This document shows, piece after piece, positions 1 to 64,000 of a stretch of 64,000 nt of DNA. Below the pieces are notes generated by a model, which was not told where the DNA came from, did not search any database, and saw only the letters and a list, made by a program, of their open reading frames with translations. The translations under genes and the position numbers were made by a program. Position 1 is the stretch's first letter, and every line of letters starts with the position of its first letter. Source of the stretch: Bolinopsis microptera (lineage: Eukaryota; Ctenophora; Tentaculata; Lobata; Bolinopsidae); the NCBI RefSeq assembly GCF_026151205.1, contig NC_087076.1, positions 13,687,675 through 13,751,674 of the forward strand, written 5' to 3'.

Positions 1-903
1 CACCTACCTCGTTCTCCAAAATCCACGTTTTTCTGCAAAAACGTCCATTCGTAACCTTTCACTATTACCTTTTTACAAAAGGGTGAACGGAAAAAATCTG
101 AGTAACTGAGGAACATTTTAAATAAACCTTTACAGTAAAAGTAGCCAAATGACAATCAATGCACTGGCTCTAAATTTATATCTAAAACTGCTATTTTGAC
201 TGCACTGCCACTTTTCTTCCCTCTTTCTCCTCTAAGGGCAATAATTTTTGTTCTCAATAAGTCAAATCTTATTCTTTTGTAGTATAATAGTGCCTTGTCA
301 CAGAGTCGCTCAATGTTGCAGAAAAGGAAGTAAGCACCTCAGACCGTTTCAAACTTTAGGAGTGACCTGCCTTTGTATTTAAATAATTTGCACACTTTTC
401 GTTTCCCCAAGTGGCTCCGTATATGAAGTTTTATTGTAGGCGCAGGTTATATCTCTACCGAAAGCACATCCAATTTGATACCTACAAATTACGATTTAAT
501 ATAATAATAATATGTTTATAACTTGCTTCATTCTGCACTAAGTTGGCGTTCTACGACCAACATTGAACAGGGAATCGTTTAAGATCATTTTCGAGGCACC
601 TCATCAAAAGCTACTCACAGGGGTGCTGAAACCAGGTCTTCGATCAAACGCTGCCATTTGTAGCCATTTGTCGCCAAAAGCAAATAACCTCATGACACAG
701 TTGCTCTTGTCCAATGAAATTGCTGCATTATATAAGCCAAGCTCCGGATACGAACATGGGTAATTTAATTATGCATAATGACTTGCAAAATGCAGCAAAG
801 GTTTCAGCAAAGGTTTAATTCGTTTGTATTCCTAAAACTTGTTCAAATATCGAAAGAATTATTCAAACAATATACACATAATATAACAATTACCCTATAT
901 AAT
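1..903. other. AT-rich intergenic DNA, no gene seen
   Basis: I see no coding similarity, RNA gene or clear repeat here. Short open frames occur, such as one of 66 codons near 563, but their composition is not protein-like and they have no recognisable motif. The stretch ends where the terminal repeat of element B begins. Confidence 0.5.
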
Positions 904-1039
904 GGACACGTTCATTTGAGTTTGAGGATATTGGTAAACAAAAATAATAGCGTTTTTGACGATAGTGGCTTAATTTTGACATCTATTAAGGACACGTTTT
1001 TTTTAAGTGTGGTGAGTTGCTGATTTCACCTTTTTCAAA

Positions 1040-2590
1040 GTAGAGTGCACAAAATGAGGAAAAAGTCGCAATGCTTTTTAAAGTGCAACCATACATTTGT
1101 ACATAGGATGAAGTGAAAATATTCAGCAGTTGTGATTTGAAAAAACGAAGTGCCAGGCTCAAGCAGAATATGACTTATGAGCAATTAAACTGAGTGCCAA
1201 AAATCAGCAAACCATTTTAACCTCCAATTACCTAATTCCATTGATTTCGCCATATTTTGTTCAAATATTGTTCACATAACACTAGTAGATTGGAGCGAGT
1301 AACTGTTTTCAGCATTTTAGTCATTATTAGCAATTCCAGTAAGTGACAGAATCCAGCAAAAAGTCATTTTTATATCTGAATACGACTGCTCTATTGATGG
1401 TTCTTGTCAAAATATTAAAAAGATCAAGGCGTGACTGTGCTATTTTCTGGATAAGATAATGTTTGGTTGTGTCTTTAAACTTATTCTTACATGTCTATGT
1501 GCGAGCCATCAGCAAAAAGTCACACATGTATCAGCTTGAAATTTATCTTTTTTTAATTGATGAAATAAGTATCGAAATTTCAGTTCTCTTTTTCAGTCAC
1601 CTTATTGACTTTTAGATTGAAGGTGCCATTAATCAGTTAAAAGACGGCTTGAACTCTGTACTGCTTACACTCAATTATGTCCCGAGTGCCCAAATTCAGC
1701 ATATCAGTCATATAGATAAATGATGTAAAAAGACAAAAGTTGTCTATTTCTTGATCCATGGGTGTACAAGTGTTAGTTTAAGCATCTATTTCGAAAAGTA
1801 ATGTGTTCATAAAGGGGTCAAAAACAGATAATAATATTAGAGTGCCACTAATCAGCTGTAGTGACTGCTGCAGCCAGCGTGGGAATTACCAACTATTGTA
1901 AGTCAATATCAGCATTATTAATCATCTCAAACCACCAAATTGTTTATGTTGCAGATACGAATCTTAGTTTAGGTATATCCTGAAAATTTAGACAACAAAT
2001 GTGTCCTGAAAATCAGTAAAAAGTGACTTATTTGACAGAAATAGTCATTCTTACTGCTAAATGGCACTCCTTTTAGTTCAGAATATTGTTTGAGGGAGCG
2101 GTGTGCCTTTTTTGTTTAATGTGGCACAATTTTGTTGCACTGTGTGCCATTATTCAGCTTAAAATGACTTCTTTTTCTAGGCATATACCAATGGTAAATC
2201 ACATAAAATTTGTGCTTTGTAAGCAGTGTTGTGATAACCTGCTATAACTAACTTAAAACTGGCACAATGAACTTCAAACATCAATAGTATGTCCCAAATT
2301 TCCATGATGAACATGATATTGTTGTCAGAAATCTACTTTATCGTGCCAATAATCAGCAAAAAGTCATTTCTATGAAGATTTTAAGCTAAAAATATTATTT
2401 ATAAAATGAGTTTTTGCTGAATTAGAACACACAATATCGTTAGATTTTGTAAAGAATCATCTTGATGAACCTGCTTATGCTGTCAGACATCAATTGTATA
2501 GTGCCAATATTCAGCAAAGAGTCATTTCTTTCGAATTTTTAATCGTGATGAATTTGACCTAAAGATGACTTTTTACTGAAAACTGACACA
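1040..2590 (+). repeat. Dispersed motif array of element A
   Basis: About twelve copies of a motif close to GTGCCAATAATCAGCAAAA followed by AGTCATTT lie here at irregular spacing, for instance near 1195, 1350, 1508, 1845, 2145, 2343 and 2500. Some are partial, and one near 2555 is reversed. The right side of A holds reverse-oriented copies, for example near 12135. The copies are too far apart and too uneven for a tandem satellite. They look like protein-binding sites or relics of one, which is inference. Confidence 0.7.
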
Positions 2591-2702
2591 CTCTTAAGTT
2601 GATTTTCGAACAGAATGCTGTTGAGCAGAGTTAATCTCGACAGTATGATTGAAAAACGTTCTAATTTGTTGCTGTCTAGCTACTGCAATGTAAAAAAACT
2701 CA

Positions 2703-3690
2703 ATTACTCTAGTAGCAGGGAATAGTTGAGTGTGCACTTCGATGTGTACTATTTCTGACAACACAGGGTTGTTTGTTAGGTCATTCTTAACCAAAATCGT
2801 GTGGGTGCACAATTTCTTTCGCTAGAGACAACCCTACAGGGCAAATTTTCTAAATTACCCTCAGTCGCGTATACGAGATTTTCGTATTTCGGCTCCTGAA
2901 GGTCATAGAGACTTCAATTTTAGCTTAAAATTACCGCAATAGCCATATTTATATACAACTTATAAAGCAACATAAGGTCTCCAGTGCTTTGTTTTATAGA
3001 TATTGACAAAAAACTGTTTTTTGGTTCAGCGAACCAAAAATGGGACTGAATTTTGGTAACTTGAACTAGGAAGATCGTAGAGACTTGAATTTTAGCTTAA
3101 AATGAGCGCAAACATCACATTTATATACAACTTATAGAGCAATATAAGCCCTTTAATGCTTATTTGTTAAGATATTGACAAAAATCGGTCATTTTGACTA
3201 CACGCGTGAGGAAAAATACCAAATTGGGCAACAACTTTGGTCTTTTTTTGACCAGTTTTGTGCTCAAGTTATTAAAATGTGCTTTGATGTTGTAGATCGG
3301 GTGTTTTCTTCCAATATGGGTTTCGGTATAAATCCGGAAGCACCCGGTTCATGGGTGATAGGGGTTAAAAACCCTAAAATGTCAGGCGATGGGCGAGACA
3401 ATTGTCTGAATTTGGTTATAAAAAAACTTGCACTCTTTGCTAGGGTTTGCTTTTTTCTGCTACATCGATCCGATTTCTAACTACTAATCATCCCCCTCTA
3501 CATCATTCTCTTTTAGATACATGATTGCTATAAGTTCTTGAAGGTACATCCGGCATGATGTAAAGTCTATATCAAAGCATTTTAATGTGGTCTTAACAAG
3601 TTGCAAGATATTCAAGTTCACTAATAAAACAGAGATTGTAGGATATTTTTCTTTTACATATTGATTATTGAGTAATTTTGGTTACACATG
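2703..3690 (+). repeat. Left long inverted arm of element A
   Basis: This roughly 1-kb stretch is repeated almost exactly in reverse at 10195-11180. A 101-codon open frame at 3175-3480 is identical in both arms, but it has no recognisable domain and is not called a gene. Within the arm a unit of about 170 bp occurs twice in tandem (about 2898-3017 and 3069-3187). Near-identity of the arms suggests recent duplication or gene conversion. Confidence 0.85.
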
Positions 3691-3993
3691 TGAGGAAAGA
3701 TACCAAATTGGTTTACCAAACGAAGATTGTAGGTTATCTATTATTCTTTACATGATTATTGACGCAACTTTATAGTCAAACCTGTATTATTTTAAATATT
3801 TAATATTTATCCACACACTCCATAAGAATATTATTGGGAGTCATTTTGTGGTTAAAATTCGATTAAATCAGTATTTCCAAGCAAAAAACTGCCCCAAATT
3901 TCTCCTCCGAATATGGTCCGCTAGTTCGAAATTTTAGCACTTATAAACGTTATTGTTAGACATTACATTAGTGTAATACCACTGAGACCAGAT
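3691..3993. other. AT-rich DNA between arm and SINE
   Basis: Nothing was recognised in these 300 bases of AT-rich sequence, apart from a weak partial repeat of the arm sequence near 3683-3740. Confidence 0.4.
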
Positions 3994-3998
3994 GTAGT

Positions 3999-4408
3999 CT
4001 TATCTTATCTTATGAGGATTCGTTGCGACGCAACAAGGCCATCGAATGAGTCGACCACCTTTGTTATTTTACTTCGGCATTACCTGCATTACAATGTAAA
4101 CCAGCACTTTCAAGGAAGAGCTTTACAAGAAGCCGAAGGATCGTTCCTAAGGCCAGCAACGGTTAAGGCACTATGCCACACTTTCTTCGCCCGAGGCTTC
4201 GCTGTGTTGATCAAGCACAGCTCCTCATTTAACCCTCACACCCGATTTCTCGAGCATTCGGCTGAGTGAACCGTGGGGCTACATAGACCACTCGGGATCC
4301 TTAGCAGAGCGTCAACGACGCTCACCCCACGACTAGGCAGGCAGTGGGATTCGAACTCGCAATCTTACGATTACAAATCCGATGATCAACCAACTACGCT
4401 ACCTGGCC
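3999..4408 (-). mobile_element. tRNA-derived SINE
   Basis: Read on the minus strand, the 5' end (4408 downwards) is tRNA-like. It has a box A-like TAGCGTAGTTGG (4390-4401) and a box B-like GAGTTCGAATCCC (4347-4359). A seven-base loop with TGT in the anticodon position would suggest a tRNA-Thr origin, but the anticodon stem and acceptor stem do not pair, so this is not a working tRNA. The 3' tail is a short TAAGA repeat (on + strand: cttatcttatctta). GTAGT flanks both ends (3994-3998 and 4409-4413), a plausible target duplication. A fragment of the same family lies at 62835-62892. Confidence 0.8.
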
Positions 4409-4460
4409 GTAGTAATCTATCTTACTATATATAAAGCGAGACGATATATATTATATATAT

Positions 4461-5089
4461 ACTAGCAGGAACCCGTCTAACCCTAAAGTGGTGTCAAGAC
4501 TCGAGAGACTAAAATAATTATTACCTATTTAATTCGCGTTTTTGACACCACTTGGGAGTCCAAATTTTGGGCACTAAAATTATTATTCCTTGGCCAATTT
4601 TTTATTTTTTCATGCTGATTTGAAGGCCTTTATTATTATTATTTATTTAAAGCATTTGACCCAGTCAAAAAAGTTTCAGTTGTATATCTTTTACGGTTTT
4701 TGCGGAAAGTTGCGTTAAAGTTGATGCCGTGGTGTCAGTAAAATGGCACAGATATATATATATATCGTCTCGCTTTATATATAGTAAGATATATATATTT
4801 ATCTGTGCCATTTTAGTGACACCACGGCATCAACTTTAACGCGAATTTCTGCTAAAACCGTCAAAGATATACAACTGAAACTTTTTTGACTGGGTCAAAT
4901 GCTTTAATGGCCTCCAAATCAGCATGAAAAAATAAAAAATTGGCCAAAAAAATTGGAGTTTTAGAGCCCAAAATTTGGTACCCCTAACCCCAAGTGGTGT
5001 CAAAAACGCGAATTAAATAGGTAATAAAATAATTGTTTTAGTCTCTTGAGTCTTGACACCATTTTAGGGTTAGACGGGTTCCTGCTAGT
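4461..5089. mobile_element. Foldback MITE of 629 bp
   Basis: The sequence is a near-complete palindrome with arms of about 300 bp. It begins ACTAGCAGGAACCCGTC and ends with the reverse complement. The loop (about 4757-4797) contains an inverted copy of the DNA just outside the left arm (4424-4460, the TATATATAAAGCGAGACG stretch). No open frame and no clear target duplication were found. The loop suggests that the palindrome arose by a fold-back or template-switch event. Confidence 0.75.
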
Positions 5090-6373
5090 TCAGATTTAAA
5101 AGCGAAGAAGGTGCATCTGAAATAAAGAGAACTTTGCTGATCAAGAGAAAAGAATATTAAGAGATATCAGCAGCTGACAGAAGAGATTGCAAGCTCCAGA
5201 CAGTTCGAGTTCGAGTTCGAGTTCGAGGCATTTACACCCAGTGGAATAAATTTTAAATATGACTAGGAATCCAGTTTGGGAAGAAAAAAAGGCTATATAT
5301 TTTTCGGCCGCTTCGCGGCCGACTTGTCACTGGTCAGCTCTTCTCCCAGGTCAAGATTAGTTTGAAATGCTTAGCGTATCCATTAGAATAATTACCGGAT
5401 GAATATGCAATTGCAAATTTTGAAATTAAATAAAAAATTTCTGAGAATTCTTTAATTTATTTGAAACGCAAGGAAATATTTTTTAAAAGAACTATACAGC
5501 CTAGCCCACAGATGTCCGCACACTATTCATCATACTGACTCGGTAGATCGAGTTCTATGAATTGACTCTCATCAGCATAATGAACGTTTCGTTACTCTGA
5601 AAGTGGCTTCGACCTTGTGTCGATATTTGTGGCCTGACTTTGGATCTGAAGCTTGCTTCTGCCAGGTTAGATACAATATTGGACAATAAACAATGATAAA
5701 CTTCGGACTTAAAGCGGGATAGGGATGTATAATGGAGGGGGTTGTCTGCACTGTACTCTAGATGATCTAGGATGTGAAGCTTGCTTAAGCCTAGAACACA
5801 CGAGTTCCCCTGATATAGTAGCAATGGCTAGATTCACTTCCTTCCCACTTGCACTGTTGTTGACTTGTAGCTACAATATTAAATTGATTCGTGGAAATCG
5901 GTCTCGGATGTGAAGCTTCCTTAAGCGCCAAACCCTGAGAATACTGTATTACTCGAACTTCGAGAATTTTCTAAATGAATCTAGACTAAAGGAGCCAACT
6001 TGAATCCATAAAATTTTGAATGCTACATTTTAAAATACCGCTCTATATTTACACCGTTCACCAGTTAATATGGCTGGGAGGATTGGGAGGATTCATATTA
6101 GATTGTCGATTTAAGATTTACTTGATATTTTAGCGTATCAGAGCTGAAATTTTGCATGACTATTTCAAATGACTATTTTACATGACTATTTTTTCATATT
6201 CCGGGATGTTGAGGAAGGAGGAATGGATAGCGCGCGTTTTCTGCGCGTTTTTTGGTGTCTGAATGCGCAAAAAATAGTCAAGCAATCTTATAGGTAAGAA
6301 ATAGTCATGGAATCTAGGAATGCGCTCGATTCGAACTTCGAGTCGATAAAATGATGTAACATCATAATGCTAA
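5090..6373. other. Non-coding DNA with small repeats
   Basis: No gene was seen. Small features are a GTTCGA microsatellite at about 5202-5226, a GC-rich hairpin near 5300-5325 (cggccgcttcgcggccg), and three spaced copies of a 22-bp unit described separately. The stretch ends at the truncated start of the CR1/L2-like element. Confidence 0.5.
5642..5926 (+). repeat. Three copies of a HindIII-site-bearing 22-mer
   Basis: A unit close to GGATGTGAAGCTTGCTTAAG occurs at 5642, 5770 and 5906, spaced 128 and 136 bp apart. This suggests a degenerate tandem repeat of about 130 bp. The rest of the unit has diverged, and I recognise no function. Confidence 0.5.
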
Positions 6374-9061
6374 CATGTTGTTAACATAACCAATTTATCA
6401 GGCCCAGATGAAGATATATTCGAAGAAGTTATTTATAGTCACGGGTTCACGCCCACAATATCCATTCCCACACACCAAATGCCCCACTGCTCAAAAACGT
6501 GCATTGATAACATACACACTAATGACATTCACTCATCAACTATATCTGGAGTAATTCAGGATAGTGCTTCACATCACCAGCCCATTTTCTGCCTTCAAGT
6601 AATGAATTCTGATACTAGTTCGGAACAGAATAAATCACCTGAAAAAACAACCATTTATTATAACTATAGTAATGCAAACCTTGATAAGCTCTGTGAAGAA
6701 ATTGAAAACGACATAGATACATTTTACCACAGATGTGACTCTTTTGAATCCTTCATGGATCTGTTTCAAGAAAAGATAGATATATCTTGCAAATTGGCTT
6801 CACCAAAAACCACCAAACGAAATAATATAACAAATCCATGGATCACAAACGGCCTTATCAACTCTGTGGAGAAAAAAGCCAGACTTTATTTTGAATGGAA
6901 AAAAACAAAAACATTGTTAATTCCAGATGGGGATCTGGAAAGACATAATGTTTACAAGGACTACTCAAAATATCTTAAAATTGCCATAAAAACTGCCAAA
7001 ACCAGGTATTATGCTGAAAAGTTTGAGAAAAATAGCCATAACTCCAAAAAAACCTGGCAAATAATTAACGAGCTTCGTGGCAAAAAGAAGAATCAGCTAA
7101 AAGATGACTTCATTATAGATGGAACTAGAGTAATTTGTAGGCGGACAATTGCAAACAAATTCAATAGTTACTTTACATCTTTAGCTAGTAATTTAAATGA
7201 GAAGGTTTTGTCCGAGAACCAACTGTCTATCCAACCAATGCAATCATTTGTTGAGTTTATGTCGAAATCAGTCAACAGTTCAATACATCTAGAAGAAACT
7301 CATCCTGAGGAGATTCTTGAAATAATTCAAGAATTCGTCAACGGAAAAGCCAGTGATATACCAATAGCAGTTATCAAGAAACCGGCTCATCTCTTATCCA
7401 ACATATTAGCAATTTTGTATAATACATGTATTCAAAAAGGCACGTTCCCATCCATATTCAAAATAGGCAAAGTAACTCCTATCCATAAAAAAGATAATAA
7501 AGAAAATATTGAAAATTATAGACCTGTGTCAATATTGCCAATCTTTGGTAAAATATTTGAAAAAATAATATACAAACGGCTTTATACCTTTTTCACTGCT
7601 AATGACATTCTCAGTAATGAACAATTTGGTTTTCGAAAAGGCCACTCAACCTCACATGCACTCCACAAATCAGTTCATTCAATCACAACATCAACATCCA
7701 GTGGTAATCATGTTCTAGGAATCTTTATTGACCTAAGCAAAGCTTTTGATACTCTTGACCATGGCATTCTCCTGAGGAAACTGGAAAATTATGGGGTTAG
7801 AGGTCTAGCTCTAGGACTTCTAAAAAGCTATTTATCCGATAGATCACAGTATGTTTCATTTCTCAACACTACATCAGAGACTATGAATGTAAAATATGGA
7901 GTTCCCCAAGGTTCCATACTAGGCCCTCTACTTTTCTTATTATATATGAACGACATAATAAACTGTTACAAAGGCGATGAATGCAAATTTGTGCTCTATG
8001 CTGATGACACAAATATATTTATCACTGGACCGTCCAAAGAAGCAACATACTTGAAGGCCAATAAAGTTCTTGATTTCGTATGCAAATTCATGAGAAGTAA
8101 TCTCTTACATATAAATATGTCTAAATGCTGCTACATACATTTTCTACCTGCATACGAATCTGATGAAACCTGCGCCAGGGTTAGGCCGTATGCCAATGAA
8201 CATGACAAATCACAAGGAATATTTATAAATGGACACAAAATTGTCAAGGTTAGCAACACCAAATTTCTTGGTGTAGTAATTGATGAAAAACTTAGCTGGG
8301 GCCCACATATAGAATATCTAAGAAAAAAAATTAGATCCACTACAGGAGCACTTAACAGGATTAAACATTCAGTTCCAGGGGAACACTACCAAAAAATATA
8401 CTCTGCATTATTGGAATCACATCTTGCTTACGGAATAAGTGTTTGGGGCTCAGCTCTCAAAGACCAACCAAACGATAAGCTGTTCATAACTCAGAAACGT
8501 TGTATAAGAATCCTTTTTGGAGACCTAAATGCATACCTCGACAAACATGCCACTTGTGCACGAGCCAGACCTTATACAAAACAGAGGTTAGGAGCTGCTT
8601 TTTTCGAAAAAGAGCACACCAAGCCCATTTTTAATCGACTAAAATTGCTTACTGTTCAAAACTTGTACAAATACCACTGTATATCTGAGATATTTCGAAT
8701 TATGAAATTTCGCACTCCATACTCGTTGTATTGTACTATAGACTCATCAAAACGTGATACAAGCAATGTCATAATCCTCCCAAGAAAAACCAACACTTTT
8801 CTTTATATAGCCTCCAAATTGTGGAATAGCATACATAAACGGATTCTAAATGAGAATGGGGAAATCCTCACTACTTCTGTAGCTTTGGTTAAATTACGCT
8901 GTAAAAGTATCATCCTGGGATCTCAATCCATCAACAATAATAACACCTGGACTTACCACAACTTTCACATCGCCCCTCACTCAATCACAGACCAAACCAT
9001 TTCATCACTCACTCACCAAATTGCCGACCCAATATCTATTGAAGTGGCGAAAATTTTCTAG
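6374..9061 (+). CDS. Endonuclease remnant plus reverse transcriptase (ORF2p-like)
   Basis: The frame is open from 6374 and includes an internal ATG at 6479 that gives 860 residues. Before that ATG come residues typical of the end of an APE endonuclease (HGFTPTISIPTHQ). The terminal SDHxP-type motif reads ASHHQP here, so the catalytic Asp is missing. Numbered from the internal ATG, fingers motifs (HKKDN..ENYRPVSI) lie near residue 340, FIDLSKAFDTLDH near 420, GVPQGSILGPLLF near 475 and the catalytic YADD at 507-510. The C-terminal thumb region follows. The reverse transcriptase part has no stops and could be recently active, but the missing 5' end makes this copy dead. Confidence 0.85.
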   Translation, partial: HVVNITNLSGPDEDIFEEVIYSHGFTPTISIPTHQMPHCSKTCIDNIHTNDIHSSTISGVIQDSASHHQPIFCLQVMNSDTSSEQNKSPEKTTIYYNYSNANLDKLCEEIENDIDTFYHRCDSFESFMDLFQEKIDISCKLASPKTTKRNNITNPWITNGLINSVEKKARLYFEWKKTKTLLIPDGDLERHNVYKDYSKYLKIAIKTAKTRYYAEKFEKNSHNSKKTWQIINELRGKKKNQLKDDFIIDGTRVICRRTIANKFNSYFTSLASNLNEKVLSENQLSIQPMQSFVEFMSKSVNSSIHLEETHPEEILEIIQEFVNGKASDIPIAVIKKPAHLLSNILAILYNTCIQKGTFPSIFKIGKVTPIHKKDNKENIENYRPVSILPIFGKIFEKIIYKRLYTFFTANDILSNEQFGFRKGHSTSHALHKSVHSITTSTSSGNHVLGIFIDLSKAFDTLDHGILLRKLENYGVRGLALGLLKSYLSDRSQYVSFLNTTSETMNVKYGVPQGSILGPLLFLLYMNDIINCYKGDECKFVLYADDTNIFITGPSKEATYLKANKVLDFVCKFMRSNLLHINMSKCCYIHFLPAYESDETCARVRPYANEHDKSQGIFINGHKIVKVSNTKFLGVVIDEKLSWGPHIEYLRKKIRSTTGALNRIKHSVPGEHYQKIYSALLESHLAYGISVWGSALKDQPNDKLFITQKRCIRILFGDLNAYLDKHATCARARPYTKQRLGAAFFEKEHTKPIFNRLKLLTVQNLYKYHCISEIFRIMKFRTPYSLYCTIDSSKRDTSNVIILPRKTNTFLYIASKLWNSIHKRILNENGEILTTSVALVKLRCKSIILGSQSINNNNTWTYHNFHIAPHSITDQTISSLTHQIADPISIEVAKIF

Positions 9062-9232
9062 ACAAATGATATTTCGATATTATTGCTGCAGCAGATACAA
9101 ATACCAACATTATTATATTCCCAAACGTTTGAACCTTTAAATTAACTAGGAAAGTCAATCCTCAACTTGACTTTTACTGTTTTAAACAGATATGATGATA
9201 TTAACTTAATTTATTATTATTATTATTATTAT
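6374..9232 (+). mobile_element. 5'-truncated CR1/L2-like non-LTR retrotransposon
   Basis: The element begins in the C-terminal end of an APE-type endonuclease, continues through an uninterrupted reverse transcriptase frame to 9061, and has an AT-rich 3' region that ends in a TTA-type microsatellite at about 9209-9232, as in many L2/CR1 relatives. The 5' boundary lies near the in-frame stop at 6371-6373. I found no target duplication. A second, shorter copy of this family lies on the minus strand at 29237-29811. The clade is an inference from motif style only. Confidence 0.8.
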
Positions 9233-10194
9233 TTTTTTTACATACTCCTTCTTAGTGTGGTGACTTGGGGTCCATAAATATAACAATACAAGCTGATAAA
9301 CCAAAAAGAACAACTGGGGTAGGTAGGTAGACGTAGCCCTGGTGGGTGCGTAAACTTTACGGTCTGCTCTCTCCAAGATCAGCCTGCTTCTCCATTTTAC
9401 CGTGAAGCCTAATTTCTAGTTTTTATAAAATATACAATGCAAGTGCAGGTTTACTAATCTTAATCTACTTAACAACTCGATAGCCCAAGTCACCATACCC
9501 GTAGTATATTCCATGGTAATAGAAGAGCTTTAAAGTTTTTCAAATTGTTGCTATAATTGATTTAAATAAAAATTTGTTGTTTTCTTGAAAATTTGTTGTT
9601 TTCTTGAACATCGCGTTAGCCCTGAGAGCGACCAATTTTGATTTAATTTTAAATTAATGTGAATATTTTTTCCACAAGAATCTTTTTTTACCGGTTATCA
9701 ACAAATTTTGACTAGGTGTTAAATTCCTGGACGCCTGACTATTTGCCACTGGGCATTTACAACTGCAGCCTCCAAACCTTTATGAACCACCTGAACGTAA
9801 ACACTAAAGAGAAAAAGGCCTGCATGAAGATCGCGGAATTTAGCATGAGGGCATCATACACCATCTTTCTGTCCAGAAACACCATTATATGGACAGATGA
9901 TTGGGAGTTAGTCCAGAGGCTAGTAATTGCATAGTAGGAGCGTATAATGTTTGTAGAATGTAATTATTTTTACAAACTACCGTTCAAAACTTATAGATCA
10001 AGTGATAGCCTACCCACAATTATATTACAACGTCGTGGGGTCAGTTGATATTGTTGCTAAAAATCAGGAGCAAGCGTCTTGAGACAGGATACCATGAATC
10101 TGTATAAGTTTTAAGTAGTTTCATTCTACGTTTAATATTATTATTGGGTCGTTTACGTTAAAGTTATATTTGGCCATTTTATAGCCTCCCCTCA
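9233..10194. other. Non-coding interior of element A
   Basis: No gene was recognised. A 72-codon frame at 9716-9934 has somewhat protein-like composition (it starts MLNSWTPDYLPLGIYNCS), but it has no known motif, so it is only a possible exon or a fragment of a lost element. A short direct repeat (tttgttgttttcttgaa) sits at about 9570-9606. Confidence 0.4.
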
Positions 10195-11180
10195 AAAAGC
10201 CCACAATTACTCAATATGTAAAAGACCCAAAAGAAGAATATCCTACAATCTCTGTTTTATTAGTGAACTTGAATATCTTGCAACTTGTTAAGACCACATT
10301 AAAATGCTTTGATATAGACTTTACATCATGCCGGATGTACCTTCAAGAACTTATAACAATCATGTATCTAAAAGAGAATGATGTAGAGGGGGATGATTAG
10401 TAGTTAGAAATCGGATCGATGTAGCAGAAAAAAGCAAACCCTAGCAAAGAGTGCAAGTTTTTTTATAACCAAATTCAGACAATTGTCTCGCCCATCGCCT
10501 GACATTTTAGGGTTTTTAACCCCTATCACCCATGAACCGGGTGCTTCCGGATTTATACCGAAACCCATATTGGAAGAAAACACCCGATCTACAACATCAA
10601 AGCACATTTTAATAACTTGAGCACAAAACTGGTCAAAAAAAGACCAAAGTTGTTGCCCAATTTGGTATTTTTCCTCACGCGTGTAGTCAAAATGACCGAT
10701 TTTTGTCAATATCTTAACAAATAAGCATTAAAGGGCTTATATTGCTCTATAAGTTGTATATAAATGTGATGTTTGCGCTCATTTTAAGCTAAAATTCAAG
10801 TCTCTACGATCTTCCTAGTTCAAGTTACCAAAATTCAGTCCCATTTTTGGTTCGCTGAGCCAAAAAACAGTTTTTTGTCAATATCTATAAAACAAAGCAC
10901 TGGAGACCTTATGTTGCTTCATAAGTTGTATATAAATATGGCTATTGCGGTAATTTTAAGCTAAAATTGAAGTCTCTATGACCTTCAGGAGCCGAAATAC
11001 GAAAATCTCGTATACGCGACTGAGGGTAATTTAGAAAATTTGCCCTGTAGGGTTGTCTCTAGCGAAAGAAATTGTGCACCCACACGATTTTGGTTAAGAA
11101 TGACCTAACAAACAACCCTGTGTTGTCAGAAATAGTACACATCGAAGTGCACACTCAACTATTCCCTGCTACTAGAGTAA
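10195..11180 (-). repeat. Right long inverted arm of element A
   Basis: This is the reverse-complement partner of 2703-3690, including the same 101-codon frame (10404-10709, minus) and the same 170-bp tandem duplication. Differences are single bases, for example one in the GGTTCGCTGAGCC stretch near 10850. Confidence 0.85.
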
Positions 11181-11240
11181 ATTGTAATTTTGTGAGTGAA
11201 TTTTTACTGAATACAGGCACACAATAGGTTTTTCCTAGGT

Positions 11241-11246
<6 letters not shown>

Positions 11247-11271
<25 letters not shown>

Positions 11272-12013
11272 GAGAGGCTGGGCCTGGTTGGCCCACGAGA
11301 GGATAGCATATGGATGCTTTGCCTACCTCTGGGGTATGGCAGTCCTGTGGGAGGATGCCAGTGGAATCAAGATGTGTAATCACGGATGATGGTGAGTGTT
11401 GTGGGGTGTGTTATAGATAAACGGTTAAGTGGTGGTTGAGTGTGGAAGAGAGGGGCGAAACAAGACGGCGTTAAAGTAGTCGCTATGTTACACCTGTCTG
11501 GTCCAACTCCTCCGGCACCACCAAGCGTTTAGTGTGGTTTGTAAAGTTGACAATGGTGGAGATGTGTTGGTTGTCGAATATGTCATTGACAGAGAGGTAG
11601 TAGTCCCGGAAATATTGACCTCTTATTTGGGCAATAGCCGGGCACTGTCCGAGAAAGTGTGAGACAGTCTCCTCTCCGTCGCCGCATTTAGGACAAGCAC
11701 TTGTGTCTGATTTGTGAATGGTGTGTAGGTGTTTGTTGAGGCCACAATGTCCCGTGATGAGGTGCACTGCAGTTCTGTAATTTTGTCTGTTGTTACAGAG
11801 AGTAGTGTTGAGATTTTTGATGATGTTGATGTTTTTATGTCCAAGTGTCAGTTTAGTGTGTCTGGGACCATTAGTAATCCATGATTCTTGATTAAGTTTT
11901 GTGACTTTGTCGTTGATCAGGCGTTTGATGTAAGATTGTGGAATTGGGCAATTCAAAGTGGATTCACTGGTTGTGCCATTTTTGGCCAGCTCGTCTGCTT
12001 TTTCATTACCCCA
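11247..12013 (-). mobile_element. 5'-truncated RNase H-type non-LTR retroposon
   Basis: An 11-bp target duplication, TAGGTTACATT, lies at 11236-11246 and 12014-12024. A poly(T) run at 11247-11268 is the poly(A) tail of a minus-strand insertion. The coding remnant runs on the minus strand from about 12010 to 11483. It opens with an RNase H end motif (GNEKADELAKNGT) and later shows a CPKCGDGEETVSHFLGQCP zinc-finger-like motif, as found at the C terminus of I/Jockey-type ORF2 proteins. Only the last ~175 residues survive. The insertion interrupts the right motif array of element A. Confidence 0.9.
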
Positions 12014-12024
12014 TAGGTTACATT

Positions 12025-12306
12025 ATTACAGACCAACGTTTCTTGAAAGTTGTTACAGTTCATTCACAAGCTGATCGAAAGTATGGGCCTTGTACAACCC
12101 CTTCAACCAAACTAGAAATTTTACCAAACAAATGACTTTTTGCTTATTTTGAGCACAGTTCAAGTATTCCTACCCCAATCCAAATATTCTTTGAATAATT
12201 CTGAGACATAATCTGAATTTTGAACAGAAAAGTCGCAAAATTCAGTTTTTTACGGGCGTTTTAAACATTATAGTCCAAAATGCTGAAAACTGGCACTACC
12301 TTGGTA
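12025..12306. other. Piece of element A between two insertions
   Basis: This AT-rich piece has at least one reversed A motif (gactttttgcttattttgagcac near 12132). It belongs to the right half of element A and separates the RNase H-type retroposon from element D. Confidence 0.5.
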
Positions 12307-12313
12307 CTATATT

Positions 12314-15082
12314 GGGGGGGGTGACATGTCTCCAATGTCTCCAATGTCTTTTGTCTTTTTTGAAAAGATAGGGTGCAGAGACATGTCCTGGAGACATTGG
12401 AGACATTGGAGACACAGCTTTTGGAGACATTGGAGACATTGGAGACATTGGGGACATTGGAGACATTGGAGACAAAGCTTTTGGAGACATTGGAGACACT
12501 GGAGACGTAGATGTATGATTGGAGAAGGAGGAGGATCTAGGAGGAGGATGACCCAGGAGGAGGACTCAGGAGGAGAAGGAGGAGGATGAGGACTCAGGAG
12601 GAGGACTCAGGAAGAGGACTGAGGAGGACTGAGAAGGAGGAAAACTGAGGAGTACTGAGGAGGATGGCTGAGGAGGATGACTGAGGAGGATGACTGATAG
12701 GGAGGAGGAGGAGAAGAAGGACTGAGGAGAAGGAGAAGGAGGAAGACCTAGGAGGATGAGGGCCCAGGAGGAGGACTCAGGAGGAAGAGGAGGAGGAGGA
12801 CTCAGGACTGAAAAGGAAGAGGACTGAGGAGAACTGAGGAGGAGGAGGATTGAATAGGAGGAGGAGGAGGGGGACTGGGGGAGGACTGAGGATGAAGAAG
12901 ACTGACGAGAAGGGTGAGGAGGAGGACTGAGGAGGAGGACTGAGGAGGATGAAGAGGAGGAAGACCTAGGAGGAGGACTCAGGAAGAGGACTGAGAAGGA
13001 CAGAGAAGGAGGAGGACTGAGGAGTACTGAGGAGGATGGCTGAATAGGATAACTGAGGAGGATGACTGAGAGGGAGGAGGAGGAGAAGAAGGACTGAGGA
13101 GAAGGAGAAGGAGGAGGACCTAGGAGGATGAGGACCCAGGAGGAGGACTCAGGAGGAAGAGGAGGAGGAGGACTCAGGAGGACTGAAAAGGAAGAGGACT
13201 GAGGAGAACTGAGGAGGAGGAGGACTGAATAGGAGGAGGAGGAGGAGGGGGACTGGGGAGGACTGAGGATGAAGAAGACTGACGAGAAGGATGAGGAGGA
13301 GGACTGAGGACTGAAGAGGATGAAGAGGAGGAAGACCCAGGAGGAGGAGGACTGAGGAGGAGGATGAGGACTGAGGAGGACTGAGGAGGATGGCTGAGGA
13401 GAATGGCTGAGGAGGATGACTGAGAGGGAGGAGGAGGAGGAAGAGGACTGAGGAGGAGGAGTAGGACTGAGGAGGAGAAGGAGGAGGACCTAGGAGGAGG
13501 AGGACCCAGAAGGAGGACTCAGGAGGAGGAGGAGAACTCAGGATCAGGAAGAGGACTCAAGAAGACTGAGAAGGAGGAGGACTGAGGAGTACTGAAGAGG
13601 ATGACTGAGGAGGAGGAGCAGGATGAGAAGGACTGAGGAGGAGAAGGAGAAGGTGGAGGAACTAGGAGGAGGATGAACCAGGAGGAGGACTCAGGAGGAA
13701 GAGGAGGAGGACTCAGGAGGAGGACTTAGGAGGAATGAGAAGGAGGAGGACTGAATAGGAGGAGGAGGAAGACTGAATAGGAGGAGGGGGACTGGGGAGG
13801 ACTGAGGAGGAGGAGGACTGACGAGAAGGATGAGAAGGAGGACTGAGGACTGAGGAGGAGGAGGAGGATGAAGAGGACCCAGGAGGAGGAGGACTGAAGA
13901 GGAGGACTGAGGATGAGGACTGAGGAGGAGGATGAGGACTGAGGAGGACTGAGGAGGGTGGCTGAGGAAGATGACTGACAGGGAGGAGGAGGAGGACTGA
14001 GGAGGAGGAGAAGGACTGAGGAGGAGAAGGAGGAGGACCTAGGAGGAGGAGGACCCAGGAGGAGGACTCAGGAGGAGGAGGACTCAGGAGGAGAACTCAG
14101 GAAAACTGAGGAGGAGGAGGAGGAGTGAATAGGAGGAGGAGGGGGACTGGGGAGGACTGAGGAGGACTAAGGAGAAGGATGAGGAGGAGGACTGAGGAGG
14201 AGGATGAGGACTGAAGAGGAGGACTGAGGAGTACTGAGGATGATGGCTGAGGATGATGGCTGAGGAGGATGGCTGAGGAGGATGGCTGAGGAGGATGGCT
14301 GAGGAGGATGGCTGAGGAGGATGACTGAGGAGGATGACTGAGAGGGAGGAGGAGGAGGAGAAGGACTGAGGAGGAGGAGGAGGAGGAGGAGGACCTAGGA
14401 GGAGGAGGACTCAGGAAGAGGAGGAGGATTCAGGAGGAGGACTCAGGAAGAGGACTCAAGGAGGAGGACTGAGGAGAACTGAGGAGGAGGAGGAGGAGGA
14501 CTGAATAGGAGGAGGGGGACTGGGGGAGGACTGAGGAGGAGGGGGACTTGGGGAGGACTGAGGAGGAGGAGGACTGACGAGAAGGATGAGGAGGAGGATT
14601 GAGGAGGACTGATGATTGAGGAGGAAGAGGAGGAGTATGAAGAGGAGGAGGAGGACCCAGGAGGAGGAGGACCCAGGAGGTCCGGAGGAGGACCCAGGAG
14701 GAGGACCCAGGAGGAGGACCCAGGTCCCAGGAGGAGGACTCAGGAGGAGGAGGATAACGACTGAGGAGGACTGAGGAGGAGGAGGAGGAGGAGGAGGAGG
14801 AGGAGGAGGAGGAGGAGTCTCCAAAAGCTGTGTCTCCAATGTCTCCAATGCCCCTAATATCCATTTTATGTCCCTAATGTCCCCAATGTCTCCAATGTCC
14901 CCAATGTCTCCAATGTCTCCAAAAGCTGTGTCTCTAATGTCCCTAATGTCCCCAATGTCCCCAATGTCTCAAAAAGCTGTGTCTCCAATGTCTCCAATGT
15001 CTCCAATGTCTCCAATGTCTTTGTCTTTTTCGAAAAGATAAGGTGCGGGAGACATTGGAGACATGTCACCCCCCCCCCCCCC
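12314..15082. mobile_element. Element D: purine-rich foldback element with TSD
   Basis: The ends are G8-TGACATGTCTCC on the left and the reverse complement plus a longer C run on the right. CTATATT flanks both sides (12307-12313 and 15083-15089), so this is a bounded insertion with a 6-7 bp target duplication. The end arms (about 12314-12500 and 14815-15082) are built of repeated 9-mers (TCTCCAATG and its complement). A short segment (gtcttttt-gaaaagata-ggtgc) lies in the same orientation in both arms. The middle is a 2.3-kb purine-rich array. No transposase is present, so the element must be moved by another element's enzyme. Confidence 0.8.
12500..14820 (+). repeat. GGA-rich polypurine minisatellite
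   Basis: About 2.3 kb is made of variants of AGGAGGACTGAGGAGG. The + strand is almost free of long pyrimidine runs. Higher-order repeats of a few hundred bases are visible: the GACCTAGGAGGA, GAATAGGAGGAGG and GACGAGAAGGATGAGG blocks recur in the same order. Such DNA can form triplexes. Long frames on the minus strand encode only Pro/Ser runs and are not genes. Confidence 0.9.
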
Positions 15083-15252
15083 CTATATTATGACATATTA
15101 ACTAACTAATGGATTTTCCTTACAGGGGCAGTTAAGATTGAAGGCATTTCTGTGCAACACTTTCTAGTTACTAGTCATTTTACTTTCATTGTCAAAAGTG
15201 TCATGGCACTCAAAGTCATTTTCACCACACTTAAAAAAAAACGTGTCCTTAA

Positions 15253-17020
15253 CCTAGCACGTTCAGAAGTTCTGAACATTAGCCGCGTAACCCATACTCC
15301 CATATGCACTGCTCAGAAAGAAAATCTATTGTTGTTAGGCACTATAATGGTTCAAATGTCACATTTTGTGTGACTTATTTAACTGCAGTTGTCTAATTAT
15401 CATTCCTTGGTCTGAAACATAGTAGATTAGGTCAATCTAACAATTATGATACAACATTGGTTAAAGGGCACGGATCGAACGGTTACAAGGCAATATTTAG
15501 GTAACTTTGTCACACTCAGAATACCATACCTCTATTCTACTGTGAGGTGTCCTCAAAACCCTTTTTACTCATTATTTGATGGTTGATCTACCAAGTACGG
15601 AGTACCAGTCATAGCCCTATAAAATATGTTGCTTTGAATAGTAAGCTAATACAGGCACAATGAGGTTAATTCTGTCACAATATATGGAATTTAAAATTTT
15701 GGGCGAATTATTTATATCTGATTTTGGTTTGAAAGGCGGGAAAACTTTACATGATGACAATGTAGTTGATGCAAGTTAAGATCAGTTGATGTTTACATTG
15801 TCACAAAAAATTATACGAAATCGTAACAATGATTATATAATGAAATAGTCTCTTATAATAAGTAATAACTCTTATAATAACTGATGTGACAAAGTAAACA
15901 TGTCTTGCCCCTATTTTGAAGATCTATATATTCTATAACTCTATTAGAATTTAACATTCTTTCAGAAAAAATTGGTAGAATATTGTCCAGAACATCAGAG
16001 CTCAAGTTTAACAATTTTAGGTTAAATTTGTCAAAGTCACTAAAAATGTGACAAAATTAACTTTCCTGCCCCAACAATTTCAAGATAGTGTGTAAAAATT
16101 AGCATAGGCTGCCTTATCACCTGCTTATTACCTAAATAAATCAATCCAAACTACAAAAAAATATATGTTAATGTGATGACGATTACCTAACTGTAATAAT
16201 AACTGATGTGACAAAGTAAACATGTCTTGCCCCTATTTTGAAGATCTATACCTCTATTAGAATACTATGTAATTTTATCATCAAAAAAATGTCGATAAAC
16301 TAACTAGTTATTTTGCCAGCAAGGAGCTATTTACCCTATTTTTGACCATGTTGTGGTAGTTTAATTGTGACACTGTTAACATATTACCACACGTTAATGA
16401 TTTATGTGACTGGTGCATGGTACTAGCAGTGTTGTTTGATCCATAGTACGTAATACAGAGGGTTTAAGCTGGTATATCATTATTTGTTCAATTTCACACA
16501 TGTTCAGATATCATCAAGATTATGTGACAAAGTAAACTTGTCTGTGCCTTCTGTGTTTTAATTCCTTGCGACTATATGATATAATAACAATTCCTAGCAC
16601 TTCCAGGCCATTAACTAAACCTACACTACTCAGCATTGCTTATCAGGGTTCCCTAAACATTGTTCACATATTTTCTTAAATGTGTGACAGAGTAAACCTG
16701 AGTGCACCATCTAACGAAAAAAGTCGTCAAATATGTAGGTAATGGTCATATGTACACATCCAATCAATTGGACACTCAAAATTTTGGTCGAAAACGGCAG
16801 CAAGGGGTCCATATTTACTCTGTCACATGTTTATAGTGTGACAATGTAACCATTTCCGTGCCGGCCGTATTTAAGCGATATCTTATCACCTGATTAAGAT
16901 ATCGTTATGTGACAAAGTTAGCCTAGAGGATGAGACGATTATCCTAACCATCAAGGGTTTGTGTAATTTCATAGTGTGACAAAGTCAACTACACTGTGCC
17001 TTTTAATAGGGTCACTTATA
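15253..17020. repeat. Dispersed motif array of element B
   Basis: At least a dozen copies of a motif close to GTGACAAAGTAAAC occur on both strands, for example near 15500, 15675, 15800, 15887, 16209, 16524, 16682, 16837, 16908 and 16973. A 54-bp segment is repeated exactly at 15875-15928 and 16197-16250. Spacing is irregular (about 70-170 bp). No open frame was recognised. Confidence 0.75.
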
Positions 17021-17055
17021 TTTACCGATATCCTCAAACTCAAATGAACGTGTCC

Positions 17056-17640
17056 ATATACAAATTTAATATAAATTCAATAGAAAACTAAATAAAATGT
17101 ATAAACACCCTTTAACTTGTTAAAATATTATTCAAATTTTTGTGTACTACTAGTAGAGGCTCTTACGGGCAAAAATACGTGTTTTCTGCTAAGATTTTGG
17201 AGACCTAACCATTAATTGGACACAATAGTATGATGTGCAAGGATCAAGAATATGTTTAGAAGTACAGTATAAATAGGACCTTATTAGTCACGTGCTATAT
17301 ACCAATGCACGTTTTAAACTTTGACAGTCTATAACTCTTAGGCCAATATAAAAGTATTTATATTCATATTTTGTCAGCAATAAGATCACCGATCACATTG
17401 TTTTTTCTATTTGGTGTGAAAATATGAGCTAAAACAAACGTAATCTCGTTAAGCTATGGCTGTTTGAAATTTTTGTTGATTGACGATGTCAACCCATCGA
17501 GATCGTTGCTTTACTTTATGGTAAGTATTTAAAGTTAAAGTGCACAAACCTGTACTTTAAATCGTTATAATATCTTCACAATTACTTTAAAACCAAAACT
17601 GACTCGAATCCGGCCTAAAGCATTAACAGCTTTAATATCG
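17056..17640. other. AT-rich intergenic DNA
   Basis: I see no gene or clear repeat between element B and the MITE that follows. Confidence 0.5.
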
Positions 17641-17641
17641 T

Positions 17642-18086
17642 TTTACAAGCCTGTCGCGTGCGCGCGTCTGACAGAAATTGTTATTTGCTCATAACTCGTA
17701 AAAAATGAGTTTCATGCTAAGTAATAGGATTAATTTTAAAAAAGTGTATTTGGAGTTAATAAACTCCCCCAGCGTATCGAGTAGAAAATTACCGTAAGAG
17801 TTTTTTATAATTAGGAAAGAATGGCACGCCTGGAGAGGATTGATTTTTTCATGAAATTAACGTAAAAAAATTGGGCGTGAGGCCAGATTTTGACCGTCGC
17901 GTTTTGTGTACATGCGTGCTTATACATTTTTGTTTTATAAATAAGCTATGTGATTGTGAAATTAAACTATATCAATATTTTACGCTGATTTCGAATAAAT
18001 CTTATTACATAGCATGAAAATGATTTCTTGACGAGTTATGAACAACTAACCATTTTTTAACGCGCGCACGTGACAGGCTTGTAAAA
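17642..18086. mobile_element. MITE with GC-rich termini
   Basis: The ends are inverted repeats starting TTTACAAGCCTGTC and continuing into a CGTGCGCGCG stretch, with complementary sequence at about 18045-18086. A second pairing further in is CTCATAACTCGT (left) with ACGAGTTATGAAC (right). The element is about 445 bp, has no open frame and lacks a clear target duplication. The GC-rich tips stand out against the AT-rich surroundings. Confidence 0.65.
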
Positions 18087-19143
18087 CCACCATAGCATCT
18101 ATCACGATACAAATATTTCATTAACATTTTAATAAATTTAATGATATGTTTAAAATGTTAAAAATTTTGTTCATTTATTGCTGTAGTCTGTTAAGTTTGA
18201 ATATTATTTAGTAAAAAGTGGGTAAAATTGCTAATTATATATGTTAGGTGTAGAATTTTTGAAATCTTGAGTTCAATTCCATTTACGGAGAATCGAGCGC
18301 TATAATTTGACTTACTTTCGTATACAAGTAGAGGATGCATCACGACCAAACAACATCCTAGCAAAATTATGATGACATGATGAAACACTATTGCTCACGA
18401 GGTACTGTGATGTAGTAAAACATGTAAGAACAAGGATAAGATTTGCAATGTTGAGAACAACTCTGATTGCTATACGAGGGTACCGAGGAAAGAAGGTGGA
18501 CACCAAACGTGAGATTCAGCTATCAGAAGTCTCATACAACCCCATCCCTGCCCCTATAATGGAGTAGATCATGTGTTTTGTTAAAATGTTTTTTCAAAAA
18601 AAGATTGGTAGCAATGAATTGTGCTCTGCCAATTGCAACACTTAAAATTTGATTGTGCTCTGCCTATTGCATCACTTGATTTACCTGAGTCTATATATAT
18701 AATATACTGTTTGATACACTTTTCTATTGCTCACGATCCGTCCATATAAGCAAAGCCATGTTAAGCATTTACTAATATAACTGCAGTAAGAGAATCTATG
18801 TAATATAATAATGTATAAGACCTTGCAAGGTGTTGAAATAACTTGGTTTATCGTGTTTTTGCAGCTAGGTATATGGTTTGTTGACCCTAATTGATCGACT
18901 ACCGTCAATTTATTGGTTTGTTTTTGAGCCATTTAAGACTAAATCGATAATTAGGAGATGTAGATCCATAACGAAATTACTTAATGACTTAAAAGCAACA
19001 TAATGAAAATACTATTTTGAGTTTCATTGTTATCAATTGTGTGCCTAAATATAAGCATCGAATTCCCCACATCGTGTTTTATCACAATCTTATTACTGTT
19101 CTGTCAAATTACTATCACCCAATCTACTAGGCTGATCCTGCTT
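18087..19143. other. Intergenic DNA upstream of the reductase gene
   Basis: No coding similarity was seen. The short minus-strand open frames here are AT-rich and unconvincing. A short direct repeat (attgtgctctgccwattgca) occurs at 18618 and 18653. Any promoter of the reductase gene would lie here, but no core element could be fixed. Confidence 0.45.
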
Positions 19144-19893
19144 ATGGAGACCTTACCCATTATTTTCGCTGCAACTATTATCACGCTGTTGACTGTGTTG
19201 TATCTTTGTTTTAAACCTGCTCCCTATGGAAAATTCACACCATCCGGTGGGGTTTTTTCTGCTTTCAAAATCAACAGCAAGCTAGCATGGCTACTTCAAG
19301 AGTGCCCTGCATTTTTGATTCCCTTTTACATCATTGCCTTTAAATATTCCACTCTTACACCTATGTCTTTACTGGGACTTGGACTGTTTTCTCTGCATTA
19401 TTTCAATCGATCTTTCATCTTTCCGATGTTGATAAAAAGCAGTAGAGATACTCCAATTGAAACATGCTTAAGTGCATTTGCCTTCTGCTGTTTCAACGGT
19501 TGGCTGCAATCCACAAGCATCATCGAAAGCAACCATCAAACAAGAGATACGTACGCTTCTGGTCTAGGATTTATCCTCTTCTTTATTGGAATGTACATAA
19601 ACATATCTGCTGATGAACATCTGCGGGAGCTAGCTGCTCAGAGGGTGGGGAACAGGTATCTCACGCCCCTCAAAGGGATGTTTCAATATGTTTCTGCAGC
19701 TAACTACTTTGGTGAGATAGTGGAGTGGTTTGGGTTTGCGCTACTGTTACAAACTCCAGGTTCAGCCTGGTTCTCTCTTTTCACTACACTGTTTCTTGGA
19801 CAACGTGGATACCAGACTCACAAATATTATCTTACTAAAATTGACGATTACCCAAAGAGTCGCAGCTCTGTTTTCCCATTCTCTGGATTTTAG
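19144..19893 (+). CDS. SRD5A: 3-oxo-5-alpha-steroid 4-dehydrogenase (steroid 5-alpha-reductase)
   Basis: The product is a membrane oxidoreductase of the ER that uses NADPH to reduce the 4,5 double bond of 3-oxo steroids. I start at the ATG at 19144, which gives 249 residues, close to the usual 254-259. In-frame codons upstream are open, but none is a well-supported ATG. Family landmarks are PYGKFTPSG near residue 27, LLQECPAFLIP with Q52-E53 (the counterpart of the catalytic pair in human SRD5A2), LHYFNRSFIFP near 110, NYFGEIVEWFG with E191, H226, and the ending DDYPKSRSSVFPF. Hydrophobic stretches fit a seven-helix fold. The gene has no intron, unlike its neighbour. The family is confident; the natural substrate in this organism is unknown. 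Confidence 0.93.
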   Translation: METLPIIFAATIITLLTVLYLCFKPAPYGKFTPSGGVFSAFKINSKLAWLLQECPAFLIPFYIIAFKYSTLTPMSLLGLGLFSLHYFNRSFIFPMLIKSSRDTPIETCLSAFAFCCFNGWLQSTSIIESNHQTRDTYASGLGFILFFIGMYINISADEHLRELAAQRVGNRYLTPLKGMFQYVSAANYFGEIVEWFGFALLLQTPGSAWFSLFTTLFLGQRGYQTHKYYLTKIDDYPKSRSSVFPFSGF

Positions 19894-21316
19894 TTGGACT
19901 AGCTTGTTTTGTGGTTAATCACTCACAAATTAGAAAAAGTGAAACCTCTTTCAGATACAGAACAGAATTTTTCAAATTCAAATGAATCAAAAGCAAATCT
20001 ATACATTTTCACCACTGTTATTTGGACTCTTAATATATCTTAAATACATTCAGGGTAATCAAATTCTATGCTTTTCATTGCATGTGGGCTTTTAGGGAAA
20101 CATATAGGCAATTTAATGCTTAAGGGGATAGTCACTGTACATGCACTTTAAAACATTTTGCCATGGTATAATAGAGTATGCTGTCAGCGAAAACACTGCC
20201 ATGGATGTTTATTCCACCTTATATTCTTGATTTAATGATGGACTTTAAGTTCCTATGATGAGATATAATACACCTCATATACGTATGATATTACAAAATC
20301 TCTTTCTAGTTTCTTGCATCCTGAGTGAATGAAAATTGATATATCTGTTGCAAAATTTCGTTGTTGTGTATGTATTTAAAACTGATTTACTTCTAGTATA
20401 AACATGACTGGAGTGGCAGCGGGAATGATAAGGTAACAATTGTCTTGCCCTGTATGTGCTGATTTTCCTTGAGATTCTGACTGCACAACTTTATGTCTTG
20501 ATGTCTTTTTGTGTAATGTAACAATTGATTACCTGGGATGAAATTAAAATATTTTAAAATTCTCACCAGGACTAGCCAGCTATGCGTACTTTGTATTTTT
20601 TCAACTTATTTCATGGTCATTTTTATAGCATCTACTAATTTAAATCTTTAGAAGTGTATAGCATTGTTTCATTTATGTAAGATTTTGCATGCTAATTACG
20701 ATTAACTTAATATAATAATATAGAGACTAAAAAATACTGATTGGTTTCTAGGTATGTTACTGAGGATGAATTTTTCGCTTGTCTTGACTGGCTAAACTTT
20801 TTTCCTCTTCAACTTTGTCCCTGAAAATGGGTGCTTACTGACTGACTGACTGACTGACTGACTGACTGACTGACATAACTTGACATAGCAGAGTACTAAC
20901 AAACTAAAAGCACTTACAGTGGACTCTTAACTGACTACACAGTCCACACTTTATACATTACAAAGATACTTTAATATTGTGAAAGGGAAGAATCCGAACT
21001 TCTTTAGATGGATTGAACTATTTTGAAGTATTCTACTCACAGCTTTATTTACAATGAACACTTCTTCGAAGCATGCTTCTTATGCTAAAGCCTTAAGTTC
21101 AGGCTGTAGGACATATTTTCACACATAGAATTTAGAACTTAAAATTCAACCATCACCATTCAACTCACAGATTTCATGACCCAAACGCACTCTCATTTGG
21201 TGCTCACATTACCAGAACTCACTTTTTAAAAGCCTGAGAGCAGCACACCGCCATAGAATGTCGCAGTAGCCGACATGGTTAACTTACCGTGTCTTTCCCA
21301 CTGTAGTGAGGCGGAC
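19894..21316. other. 3' flank of reductase gene and 5' flank of V-ATPase gene
   Basis: This should contain the 3' untranslated region of the reductase and the promoter and leader of the V-ATPase gene. No other gene was seen. The only clear repeat is the TGAC microsatellite near 20.85 kb. Confidence 0.5.
20837..20874 (+). repeat. (TGAC)n microsatellite
   Basis: About nine perfect tandem copies of the tetranucleotide ACTG/TGAC lie in the intergenic region upstream of the V-ATPase gene. Confidence 0.95.
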
Positions 21317-24300
21317 ATGTCAAAGCTCCTCCGGTCCGAGGAGATGACCCTCGTGCAGATATTCTTATCTCAGGAGGCGTCATACAACTGTATCAGAGAA
21401 CTTGGAGAGTTGGTCAGTTAATTTATTAATAAATTAATTAGGATATGCATGAATTTGTATTTTCGAACTATGATTTTTCTTTCATAGATTAGAAGGGATT
21501 AGTTTTAAAACTATTTTATCATTTCAGGGTGCGGTTCAATTTGCTGACGTGAGTTTTTTACATACTTTCAACAATTAGTATCGATAATATAATGCTGCGG
21601 AAGCTAAGTATTCGAACAAAACGGATATATCTGTGATTTCAACATTGTTCAACAGTTGATGCTATGATATCACATAATCCTCGTTAACGTCACTGTAATT
21701 TCAGCTAAATGAAGGAGTGAACGCTTTCTCTCGTAACTATGTGTCAGAGATCAGACGTTCTGAGGAAATGGAACGACGACTTCGTAAGTAGTGTACTGTA
21801 GTGTATATGTAGTACTGAATTGTAACGTAATTTGATAGGAATTTGCGAGTTTTCTCACATTTACCATGTTTAGAAAGAACTTATAATAATTTTACAATAA
21901 TAAATATCAAGTTAAGTATTAGTAGATGTCTGAGTGACTGAATTCTGTTCAGGATTCTTTGCTGGGGAGATTGAGCGAGAGAAGCTTCCTGTCCCTGCTG
22001 ACTACAAAGTCCCTCAAGCCCCTAATCCTAAAGACCTGATCGATCTCGAGGTAAAAAAGCAGCAACAATTTACTGTTTTTAAGATAGTCCTGTATTTTTC
22101 AAATTTCAAGAGCCTAAAGCCGATAAGAATGAACAAATTGCCACCAAACTTATTACGGCCGACGCGACAGCAGATCTGGCTCACCCTGTAATCTGTATCA
22201 TGTTTATATATCGAGTGAGTTACTTAAACACATTACAGGCAACACTAGAGCAACTGGAGGGGGAGACTAGACAGATTAATGCCAACCAGGAAGCTCTTTT
22301 GAGGAACTTCTATGAGCTAAAAGAGCTGAAACACGTTCTTAACTCAGCTAGTACTTTCTTTCAAGAGGTTTGAAATTCTTCTTACCTGGACCTCACTTCA
22401 TCTTAATCTACTGAATTGTACAAAAAGATTTGTTTTTGTCCCAGAACTTGGAAAGCCCAATGCAACATATGCAAGGTGTGACTGACATTTTAAAACCAAC
22501 CTGTTAGGGTGCAGCGATCCAGCAGGAAGGGCTGAAGGAGCGACTTACGCCGAAATACGACGAGGAAGCCGGAGGTAACATCTCCCGGCACCTCAGTTTC
22601 TTGTGTGGTGTTATCAACCGGTCTAAAATCCCTGTTTTTGAAAGGGTCCTCTGGAGAGCCAGTAGAGGTCTGTTATTTTAAACTTCTTGTTATTTATTAT
22701 TCTACTGCTAACTGGTTATTTTATTTGTTATATATTATTATTAAGCAAACGTTTCTATTGTATAAATCCAATTGATTTTCCATCGTTATTCCCCAATTTT
22801 TGGTAAAATAGCATTGGCATGGGCTTTGAAAGCTAAAGCTTTAAAAGCTTGAAAATAAACAATCACCATATATATTTTATTTCTCGATTATTCTATTTTG
22901 ACTTGGGATTTATTTATTAGGATTTGTCGTTTTAACCACTTTCTTAAATCTCTTTGTTTGTCTAGGTAAAGCTCTGTTGAGACACATGGAGATAGAGGAG
23001 CCTCTGAAGGATCCAGCCACCGAAGAAGAGATCTCCAAATCTACTTTCATAGTCTACTTCCAGGGAGAGCAGCTCAAGATGCGAGTCAAGAAGATCTGTG
23101 AGGGGTAAGTTCTGAGAACGTGACTTTTAGCTCTAACAAATTAATTTTGTAGTTCTTACAGTGTCTCATAAATTGTGATAGCTACCTGGCCATAGTTCCC
23201 ATGGCCATAGTTAGGTCAGATCTCAAGATGCAATTTGTGGACCAAATGGTCGAGTGAAAATGATGATATTATTATGGTAAGAAGTGTTTTGTCCAAAAAT
23301 ACAATTTAAAACTCTGCTGAGAATATCAAACTAACCTACCGCTCGTTCAGTTTGGGAGCAACTACATACCCTTGCAAAGAAGACTGGGAGGAGAGAAGAC
23401 AGACAGAAGCTGAAGTTGACAAGAGATTGGAGGAGTTGACCAGTATTCTTAACGAGACCAAGAACCACCGCTTCAGGATGCTGAACACCGTTGTCAGCAG
23501 TATCAACTCTTGGATCATCCAGGTAAATTGTCAATACATCCAGGTATTTTGTGTACACAGTACATAATTGTGTACTGTATAGTTGTACGTTGGGCCGGTA
23601 AGCGTGCACAGTATACATACGTAAGAACATAGCATACACGCGCTACTATTGGATGTTTTCATTTCCGTAACATGCAGTTACCCCACATGTGATTATCTCA
23701 TGTTGTGGCTTAATCACTACATACCATACAGTTACTGCGCACATGATGTACACTGTTCATTATGGAATGTATTGATCTAGCTATACATATAAATTATGAA
23801 ACTTGAGAGAAATACACGGTGAAAAGTACATACTACATAGTAAGTTATGAACTATTATCGTATCATTATAATTAATTCTATCACGTGTTCAGGTTAGAAA
23901 AGTGAAGGCTATCTGGTACACGATGAACAAGTTTAAGAAGACAGAAACAGGGCTCCTGCACGCGGAGGGATGGTGTCCTAAACTACAACTCAACGAAGTT
24001 GACAGGGCCCTCAAACGTGGAGCGGTATGTTGACACTCGCAATATTTTCATTAATTTGATTTTACAGAGTAAGGTCAGCTACTTTATATGTACTGAACTA
24101 TTTTATTGACGATAACAGCCAGAAATCATTGATTTTAATAAATAATTAAGTTTACCGAAGCATTGAAACCATTTTGAATCTGTTGTTGACATTAAAAATA
24201 AATATCCTAAAATATAGCCCTCCTCAGCAATCAGCGGGTAGCGAAGTAGCGCCTATCCTAAACACGGTAACAACGCGACGTACCCCACCCACCTACCACC

Positions 24301-27300
24301 GTACTAACAAACTGACTAAGGGTTACCAGGCTATCATTGACGCGTACGGTGTGGCTTCCTATCAGGAGATAAATCCAGGTTTTTAGGGCCTGATATTTAT
24401 ATTGTTTATTTTGTTTTAAAGGTGTGTTTAAACTAGGGGTGTCTGATATTTTAACTGTTCATTTTACTTTTGAGAAGTCTTACTAGGGTATTTGAATTTA
24501 GTTTTTTGTTCATGTTTCATGATTATGAGTTACAATCTCGCGCCACAGGGAAATGTCTAATCTAGACCTTTTTAATCTCTAAATAAATTTCATCAACGTG
24601 TAAAAACCAAACTACAAAGAGCTCGTATTCTAACAGTGACATATTTTCAGCGATATTTACAATCATAACGTTCCCCTTCCTGTTTGGTATCATGTTCGGA
24701 GATATCGGTCACGGGTTCATTATGTTCCTCGCTGGACTGTACCTTGTATTGAAGGAGGGTTACTTCACCAAACGGCTCAAGTCATACGAAGAGGTGAATT
24801 TTATCTTTGCGGAGATTTAACCTGATAAGATAAACCATTTTGGAGTGGTTATATTTGGATATAATATTTGGACCGAAAGCTATAAAAACTGCATGTTAAA
24901 TGATAGGAAATCACTTTTTGAACTGACACGATGGCCCCTTCACAAGATAAACCAACATTGAAAATGACTGATCGTTCTCACAGATATTCCTGATGATGTT
25001 CCACGGTCGGTACATTATAATGATGAACGGACTGTTTGCTGTGTACGCAGGATTCCTTTACAACGACATATTCTCACTCTCCATCAATATATTCGGTTCT
25101 TCCTGGCAACCTACAAACTACACGCGCTACGAGAAAAACTCATCTCAGTAAGTTAAAGAAATGCACCCTTTTTGTAATGTGAGGAAGGAATGGTATTTTC
25201 AAGTCAAGTCCTAATAAATAAGCGTCGATATTCGTTCCAAATACTGCAACATTTTTGATGCCAATATTACTGATTCCTTATATTTTCAGCTACATTAATC
25301 CCGATGCTATCTACGGTTTGGATCCAATAGGAGACGAATACAATGGAGATCCCTACTTGTTCGGAATTGACCCCTTCTGGAATCTGGCGGAAAACAAGCT
25401 AACTTTTGTTAATTCCTATAAGATGAAGCTCGCTGTTATTCTTGGGCTCACACAGATGACATTTGGATTGATTCTCAGTTTCTTTAACTATAAGTAAGAT
25501 ATAATATTTGTTCGGTCGAAGTTTAATTTGATTGACTTGATCGTGTAAACATTATCTATTTCCGTATTGGGGGCGGTCACACTTTGACGTCCTAGACTGT
25601 CTTAGTGCGCGCACGCGAAAATACTTTTCATGTACAAACTAATCCTAAACTTCCGGCAAGTGCGCGCGCGCGAGCACGTACGTTATACGTACGTACACAT
25701 GTTATATATCCCAATAATACTCTCTGCAATAGTACATACATTGTATATCTTTACTTCGCGAGTAATGAAATATGAATAGACTGGTCTGATGATTGATATG
25801 AACAGTTCATTAAAGTTGGCCATCTCATCCTTGGATGGCCGAATCCATCTAATTGTTTCGGTACTTAAAGTGTCAGTAGTTTAACTTCAATCTAACCAAT
25901 GTTTTTCAGGTTCAAGGGCAAAACTCTAAACATATATTGCACATTCCTCCCACAAATGATTTTCTTGCAATGTCTCATCGGTTACCTGGTCTTCATGATA
26001 TTTTTCAAGTGGTTCGCATGTGATGCCACCACAGACCAACCATCACTTCTTATCTGTCTCATCAACATGTTCCTGAAGTTTGCGGGAGAAATTGACGAGG
26101 GAATGCAGCTTTATCCAATGCAGGTAATTGGTAATTAGTTGTTATCCAGGTAATTACTAATTAGTTATTATTCTTGCTCGTTGTATCGTTTATTAGGAAA
26201 TATTTTTCACTGTTAACACTCCCAACGGTCATTCCGCGACTCACATTGGCCACACAGAGCTAGAATATTCTGACTCATAATTTTCGTTTTATTGGACTTG
26301 TGACCCATGTTCCATTAAGATAAAAAAGAAACCATAATGTAACCTTTTAATTTTACTTCCTCAGCGCTACATACAAGCTGCACTGGTGGTAGTGGCGGTG
26401 ATATGTGTGCCGTGGATGTTTGTCGCCAAGCCAATCATCGAGCACATGTACCCACGAGTCCGGCAAGCGGTAAGTTATGTACTCCGTGGTGCGTTTCGTA
26501 GTTTGACACTTTATACCTCACGAATTCTGAAGGAATAAAAGCATTATTATTGGAAGGTATTCTCTTAAATAAAACAAACCTCTTTGCTGCTAATTCTACA
26601 TGTGTGTGTGTACGTGTCACGTGTGCGTGCTGTATGTGCCAACCTGTTTATAATATACTTGGCTTTAAAGGGGTTCGAATAATTTCATAGCTAAATTAAG
26701 TTTATAAATCGCTTAATCGATTTCACAGTCCGTCTCCAAGTCTAGATTCAATACTATTTAAATGAATCTAATTTCTAATGATTTCAAAAGCACTTTTGAT
26801 CCGTGTGTTCGAATGATCAAAAAAAAAGGCCGCCGAAATAATCCTCGTTTTGATTCGGTGCATGTATCGCTGACGCATGTTTACAATCCCCATTAGAGCT
26901 ATGCCCCAATACCACAGAACTATCAACAATTCGATAATGAGGGAGATGATGAGGAAGAAGAGGGGGAGGAAGATCACGGAATGATGGATGTCATGGTGCA
27001 CCAAGGTATCGAGACTATCGAGTTCACGCTGGGTTGTATCTCCAACACTGCCAGTTACCTCCGACTCTGGGCTCTCTCACTCGCTCACGCAGGTTAACTG
27101 TCATTATTAGTGTATCTTCACGTTAGATGAACGGTCCAGTCATTCGTATAGACATAGAATATAGATATATATGTTATTTTGCAGAAATATCTACGAAATT
27201 GAACCGGTGAGACTAGTCTCTTTTACCTTTACAAATAAAGAGACAACCAAAAAGACTGGCTGAACTGGCGAAGTTTCATTTCATTAAACTGTGATATTGA

Positions 27301-27772
27301 TAACTTTGAGCAGTAATTCTCGTATTATGCTCAGATTAAACCTGTCCTCATTTCATAGAGTTATCTGAAGTGCTGTGGAGTATGGTTATGCAAGCTGGAC
27401 TGGGTATGGACATCAACAAATACGTCAACCCCATCCTCATCATTGTGACGTTCTCGTTCTGGGCGGTCCTCACTGTGGCTATCCTCATTGTGATGGAGGG
27501 ACTGTCTGCCTTCCTTCACGCCCTCCGTCTTCACTGGTTAGTTTTTAGTGTGCACTGTTACGCTTATAGATATATATTATATACATCTAGGTTAAGTTAT
27601 TTTGTCGTTGGGCCGGGTCGTATCTAGGTTAAATTGTCGCATACTAATGATTATAATGATGACAATCTCTCTCACCAGGGTGGAGTTCCAAAACAAGTTC
27701 TACGAGGGAGAAGGTCACCTTTTCGCTCCCTTCTCCTTCGAGCGAATGCTGAATGGGGCTGACGACGAGTAG
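21317..27772 (+). CDS. ATP6V0A: V-type proton ATPase 116-kDa subunit a, 18 exons
   Basis: This is the membrane subunit of the V0 sector that forms the proton half-channels. Exons: 21317-21412, 21528-21548, 21705-21783, 21953-22050, 22239-22367, 22508-22667, 22966-23104, 23351-23522, 23893-24024, 24228-24378, 24651-24793, 24984-25147, 25290-25493, 25910-26123, 26365-26469, 26897-27092, 27359-27536, 27679-27772. They total 2475 nt (824 residues plus TAG), all introns are GT-AG, and phases agree throughout. The start [10 protein letters not shown] matches the family. The cytosolic N domain covers about residues 1-400, followed by membrane helices ([15 protein letters not shown]). [17 protein letters not shown] holds the essential Arg at about 725, and the C terminus has [20 protein letters not shown]. 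Exon 2 is only 21 bp. Exon 16 adds an acidic stretch ([11 protein letters not shown]). The paralogue type cannot be assigned. Confidence 0.97.
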
Positions 27773-28348
27773 AGATTATGTCATGATTCCTGCAGCTGTG
27801 CTTTTAAACTCTCAAGCCTGATACATCATAAATTACTGTTTATTTTAACTGTTCTTTGTGTGAATTAGGACTTAATGAATGGATTTTTCGGATTTATCGG
27901 TTATTGTAGGAGTTTTGTATGTGCCTTTCACTTTCACCGGTGCATCAACTTACTTCATATTCAAGACTTCGATGATTTTTATTTCGGGTTCGGTTCAGCT
28001 GGCTGAATCGACACGACAATCAGTATCAAGTACACCATTAAATGTTTTAGTTTTCTTTGAATGTTAGTTTTCTTCAAATGTAAGTGTTATATACGAATGT
28101 TATACGACAAGTGTTATATACGATTGTAGATTGTTTGAATGAAATAGTTTATTTCCTGGATTCTTTTTTGTGAACATTTGATCTTGTTCAGTTGTTCAAT
28201 TCCTTATTTAATTTAGCTGAGTGTCCAAAGGAACGCCAATTCACGAAAAACATATTCAGCATCAAATGAAGGCTCTGTTTAAATCAATATTTTCAATTTT
28301 AGCAATTTTTGAGAAAACATCAATGAGAATGTTACTGGGCCGCGCTTT
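27773..28348. other. 3' flank of the V-ATPase gene
   Basis: The 3' untranslated region should begin here. No further gene was seen. The short open frame at 27879-28067 shows no family features. Confidence 0.45.
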
Positions 28349-28445
28349 GTAGCGCGATGCACTACTGGGTCGCGCGCGCGCATCCAATAATGCTTCTCGC
28401 AACCACAGATCGGCGAGATGCGAAGGATTGACGTCGTGAATCAAG
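28349..28445 (+). repeat. CG-rich repeat, copy 1
   Basis: This is a GC-rich block in AT-rich DNA. It starts GTAGCGCGATGCACTACTG and contains a CGCGCGCGCGCA run, CTTCTCGCAACCACAGATCG and GCGAGATGCGAAGGATTGAC. A diverged copy of the whole block lies at 28969-29072. Confidence 0.65.
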
Positions 28446-28968
28446 GCCGCGCTCAGCCTGTCATTCCGCCTAATCTAATGTTTAACTTTATGAATATGAG
28501 GTCCCAAGGTAATGAGAATTATGCACCCTAGCAATTGGCGCGCGCGGCGGCTTTGATGTTAGGGGCTACAAGTTCAAAGTTAGGCAGCTGACGAAAAAAC
28601 GCCACACGCGTTCAGCGTACGGCTTTTCGTTTTTGATTTTACAAAGCAACTTTTAATTATTATTAATGAAATTATCGAATATTTATAATTCAATATGTAT
28701 TGATTCTTCTGTGGAAAATAAAAATTGTATTTTACTAACATTGTATTTTACTAATGCGAACGAAATGAGTTATGGCCAAACGATTCTTCAATTTCAAAAT
28801 AATAAAGTCAAAGGACTCTGTTTTAAAACACAAGCTCATTCTTATGGAAGTTTAATTCTGTCTATTCTAATTTTTCGTACCTGGACTGTATCTTGAGTAG
28901 CTCACTTTTCAGTGTTACTTTAACTAAGTTCGTTGATTTAGTAAAGCTTATCAAATTGTAGCGCGATG
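28446..28968. other. Intergenic DNA between CG-rich repeats
   Basis: No gene was seen. The 76-codon frame at 28666-28896 is AT-rich and has no motif. GC-rich patches (ggcgcgcgcggcggc near 28540) resemble the flanking repeats. Confidence 0.4.
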
Positions 28969-29072
28969 CGTTACTGTGCCGCGCCGCGCACTCAATGAGG
29001 CTTCTCACAGTGAGATCGGCGAGATGCGCTACTGTGCCGCGCCGAGCTGCGATGAATTGACATCGTCAATTA
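28969..29072 (+). repeat. CG-rich repeat, copy 2
   Basis: This is a diverged copy of 28349-28445: GTAGCGCGATGCGTTACTG, then CGCGCCGCGCAC, CTTCTCACAGTGAGATCGG and GCGAGATGCGCTACTG. The inner part is itself repeated, since CGGCGAGATGCGCTACTGTG echoes the start. Confidence 0.65.
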
Positions 29073-29236
29073 ACTTATCAAACTGCCACATTTTTGTTGA
29101 TTGATAAATGAAAGAGGAGGATGGGTTCGGGCCGGTGATGAACTCAGAACTGGTATGAACGTCTTTGTGATGGTGATCTGTGGAGTAAAGATAGGAGTGA
29201 GATTGGAGATTCTAATCTGACAATTTTGAACAGTTT

Positions 29237-29811
29237 TAATAAACATGTGTATTTTTACAAGTTGTGGACGGTAAGAAGGCCGCTCTTGTTAAACAACGGC
29301 TTTGTAAGCTCTTTTTCAAAGAATTCCCTTCCTAGGATTTGTTCATCTATACAACATGTTCTGGCACATGTTCTAAACTTATCTAGATATGCTTCAAGGT
29401 CACCAAATAGTATTCTGATACATTTTTTCTGAGTGATGAAGATAGGTTGAAGCATATTGTTACTTGACCCACCCCATACCGATATTCCAAATCTTAGGTG
29501 TGACTCAAATAACGTGTGGTACAATTCTTTATGGTGTTTTTTCGGGATAACGTGTCGTATTCTACTGAGTCTTCCGATCTCACATCTAAGTTTCGAGTTG
29601 AGGGCTCTTATTTGAGCATCCCATTTTAGCTTTTCGTCAATAATAACACCTAAAAACCTGGTCCCTTGAACTTGCTTTATTACCGTATTATTCAGAGTTA
29701 GTATACATTCTGATTCGTTATCTGCCTTATTATCAGTAGCTGTACGTGACGGCTTGAAGTGAATGTAGCAGCATTTCTTTATATTTATATGTAACAAGAT
29801 ACTCCTCAAGA
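29237..29811 (-). pseudogene. CR1/L2-like reverse transcriptase C-terminal fragment
   Basis: A minus-strand frame of 184 codons (29809 down to 29255) matches the C-terminal part of the 6374-9232 element. Shared landmarks are LLHIN-KCCYIHF, FLGV-IDEKL-W, FGISVWG, FITQKKCIRILFGDLEAYLDK, and the FFEKELTKPLFN and GLLTVHNL end. It is truncated at its 5' side, where it abuts reverse transcriptase pseudogene X on the opposite strand. It lacks the catalytic core, so it is dead. Confidence 0.85.
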
Positions 29812-29851
29812 AGATTCAGGCCTTTGGTATCCGTGGTAAGCTCTAGGACTG

Positions 29852-30945
29852 TAGGGTGAGAATCCCTGCCACGTTTTTGGTCAGTTTCGCCGGGGCTCAT
29901 GTCTCTCCTCGAGGGAGCATTAGTTTCTACAGAAGAACGGACAAATCCTAGCGAAGTCCAATCCGAACCACATCTTCCACCAGAGGTGGTGCTGGGTCAG
30001 CTGGTTACTGAACGGATTGGCCTGGAGAAAGGCATAGTCCTGTTATTCTCAAGTTAACCATAGAGGGGGTCAGGCGCTGTTCGCTCATGGCTGGTTCTTG
30101 GAGCCAACACCCTCAGCCCCACAGAAGTGGGAGCACTGTCGGTGGTGGCACACCCAGATAACGGACAGTGTCTCTCCTTCTTTCTTCTTGGACTTGCATT
30201 GTTGCTGGTGAGTCAGCTGGCAACAGTGTACCATACTGACTGGATCAGATCACACCAGTCTCATTTCCAGGCGAACCCACCCCCACTCACTCACTCACTC
30301 ACACGCCGCCCCCCGGGCCGCTCCAGCTAGTGGATATCTAGCAATTAGTTATTTTCCAGCTAGTGGATATCTAGCACTTACTCCTTTTCCAGCTAGTGGA
30401 TAATTAGCACCCAGAAAAACTCCGGTAAACGGAAGCAACACAAACACACAAACAAAGAAAAGTCACACGCGGCCCAAAATTTCAAATTAAACAAAAAAGG
30501 GTCTTCACAAAACACAAATTTGCTTGGTAGCTTCTTATTGTCAACATTTACCGCGCGCGCGTCGCAAAGACGCGCGCAAATAAAATAAAATAGATCGTAG
30601 ATTTGGGCAAGAGATACTAGATGCTCAGGTATGCCCTGTAGGTTCCTGTCAGCTCACTAGAAAAGACAGGGGGCAGCCTGTTCTAAAAGAGCGCCCGGGA
30701 GATCACCTAGGCATGGGTGGTGCTCTCCCGAGAACGAGCATTATGACAGTTTTCCTTCGGGAAAACGTCGCTCACCAGGCTTTATCCTCCGGAGGGTAAG
30801 GAGCACTAGCCCATGCCAAGTGCCCGTACCCTGTGACACCTACAACCGGAGGGACCCCAATAGACGTTAGTCACCAGACGGACGTAGCCTTCCGACAGGA
30901 AGGTGAAGTGGGTGCCCCAACCCAAAAAAAAAAAAAAAAAAAAAA
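29852..30945 (+). mobile_element. Non-coding poly(A) retroposon of 1.1 kb
   Basis: AAGCTCTAGGACTG occurs at 29838-29851 and 30946-30959, a 14-bp target duplication. The insert ends in about 22 A residues, so it was copied by target-primed reverse transcription. It has no reverse transcriptase and no convincing open frame. The second half has a GC-rich hairpin (GTTTTCCTTCGGGAAAAC near 30753) and three copies of CCAGCTAGTGGATATCTAGC near 30324-30410. It may be an internally deleted LINE derivative or a long SINE-like family. Confidence 0.85.
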
Positions 30946-31004
30946 AAGCTCTAGGACTGGATAGCCAGCTTTCTTACAGTGGTGTGCCCACCTACGAGTG
31001 GTAT

Positions 31005-31052
31005 TGAAACGTCGCGCGCCTGAAACGTCGCGCGCCTGAAACGTCGCGCGCC
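31005..31052 (+). repeat. Subterminal 16-bp tandem repeat, left end
   Basis: Three exact tandem copies of TGAAACGTCGCGCGCC lie 23 bp inside the left end of the giant element. The right end has the mirror copies at 48320-48367. Subterminal tandem repeats are often transposase-binding sites. Confidence 0.9.
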
Positions 31053-31170
31053 TGAAAGCATGATAATGTCAGCCGCGCCGTAAGCTTTGATCAGGTTTCA
31101 GGTATCGCGTCCGCGGCAAACAGAAGATAAATCGGAAATTGTGGAACCAGATGATACGGTTTTTGAGGCA

Positions 31171-31760
31171 TTTTGATACGGTCATTTTAGTCTGTTAAAG
31201 TAGTCTCAGAGTGCTGGAAATGGTTTCACGGTGTAGGGGGATGTGTTTACTAACTATTTTGACGTCAAAATTGTCGCCAGAGGCTCCCTGAGTCATGGAA
31301 TGAACGGAATGAACAAAAGTGAAATTTTTTCTAAAACTCGTCGGATTGCCCCAAAACAGGTCGGAATCGTTTGGTATTGACCCTTATAGTGTTCCTACAA
31401 AGTTTGGTGGCCCTAGCACTCCCAGAACGCCCACTAGAGACTTGATTCCATTTCCGTATCAGAAAGCTGGTTCGTGAGTATCCGATATTGATACGGTCAT
31501 TTCAGTCTGTTAAAGGGGCTGCAGAGTGCTGGAGATGATTGTACGGTGTAGGGGGATGTGTTTACTAACTATTTTGACGTCAAAATAGTCGCCCAAGACT
31601 CCCTGAGTCATGGAATGAACGAAATGAACAAAAATGAACATTTTTCTAAAACTCGTCGGATGGCCCCAAAACAGGTCGGAATCGTTTGGTATTGACCCTA
31701 ATAGTGTTCCTACGAAGTTTGGTGGCCCTAGCACTCCCAGAACACCCATTATACCCTTGG
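31171..31760 (+). repeat. Direct repeat of ~270 bp in each arm
   Basis: Two diverged copies (about 31171-31440 and 31486-31760) both run from GATACGGTCATTT through TGACGTCAAAAT and CATGGAATGAACG to GGTCGGAATCGTTTGGTATT and CCTAGCACTCCCAGAACRCCC. The right arm carries the same pair in reverse (about 47610-48200). The overlapping short open frames are by-products of the repeat. Confidence 0.85.
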
Positions 31761-33061
31761 CTGGATTCAAGAATTTAGAACCAGTTGAGCAGATACAACG
31801 GATTTTGAGAAATTTTGTCTGCTTGTGTTGTTGCAGAGAGTTGAATTTGGTTCAACAGTATTCAAACAAGATGTGTTCCAACTTAGTTTTGTAGCCCTAC
31901 CATTTTCAGCCTTACCATTTTCAGAACGTCCAATAGAATCCGGTTCCATTTTCTTCCAAGAAGCTGTAAACAAGGTTGTTTGAAATTTAAATTTAACCTC
32001 TCTGGTAATACAACTTTTTACTTGGATGGATTTCAATAATTAAAGAGAGCAGAGTTTTAAAAATTTGCCAGTATTTGGCACAATTTCTTTAGCTATTTCT
32101 TCGGACAGTTTTGATGCATTTACAGTGACTAACCACGCCTTTTGTTATATTTAACGGAACGTAAGATTGTGTATTCGTCTGAACCACCAGATATAATGAT
32201 AACAAGATAAACAGTGACTGAAATATGGCGAAAACTTGTTTAGCCCGCAGCTATTGAAAATGTCGAGTTTACGAAGCTTGATGTCTAAATGATAACACAA
32301 TTCTTTTAAGCAGATAAGATATTAAATCGAATACATGAAAACATAGCACGGCATGATAATCAAATGAACATTATGTTAACCATCAGTCTTAGTTTGTTCC
32401 TTTGTATGTGATGTACAGCCTGCCAGCATCTTAAGATCATCATAGCAGTTCACGCAACATTGGTCGTCTGAACTGCTTAACACTTGCGGAGGACATTTAA
32501 AAGACATCCGTCGTAGATGATATGTAGGGGGCCTGGTAGTGTGAACATAAGTCTTCGAAGGGACCATATGTGTGACAGAATCGCGTTGTGCACAATAGCA
32601 GAGGCCGCTTCGTTGGGTTGTTGATATCACGCTCAGCTCTGAAACAAAACACGAGGGTTGTTAGACGTGTAAAAACTGAAACCTTTCAAGTTCTGGGGTT
32701 ATGTAATAGACAAGAACAATGCATTGAATATAGAATCAGGACCTCTATCAGAAGTCAAATATCAAATATCACACGAATTGGTAAACATTTCGATCATGAA
32801 ATGAAACGAGATATTGTCACCGATTATAAGAATTAGGAGGTCACAAAAAGCAGCTTACTTGGGAACCATGACTGGAGTACACACAACCTCGACTGATTTC
32901 AAGAAACTGAACCCCCCAAAGTTGGGACCTTCACTCAACCACATTTGGGTACAGCCTGCAAAAATGATTATACATTCACCCACCGAGAAAAAAATAAGTT
33001 TTAAATTAAAATTTAAAAGGACTGCTGAAAATTTATTTTCCCCTGTAAAGTCTTAAAAAAT

Positions 33062-33093
<32 letters not shown>
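33062..33093 (+). repeat. Poly-G run
   Basis: About 32 G residues lie at the inner border of the left clean arm. This is the mirror position of the poly-C run at 46239-46347, but much shorter. Confidence 0.9.
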
Positions 33094-33701
33094 CGGGTGG
33101 GTCCCCCCGCCCTAGAAGAGTGGGCTGGCAAACAGAAGGGGGGTCTATTCACCTGGAAATTGGGGGTGGGAAACCCAAAATTTGGGGGGGGTTCTTCCCC
33201 GTAAAAAGGTGGATCTGGAAACCCAAAAGGGTTTGGGGGCCCCTCTATTTAGAATAGTGGGCCCCTTCCAAATAGAAGAAGGGGGTTTTTTTGGCCCCAG
33301 GAAGGGGGGGGGTCTTTTAAACCCTAAAAAAAAAGGAGTTTGGTCCCCGGGAATTGTGGGTCTGGACCCCCTATCAAGTTTCCAAAAAAAAAATTTGCAA
33401 ATGGATTGGGATTTTGCCCAAAAAAAGGGGAAATTTTCACGTGTCACGTGCAGTGGCGAAATGTCACTCCCCCCACCCCCCCCCCCCCAGCCTGCAAGAT
33501 TTCTTGCCCCACAAATTATTTTCTATTTAAAAAGATTTCGCGAGTCCCTTTGTAAGCGAAATTGTACGTATGACGCTTTATGTCGCTCGATGTTTATTTC
33601 TCAGAATTGTAAGTATGTCACTGTTATTGGATCTATAAATAACGAACAATTTACGTGCGTATTTTTATGAATTGTATTATGTTACATATTGTTATTTTGG
33701 T

Positions 33702-33773
33702 AAGCCCCTCGTAGCACGATGGTTTAGGGCGCGCTCGTCAAACAGTTGACTCGGGTTCGAGTCTCGTCAGCGG
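33702..33773 (+). ncRNA. tRNA-like sequence or SINE head inside the left arm
   Basis: Box A-like TAGCACGATGGTTTAGGGC and box B-like GGGTTCGAGTCTC are about 40 bp apart, as in a tRNA, and the T-arm largely pairs. The acceptor and anticodon stems do not pair, so this is probably a pseudo-tRNA or the head of a SINE. It sits in a clean 380-bp block (33490-33870) that I cannot find in the mirror half, so it would be an insertion specific to one arm. Confidence 0.55.
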
Positions 33774-36700
33774 TCATTCTTTTGGCAATTAATAATTATT
33801 TTACTAAACTTAACATCAGAGCACCTTTTTAATATACTTTTCTGTAATTAAATGTTTCGATTCATCTAGAGGGGGACTGGATTTAAGGTTTTTTTCCGGG
33901 GGGAAGGGCCCTTTCTTTTCACCCTGGCCCCTGTAAAATTTAAATTGAAACGGAGTTATCGGGTTAATGTTTGTTTTGTTTTGGCTAAAATTTTTAGAAG
34001 GGAATAAATGTGTGAGGATCCAAAAGAAAATTTTCCCTGCTAGGATTAATGTCAGTTTCCATTTGAAGGCCCTTTAAAAAAATTTTAATGAAGAAAAAAT
34101 TCACTATCCCAGGGCCCGTACCCAAGTATTTTGGGAAAAAGTGCCGAGTAGCCTGTGGCCAGGTATTTCCGGGAGTTTGGGGCCCTTTTACCGGACCCCC
34201 CTTTTGGAAACCATGGAAATATGTAAAAACCATGTAAAATTTTGTTTCTTATAAAAACCCTATTTCCCCTTTTAAGACTTGACTTTACCAGTGAATAAAC
34301 ACCTGAAAAGCGATGAAAAGGGCAAGCGCGCGCCCCGAAAAATGTAGGGCTAAAAGAGGGTGCCGAAATCCCGGGGGGGAATCTCGCAAATATCGTGAGC
34401 CTGGGCAATGAGTTTAAACGAAACTCGAAAAAATCTCGGGGCGCGTTCCGTCGAAGTTTTCCCGTTTAAAAAACAAGGGGATAAAATACACTTTAAAGGG
34501 AGTAAAAAAATTCCCATTTTTAATTTCCCCTAATTCCCTCAACTTTTAAGTTAAACTTTTTTCTGTTTCCTCATTTATTTAAAAAATTTTTGGCGATGGT
34601 CTGGCTCCCCAATCTGCAAAAATCTTGAGCGGGGTCTGGACTCTAAAAAAGTGGGTTTCTGGTAACCCGATTGGGGGGGTTTTTCCCACTCTGAGGGGGG
34701 GCGGAAAACCAAAAAATTGTAGCTCTACCCTCTGAAGAGGGGTTTCTGGAAACCCCGGAATTGGGGGGTTTCTAGGATGGAAAAAAGGAAAACCCCGGAT
34801 CCCAAGGATACAAGGATAAAGGAAAAAGGTAAAAAAGGCCCCCAAGGATACAAGGATAAAAAGGATCCCAAGGTTTTTAAAAGGGTTTTTTAAAAAAAAA
34901 AAAAAAAAAAAATTATTTTTTTTTAAAATTCACAATGCCAATGTTTTAATTTTGAAAAAAATTTTAAGGTTACATAATTTTGTTTTTTTCCAAAATGTGG
35001 GGGATAAAAAAAAAAATGTTTTTAAAAACCTTTTTTTTAAAAAAATAGATGGATTTGTGTTTCGTTTATTTTGGGGTCCTATGCCCTTATGAAATTGGCC
35101 AGTTTTGAGGGGAAAATCGGGTTTATAGTAGGTTGAAAATTTGGGAGTTCCCCGGAGAATTGCGGGATTGCTTTGCTGGGGGCAGTCCCTTTTGTGGGTC
35201 TAAATTTTTAAAACGGATAGCCCCCCTGGCTATTTTTCAGTAATTTTTTTGGGGAAAGGAAGTTAAATTTTTCTTAACTGGGAGTAGGGAAAAAGTCAAA
35301 AACCCCTTAAAACTTTTAATTTTGGGTTTCCCTGGGGGGGGGTTTCGAAAGGGCCCCCCTCCCCGTAAAGGGATTGGGGCGGGCTATAAAAAACCCCCTA
35401 GTTAAGCTTTCCGGGGCCTCGGGATTTCCCCCACCCCCAAAGGATGTTTCGGGTTTCAAAACCCTGTTTTTTTGATTGAAAAATTCAAAAATTAAGGGGA
35501 GGTCCCCTTGGCAGTTTCCCCAGGTTCCAAAAACTTCCCCCTCATGTTGGGGGACTGTTTGGGGGGTGAGGTTGGGTTTTTTGAAGAGGAGGGTTTGGGG
35601 AAATTTAATTTTGGTGAAAAGATTGGGGAGTTGGTTTTCCCCGGGAAAGGGCCCCCGGGCATAATCGGGTCTTGAAACCCAGCGGAGGAAGTTCTTTTTT
35701 CCCAGTGCTTTCCAAGGCGATTCAAAATTTATTGCAAGTTTTCCCGGGCTTCAAAAAGGGGGGGGGGGGCCCCCTTTCCCCCCTTTCCGCCTTTTTTGAT
35801 GCTTTTAAATTGGACGGGACGGGGACCACTTGTAAATTAAGGGGGAAAAATTTTCATAGTGGTCTTGTGGATGTTTTGAGGTTGTTTGGGGTTGGCTTTG
35901 TTTCCCCCGTTTTGGAGGGGGTTATTCATGGTTTTTTTTTGGGGAAATAAGTTTGGCAGCCATAAAACCCGGATCATTTTTATTAGGGGCCCAAATTAAA
36001 TTTTGGGGCCCCTGTGGGAGGGCATCTTTAACGATATTCCCGGGGGAAAGGCCATTTAAAACCCACGGGGGCCCTTGGCCCCCCGGCTAGTTTTTGTTTG
36101 CTGAAAAACCCCCTTTTGGGGAAAATATTATCCCAAGATCCCCGTTTTTTTCCCGTGTGTTGGGGGCCCTGGCCCCCCAAAAATTTGAATGTTTCATGGT
36201 TGTTTTTTTGGGAGGGCAGAAATGAGCTTTTGGAAATTTTTAAGTAAACTTAAAGGCCCCATGGGTTTAAACCGGGAGTCAAATGGGTGTTGATTTCCCT
36301 TCCCTTTTTGCCTTGGGATTTAAAGGGGCAAGAAAGGCCCGATGTCAGCCCCGAGCAGATGTGATTTGGGGACCAGTTTAAAATTTAGGAAAACTCCCCC
36401 CGATTTCGGGAAAGGGGAAGAAAAGTCTTTGATATAGTTTTTAAAAGGGGCCGGTGATAGGGGTCCCCCTGCTCTTTTCCTTTTTCCCAAAAGTCCAATA
36501 TTCGGGGACAAAAAATTTTGGAAATTTGTTATGAGCTTTTGAGTCTTTTATAAATTTGAAAATAGGGATTAAAAACCCCAAAATTGTGGGTAAACGGGAA
36601 ATTTTAGAATGTAGGCTGGAACCGGGGAAAGGGGGTCTCCATTTTGGAATAGTGGGTCTGGTTTCCCCAAAGGGGGTCTTCCCCCAGAAGAGGGGTCTGG

Positions 36701-39700
36701 CCCCCCCCAAATGGTTTGGTCTTCCCCTTTTGGCAGAGGGGTCTGGAAAACCCAAAATGGGGGCTCCCCATCGGAAAATGTGGGTCGGGCCCCCCCAGAA
36801 GGTGGGTCTTCGCCCTAGAAGAGTGGGTCGGGCCCAACCGGGAATGGTGGGCCTGCACTCTAGGAGGGGGTTTTGGCCAAACCAAAATGGTGGGTTTTGA
36901 AATTTCTCGAAGGTTGGTCTGAAAACCCGGGAAAGGTAGGTCGGGGACTCTGGGAATAGGGGTCTGGCCCCAGTAGTGGGTCTCCACTCGGAAATAGGGG
37001 TCGGGGAAAACCCAAAATGGCGTTTCCCCGCCGTGAAGTTGGGTTTCGGGCAACCCGGAAATGGTGGGTCTGCAATCTGGAGGGGGGGCAGGGGGTTTCC
37101 GGGGCCTAGAAAAACATTTGTTTGTGGGCCTTTGGGGGGAGAATTTTTCCATAGTTAAAACCCTTGAATGGGAGGAAGGTTTTGGGAAAATCCTTTCCCA
37201 AAGGGTTTGAAAAACCCAAAAATTATAAAAAAATTTATTATAAAAATTAATAAATTTAAAAGGAATTAAAAATTTAAATGGCAAACCTCGTTTATTTAAA
37301 CTTTTAACAGAATTAAAACTTGCCTTTAAATTTTCTTCAGGATTTTCCCCCTTTTTTTTCTGCTCTAAACCATTTTTCCCTTTCCATGATTTTTAAAAAA
37401 GAATGTGTTTCTATTAGCCCAGGCTCCTGACCCCAAAAACCTTTTGATTGAGCAAGACAGTTAAATAAAATTTTGGAATCAAAAAATTAAAGTTGCCCCC
37501 TTTAAAACCCCCAAAAAACATTAATCAAAAAGTGGGAAATTTGGGGCCCGACCCCAAATGAAACCAATAATAAAAATAAATTGACGCTTAAAAAAACCCC
37601 ACTTTTTTAATGTAAACGTTATCAGAGTTTTTAAATTCCCAAAAAACCCATCATGATAAATTTGGGAAATGGCCATGGTATCGAAATTTACTTGAAAAAT
37701 ATTATATTAAAAAAGGGCCGGGTGAAGTTTAAAAATTTAAAAAACCTCCCACTAAAAAATTTAAGAACTAACAAAAAAATGTGGGCCCCCCTAAAGCCCA
37801 ATGATAAATTTTTTCCCAAATTTCCCTGCTGGGGAAAATTTTGAATAGAAATTTTATTTTTTAATGATCCCGTTTTTTTTTTTAAAATTTACCTTGTCGA
37901 AAAAAAAAATACTGCCAATCCATTTTTCCCATGTTTTATTTCATCCCCCTTCTAACTTTCTCAGCAACAAACTCCCCCAAAATCTAAACCCAAAATTGTA
38001 AAGGAAAAGCTTTTTTGCCCAGAAAGTTGGTTTACCCTCTTTTAAAACTATTTCAAGGTTTTTTTTTTTTCACAATTAAAGGGGTTTTACTTTTTTAAAG
38101 GGTTATATTTAAAAAGAAATTTTGAAAAAAAATCTAAGCATGATTTAAGTTACTTGGGGCAGTGGTCAAACGTACACAGGGGAGAATGTCAAGTAGTAGA
38201 TTTCCGATCTCCACAAAATACGAAATCCTCAATATCATTTTTTTTTGAGTTTTTTTTAAGTTTTGGGAAATTCAGCCCATTCCCTAGAATAAAAAAGGTT
38301 TTGATAAAAAAGTTACATTGTTTGATCCCCAATTATTTAAAATAAATTACGATTGCAAACCCATTGGGCATTAAAAAAACTGTCGGTCAATTCAAATTTT
38401 TTAAAATCAATTTTAGTAAGAAAGCCCAAAAAGGGTTTCCCCTTTATTTCAAACAGCTTAATGAAATGAAAATCAACCCCTTTCTTGCTCCATGAAGACT
38501 GAAAGGGGTTTCCCCCGATCCTAGTCGTTGGGGGGCCCTGCATCACCCACATCGATTGGGGGCCCGAAAACCATATGTCTCCCTGTACTCGGTTGGTAGC
38601 CAAGGGTTTTTGTGTTGTTGCCCTTTTTTCCCAAACACCAGAAAACCCTTGGGCCGCATTTTCGAGTCCCGCAGGTTTTTTAAAATTCTTCCGGGGTGGG
38701 CCCCCTTTCCCCCTTTTTCCATAATTTTGGCTTCCAAAACAACAGAAACCTCGGTAGCAGAGCCCGGCTCATGGGGGCTGGGTGGCATTTTTGTTGGGGG
38801 TCCAAATCGATGGGACTGGGGGGGGGGGGGGATGGGGGGGTGCTTGGGAGCCGGCTAAAGCTGTTCCCCCCAAACAAAACCGAAAAACATTACCCCCCGG
38901 GCCTTGTTATATGTTGTGCCCATTTTCCCAGGCGCCACCCAAAAAAACAAAAAATCAAAACCAGGGGAAAAACAGGCCCCCCCGGCCCCGATCCAGCCGC
39001 CAGTTAAATAGCGTAAAATAGTTCAAACCTGAAAGGGGGCCCCTTGGACCCTAAAAACGAGGCAAATCATAATAGTTTAAACCTGTCCTAGTGGGAGGGC
39101 GCATAAAGGTGTTTTGGGAACTTTTTAAAATTCCCATGTGTAAGTCCCTGGTGGGTTGGATTCCCTCCAACACCAATTTAATTTTGTCATGGGTGCGTTC
39201 CATTAAAACGTATGTTTAGTGAAAAAAGGCTTTATTTTCCCGTTTGAAAATTTCCAAACCCCTTTACTAATTCCTTTTCTATTTTAACCCCAAAAGCCCC
39301 CCCGTAAAAATTTTTTTGGGCGTCCACGGACGCTGGACGCCCTCAAAAAGCCACCTCTGCGGTGTCTAGAGTCGGGGCATTTCATAATGTCCCCCCCAAA
39401 AATTTCCCGGGCAGACTAAAGAAAGGGCACATGAAAAAACCCCCTTAAATTTCCTAAGGATATTTTCCCCCGGGGGGTCTGTTGAAAACTCGAAGCTTTT
39501 CCCTTCTGCTTTTTGGGGGTTCCGGGATTTCCCGCTCCATAAAAAAAAGATGGTGAATTTTTTAGGGTAATTGTTATTTATGTGAAATTTTTGTTTAAAA
39601 TTTTCTTCCTATTTTCCAAAAAAATAAGATGGTGGGGGGGGGGAACCCCCGGGCCCCCCCAATAGATCTGTTTTGGTTGGATCTTTTTGTTCTGCTTTTC

Positions 39701-42700
39701 CCAAAGTTCCAGGCTGATAAAGGGGGCGCCATGAGCCTTCGGATAGGGGGCCCTCGGGGGTCTCTTTTAAATTGCCCCCATCCCCCTGATAGTTGCCCCA
39801 GGTGGACAAAGTTCCCCAAACCCTGCCCCCCGGGGGTTCACCCCCCCCCCGACAGCTCTTAAAAACCCCAGCAAAATTTTTAAAGCGGCTTTGTCAGTGT
39901 TATAAAAACCCTTTCCTCTACTGTAAACCAATCTAATCAAATACTAAATGAAATTAAAAATAAATCTCTTTCATGGACCAAATGTGTGTTTTAGTGGAAA
40001 TTTTAATGTGAATAAAATTATGAAATATCTAAATGCTTGCAAGGAACCCTTTTTCCGGTCCAGTATCCCAAAGGGATTGTAAACGATGCCCTTAAAAATT
40101 CGTTTTCATTACGGGCTTTAAAACCCCATGGGGAAAAACGGGCCCAATTTAGGTTTTTAAAAAATTTTACTAGCTCAGCGGGGAGGATTTTTTTAGCAGT
40201 AAAGGCCCCCGGGAAAAAAGGGAAATTTCCCTTGGCAAGATTGGGGATACTTACATGAAGTTTTAAACCTTTTGGGGTATTGCTATCAACTTGCAAGCAA
40301 AAATAACAAAATAAACATCGCAGGTAGATCAAACAGTTCACAGGAATTTTGCAGTCACCCAACCCCAATTTAAAAATTCCCAAAAATTTTCATTAGCGCC
40401 GATTTTTGAATTTATTTGCGATTTTAGGAGCCCCGCATCCAAAAAATTCAACGGGAAAATAAAAACCCTAAATATGAAAAATTTTTTTGTACTTTAAAAA
40501 TTTTAAAAAGTATTCAAAAATCTTTTTTATCGCAAAAAAACTAAAGAAATTAACAAATTTGTGTGTACTTGAGAAAAGCAACATTGAAAAATATTTTAAA
40601 CTTTAAAAAATTTTTTTTTTTTGTGCGGGCTTGCTTTACTTTTTGTTGCTCGTTTTATTTTTTTGAGGGGGTAATTTTTCAGTTTAAGGGTAAAAAGCAA
40701 AACATTTTTCATTTCAAGAAGGGCAACTAAAATCTTACCCGAGGGCCCCGGCCTTTTTGTTCATTTTTAAAGAGATTAGGCGGAATGCAGTCTTAGCGCG
40801 GTCCCGTAACCCCAAAAAAATAAACAACCTTTCGCAAAAAAAAAAAAAATTTTTTGTAAAACCCTGAAATAAGCAGAAAATAAAAAAAATTTGGTTTAAA
40901 TTTTAATTTAAAATTTAAATTTTCTTCCTTTAAAAGCAGAAAATTTTTTTTTGTTAATTTCGTTACAAATTTTTTTCGTTGGGGAAAAAGATTTGAATGA
41001 CTTATAAATTTTTCAAGTACCCCAAAAAATTTTATATTTTGGATTTTAAACTTTCCGTTGAAATTTTTTCATGCGCGGCTCCCCAATCCCCAATGAATTT
41101 AAAATCAAGCGCTAACGTAATATTGTGAATAAATTTTGTTTGGGCATCTGCAGAATCCGTGAACTTCTTGGGTTACCCGGAGGGTTTTTTTCGTGTTTAT
41201 TTCTTGCAAATTGAGCAAATCCTAAAAAGGGTTTTAAAAAATTCAGTCTAGTTCGCAATCTTAAAACCCCCAAAAATTACCTTTATCGGGGGGTTTGACT
41301 GCTAAACCCCAAAACCCCTCTTGCTGAGCTCAGTACCCTTTTTTTTAAGGGGACTAAAAATTGGGGGGAGTTTCCGGGTTGTTGTAAGCGTAATGGAACC
41401 CAAACCCAATTTTTGGAAGAAGGCCCATCGTTTACAAATCCTTGGGCCCTTATTTTTGTGTGGGTTGAAGAGTGTCCCTTGGGGGGTGAAACCCCTTGAG
41501 GGGGGTTACAACCCTTTTTCTACCTGTGTTTCAATATTTAGGGGGGATGGGGCCCCTCGACAGAGACCCGGGGTGTCCCCTTTCCCGAAATGCCTAAAGG
41601 GGGCCTTTCATCAAACTCGGAAACCAATTTGGAAAAGCAGAAATTAAAGACTCCCAATCAAGTCAGGAATTTTATTGGGGTGCCCCTCCTCACCATTTTT
41701 GTTGAATGGGGTGGGAAGGGCTGGAACCCCCACCCCCAAACCCGATGAAACGTTCGGGTTTTCCATTTAGACCCCCTTTTAGAAGTATCCTTGGATTGAA
41801 TGGTTCCTTTTATTTGCCGCTTTCTCAGTACTGCCAGGCTACGTTGGTTTTGGAATGTAGTTTGAATGCCAGACTCTTTGACTACCCCGGGGAGGTGGCA
41901 ATTTGGGGGGTCCAGGCGGGCCGTGGACGCCCTAAAATTATTATTGGGGCTTGTGCTTAAAAAAGAATGTTTGTAAAAGTGTTAGGAAAAAACCCCAAAA
42001 AGGGAAAAATAAAGCTTTTTATTTTACTATTTATACGTTTAAAGAAGGCACGCATGATCCGTGAAATTTTGTGTTTTTAGGGGGTCCACCCCACCATTGG
42101 ACTTCTCCGCCACGCAGTTTTAAAACATAGTTAAAATTTTAAAAGGTTTTCCAAAACACTCGTGGGCAAACCCACTAAGGTAAAACTTTTTGATTTTTTT
42201 CCTCGATTTGAGGGGCCAGGACCCTTTTCAGTTTGAACTATGGCAGCCCCTTTTATACTGCGCGGCTGAAAAATCGTTCCCCGGGTGGTGTCCTTTCAAC
42301 CCTTTATGAGTTTTTGTTTTTTTTTTGCTGTCGTTTTAAAGTGTTCCACCTTTCATATAAAAAAGGGCCCTGCGTGGTAATGTTTAAACGGTGTTTTGGG
42401 GAAAAGGGAAACAGCTTGAGGGCCCGGGTCCCAACCCCCCCTCCCCCTCCCCCCCCCCCCCAGTCCCTCGATTGGCCCCCCAAAAAAAACTGCCAGCCAG
42501 CTCCCCTGGGGGCCGACTCGGGTCCCCAGGGGTTTTTTTTTGAACTGGGAGCCAAATTATGGACCGAGTTTAAGGGGCCCCCCCCGGAAGAAATTTAAAG
42601 ACCTGCGTACCGAAGAAAGTGCTACGTTTACTGGTGTTGGAAAAAATCGACAACAACACAACAGCGCTTTTTGGGTACCAACCCAGTTTCAGTGGAGAAA

Positions 42701-43440
42701 ATATGGTTTCGCCGGGCCCCCCCCGATGTGTGTGAGCAGGGGCCCCCTCCAAAGACTAGGATCGGAGGGCCCCTTCCCGTCTTCCCCCTTTCATGTCTGT
42801 TGAATTTCCAAATTTCATTAAGGGGGTACTGAAATAAAAGGGAACCCTTTTTTTTGGGCTTTCTTAGCTAAACCCGTTTAAATTAAAGTTGAAATTTACT
42901 GACTAGGGTTTTTTAAAGCCTAAAGTTGCCAAAGTAATTTATTTTTTTGTAATTGGTCAAACAATGTAACTTTTCAATTTAAAACCTTTTTTAAATTTTA
43001 GGGAATGTTTTTGAATTCCCCCGTACTTATTTTCAACCCCCAAAAAATTTTGATAGTTGTGATTTGTTTTTTGTGGAATCGGGGGAATCTATCACTTGAC
43101 ATGTTTTTCTTTTGTACGTAAGAAACCCCCTGCACCAGTAACTAAAAATTTGCTTAGATTTTTTAAACATTACTTTAAATATAACCCCTTTAAATGAACC
43201 CCCTTTTAAATTTGTGAAAAAAAAACAACCCTTGGGGCTATGTTGAAAACCCGGGGTAAACCAAATTTCTGGGCCCCAAAAAGGGGCCCTTTTTAATTCC
43301 TCATTTCGTTTTGAAATTTGGAAAAGTTTGTATGCTGGAAAAGTTAGAAGGGGATTGAAGAGTTAAAAAAAAGGCCCCCCCAAAATGTATTGGGAAAAAG
43401 TTTTATGCTCGGGAAAAAGGGATTTAAAATAACAACTGTA

Positions 43441-44150
43441 TCATTAAATATAAATTTCTTATTCAAATTGTCTCAGCATGAACTTGAAAAACTTTATCAT
43501 TGACTGATGTTGGCCTACATTTAGTGTTCGTTTCTTTGGTTATTTAGTGTGAGTTCTTCAATTTTAAGCTTCACCCTTTCATTTTAATATTAATAATTTT
43601 CAAGTATATATGATACCATGACCAGTCCTAACTTTTATCATGATTGTTTCTGTAGATTAAACACTGCTGAGTATACGGTTATCATTAATAGTGGTGTTCT
43701 TAAGCGTCAATTATTATTATTATGTTGCAATGGATTTCGGTCCCATACTTCCTACTTATGATTATGTTTTTGGATGTTTAACTGTGGACATACTTTAATT
43801 TTAGATTCCAGAAATTTTTATTTAACTGTCTTGCTCAATCAAATGGTTTTAGGGATCAGGAGCTCTGGAGCTATAATATGAAACACATGCTTTTAAAACT
43901 CATGGAGAAGGCAAGAAGTTCCGAGCAGAAAAAAAGGGGAATATCCTGAAGACATAAAGTCAAGCTTCAATTCTGGTTAAAAGATGAAATAAACTGAGGT
44001 TTGCCATTCAATTTATATATTCTTAAGTTTATTAATTTCATAAGTAATTATTTGATAATTTGGCTTTGTCTACTTTGCAAAGGATTCTCAAGCACTTCCT
44101 CCTCTATTCAATGTTCTAAGCTATGTTACAATATTCTCCTCCCAACGTCG
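43441..44150. other. Clean unique part of the right half of the giant element
   Basis: This reads as normal AT-rich sequence without a gene. Its corrupted reverse complement is visible at about 37300-38100. Confidence 0.5.
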
Positions 44151-44199
44151 ACAATTACACTGTTTCTATCTACCTGAATCTCCTCTGCCCACCTCTTCT

Positions 44200-44850
44200 A
44201 GATTGCAGACCCACCATTCTGATTGCCAGACCCATCTTCTACGGCGGAGACCCGCCATTCTGGTTGCCAGACCCACTATTCCAGAGTGTAGACCCACTAT
44301 TCTGGTTGCCCAGACCCACTATTCTAGAATCCAGACCCACAATTCTGGTTGTCAGACCCACTCTTCTAGATTGCAGACCCACCCTTCGAAAGCCGACCCT
44401 TTCAAATTTGAGTGCAGTCCCACCATTTTGGGTTTCCCGACCCACTCTTTAGGGCGAAGACCCACCATTGGGGTTGCCAGGGCCCCCTATTTCCCGGGGG
44501 TGTAGGGCCCCCCATTATGGGGCCGACCCACTCTTCAAAGGTGGGAAGGGGGCCCCCCATTTTGGTTGCCAGACCCCCTTTCTAGGTGAAGACCTACCAT
44601 TCTGGTTGCCAGAAACCCCTTTTAGGGTGAGGGCCCAAACCCTTGGGTTGCCCGGGTCACTATTTTAGGTCCAGACCCCCCCTTCTGGTTGCCTTCTCCC
44701 TTTTTAGTTTATAGACCCCAATTTGGTTGGGCCCGACCCCCCTCTTTTAAAAGGGGAAGGGCCCCCCTTCTGGTAGCCGACCCCCTATTCCCGAGTTTTA
44801 GACCCACCATTTGGTTGCCAGACCCACTATTTTAAATTTCCCGTTACCCA
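44200..44850 (+). repeat. Minisatellite, first block
   Basis: A unit of about 41 bp is made of two similar halves, AGACCCACCATTCTGGTTGCC and a half ending TTCTAGAGTG or similar. It repeats about fifteen times and becomes corrupted towards 44850. A second block lies at 45690-46225. Confidence 0.85.
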
Positions 44851-45130
44851 CAATTTGGGGTTTCCATAAACTCCCCTTTATCTAGTTTATAATAGACTCA
44901 ATAGCTCATATACAAATTTCCAAATTCTTGTCCCCTAATATTGACATGGAAAAGGAACAGAGCAGGGCCCTTCCTTGGTAACACCAACATCTCCAATCTT
45001 ATCACCAATATAACTTCCCCACTCATCCTCTTCAAAATCCAAGCTCTCTACCCAAATCAGTCACAACATGAGGGAAGAATTTGTGGATACAGGAAATCTG
45101 CCAAGGCATCCTCACCTAAATTAGAATCTT

Positions 45131-45560
45131 TACAATCAAATTAAACATGATTTTGAACCAGAAACATACTTAGGAGTGGTTAAGATCCCTGATGCTCGGA
45201 AAAGCTTAACAAGGTTTTGTATTAGCTGCCACAATCTTTACATTGAGAGGGGCCGTTACGAAACCCCCCCTAGTACCAAATTAATGTTCTAAGTTCTGAC
45301 TGTTTACTCTACTCCTCAGTTAGAGAAAAATTTAACTTCCATCCCAAAAATATTACTGACCTAGCTAGGTTTGTACTGCCACAGCAAGAGCAATCCATTC
45401 AATTCTCTCTGTGAACGAACAATTTACAACCTACTATAAGAGCCCAGATTTCCACTCAAATACTGGCCAATGCATAATGACATAGGACCTCAAAATAAGA
45501 TCGAAATCTACAAAACTGATCTATTTAAAGAAAATAGTATTATAAAACATTTCTATTTAT
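45131..45560 (+). pseudogene. Possible decayed retroelement C-terminal fragment
   Basis: The + strand reads YLGVVKIPDARKSLTRF, then CISCHNLYIERGRYETPP, then a stop. This resembles the RISAHRLEIELGRY motif seen at the C terminus of the retroelement at 53190-54550. Several stops follow. The match is short, so it is offered as a possibility only. Confidence 0.35.
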
Positions 45561-45689
45561 CTCTACCACATTTGTAAATAACTAGAAATGTGTAACCTTA
45601 AATTATTTCAGAATTATAACTATTGTGAATTCAATAAAATAATTATCACTTTTGTATCCTTGAAATCTTTGTATCATTTATCCTATCCT

Positions 45690-46225
45690 AGACCCCCCAT
45701 TCTGGTTGCCAGACCCACTCTTCTAGAGTGCAGACCTACCATTTTGGTTGCCCGCCCTTCAAGAATCTAGAGTGAAGACCCCCAATTCTGGTTGCCAGAA
45801 CCCCTCTTCTAGAGTGAAGACCCCAATTCTGGTTGCCAGCCCCACTATTCTAGAGTGTAGACCAACCAATATGGTTGCCAGACCCGCCTCTTCTAGAGTG
45901 ACAGCGCCCCCACCATTCTGGTCGCCCAGACCCACTCTTCTAAGTGATGACCCACCACTTTAGGTTACCAGACCCACTCTTCTATAGTGAAGACCCACTA
46001 TTCTAGACTGCCGCCCCACCAATCTGGTAGCCAGCTCCACTCTTCTACCGGCGACGCCCCCCCAATTCTGGTTGCCAGCCCCACTATTCCCGCGTGTAGA
46101 CCCCACCATTCTGTTTGCCAGACCCCCTCTTCTAGGCGGAGACCCACCATTCTGGTTTGCCAGACCCCACTATTCCAGAGTGTAGACCCACCATTCTGTT
46201 TTGCCAGACCCACTCATCTAGGGCG
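45690..46225 (+). repeat. Minisatellite, second block
   Basis: About thirteen more copies of the two-part 41-bp unit lie here (AGACCCACTCTTCTAGAGTG alternating with CATTCTGGTTGCC). They run directly into the poly-C tract. Confidence 0.9.
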
Positions 46226-46238
46226 GAGACCCCCCCCG

Positions 46239-46347
<109 letters not shown>

Positions 46348-46399
46348 ATTTAAGACGATCACATGTGATATATTTAGCAGCAGTCCTTTAAGTTTAATT

Positions 46400-46996
46400 A
46401 CATCTTATTATATCTCGGTGCTGATATGTATAATCATTTTCGCAGCGCTGTACCTACTGTGGTTGAGTGAAGGTCCCAACTTTGTGTGTACTCAGTCATG
46501 GTTCCCAAGTAAGCTGCTTTTTGTGACCTCCTAATTCTTATAATCGGTGACAATATCTTTTTTCATTTCATGATCGAAATGTTTACCAATTCGTGTGATA
46601 TTTGATATTTGACTTCTGATAGAGGTCCTGATTCTATATTCAATGCATTGTTCTTGTCTATTACATAACCCCAGAACTTGAAAGGTTTCAGTTTTTACAC
46701 GTCTAACAACCCTCGTGTTTTGTTTCAGAGCTGAGCGTGATATCAACAACCCAACGAAGCGCGAGCGGCCTCTGCTATTGTGCCAACGCGATTCTGTCAC
46801 ACATATGGTCCCTTCGAAGACTTATGTTCACACTACCAGGCCCCCTACATATCATCTACGACGGATGTCTTTTAAATGTCCTCCGCAAGTGACAAGCAGT
46901 TCAGACGACCAATGTTGCGTGAACTGCTATGATGATCTTAAGATGCTGGCAGGCTGTACATCACATACAAAGGAACAAACTAAGACTGATGGTTAA
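46400..46996 (+). pseudogene. Possible two-exon gene fragment carried in the arm
   Basis: A hydrophobic segment (YYISVLICIIIFAALYLLWL) is followed by a possible donor at 46508 (CCCAA then gtaagc). A good acceptor ends at 46728 (tgttttgtttcag). After it comes a frame ending at 46996 with Cys-rich residues (SSSDDQCCVNCYDDLKMLAGC). The two arms differ by small insertions that shift the frame, so which frame is real cannot be settled. It could be a captured host fragment, an element gene or chance. Confidence 0.3.
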
Positions 46997-48319
46997 CATA
47001 ATGTTCATTTGATTATCACGCCGTGCTATGTTTTCATGTATTCGATTTAATATCTTATCTGCTTAAAAGAATTGTGTTATCATTTAGACATCAAGCTTCG
47101 TAAACTCGACATTTTCAATAGCTGCGGGCTAAACAAGTTTTCGCCATATTTCAGTCACTGTTTATCTTGTTATCATTATATCTGGTGGTTCAGACGAATA
47201 CACAATCTTACGTTCCGTTAAATATAACAAAAGGCGTGGTTAGTCACTGTAAATGCATCAAAACTGTCCGAAGAAATAGCTAAAGAAATTGTGCCAAATA
47301 CTGGCAAATTTTTAAAACTCTGCTCTCTTTAATTATTGAAATCCATCCAAGTAAAAAGTTGTATTACCAGAGAGGTTAAATTTAAATTTCAAACAACCTT
47401 GTTTACAGCTTCTTGGAAGAAAATGGAACCGGATTCTATTGGACGTTCTGAAAATGGTAAGGCTGAAAATGGTAGGGCTACAAAACTAAGTTGGAACACA
47501 TCTTGTTTGAATACTGTTGAACCAAATTCAACTCTCTGCAACAACACAAGCAGACAAAATTTCTCAAAATCCGTTTTATCTGCTCAACTGGTTCTAAATT
47601 CTTGAATCCAGCCAAGGGTATAATGGGTGTTCTGGGAGTGCTAGGGCCACCAAACTTCGTAGGAACACTATTAGGGTCAATACCAAACGATTCCGACCTG
47701 TTTTGGGGCCATCCGACGAGTTTTAGAAAAATGTTCATTTTTGTTCATTTCGTTCATTCCATGACTCAGGGAGTCTTGGGCGACTATTTTGACGTCAAAA
47801 TAGTTAGTAAACACATCCCCCTACACCGTACAATCATCTCCAGCACTCTGCAGCCCCTTTAACAGACTGAAATGACCGTATCAATATCGGATACTCACGA
47901 ACCAGCTTTCTGATACGGAAATGGAATCAAGTCTCTAGTGGGCGTTCTGGGAGTGCTAGGGCCACCAAACTTTGTAGGAACACTATAAGGGTCAATACCA
48001 AACGATTCCGACCTGTTTTGGGGCAATCCGACGAGTTTTAGAAAAAATTTCACTTTTGTTCATTCCGTTCATTCCATGACTCAGGGAGCCTCTGGCGACA
48101 ATTTTGACGTCAAAATAGTTAGTAAACACATCCCCCTACACCGTGAAACCATTTCCAGCACTCTGAGACTACTTTAACAGACTAAAATGACCGTATCAAA
48201 ATGCCTCAAAAACCGTATCATCTGGTTCCACAATTTCCGATTAATCTTCTGTTTGCCGCGGACGCGATACCTGAAACCTAATCAAAGCTTACGGCGCGGC
48301 TGACATTATCATGCTTTCA

Positions 48320-48367
48320 GGCGCGCGACGTTTCAGGCGCGCGACGTTTCAGGCGCGCGACGTTTCA
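48320..48367 (-). repeat. Subterminal 16-bp tandem repeat, right end
   Basis: Three copies of GGCGCGCGACGTTTCA form the mirror of 31005-31052, again 23 bp inside the element end. Confidence 0.9.
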
Positions 48368-49530
48368 ATACCACTCGTAGGTGGGCACACCAGTGTGACT
48401 GGCAGAAAGCAGCATGTTATCGTGGATGAGGTCATGTCCACGATCATCGACGTCATCAGTGGGGCTCCTCAGGGTACTGTCCTAGGTCCCCTTCTCTTCC
48501 TCATCTACATTGACGACATCTTCTCCGTAGTCAAGCACAGCAAGATCAAAGTGTTTGCAGATGACTCGAAGCTCCACAAAGATATATCTTCTCATATCGA
48601 TCGCATCCTTCTCCAAGAAGATCTTCTCTCGGTTGTGAATTGGGCTGATGCTAACAACATGGAGCTTAACGAGGAAAAGTTCCAGCTTCTACAACACGGC
48701 AAACTACCGGACTTGAAGCAGCCCTACATCTTACCATCTGGAGAGACTCTTAAGGGCTCTGACCACGTGAAGGACCTGGGTGTCTATATCGACCCAGACC
48801 TCAACTGGCGCACTCACATAGCGATGAAGTCTGCCAAAGCCAGAAACATGGCTAGTTGGGTGCTACGCACCTTCATCTCCAGGGATGTAGCGACCATGAT
48901 GCTCCTGTACAAGTCCTACGTACGATCTCATCTTGAATACTGCTGTCCTCTGTGGTCTCCTCACATGCAGTGCGAAATTATTAAACACGAAGCAGTTCAA
49001 CGATCCTTCACTGCTAAAATCCAGGGTCTTGGAAATCTCAACTACTGGGAACGCCTCCGTCGCCTGTCTATGTACTCCCTTCAAAGGCGGCGTGAGAGAT
49101 ACACTATCATCCTAGTTTGGAAGATCTATAACAATCTCGCTCCAAACAGCATGAACATCAACTTCCGCGAGACCTCACGATACGGAACTACGTGTATACG
49201 ACCACTAGGGTCCTCCAAGTACACAAGTGTCAATAACCTGAGGTTCAACTCCTTTGCCTCTAGAGCCTCTGCACTGTACAATGTGGTCCCTCCCGCCATC
49301 AAGTCCCTCCTGACCTTGACCACTTTCAAACCCGCTCTTGATACTTTCCTCAATGAATTCCCTGACACTCCACCAACACCTGGGTACACTGGACAGAACA
49401 GGAACTCAATGCTGGAGTGGGCCGGTGGCACGTGTCTCTGACACGCTACTACATGGCGGTGGAGATGCAAGACATTCTTGGCCTGGTAGCACTCTAGCTC
49501 GGAACCCAACCCAAGTAACCCAAGTAAGTA

Positions 49531-50090
49531 ATAGGTACATTTCATGTACTGGTGTAACAAACGGAGAATTTCGTTTGCTCTTTCATACAGTTTTTTTCTA
49601 CATTCATCTACTACGAATATTTTTTTATTTTATTTTTTGGTGCAGCACCTACTGACTTGACTCGAAAGAGCAAGCGACTCAATAATACCAAAGAGTCCTA
49701 CTGAGGCCCAGATGTTTGCGCCACTATCCCGGTAATGCAGAGATACATCTGGTACCATTGCAAGAGCAATGGCAGTTGAGTGGGGGCGCACAGTGGGCAA
49801 ATCGCAGGCGCCATTATGACATTAAGCTATTTTGTACTTTTCAATGACTAAAATATGTCTACTAAGGGGTTTTTGGCCCAAAAAATCGATTAAAACACTT
49901 TTCAGAGTGATTGGGGGGAAGGGGGATGAGATATTCTCATTTTTTGAATTTTTGAAAATTTTGATTTTTTCATAATTTGATGCGCTCATTCATATAGGAG
50001 TTTTGGGGTGGTGTTTTAAAGTTCTGATGTGTTTCTTCATGGTTTTATTACAATGAACAAACTTGTTTCTTACATTGTGCTCGATTATAT
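49531..50090. other. Intergenic DNA
   Basis: I see no gene or recognisable repeat between the 3' end of pseudogene X and element C. Confidence 0.5.
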
Positions 50091-51690
50091 GGACACGTTC
50101 AAAAAAAGGTGGCACTAGAGATTGATTTTTTTAAATGCGTTTTAAAAATAGTCATTGTTCTTTGTTGGTTGATATATCTATCTATACCTTTAGAAATTCG
50201 ATTAAATTTCATGATCCTGAAATCACGGAGTCTCTAGTGCTTATATTACAGGAGTTATCGTTATTTGTGTGCCAATGATTCAAATATCACACAATTAGAA
50301 ATGCAAGATGAATCAACACTAGATAATCTGAAAAGTACTATTCACAAAGACGTCAAAATTGATATGGTGATTATAATGCATGTAAGGAATGGAATGTCTT
50401 ATCTGAAATTGTTATTGGTGCCAAAATGATTCAAAAATCACAACTTAAACGTTGGAAATGAGCCTATTTTGAGCAGTGATTATTGAATCATCTTACGTTT
50501 TTATTGGCTTTCTATCATTTTTTAGGGTACAAAATAGTATTAAATAGTATTAAAACCAGTTAATATGATTCAAAAATCACATTTTCGTTAAAGGTGCGCT
50601 ATTAAGTCACACTATAGTAAGCCTTAAATTAAGTGCACGATATGACAATTTATATCCATTCTATGATTCTTATTATGTGATTTTTGAATCCATGTCTAAG
50701 CTTATACCATATTGAAGGCCTTTGAGCGATAATTTTTGATCTCGGTGCTTAAATGATTCAAAAATCACACAAATCTGGCTACCAAATATGTAATTTCCTT
50801 TAAAGTGTGATAATTGAATCATACGTAATGTTCAAGTTGTAATGACATTTTGAAAGTAAAGGTAATGAATCGATGGTCACATTTCAAAAATCCGATTAAG
50901 TATTATATGTTACTGATATGATTCATTTGTCACATTATGGCGACAAAATTATCATGGCTTGAGCTGTAAAAGTACTTGCCTAGTTTACTCAGTTTAAAAT
51001 CAATTTTTTGTGATTATTGATTCCACTATTACTCTAATAACGAACTTCTCCATGACCATAAACAAGTGTCACAACAAATTACTGCAGATTCATATGAATA
51101 CCAACCTGATATAGCGCCAAAAAGTGATACATTCCCCTGATACAGCATAATTTCAATACATGCTCATTTATGTGATTTTTGACTCATTATGGCACTTTTA
51201 ACCATCTAAATTCTCTAAATATTAGTTAGCATGATATAATTGTGATTGATAGAGTTCATTGTTACAATCGTTCCGTTGATATTCACATCACATTCATCAT
51301 TCTAAAACACTTAGTCAGAATTAACCCTGTGTGTGATAATTGCATCGTAACTCCACATTTAACCGGTGATACTTTGCACTTTTAACACTCAACTATCTCA
51401 AAAAGGTTCAATAATCACATTGAGAAGCAGGACACACTCACAGAATGTAAATTCATCATTAGAGGTGCAAGAAATGAATATTTTGTGATTTCTGGCTCAT
51501 ATCTGCACAATTAACAGATATAAAGAGATGAATGACTTAATTAAGTGATATTTGAATCTTTTTGGACCACATATTAAAATTTGGTTAACTTTCATAGCAT
51601 ACTCATTGAGATACAAGTATTTTAAAATGCTTCACACAATTTTGGCAGTGAAAAATCAATCTCTAGTGCCACCTTTTTATGAACGTGTCC
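50091..51690. mobile_element. Element C: intact 1.6-kb TIR element with motif array
   Basis: The 40-bp inverted repeats at 50091-50130 and 51651-51690 differ at one base. They begin GGACACGTTC and continue through GGTGGCACTAGAGATTG. The body has about fourteen copies of a motif close to TGATTCAAAAATCACA on both strands, for example near 50278, 50437, 50572, 50672, 50757, 50925, 51168, 51405 and 51545. No open frame encodes a transposase. Flanks (..ATTATAT and CTATGG..) give at best a weak duplication. It shares its terminal sequence and plan with elements A and B but not its motif. Confidence 0.85.
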
Positions 51691-52914
51691 CTATGGGTTC
51701 ACAACAATTTGGTATGAATATTTTTCAATTCCAAACACAAGAAAATATATTGTTCTATTCCCTATATAAACATGTGAGGTCACATTCAGGCTTATCAAAT
51801 GTATTAGGGTTGGCCACCTTTAACTCAGCGTGGCCAATCCTTCAGTAGAGCGGTAGATGAGGATATTAATCCAGTGATTCAGTAACCAGCGATCGTTTTC
51901 ACCGACGGGCTCATTGCAATACTGTAAAATTAAACAATTGATTCATAAAGATATGCCTCATCACATACTGTCGGTAAACTGTTTAATAAGTGCAATGTAA
52001 AATAGTGTTCTGATCTGTTTCAAATCTATAGCTATCATACAAAAATATTGTCACAGACATATACAATGATCTTTATGAGTGTACACTATACATCATATAA
52101 TACACTGCACTGCACTATGATATACATTCACTCACTGATATACTCACCCATAGCATGTCACTCACAATTCGAGAATCATATGACATTCTCTTGAATTCAA
52201 GAGAACTCCTAACATGGGCGCCCCTCCGAAGATTGACTACCATAGATCCCGTGTGACTATGAAATGAGACCGATCTCGCCCCATTGACAAGCTCTTTAGT
52301 TTATTGCCAAAGGTGGTGCTGGGCAGATCGCTGGTGTGTTGAGGAGGTTCGGAAAAAGTGAAAAAGATGGTGTGAGGTCAAGGAGATTGTGTACTGTTAT
52401 GATGCCCAGTAAGTTGCTTTGGGGGTCCGGTGACGGAGTACAGAAATGGTCGAGAAAGAGGGCCTGATTGGATCGTGGGAGAGTTGTGTGTGGATGCGTG
52501 AGTTGCTTGTCACGTGATCGTGAAAAGGAAAGATAAAGTTTTGCGCGTGCGCGCGTTCCCGGTTTTAGTGAGAAGAGTGAAGCTTTGAATACAAAACTTT
52601 CTCGGCGCCCTACGCCGAGTAATGCCTTATCGTGGTCAGGTTGAGATGTCCCATTGGTCTTGTTAAGTCGCAGTCCGGTTGTCCAGTTTAGGGCTATCTA
52701 TTAAGCCGATTAGCTGGCCTCTATCATAAGATAGGCATATTGGAAGTCGTGAAAAGCCCACGGCGCGGTGGCATGTTGCAGGTATAGGTTCTCTAGAGAA
52801 GCTGTCCATATACCGCATAAATAGGATAGAAGTAAGATTCTTTTATTGACACTAATGCTGCCTCGCCACAAAGTGCAATGCGGACAGACATAAGCCCTGG
52901 AAGAACCAGCAAAA
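51691..52914. other. Intergenic DNA
   Basis: No gene was recognised. The stretch has a GC-rich patch near 52545 (gcgcgtgcgcgcg) and a short inverted repeat near 52600 (CTCGGCGCCCTACGCCGAG). Its right end may be the 3' region of retroelement Y1. Confidence 0.45.
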
Positions 52915-54550
52915 CCTGACAAGGAATACAAGGAATACAAGGAATACAATACAAGGAATACAAATTTAAAATCTTAAGCTACAATAGTAACTGTTAAGAT
53001 AATAACAATATCATAAGATTTGAATTTATTATATTAATATAACTTAAACTAAAGTGAAACATAAAGATTTTGACAAAAAATATTTTGTTTACAATCGTCT
53101 TGGTAATGCTGTAATGCTTGAGCCAGGCCACTTTGCACTCGTTGTTGCGCGAAAAGAAACAAAAGCGCTGGTACAGTGATTTTCAGTGTTCATGTACTGG
53201 CCAGAGAGTCGACGAATTTCTTGCGGTTGTTAAAACACATAGTGGCAAATCTAGCAACGACTCTCGTGAGGTGGACTTGACTTTCATTCGTGATTAATTC
53301 AATGATTTCACTGTTGTTGCTGATGAATTTGAGCACGTTTGCTCCAGGGATGACAGTGTAAACAGAACAAGATGACGCAGATGGTTTGATTGAATTTGAT
53401 ATGATGATTGGATCTTGTCTAGGACTTTTCACCTCGATGCAGCGTTAAGATCACAATGGTTAAGGAAGTGATCTTCATTCTCAATAATACCAGAACCTAA
53501 GACTATATTGCACCAGGAGCATATTCGCTCATCGCGAGGAGTTTGATTATATCGGCCAAGTTCAATTTCGAGTCGATGTGCACTGATCCGCAGTCTTGTG
53601 ATATTAGCACGTTCTGCATATTTAATGACACTGTCTAGGTAATACTCTTTGTTAAATTTGGATTTTAGGTCACGATAGAATTCTAATTTCCGAGAAATGT
53701 TGATACAGGACCCCCAATATTCTCTAAAGCTACTTTTCAAAGTTTTAGTAATGACGTGTGGTGTGAATATTTTACTCCCGATGGGTTGTGTTGATTGCGG
53801 AGGAATTCGTTTCTTGAAACCGTTGTGAATAAGAAAGTCCTCTTTTGGTGGTTTTGCGATACTTGGGTTACTTTCGAAAGTTGACTTGGAGTGATTGTTT
53901 TTGAGTGTGCGGTAGGCTGTGACATGATCGGTAGAGAAACATGGGTCTAGCGCGAGGACAGGCTCCAAACCTCTGTACCAGTCCAATTTCATGTTCATCT
54001 GTTCTTTCAATCAATGAAACAAGAAATTTTTACACCCAGTGACCATTTAAGAAAGTGAAGGTGAACTTTTTCGCTGTTCAGAAGACTAATTTTCTTGAGG
54101 ATACTAGTTTGAAATTTTGTTTTTGTGTCGGGATCCATATTGAGATCGACTTGTTTTGTTATGTGTTTTATGATAGCCATATTAGGTGTGTAAATAGGCG
54201 CTACGTAAAGAACGATAGGTTTAATAAGAGCGTCAAAGAGTGTTGTTAGAGAACAGAATGATAATTTGGATTTGTTTACTGAGCTTTTCATGCCATAAAG
54301 TGCACGCATGGCTTTCTTTTTGAGCTCAGTTCGGGCATTTGTGAATGTGCCGGATTTGTGTATTTCGATTCCTAGATAACAGTATGACTCGACTTCTTCT
54401 AACAAGTGATTACCTATTTTGAAGGGAACCGGCTGATAATTATCGAAGCGGGAATTAAATTTCATGAGTTTAGTTTTATCTACCGATATTACACTTTTAC
54501 ATTCGTTGCTAAATTGTAGCTCTCTTATCAGCAGTTTTGTGTGCGCGTTG
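52915..54550 (-). pseudogene. Non-LTR retroelement Y1, C-terminal part
   Basis: Minus-strand frames at 54465-54007, 54010-53429 and 53432-53190 overlap by a few bases and read as one protein with two frameshifts. Landmarks are KTKLMKFNSRF, YLGIEIHKSGTF, the KPIVLYVAPIY segment, and then RISAHRLEIELGRYNQTPRD with ICSWC and HFLNHC, a zinc-finger-like end. An AAGGAATAC tandem repeat at about 52917-52961 may be its 3' tail. The reverse transcriptase core is absent. Confidence 0.75.
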
Positions 54551-54614
54551 AATTATCTCTCTGGCTTTGTAGATTTGTATACATTGTTTGTACATTTTCT
54601 GTACAACGTGTACG

Positions 54615-55565
54615 ATGCCTTTGCCGCTACAGAATGAACACTTGGATATGATAGATGATGCTATGGTTATGAATGGCCAGTTCCTTACGGAGTATGTGAA
54701 TCAGATACACATGGCAACTAACAGTATTTTTAAGGAGATTAGAAGTAAAATCGGTGCCGAACACAACGATGATGTGCAATTTGACAAACTGAACCAGAGA
54801 AGTGTGCCTAGAGAGAAGTTATCAGAATGGCTAGAGACAGTGTGCTGTTTGCTGAACGATTATTGTGGTCCATTGTTACAATCTGCCACAGAAACAGCTG
54901 ACGACAACAGAGTGTTCAGGAAAGAAAAAATTGAAGATGCGACTAAGATCATAGAACTACAAGAGAAGTTACTCTCGAAGCAAGAAGAAGATATGGCAAA
55001 AATCAGTGATCTGCAGGAGAAGTTAGCTTTGAAGAAGGATGACGAGATTGGAACTGTGAAAAGTGCAGCTCAGAAAGAGATTAAGACCTTTTCGTCTCTG
55101 TTGAAAAACACGTGCAAAAACGCCTTTGCACCGAAGAAAATCCAAGCTGCAGTGAAAAGGGTTGCCCTAGAAGAAGATCGAAGTAAAAGTCTGATCATCT
55201 TTGGGATTCCAGAGACTGAGGAGAACCTGGATGCTAAGGTATCTGGTATTTTGTTGGACCATCTCAACGAAAAACCAAAAATTTTGAGATGTAATAGAGT
55301 TGGAAAGGACACAAGTGAACGAGTCAGACCAGTTAAATTCACTTTGTCAAGCTCAGATCAAGCTCGTACCATCTTGAGCAAGACTAAGTTATTAAGACAT
55401 GTAGAGGGGTTTAGTTCTGTTTACATTACTCCTGATAGATCAGCTGCAGACAGAATAGCCTACAAGAATGTTGTCGTCCAGCTACTCAATAAAAGGACAG
55501 CAGAGCCGGACAAAGTTGACGTAATCAGGAACTTTAGAGTCATTAGCTCGGAGAAGGAGCCTTGA
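54615..55565 (+). CDS. Retrotransposon ORF1 protein (coiled coil plus RRM-like)
   Basis: I start at the ATG at 54615 (MPLPLQNEHLDMIDDAM), which gives 316 residues. The frame is open a little further upstream, but without an ATG. Residues about 100-160 look like a coiled coil (KIIELQEKLLSKQEEDMAKISDLQEKL is the clearest part). An RRM-like region follows, with SLIIFGIPETEENLDAK, RCNRVGKD and FSSVYITPDRSAADR, as in ORF1 proteins of CR1/L2-type elements, which bind RNA and act as chaperones. No ORF2 follows on the same strand: next comes the 3' end of Y2 in the opposite orientation. The protein frame is intact, but the element is incomplete. Confidence 0.8.
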   Translation: MPLPLQNEHLDMIDDAMVMNGQFLTEYVNQIHMATNSIFKEIRSKIGAEHNDDVQFDKLNQRSVPREKLSEWLETVCCLLNDYCGPLLQSATETADDNRVFRKEKIEDATKIIELQEKLLSKQEEDMAKISDLQEKLALKKDDEIGTVKSAAQKEIKTFSSLLKNTCKNAFAPKKIQAAVKRVALEEDRSKSLIIFGIPETEENLDAKVSGILLDHLNEKPKILRCNRVGKDTSERVRPVKFTLSSSDQARTILSKTKLLRHVEGFSSVYITPDRSAADRIAYKNVVVQLLNKRTAEPDKVDVIRNFRVISSEKEP

Positions 55566-55772
55566 GAGTTTTATATTTTCTATAAGTACAATATTATATG
55601 TTTTGATTCATTGATTAATTAATTGTTGCTAGGGCCCAATGTTATTGCGGGTGTGGTATTACTGCACACTACCGTGTTTTGGTTACCCCTCTTTCAATAC
55701 ATAATTTGGGTTTCAATATTCTGGGATAGTGAAAATTAGGGCTATATCGGTTTTTTCCTTTTATAACTGGGT

Positions 55773-57302
55773 TTATTTAGAAGCATTCAATTCTGTATAA
55801 TTATGTATTGTTTGAAAAGTTTTAGATAAATCTGCATTAATTTCGACGCCCCATTCCAAGCAGAAATTGTTCAAAGCATTGAGTTGCTTTTGGAGGGTTT
55901 TGGGGTCCAGTGCCAAGAGTATCAGATCATCTGCCCATAGTAAGTGACTGATAAGTTGGTTCATTAGTTTTGGACAGTTATCAAATTCTAGTCGAGGGGA
56001 AAGATCTCTAATGTATATTTTAAAAAGATCAGGGGAAAGTGGATGACCCTGTTCAGTTCCTTTATTGATATCAAATTTTTCGCTGACAAATCCAGATAGC
56101 TTTATCTGGCCAGTGGAATTTTTATACATATGTTTAAGAACATTAAATGTTTTGCCAGTGATACCTAGTTTAGCTAACTTTAAGAAAAGAGCTTCACGAC
56201 AAACAGAGTCGAAAGCTTTCCGGAAGTCCACGAAAACAGCATAGACGGGAACCTTGAGCTTTTTGTATTTAGACGTAATGGTGTTGAGTGTGAGTATGTG
56301 GTCATATGTTTGAGCTCCTTTAGCGAAGCCAAGTTGATTTATGGGGTCCGGGTTGTATTCATTTTTGAACTTGATTATCCTGTTTAGCATAATGGTCGAG
56401 AATAGTTTCCCGATTGTACTACTCACAGCAATTGCTCTGTAATTGTCGGGATTATCTTTGTCGCCTTTTTTGTGTAGGGGTGTTATAATGCTGTTGTTCC
56501 ACGGGTAAGTTCCAGTGTCCAAACAGCGGTTAAATACTTTGCAAAGGAGTTGTGTATTTGTTGTGGACAAGGTCTTCAGTATTTCATTGCATATCATATC
56601 CTCCGAGGAACTTTTGCCGTTTTTGATTGAAGAGAGCGCAGTAGATATTTCGTCCACAGAGATCTGGCCATTGAGTATTGATTGTGCAGGGGATGGTTGG
56701 CAATTATTGTTAATAGCCTCTGCATTTTGAAGCATTTCTTCCTTATTCTCTACAGTTATGGTGCTATGTGCATTGGCATAAAGTTTACCAAAGAATTTTT
56801 GAAAGTTGTCCATGTCATGGCAATCAAATTTGTCAACTCTTCCTTTAAATTTTTTCAGTTTTTTGAATTGTTTCCAGTTTAGAATTTTACCAGATTCGAT
56901 ATCTGTATTCAGTTTGTCAAGATATTTATTTTTGGTACGGTCAATTAAACTTTTGTACGTATTTTTTACTTGGTAAAATTTTTTTCGAAGATAATCGCTA
57001 TTGGGGAAATCAGAAACAATTTGAGCTGCACGAGTACAGAATATTTTAGCAGCTACTCTAGTGGCTTGGTGTACAGAGTTTCCCAACAGTAGCAGTGAGT
57101 TCTGCACAGAGGTTAGCATTGCTCTCAGTACTGATGTAGTCGCTTATGTAACCAAGCTTGCAGGACTTCCCTTTGTCAAGAAATATCTCACCGTCATCTC
57201 TGATCCACACTGTGCTCCGCCTGTTTGTATCACTCTTTGTCTGTGAACCTGAAAGACTTGACTCAGATCCAGCATCATCACTTGTTTCAGTGTTACCCCA
57301 GC
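55773..57302 (-). pseudogene. Non-LTR retroelement Y2, reverse transcriptase part
   Basis: A 448-codon minus-strand frame (57119-55773) holds the reverse transcriptase: ITPLHKKGDKDNPDNYRAI, VFVDFRKAFDSV, KGTEQGHPLSPDLFKIYI, then LLWADDLILL with the catalytic ADD. It stops soon after GVEINADLSKTF. The preceding frame (57330-57058) supplies upstream residues after a frameshift near 57060-57110. The style (WADDLILL, WGVEIN) is of the I/Nimb or related type, not CR1. Y1 overlaps Y2 by some 15 homologous residues, so they are separate copies. Confidence 0.75.
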
Positions 57303-59157
57303 TTTTTTTTTTTATTATTTGAAAATTCAATTAATTATTATATATACAAATCAAGCGTTACATTTCAGCCATGCAAAATTACAATGACATATTTTTAAAA
57401 TTCTAATTGAAAAATGGTGCTGCAATATAAGTTGCTTAATGTTTGGCCGGATGACAACTAACTAAAAGAGAAAAATAAACTTGATTACATAATAATTAAT
57501 TCAGCTGAACCAACACATAGCAAAAGCCACATTAACGTTGGGGCCGTCTACCAAATTTGAATGACATACAATAACAAGAAATCAAACATATCATAAATAA
57601 TTATAAATGGATTTTGTTCATTACAATTCCGTCACAACTGATAGAAGAAAAAGAAGGACAAGCAGATAGGAAATTGGACGGACAGAATTGTAACCAACAA
57701 AAACACATTTCTGAAACTAGTCTGGCCAGACTGTATCGGCAGCCCAGAGGTACTTGATCAGATTGGCCTTAAAAGTAGAAATCCGCTCTGACTGCCGGAT
57801 ACATACTGGTAGACTATTCCATTTCAGCATAGATCTATAAAAGAAGCTATTTCGGAAGGCATCCGAGCAGGGCACAGTGGTACTCATGTAAGTTGAAGTA
57901 TCAGACCTATCAATTATTTGAGCATTGTGCCTAGTGTATCGGGTGCCCTCTGGACGGCATAGGACTATATAAGTAGGAAGCGAAACTGGGATTATGCTAT
58001 TCACTATTTTATAGAAGGTCATATGATCGTTATAAATAAACTTCTGCATGACAGGGAGAATATTTAGCTTCTTTTGCTCTGTAGCAAGTTTATCGTCATT
58101 ATAACTGGAGTAGGTTTCACCATTGATCCATTTAATAGCCCTCTTTTGGATAGCAACAAACTGTTGAAGATGAGTTGCAGATTGAGGGGACCATATGACA
58201 GAACAATGTTCAAATATAGACCTAATTAACGCCAAATAGAACGATCTTTTCTGCCTTTTATCAGTAGTGAAATGACATGTTCTCTTAAGTAGTCCAAGTC
58301 TGGAGGTAGCTTTGGAAACAAGCGCTTTACATTGTGCACCCCAATTAAACCTGGAGTTTATTGCGACTCCTAAATCTGACTGAGAGGGCACAAAGTCAAT
58401 ATCACTTCCAGAAAGTTTATAGAAGAAGGTATTGAATGGCAAGTTATCCAGCACGTTTCTTTGCAGGGACACAGAGAGGGCTTTGCACTTTTGTGGGTGG
58501 AACTTCATTCGATTTCTCACTGACCAATCATACAATCTATTGATGTCATTTTGGATTATGTGATGGTCAGGGTAACCAAGAATCTCCCTCCAAATTTTAG
58601 TGTCATCTGCATAAAGGGCGATATTGGTGCCTTCAGAGACACAGGAGAACATGTCATTTATAAATATTACAAACAATAGAGGACCAAGTATAGAACCTTG
58701 AGGGACACCAGACCGAACTGGTAGAGAGGAAGACGTTTGGCCTCCTATCACTACTTGTTGTTGTCGCCCCTCAAGATAGGACTTGATAAATTTAAGCATT
58801 AGTCCATCGACATTAAAAATATTCTTTAATTTACTTAAAATGAGGTCATGCGAAACGCTATCAAAAGCTTTCGCAAAATCAAAATATATTATATCAGTCC
58901 TGGACCTGTTGTTCAGTGCAAGTGCAAGATTGTCCGTGAAAGGTATCATTTGGGTTGTGCATGAACGTTCATTAACAAAACCGTGTTGTCGGTCATCCAA
59001 CAGATCAGAACATGCAGCGTATAATGCAGTCTTTATGCACCTTTCAAAGACTTTCATTACAAGAGATGTTAACGAGATAGGCCTGTAGTTCTCAACCGAA
59101 GACTTATCGCCCTTTTTGTGCACTGGTACTACAAGTGCCAGCTTCCAATCAGGGGGT
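57303..59157 (-). pseudogene. Non-LTR retroelement Z, 5'-truncated
   Basis: The minus-strand frame from about 59157 to 57717 (some 480 residues) starts inside the reverse transcriptase at PPDWKLALVVPVHKKGDK. It contains RPISLTSLVMKVFERC, DFAKAFDSVSHDLI, GVPQGSILGPLLFVIFIND and the catalytic YADDTKIW, and it continues to the usual C-terminal region (FKANLIKYLWAADT). The frame has no stops. A T-rich run at 57303-57312 on the + strand would be its A-rich 3' tail. Its 5' side abuts the tail of element W. Confidence 0.85.
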
Positions 59158-59158
59158 A

Positions 59159-61231
59159 TAATAATAATAATAATAATAGGATTATGGCCACATGGCCATC
59201 TCGACAAAACTTGAAACCCAACTGCACTCTACGCTATTGCAGTTCGCACAATATTATCAAAAAGAAAAATGTTCCTATCCGGAACATTTAATGATTAATT
59301 ATTTTTAGGACGTTAACATGTAGTTCTGAATTTAACAATCAAGAAACATTGATTCCTCGGTATTTAGCAATCAATGGGTTATTAGACATGAAATGTGCAT
59401 ATGAATCATGCTCACATGTATTTATTTTTGACATCAAGGTTTCGCTGAGATCCCAGAAGTGACCCTTTGACGATGCTCCACTCGCTATCAGTTCATTTTT
59501 ATAACATTGAAGTCGAGCTTTGAATGCGTCTACTGAACTGGCTTCTTTAACCGAACTTGGTACTTTGTTCCAGTAATTGGCAACACGGTTACTGAGGACC
59601 TGATTTCCTCTTTTATCTTTTAGGATCTTGGTACCGCTACGTGATATCCTGAAAAGATCTTGTCCATAGTCCACTTTACCCGTCGTTATTTTAAAGGTTT
59701 CAATAAGATCACCCCTCATACGGCGCTCCAGTAGTGTTGTTAACTGGAGGATTCTCAGTCTCTCATCGTATGGTAGGATACCAATCCCGTCGATTATTCG
59801 TGTAAATTCTCTCTGAACGTCTTCTATCTTCTTAATAGTCCTCCAGTTTCCGTGCTCTGCTGGTAGATTCCACACTTGCACAGCGTATTCGATGTGAGGT
59901 CGAACTAGAGTTCTGTAGACATTTAGCATAACAAATTTGTTACGGCAGATCAAACTTCGTTTGATCCAGCCTATAACAGACTTTGCTTTTTTCACGGACT
60001 TATCTATATGATCACTCCAGTCCAGGTTTCTGGTAGTTAGAACTCCAAGATCCTTTTCTGTCTTCACTTGTGGGAGGCGTTCCCCATTCATGAAGTACTC
60101 GTGCATTGGATTGTTACGCCCAATATGTAGTACCTTACACTTGCCATCCTTCACATTGAATCTTAGGAGCCATTCCTTCTCCCACGCATTGAGTTTCAGT
60201 ATATCATCTTGTGCAACACTGTGCTTAGCTGTGCTCGTTACTAGCTTAAGATCGTCCGCAAAGAGTGATACGAAGCTCTCAATTCCATCAGGGAGATCAT
60301 TTATGAAGAGCAGGAAGAGCAGGGGGCCCAGCACGGTTCCTTGAGGGACCCCAGATGTTACAGCAAACACTCTAGAAAATGATGATCCAACCCTGACGCG
60401 AAATGTTCTTCCTGTTAGAAAGTCTTCCACGACTGCAAGGGTGTTGCCAGATATTCCAAAGGATTGTAATTTTCTCAGCAATCGTTTGTGTGGTACAGAA
60501 TCGAAAGCCTTCTGAAAATCGAGATACAGTATATCAGCTGACCCGTCCTTCTCTAGTATCTCACTGACAATGTCCATACATTCCAGTAGGTTCGAGACGC
60601 AGGATCTTTTTGGTAGGAAACCGTGTTGTTCATTCACAATCATGGGGGATACGTGAGCTAGAATATGGTTCCTTAAAAACCTCTCAAAGATCTTGGAAAG
60701 AACGCACGTTAGGCTAATAGGGCGATAATTGCTGGCTTGGGATTTATCCCCCTTTTTATGCAATGCAGTGACATTTGCCTGCTTCCAGATTTCGGGAATC
60801 TTTCCCTCGGTATGCATCCGCTTGAGAAAGACAGGTTAAATAAAACACTAAGTGGGTATGCAAGGCTTTGGGCACAGTTTTTGAGGACTTTCCCATGAAT
60901 CCCATCAGGGCCAGGGGCCTTGTTAGGATTTAACTTTTTAAGAATCAACAGAACATCTTCTTTACTAAACACAAGACTGGAAAAACAATCATCACGAAAA
61001 TCTATGTCAATGCCATAATCGCTCTCTTGAGAAAACTGCTCATAAAAATATTCGTTAAAAAGGGCAGCTTGATCAGATGGATTGTTTCGAAAGCGATTAT
61101 GATATTTAACAGTTTCAGGGATCCTGGTTGACTTTGATTTAGATTTAACGTAGGTCCAGAATTTCTTGGAGATAAGAGCATCATCGGAGTCATCCTCAAC
61201 ACTGAGTCTCATTCTTTCGTCCATCATATTT
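59159..61231 (-). pseudogene. Non-LTR retroelement W (CR1-like), 5'-truncated, frameshifted
   Basis: Two minus-strand frames join. 61227-60709 holds NKAPGPDGIHGKVLKN and the region before it. 60817-59339 holds IPEIWKQANVTALHKKGDK, YLDFQKAFDSVPHKRLL, GVPQGTVLGPLLFLLFIND, the catalytic FADDLKLV and the C-terminal part. A frameshift lies near 60820. The 3' end has CGAGATGGCCATGTGGCC and then an ATT repeat (59159-59182 on +), a tail typical of this group. It is 5'-truncated near 61230, where it meets the 447-codon frame. Confidence 0.85.
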
Positions 61232-62575
61232 TTAAATTTTGACGTTACTTAGACGTCTGTTGAGCTTCTTGGCGGGAGTTTCCTGGCAAGATGATTGCAC
61301 ATTGTTGGTCGGCTTCAGGAGACCTTCAGTGGCACTTACTTCGGTAATATCAGTGTCGTTATCCTCTGTCTCACTTGATTCTTTAACCTCGTCTGTTTTC
61401 CCAGAGCCGTTTGCCATCATCACTGTTGCATTAGTCAGCCAAGGTGGTGGAAACAAACTACCAAGTTTCAAAACAGAAAAATCAAAAATTGAATTGGAAA
61501 AACAACCGGGTTGAGAGATCTGTTTACACGAGGTTTTACTAGAACTAAGACATTGGTTTTCTACTTCTTCACTGACGTAAACAGGAACGGTAGGGGCCAG
61601 TGGTCTGCTTCTGAGTTCCCTAAGTAAAAGTAGCAAAATAGCGGCTATGAGCGTTGCAACAAGGAAGCAGAGGCTCAAAAGGACAACTACAGCTATCTGA
61701 AACCAGTCCCCAACTCGCAGAGACCTGTCACTACCCAATCTGTTACACTGTGCACTGTGAGTGGGATTGTGAGGAGTGTATGTGGGGGAGTTGCTATGCT
61801 GAAGGACGAGTACACTCAGTTGAGACGCGGTTCGCGACGCATGCAGAGACAAGGCGCGAGGAGGCGGAGCTCTACTAGTGGGCTCTGGCTGGGAAAGACC
61901 AGCGGGCGCGGAACGAAACCTAGAAGAGGCGTGCAGCAGTGACATGGCTGGGCAAGAGGACCGTAACATACTCGTCATAAAACCGTCATTAAGTTCATTC
62001 ATAACGTTAGAGATATATCTACTGCATATGTTATAAATTAAATTGCTGTTTAAACGCTCGAAACTGTAACTCACATTCCAAAACCACACTATAAATTCAT
62101 GTCCTTGTCTGCCCCATACCTTAAAGTAATACATGCAAGTTCCTACAATGTTCATCAATGTTTTAACGCAGGACTGCAATAACTCCAGGAATATTAGCTC
62201 GAAAAGTCTTGTGCAATGTACAATTACTATTTTAATATGTTCTATTGCGTGTAATGTACTTTTACAAATAGTTCTTCTTATCTCTATGTAGTTGTACGAC
62301 TGATAGTGGCCATTACAGCAATTATCATTTAAAGTTTCCAAACCATTTCTAGAGTGGTAATTCGGTGTCTGTTCGATGTTTGTTGAGTTTATGTTCTGTT
62401 TTGTGTTGCAGTTCCAATCTATTCCTCCATCTGAGATGTTGCTGCCAGGATCGTACGTTAGACTAAGTGCAGGAGCGGTAGCAGTCGGGACTGTGCCAGG
62501 ACCATAAGTTAGACCATAAGTTAGACCAAGGGGTAGATCAGGAGCAATCGGGACTGTGCCCTGGCTGGCCAGCAT
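61232..62575 (-). CDS. Hypothetical single-pass membrane protein
   Basis: The frame is open for 447 codons, long for such AT-rich DNA, but I do not recognise the family. The first 40 residues are Pro/Thr-rich with a small repeat (LTYGLTYGPG, LSLTYDPG). Residues about 60-210 are Cys/Ile/Tyr-rich and look less protein-like. Then comes a basic/Ser-rich stretch, a clear membrane segment (IAVVVLLSLCFLVATLIAAI, near residue 300) followed by RELRSR, and an acidic tail (SSETEDNDTDITE). The frame ends at the 5' edge of element W, so the C terminus may have been cut off or replaced. It may be a host gene exon, part of a spliced gene or chance. Confidence 0.4.
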   Translation of the reverse strand: MLASQGTVPIAPDLPLGLTYGLTYGPGTVPTATAPALSLTYDPGSNISDGGIDWNCNTKQNINSTNIEQTPNYHSRNGLETLNDNCCNGHYQSYNYIEIRRTICKSTLHAIEHIKIVIVHCTRLFELIFLELLQSCVKTLMNIVGTCMYYFKVWGRQGHEFIVWFWNVSYSFERLNSNLIYNICSRYISNVMNELNDGFMTSMLRSSCPAMSLLHASSRFRSAPAGLSQPEPTSRAPPPRALSLHASRTASQLSVLVLQHSNSPTYTPHNPTHSAQCNRLGSDRSLRVGDWFQIAVVVLLSLCFLVATLIAAILLLLLRELRSRPLAPTVPVYVSEEVENQCLSSSKTSCKQISQPGCFSNSIFDFSVLKLGSLFPPPWLTNATVMMANGSGKTDEVKESSETEDNDTDITEVSATEGLLKPTNNVQSSCQETPAKKLNRRLSNVKI

Positions 62576-62696
62576 GGCCGCCAGGGCGATTGTTGATAAT
62601 ATTGTGGCTGACGTGGCTTTTTCGAATCAACGCGCATTAAAATCAAACCAAATCAACGTGTACAAATGTATATCAAGGATTCTCACCCTGTTACTA

Positions 62697-62812
62697 CGAA
62701 TATGTTTGTGTCATCTGCAAATAGTATACTCTTGCCCAGATCAGTTGTTATAAATAAGTCGTTAACATATATTATAAATAGCAGGGGTCCGAGACAAGAG
62801 CCTTGGATTTAA
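62697..62812 (-). pseudogene. Reverse transcriptase scrap
   Basis: Read on the minus strand from 62812, about 38 codons encode QGSCLGPLLFIIYVNDL, a spacer, and ILFADDTNIFV with the catalytic ADD. It is therefore the palm core of a CR1/L2-like reverse transcriptase. It is too short for a normal gene call and is cut at both sides. On its 5' side lies an AAT repeat and then the SINE fragment. Confidence 0.85.
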
Positions 62813-62834
62813 TAATAATAATGCTATTATTCCC

Positions 62835-62892
62835 GGTCCACCCAGCCGAATGCTCGAGAAATCGTGTGTGAGGGTTAAATGGGGAGCTGTGC
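62835..62892 (+). mobile_element. SINE fragment, same family as 3999-4408
   Basis: This stretch, with GCCGAATGCTCGAGAAATCG and GAGGGTTAAATGGGGAGCTG, is the near-exact reverse complement of 4219-4278 in the full SINE. The tRNA-like head and the tail are missing. Confidence 0.8.
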
Positions 62893-63420
62893 AATATAGT
62901 ACAGCGAAAAAGCAAAAACTCAATGGATGGTTACCGTAATGGGTGCCACATGCCTAGCATGAAATATTTACCTACTTACTTGCACTTGTGTAGGTCTGTA
63001 GAAGCATTAGAATCAGGCGTTGCCTGCCACAGGCTATCCCGAATTTAGAAGCTTGCTTTCATCATGCTATTATTTGATTAGTGGTAACATGAAATAGCAG
63101 AGCTCATAGCATACCCAAAAGGCCAGGTATCTGCAATAGAAGTTCTAAAACCTGTGGTTATTACTCAGATTTTTGCAATTTTAATTTATTATTATAATTA
63201 TATTTTTGAGGGTGTCTAACCTTATAGTTAGACAATTGCCATTTCCGAATTTAACTGTGTATATTGTTTAAATGAATTATAAAACCTGTGGCATAAAATT
63301 GAATCTTTGACGGCTGAACTCATGAATGAGTAGGACATGCACTGTTAAATACAGTCAAGTATTGCACACTAACTATTGGGCCCATGCCCCATAATTTATA
63401 AATTAATATATTCCAAAGAA
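62893..63420. other. Intergenic DNA upstream of the RNF113A-like gene
   Basis: I see no gene or repeat here. The promoter and leader of the next gene should lie in this stretch, but no core element is distinct. Confidence 0.5.
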
Positions 63421-64000
63421 ATGGCTGAATTCAAGAAATCTGGAAAACGTCGGAATGTCAGGAAAAGGGAAAAAACCAGTAGTGACTCTGACGAAAACAA
63501 TTCAGCCTCTAGCTCTGTTGTGAGAGGAGACAAAAGAGTAACCCCTGCCAATCCTCTGAAATCAGCCACATGCTCAGTTAAAAAGCTGAAAGAGGTAAGC
63601 AACTATTAAATTTGAAAAACGATTAAATGATATATTGCTATGGGGTGGCAACTGGCAAGTCCCCATACATCGCAGTCAGGTAGTTTCTGATTTTCCACTC
63701 CTTAATTTACCACAAACCCTGATTTGCACAGCCAGTTGCTTCCCTCAATGAGGGCCAGGGCTTAACCATGATATACCGCAAACCCCAATTATCTGCGGCT
63801 GTTTCCTTTCACCAAACTCTGTGGTAGATTAGGGTTTTACTGTACCATAATATGAAATTAAATTAGCAGTGCTTTATCTGGACAACTGTCAGTTAATAAA
63901 TTGGAAACCAAATTGTTCTCTTTTTAGGAAAGAGAAGCTTTCTTGCCTGCTATTCAGTCCACTAAAACTGATGCACCAGAAATTGATGGGGGAGCTACAA
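63421..64000 (+). CDS. RNF113A: RNF113A/Cwc24-like RING and CCCH zinc-finger protein, N-terminal part
   Basis: RNF113A/Cwc24 is a spliceosome-associated protein with a CCCH finger and a RING domain, acting in pre-mRNA splicing and in DNA alkylation repair signalling. Exon 1 is 63421-63594 (58 codons) with donor gtaagc, and exon 2 starts at 63928 after tttttag and runs off the window. The start MAEFKKSGKRRNVRKREK, a Ser/Asp-rich stretch, SSVVRGDKR and NPL are typical of the family N terminus. Exon 2 gives STKTDAPEIDGGAT, matching the STRSAKPVGPEDMGAT region of the family. The zinc-binding domains lie beyond the window, so the call rests on the N terminus only. It is partial because the window ends. 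Confidence 0.75.

Follow-up and report, generated by a model that had tools for sequence, protein, structure and literature searches.

Described systems with comparable repeats

Transposons of the CACTA/En-Spm group (Tgmt*, Tgm1, En-1; TNPA) have conserved tips and family-specific subterminal repeats, and the repeats are thought to be read by a separate, divergent protein that is itself encoded by the elements (sections of PMC2613891). In Tgmt*, which has CACTA tips and a 3-bp target-site duplication (TSD), the repeats are 12-20 bp long and packed, with 24 of them in 732 bp (PMC2613891, same sections). Many short sites are also described for hAT elements (Hermes, Ac/Ds and Tol2, with BED-bound subterminal repeats), where some of them are recognised by a domain of the transposase other than its catalytic core (excerpts of PMC10368747). 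According to the same excerpts, Hermes has an 8-bp target, its sites are mostly in opposite orientation at the two ends, and its AAGT-type motifs cluster near the tips and are asymmetric between the ends; extra transposases at the inner sites were judged unlikely to support transposition in cells. PMC5199201 gives TSDs of 7-8 bp for P-type elements and TTAA as the piggyBac target. For Galileo, which belongs with the P superfamily, only three THAP sites are described (at ~70, 561-577 and 701-718 bp), and the terminal inverted repeats (TIRs) are long. Sola, Kolobok, piggyBac, Tc1/mariner and PIF/Harbinger elements resemble those reported here in having short, often AT-rich target duplications. 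The TSD of Sola is 4 bp long, and the target of Kolobok is TTAA.

The elements analysed here are like CACTA/En-Spm transposons in their conserved short tips, in internal repeats that are specific to each family and occur both direct and inverted, in that tip and internal motif diverge separately, and apparently in having non-autonomous copies that are moved in trans (PMC2613891). Conserved tips combined with family-specific internal motifs are therefore a known plan, namely that of CACTA/En-Spm, although an earlier note, made from the letters of this DNA alone, had placed it in no described group. The two differ in that our elements end in GGACACGTT and have a 4-bp WTAW TSD, and in that their 13-22 sites are not packed, as in Tgmt*, but stand in ~155-bp steps across the whole element. 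Orientation of the sites is mostly opposite at the two ends, as in Hermes.

Three elements in the window

The window (the whole stretch of 64,000 nucleotides that was analysed) contains three non-autonomous cut-and-paste transposons, A, B and C, with common GGACACGTT tips. Their parts, with the basis of each in brackets, are:

904-989, plus strand: left 86 bp of B, beginning with the TIR GGACACGTTCATTTGAG (tip matches, 17-mer copy count)
986-989, no strand: left TTAA target-site duplication of A, inside B (sequence)
990-2705, plus strand: left block of A (A positions 1-1716), containing most of the A motif sites (A-loci alignment, genome matches)
1043-2591, no strand: site array of A, GTGCcAaaAaTCAGCAAAAAGTCAttT, mainly inward (matrix scans)
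2706-12013, no strand: nested DNA in A (missing from four other A copies spanning that point)
12014-12313, plus strand: middle-right block of A, with at least one inward site at 12129-12158 (A-loci alignment, site scan)
12314-15082, no strand: insertion in A, mostly GGA-rich simple repeat (missing from two other A copies spanning that point)
15083-15248, plus strand: right end of A, with the final AACGTGTCC (tip matches, A-loci alignment)
15249-15252, no strand: right TTAA target-site duplication of A (sequence)
15253-17055, plus strand: main body and right end of B (sequence, B loci)
15341-16997, no strand: site array of B, 18 sites, GTTtACTTTGTCACA in inward reading (matrix scans)
50091-51690, plus strand: complete C, 1600 bp (tip matches, genome copies)
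50268-51567, no strand: site array of C, 15 sites, ATGATTCAAaAATCACA (matrix scans)

A (990-15248) is nested in B, as indicated by the TTAA duplicated at 986-989 and 15249-15252, and B consequently consists of 904-989 plus 15253-17055. The 14.3-kb length of A is itself accounted for by nested insertions. Of 29 other A loci, 23 match A positions 1-1716, either throughout or via pieces that end at 1716, most loci stopping soon after. Four loci read past this point and resume about 50 bp on, at A position 11025, and two of these then at 14094. A plain A copy is thus approximately 2.2 kb long. The nested DNA contains a LINE-like ORF (6374-9061), with a reverse transcriptase recognised by eye rather than by library search.

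The first 271 bp of A gave 40 scored genome matches of 55 candidates (89-100% identity, window copy included), and the first 310 bp of C gave 40 of 155 (94-100% identity, window copy included). Two further families, B2 and D, were found, and the GGACACGTT tips are kept in all five.

Tips and target duplications

The common ends of A, B and C, which the earlier note had pointed out, are well founded. Six GGACACGTT matches lie in the window (starts at 904, 990, 15240, 17047, 50091 and 51682) against an expected mean of 0.17, and none of 100 shuffles reaches six. Throughout the genome, WTAWGGACACGTT was counted 993 times, versus 39 for the reversed control, and the 17-mer GGACACGTTCATTTGAG of the B TIR has 280+271 exact copies, versus 0 for its reversed control. 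The two ends of an element begin with an exact prefix of 11-36 bases in common, unlike the long inverted repeats of Galileo, and past position 50 the arms have at most short matches of 15-30 bp in common.

Copy boundaries coincide with these tips. Matching 4-bp TSDs flank 34 of 36 adjacent end pairs (drawn from 100 listed places, all on contig C1), versus a shuffled mean of 16.4 and a maximum of 26. In a pattern search confined to WTAW, the left-side TSDs were ATAT (22), TTAT (7), TTAA (4) and ATAA (3), and the outer bases match across the two sides, with 12 of the 14 non-ATAT pairs concordant. Within the window, only A has a perfect TSD (TTAA/TTAA); the two sides do not fully match in B (TAAT/ATAT) or in C (ATAT/CTAT).

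These features were compared with the diagnostic features of the known superfamilies. A repeated family-specific subterminal motif is shared with CACTA/En-Spm, but the termini are GGACACGTT rather than CACTA(C/G), and the duplication is 4 bp rather than 2-3 bp. The flanks agree over 4 bases and not over the 7-8 of hAT or P/Galileo elements (e.g., at L011, L018, L023 and L026). With TTAA in only 4 of the 36 pairs, again within the WTAW search, the target argues against piggyBac and Kolobok, and the four-base concordance argues against the TA-only target of Tc1/mariner. The length of 4 bp is that of Sola. Membership in any of these groups is decided by the transposase.

Search for a coding copy

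A longer copy with the same ends and a transposase gene, which the earlier note proposed to look for, was not recognised among the longer copies and end-pair interiors, some of which were read in part. The interiors covered were those of the long B copies L009-L020, one long A copy (L059), the B2 and D copies, four long TTAA pairs, two tandem clusters and four long C-type pairs, among which the inserts of L020, L062, L082, L084 and L092 received no assignment; a 7.3-kb pair at C1:1337081 was read around its left end only. These long copies contain LINE-like, Copia-like and Penelope-like ORFs (identified by eye from translations, not by library), two different long-TIR elements, simple repeats and tandem host-like genes. 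Five long-copy ORFs were compared with Pfam, and none scored over the curated cut-off.

Three candidates were set aside. The ORF in the L015 insert appeared Mutator-like by eye but had no hit in Pfam up to E = 1, and the insert splits the B body, whose two sides overlap by 9 bases, in the manner of a nested element. L011 was rejected as an autonomous B copy, as its insert bears its own long terminal repeats, and L059 was rejected likewise as an autonomous A copy, its insert having 350-bp repeats. There are no ORFs of at least 130 aa within the A, B and C element blocks of the window, and the longest ORF in the B2 and D copies L061-L066 is 87 aa. Standard copies had no intact transposase gene in an ORF listing that left out the standard B loci L021-L028.

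Internal motif arrays

Each element carries its own internal motif, in agreement with the earlier note. The A motif occurs 9 times in A (mean 0.06, maximum 2 in 100 dinucleotide shuffles), the B motif 14 times in B (mean 0.42, maximum 2) and the C motif 15 times in C (mean 1.18, maximum 5). All three are family-specific: an element contains 0-2 copies of another element's motif, and each of six stretches of flanking DNA contains 0-1. Taken by itself, the short A motif AGTCATTT stands out less (15 versus 5.1, maximum 11; 1-5 in the flanks). Refined matrices gave 13-20 sites in A, 18 in B and 15 in C, compared to 0-2 in base-shuffled DNA, the site sets varying with the matrix (A has 20 sites by one and 13 by another). 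When all families are considered, the range is 13-22 sites per family versus at most 2 in shuffled DNA, with at least four distinct motifs within the one genome.

The matrices were scored on the same sequences used to build them, and AT-rich words recur in AT-rich DNA, so the arrays could in principle be a by-product of base composition or of matrix building. We regard this as extremely improbable: the arrays are missing from the shuffled controls and from neighbouring DNA, the spacing and phase of the sites, which were not used in selecting them, still agree between families, and the site switch described below is confined to a single column. As far as these data go, the counts exclude it.

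Within the first 60 bp of their ends, A, B and C have no match to their own motifs (all best scores below 0). Together with the retention of the tips in five families and the change of motif at homologous sites of B and B2, this supports the proposal that recognition of the tips and of the internal sites evolves separately.

Spacing and orientation of the sites

The spacing of the sites, described as irregular in the first inspection, is in fact near-regular, with a step of approximately 155 bp that is locked to the element ends. Same-strand distances of 140-170 bp number 40, versus a null mean of 10.1 and a maximum of 20 in 5000 (D being scored with its nested insert still in place). In 9 of 10 arms, whichever motif is present, sites occupy all three of the distances ~185, 335 and 495 bp from the end, versus a random mean of 0.14 and a maximum of 3 in 5000; these bands were picked after the positions had been seen, and the arms are not ten independent cases, given the common ancestry of B and B2 and the half-motif common to C and D. 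In a free period scan over 60-300 bp (advancing by 1 bp for the data and by 2 bp for the null), 0 of 2000 null sets were as strong as the data. The sites point mainly inward (62 of 83), mirrored relative to both ends with a flip near the middle, although the orientation of the B motif was set after a first scan, which makes the p-value for inward orientation somewhat optimistic. We did not find a description of this conserved ~155-bp ruler, or a counterpart to it, in the literature searched.

Satellite monomers of nearly this length are common, and the interior might be a decayed satellite, with a monomer of ~155 bp, that was captured between transposon ends, the spacing being inherited and the motif being the last conserved piece. 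The middle of A, B, D and B2 does contain direct repeats offset by approximately one to two ruler steps (158, 278-322 and 305 bp; in B2 also 111 bp), and B2 has tandem repeats of a 303-bp unit (2.4 copies) and a 111-bp unit (6 copies). The direct repeats indicate that the array grew partly by duplication, and the five 111-bp steps of B2 indicate that the spacing can be broken. In the outer 560 bp of the arms, however, there are no direct repeats of at least 30 bp, except for one 37-bp match at two sites of the C left arm, and the outer ruler was therefore not made by tandem repetition. With Tandem Repeats Finder (TRF), neither D nor the A left block yielded a long repeat. Stretches free of sites were compared without overlaps (7 from A, 7 from B, 3 from C, 12 from D and 12 from B2): within A and within B they resemble one another no more than shuffled stretches do, within D slightly more on average, and the three from C a little more. 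Furthermore, the orientation of the sites flips near the middle, a neutral loss of the sequence should have disturbed the spacing too, through indels, and the T to A switch seen beyond the repeated middle (see below) would be left without explanation. We thus consider a satellite origin quite unlikely.

A parallel site switch between B and B2

B and B2 are ~79% identical. In one motif column, 15 of the 18 compared sites having T in B have A in B2 (P=1.5e-15), versus a background T/A exchange of 6.7%; the change is from GTTWAC to GTAAAC. The repeated middle of B accounts for three of the 15, and these may lack independence; without this region, the switch is seen at 12 of 14 sites (P=6e-13). 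For L028, 24 sites pass the threshold and 19 are alignable, the remaining five, most of them in the unaligned middle of the element, being uncounted. The site cores are no better conserved between B and B2 than other DNA (78.7% versus 79.5%), which makes sense only because of the T to A switch. This pattern suggests a putative protein reader whose specificity has shifted. In L089, whose element part is 87.7% identical to C, the C motif is kept at the compared sites, and there is no comparable switch.

A possible role for the sites

We think it probable that A, B, C, B2 and D constitute one superfamily of non-autonomous transposons in which the interior is a two-armed array of putative protein-binding sites acting in transposition. 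A transposase provided in trans would recognise the conserved GGACACGTT tip and insert the element mostly into WTAW, with duplication of the 4 bp. The arms would present sites of ~15-25 bp, every ~155 bp from ~185 bp off each end and mainly inward, to a sequence-specific protein with a part in transposition, presumably an element-encoded one. Such an array would most likely aid the pairing of the two ends and raise specificity in chromatin, roles that have been proposed for the subterminal repeats of CACTA elements and Galileo. The verdict on the inner sites of Hermes speaks against such a role (PMC10368747). If the specificity of the reader shifted, only copies with matching sites would be moved, and the same base would be replaced at site after site with the positions fixed.

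The sites might instead bind a host chromatin or transcription factor (giving access to open chromatin, loading of architecture proteins, or escape from silencing), in which case the switch would have come about because the host factor changed or another factor was taken up. The sites span the whole element and not the ends alone, their spacing is close to nucleosome length, and in the ctenophore Mnemiopsis DNA transposon insertions are found in >90% of loop promoters (PMC12221973). The same paper describes the ctenophore loop-anchor motif as GC-rich, whereas these sites are AT-rich, and this motif was dropped as a candidate for the internal motif (PMC12221973). At least four distinct motifs in one genome fit element-specific readers better, and sites mirrored with respect to the two ends hint at a function in pairing them; binding of a host factor is, in our view, unlikely.

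The spacing may reflect chromatin or the geometry of the complex. The GC profile around the sites, by which a nucleosome positioning signal was looked for, is flat. We tentatively suggest, as a possibility, that this is a superfamily whose transposition complex reads DNA on the scale of nucleosomes, with a motif-independent ruler of inward sites ~185, 335 and 495+ bp from each end, in which the specificity of the reader changes from lineage to lineage and nearly every slot is rewritten, B and B2 being one such switch caught at ~15 sites. If so, the pair would be a natural record of protein-DNA co-evolution at ~15 sites at once, and if the ~155-bp ruler reflects nucleosomes, the elements would also offer a natural means of studying the assembly of transposition complexes on chromatin. 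These families bear on how a transposase can retain its end specificity when the part of it that reads DNA changes. In this one genome there are related families whose tips and outer site positions are the same and whose site sequences differ, two of them (B and B2) by the same substitution at most homologous sites, and the co-evolution of a DNA-binding protein with many sites becomes directly testable.

With respect to likeness among the motifs themselves, the TGA-TTTTTG core that had been thought common to A and C is borderline only (p=0.058; p=0.21-0.36 by a cruder comparison). C and D have half a motif in common.

Mobile elements and their copies

The window (G000:C5:13687675-13751674) holds six occurrences of GGACACGTT (0.17 expected), arranged as three inverted pairs, and these are the shared tips of A, B and C that the earlier note had described. 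A perfect TTAA duplication (986-989 and 15249-15252) shows that A sits inside B; element C is 1600 bp long. The great length of the window A copy is due to nested insertions alone. We compared it with 29 further A loci, extracted around their left ends; the match reaches position 1716 in 23 of these, and most loci end near there, while the four reading past it resume at 11025 (two resume again at 14094), so that a plain A copy is about 2.2 kb.

Across this eukaryotic genome (264.7 Mb, 232 contigs), the 17-bp B end occurs 280+271 times (reversed control, 0) and WTAWGGACACGTT 495+498 times (reversed control, 26+13). Pairing adjacent plus and minus ends less than 15 kb apart among the 100 listed WTAWGGACACGTT places, all on contig C1, gave 36 pairs, and in 34 of them an identical 4 bp flanks both sides (mean 16.4, maximum 26 after shuffling the right sides). 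Of the two discordant pairs, one marks where a tandem cluster ends and one is TTAT/ATAT. Pair lengths are 1.6-3.15 kb in 28 cases and up to 12.3 kb in the rest. Identity is 94-100% over 310 bp for C (40 scored matches of 155 candidates) and 89-100% for A (40 of 55). A, B, C and their kin are mobile elements, and on this C1 listing their boundaries do lie at the shared tips.

Two further families have the same tips. B2 (loci L060 and L062-L066) is mostly 74-86% identical to B in long aligned blocks. D (locus L061) is present in four copies with 99-100% identity over 419 bp, of which the L061 copy holds a 1172-bp nested insert and the other three do not; the right end of C, GGACACGTTCATAAAAAGGTG, is similar to the D ends. 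Other structures seen elsewhere in the genome and in the window are as follows.

G000:C1:12307984-12315284: three B left ends in the same direction, spaced by about 2.4 kb, then one right end; tandem or nested B copies
C10:10707560-10711020 (L088) and C11:1675250-1679620 (L089): C-type ends repeating one-directionally at 3.4-10.1 kb steps beside genes that look host-like (by eye, sushi-like and GPCR-like), which suggests that these pieces were amplified together with gene clusters
G000:C1:5170750-5171650 (L068): B2-like TIR with TTAA flank; the DNA it leads into is not of the element and contains, on the minus strand, an ORF resembling a UDP-glucosyltransferase fragment; a truncated copy or gene capture
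Window 12314-14820 (interrupting the A copy) and C11:9873700-9875100 (L093, interrupting a long C-type copy): GGA-rich simple repeats, alike as judged from sequence and serine/proline/leucine frames
Window 45951-46534, plus strand: long low-complexity proline-coding simple repeat

Internal sites and their spacing

Called with refined matrices, sites of the internal motifs number 13, 18, 22, 15 and 15 in A, B, B2, C and D respectively (a looser matrix raises A to 20), and base-shuffled sequences yield at most 2; the family-specific enrichment claimed for A, B and C is thus borne out (13-18 sites versus ≤2). Inward orientation, pointing away from the nearer end, is found in 62 of 83 sites.

Site consensus of each family, inward reading
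A: GTGCcAaaAaTCAGCAAAAAGTCAttT
B: AtGTTtACTTTGTCACA
B2: ATGTAAAcTTcGTCACA
C: AtGATTCAAaAATCACA
D: ACACAAAAATCACA

The C and D motifs have CAAAAATCACA in common (matched in 0 of 1000 permutations), and both share TCACA with the B motif (p = 0.024 and 0.010). The A motif has a borderline likeness to those of C and D (p about 0.06), which is what is left of the A/C resemblance first reported. Within the first 60 bp of each A, B and C end, all scores for the internal motif are below zero, which makes the tips and the internal sites look like separate targets of recognition.

The spacing of the sites, initially described as irregular, is in fact a ruler. Same-strand distances of 140-170 bp occur 40 times in the five families together, against a mean of 10.1 and a maximum of 20 in 5000 random placements (p = 0.005 for A, 0.02 for C and <1/5000 for B, D and B2). 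All three bands of inward sites are filled in nine of the ten arms (random mean 0.14, at most 3 in 5000), and these nine arms carry additional inward sites that fall in none of the bands. With the period left free, a scan finds 162 bp (resultant 0.49; null maximum 0.37 in 2000).

Inward sites in the three bands (bp from nearer element end)
A left arm: 203, 352, 508
A right arm: 322 only with the strict matrix; a looser matrix adds a site at about 180
B left arm: 175, 326, 491
B right arm: 197, 351, 511
B2 left arm: 197, 351, 513
B2 right arm: 175, 326, 488
C left arm: 178, 329, 468
C right arm: 184, 336, 497
D left arm: 187, 340, 500
D right arm: 174, 326, 477

We reject tandem repetition as the source of the outer-arm spacing, because direct repeats of at least 30 bp are absent from the outermost 560 bp of either arm in A, B, D and B2, and C has one there (37 bp, around two C sites). 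In the middle of A, B, D and B2 there are direct repeats whose offset is close to one or two steps of the ruler (A, 158 bp; window B, 322; B copy L028, 278; D, 321; B2, 305), so arrays can grow there by copying one or two steps. B2 further contains six copies of a recent 111-bp repeat, and the ruler spacing is therefore breakable. Compared with one another, site-free 90-bp stretches score at about the level of shuffled DNA in A and B, and slightly above it in D, B2 and C (C with 3 pairs only).

A site switch between B and B2

The B copy L028 and the B2 copy L066 are about 79% identical where aligned, and their site cores are conserved no better than the remaining DNA, because motif column 11 has changed at homologous sites. 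Of 24 L028 sites, 19 can be aligned; B has T in column 11 at 18 of them, B2 has A at 15 of those 18, and at the four aligned sites lacking the change B2 scores below the site threshold. T/A exchange outside the sites is 6.7%, and the binomial probability of the switch is 1.5e-15 (1.2e-13 corrected for columns and changes). With the repeated middle of B left out, since copying between sites is possible there, the count is 12 of 14 (P = 6e-13). The comparison was extended to eight more B copies (nine rows, one copy having been entered twice) and to six copies of B2; those covering a site are all T versus all A at 12 sites; one copy deviates at two others, and B2 copies vary at one. Column 12 has a similar but weaker T to A change (8 of 19 sites). 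Switches are not constant, since a part of the C lineage 87.7% identical to C retains the C motif.

Comparison with known transposons and proposed working

The two-part plan of tips and internal motif seen in the A, B and C families is also that of CACTA elements, whose subterminal motif diverges within one species (PMC2613891); Galileo has distant THAP sites within long TIRs (PMC3688188), and Hermes has many BED-type sites that mostly face opposite ways at its two ends (PMC10368747). The tips and TSD found here argue against CACTA, hAT, P or TTAA-specific families, and no transposase belonging to these tips was found in the copies read.

By analogy, the likeliest working is that a transposase would cut the tips and a protein domain acting in transposition would read the sites, as proposed for En/Spm and Galileo subterminal repeats. 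Selection for being moved would then hold about a dozen sites matched to the reader. It is also possible that the reader is a host protein; against readers acting in transposition, the inner sites of Hermes were judged unlikely to work via extra transposases (PMC10368747). The spacing may correspond to a nucleosome-length of DNA for every site, or to how a large complex is arranged in space; the GC profile around the sites shows no sign of nucleosome positioning. Inserts with ORFs of their own include the following three.

G000:C2:6441228-6446337 (L015), about 1255-3580: B copy interrupted by an insert whose ORF is Mutator-like by eye and matches nothing in Pfam up to E = 1
G000:C1:15635847-15644399 (L011), about 2397-8136: B copy holding a nested element bounded by inverted terminal repeats of about 700 bp; one of the ORFs in this element weakly matches an Rv2179c-like exonuclease (E = 0.051, below cut-off)
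G000:C1:7443100-7453000 (L059), reverse strand, about 408-3974: A copy holding a different nested element, flanked by inverted repeats of 350 bp; ORFs by eye XPG/PIN-type nuclease-like and a cysteine-rich finger
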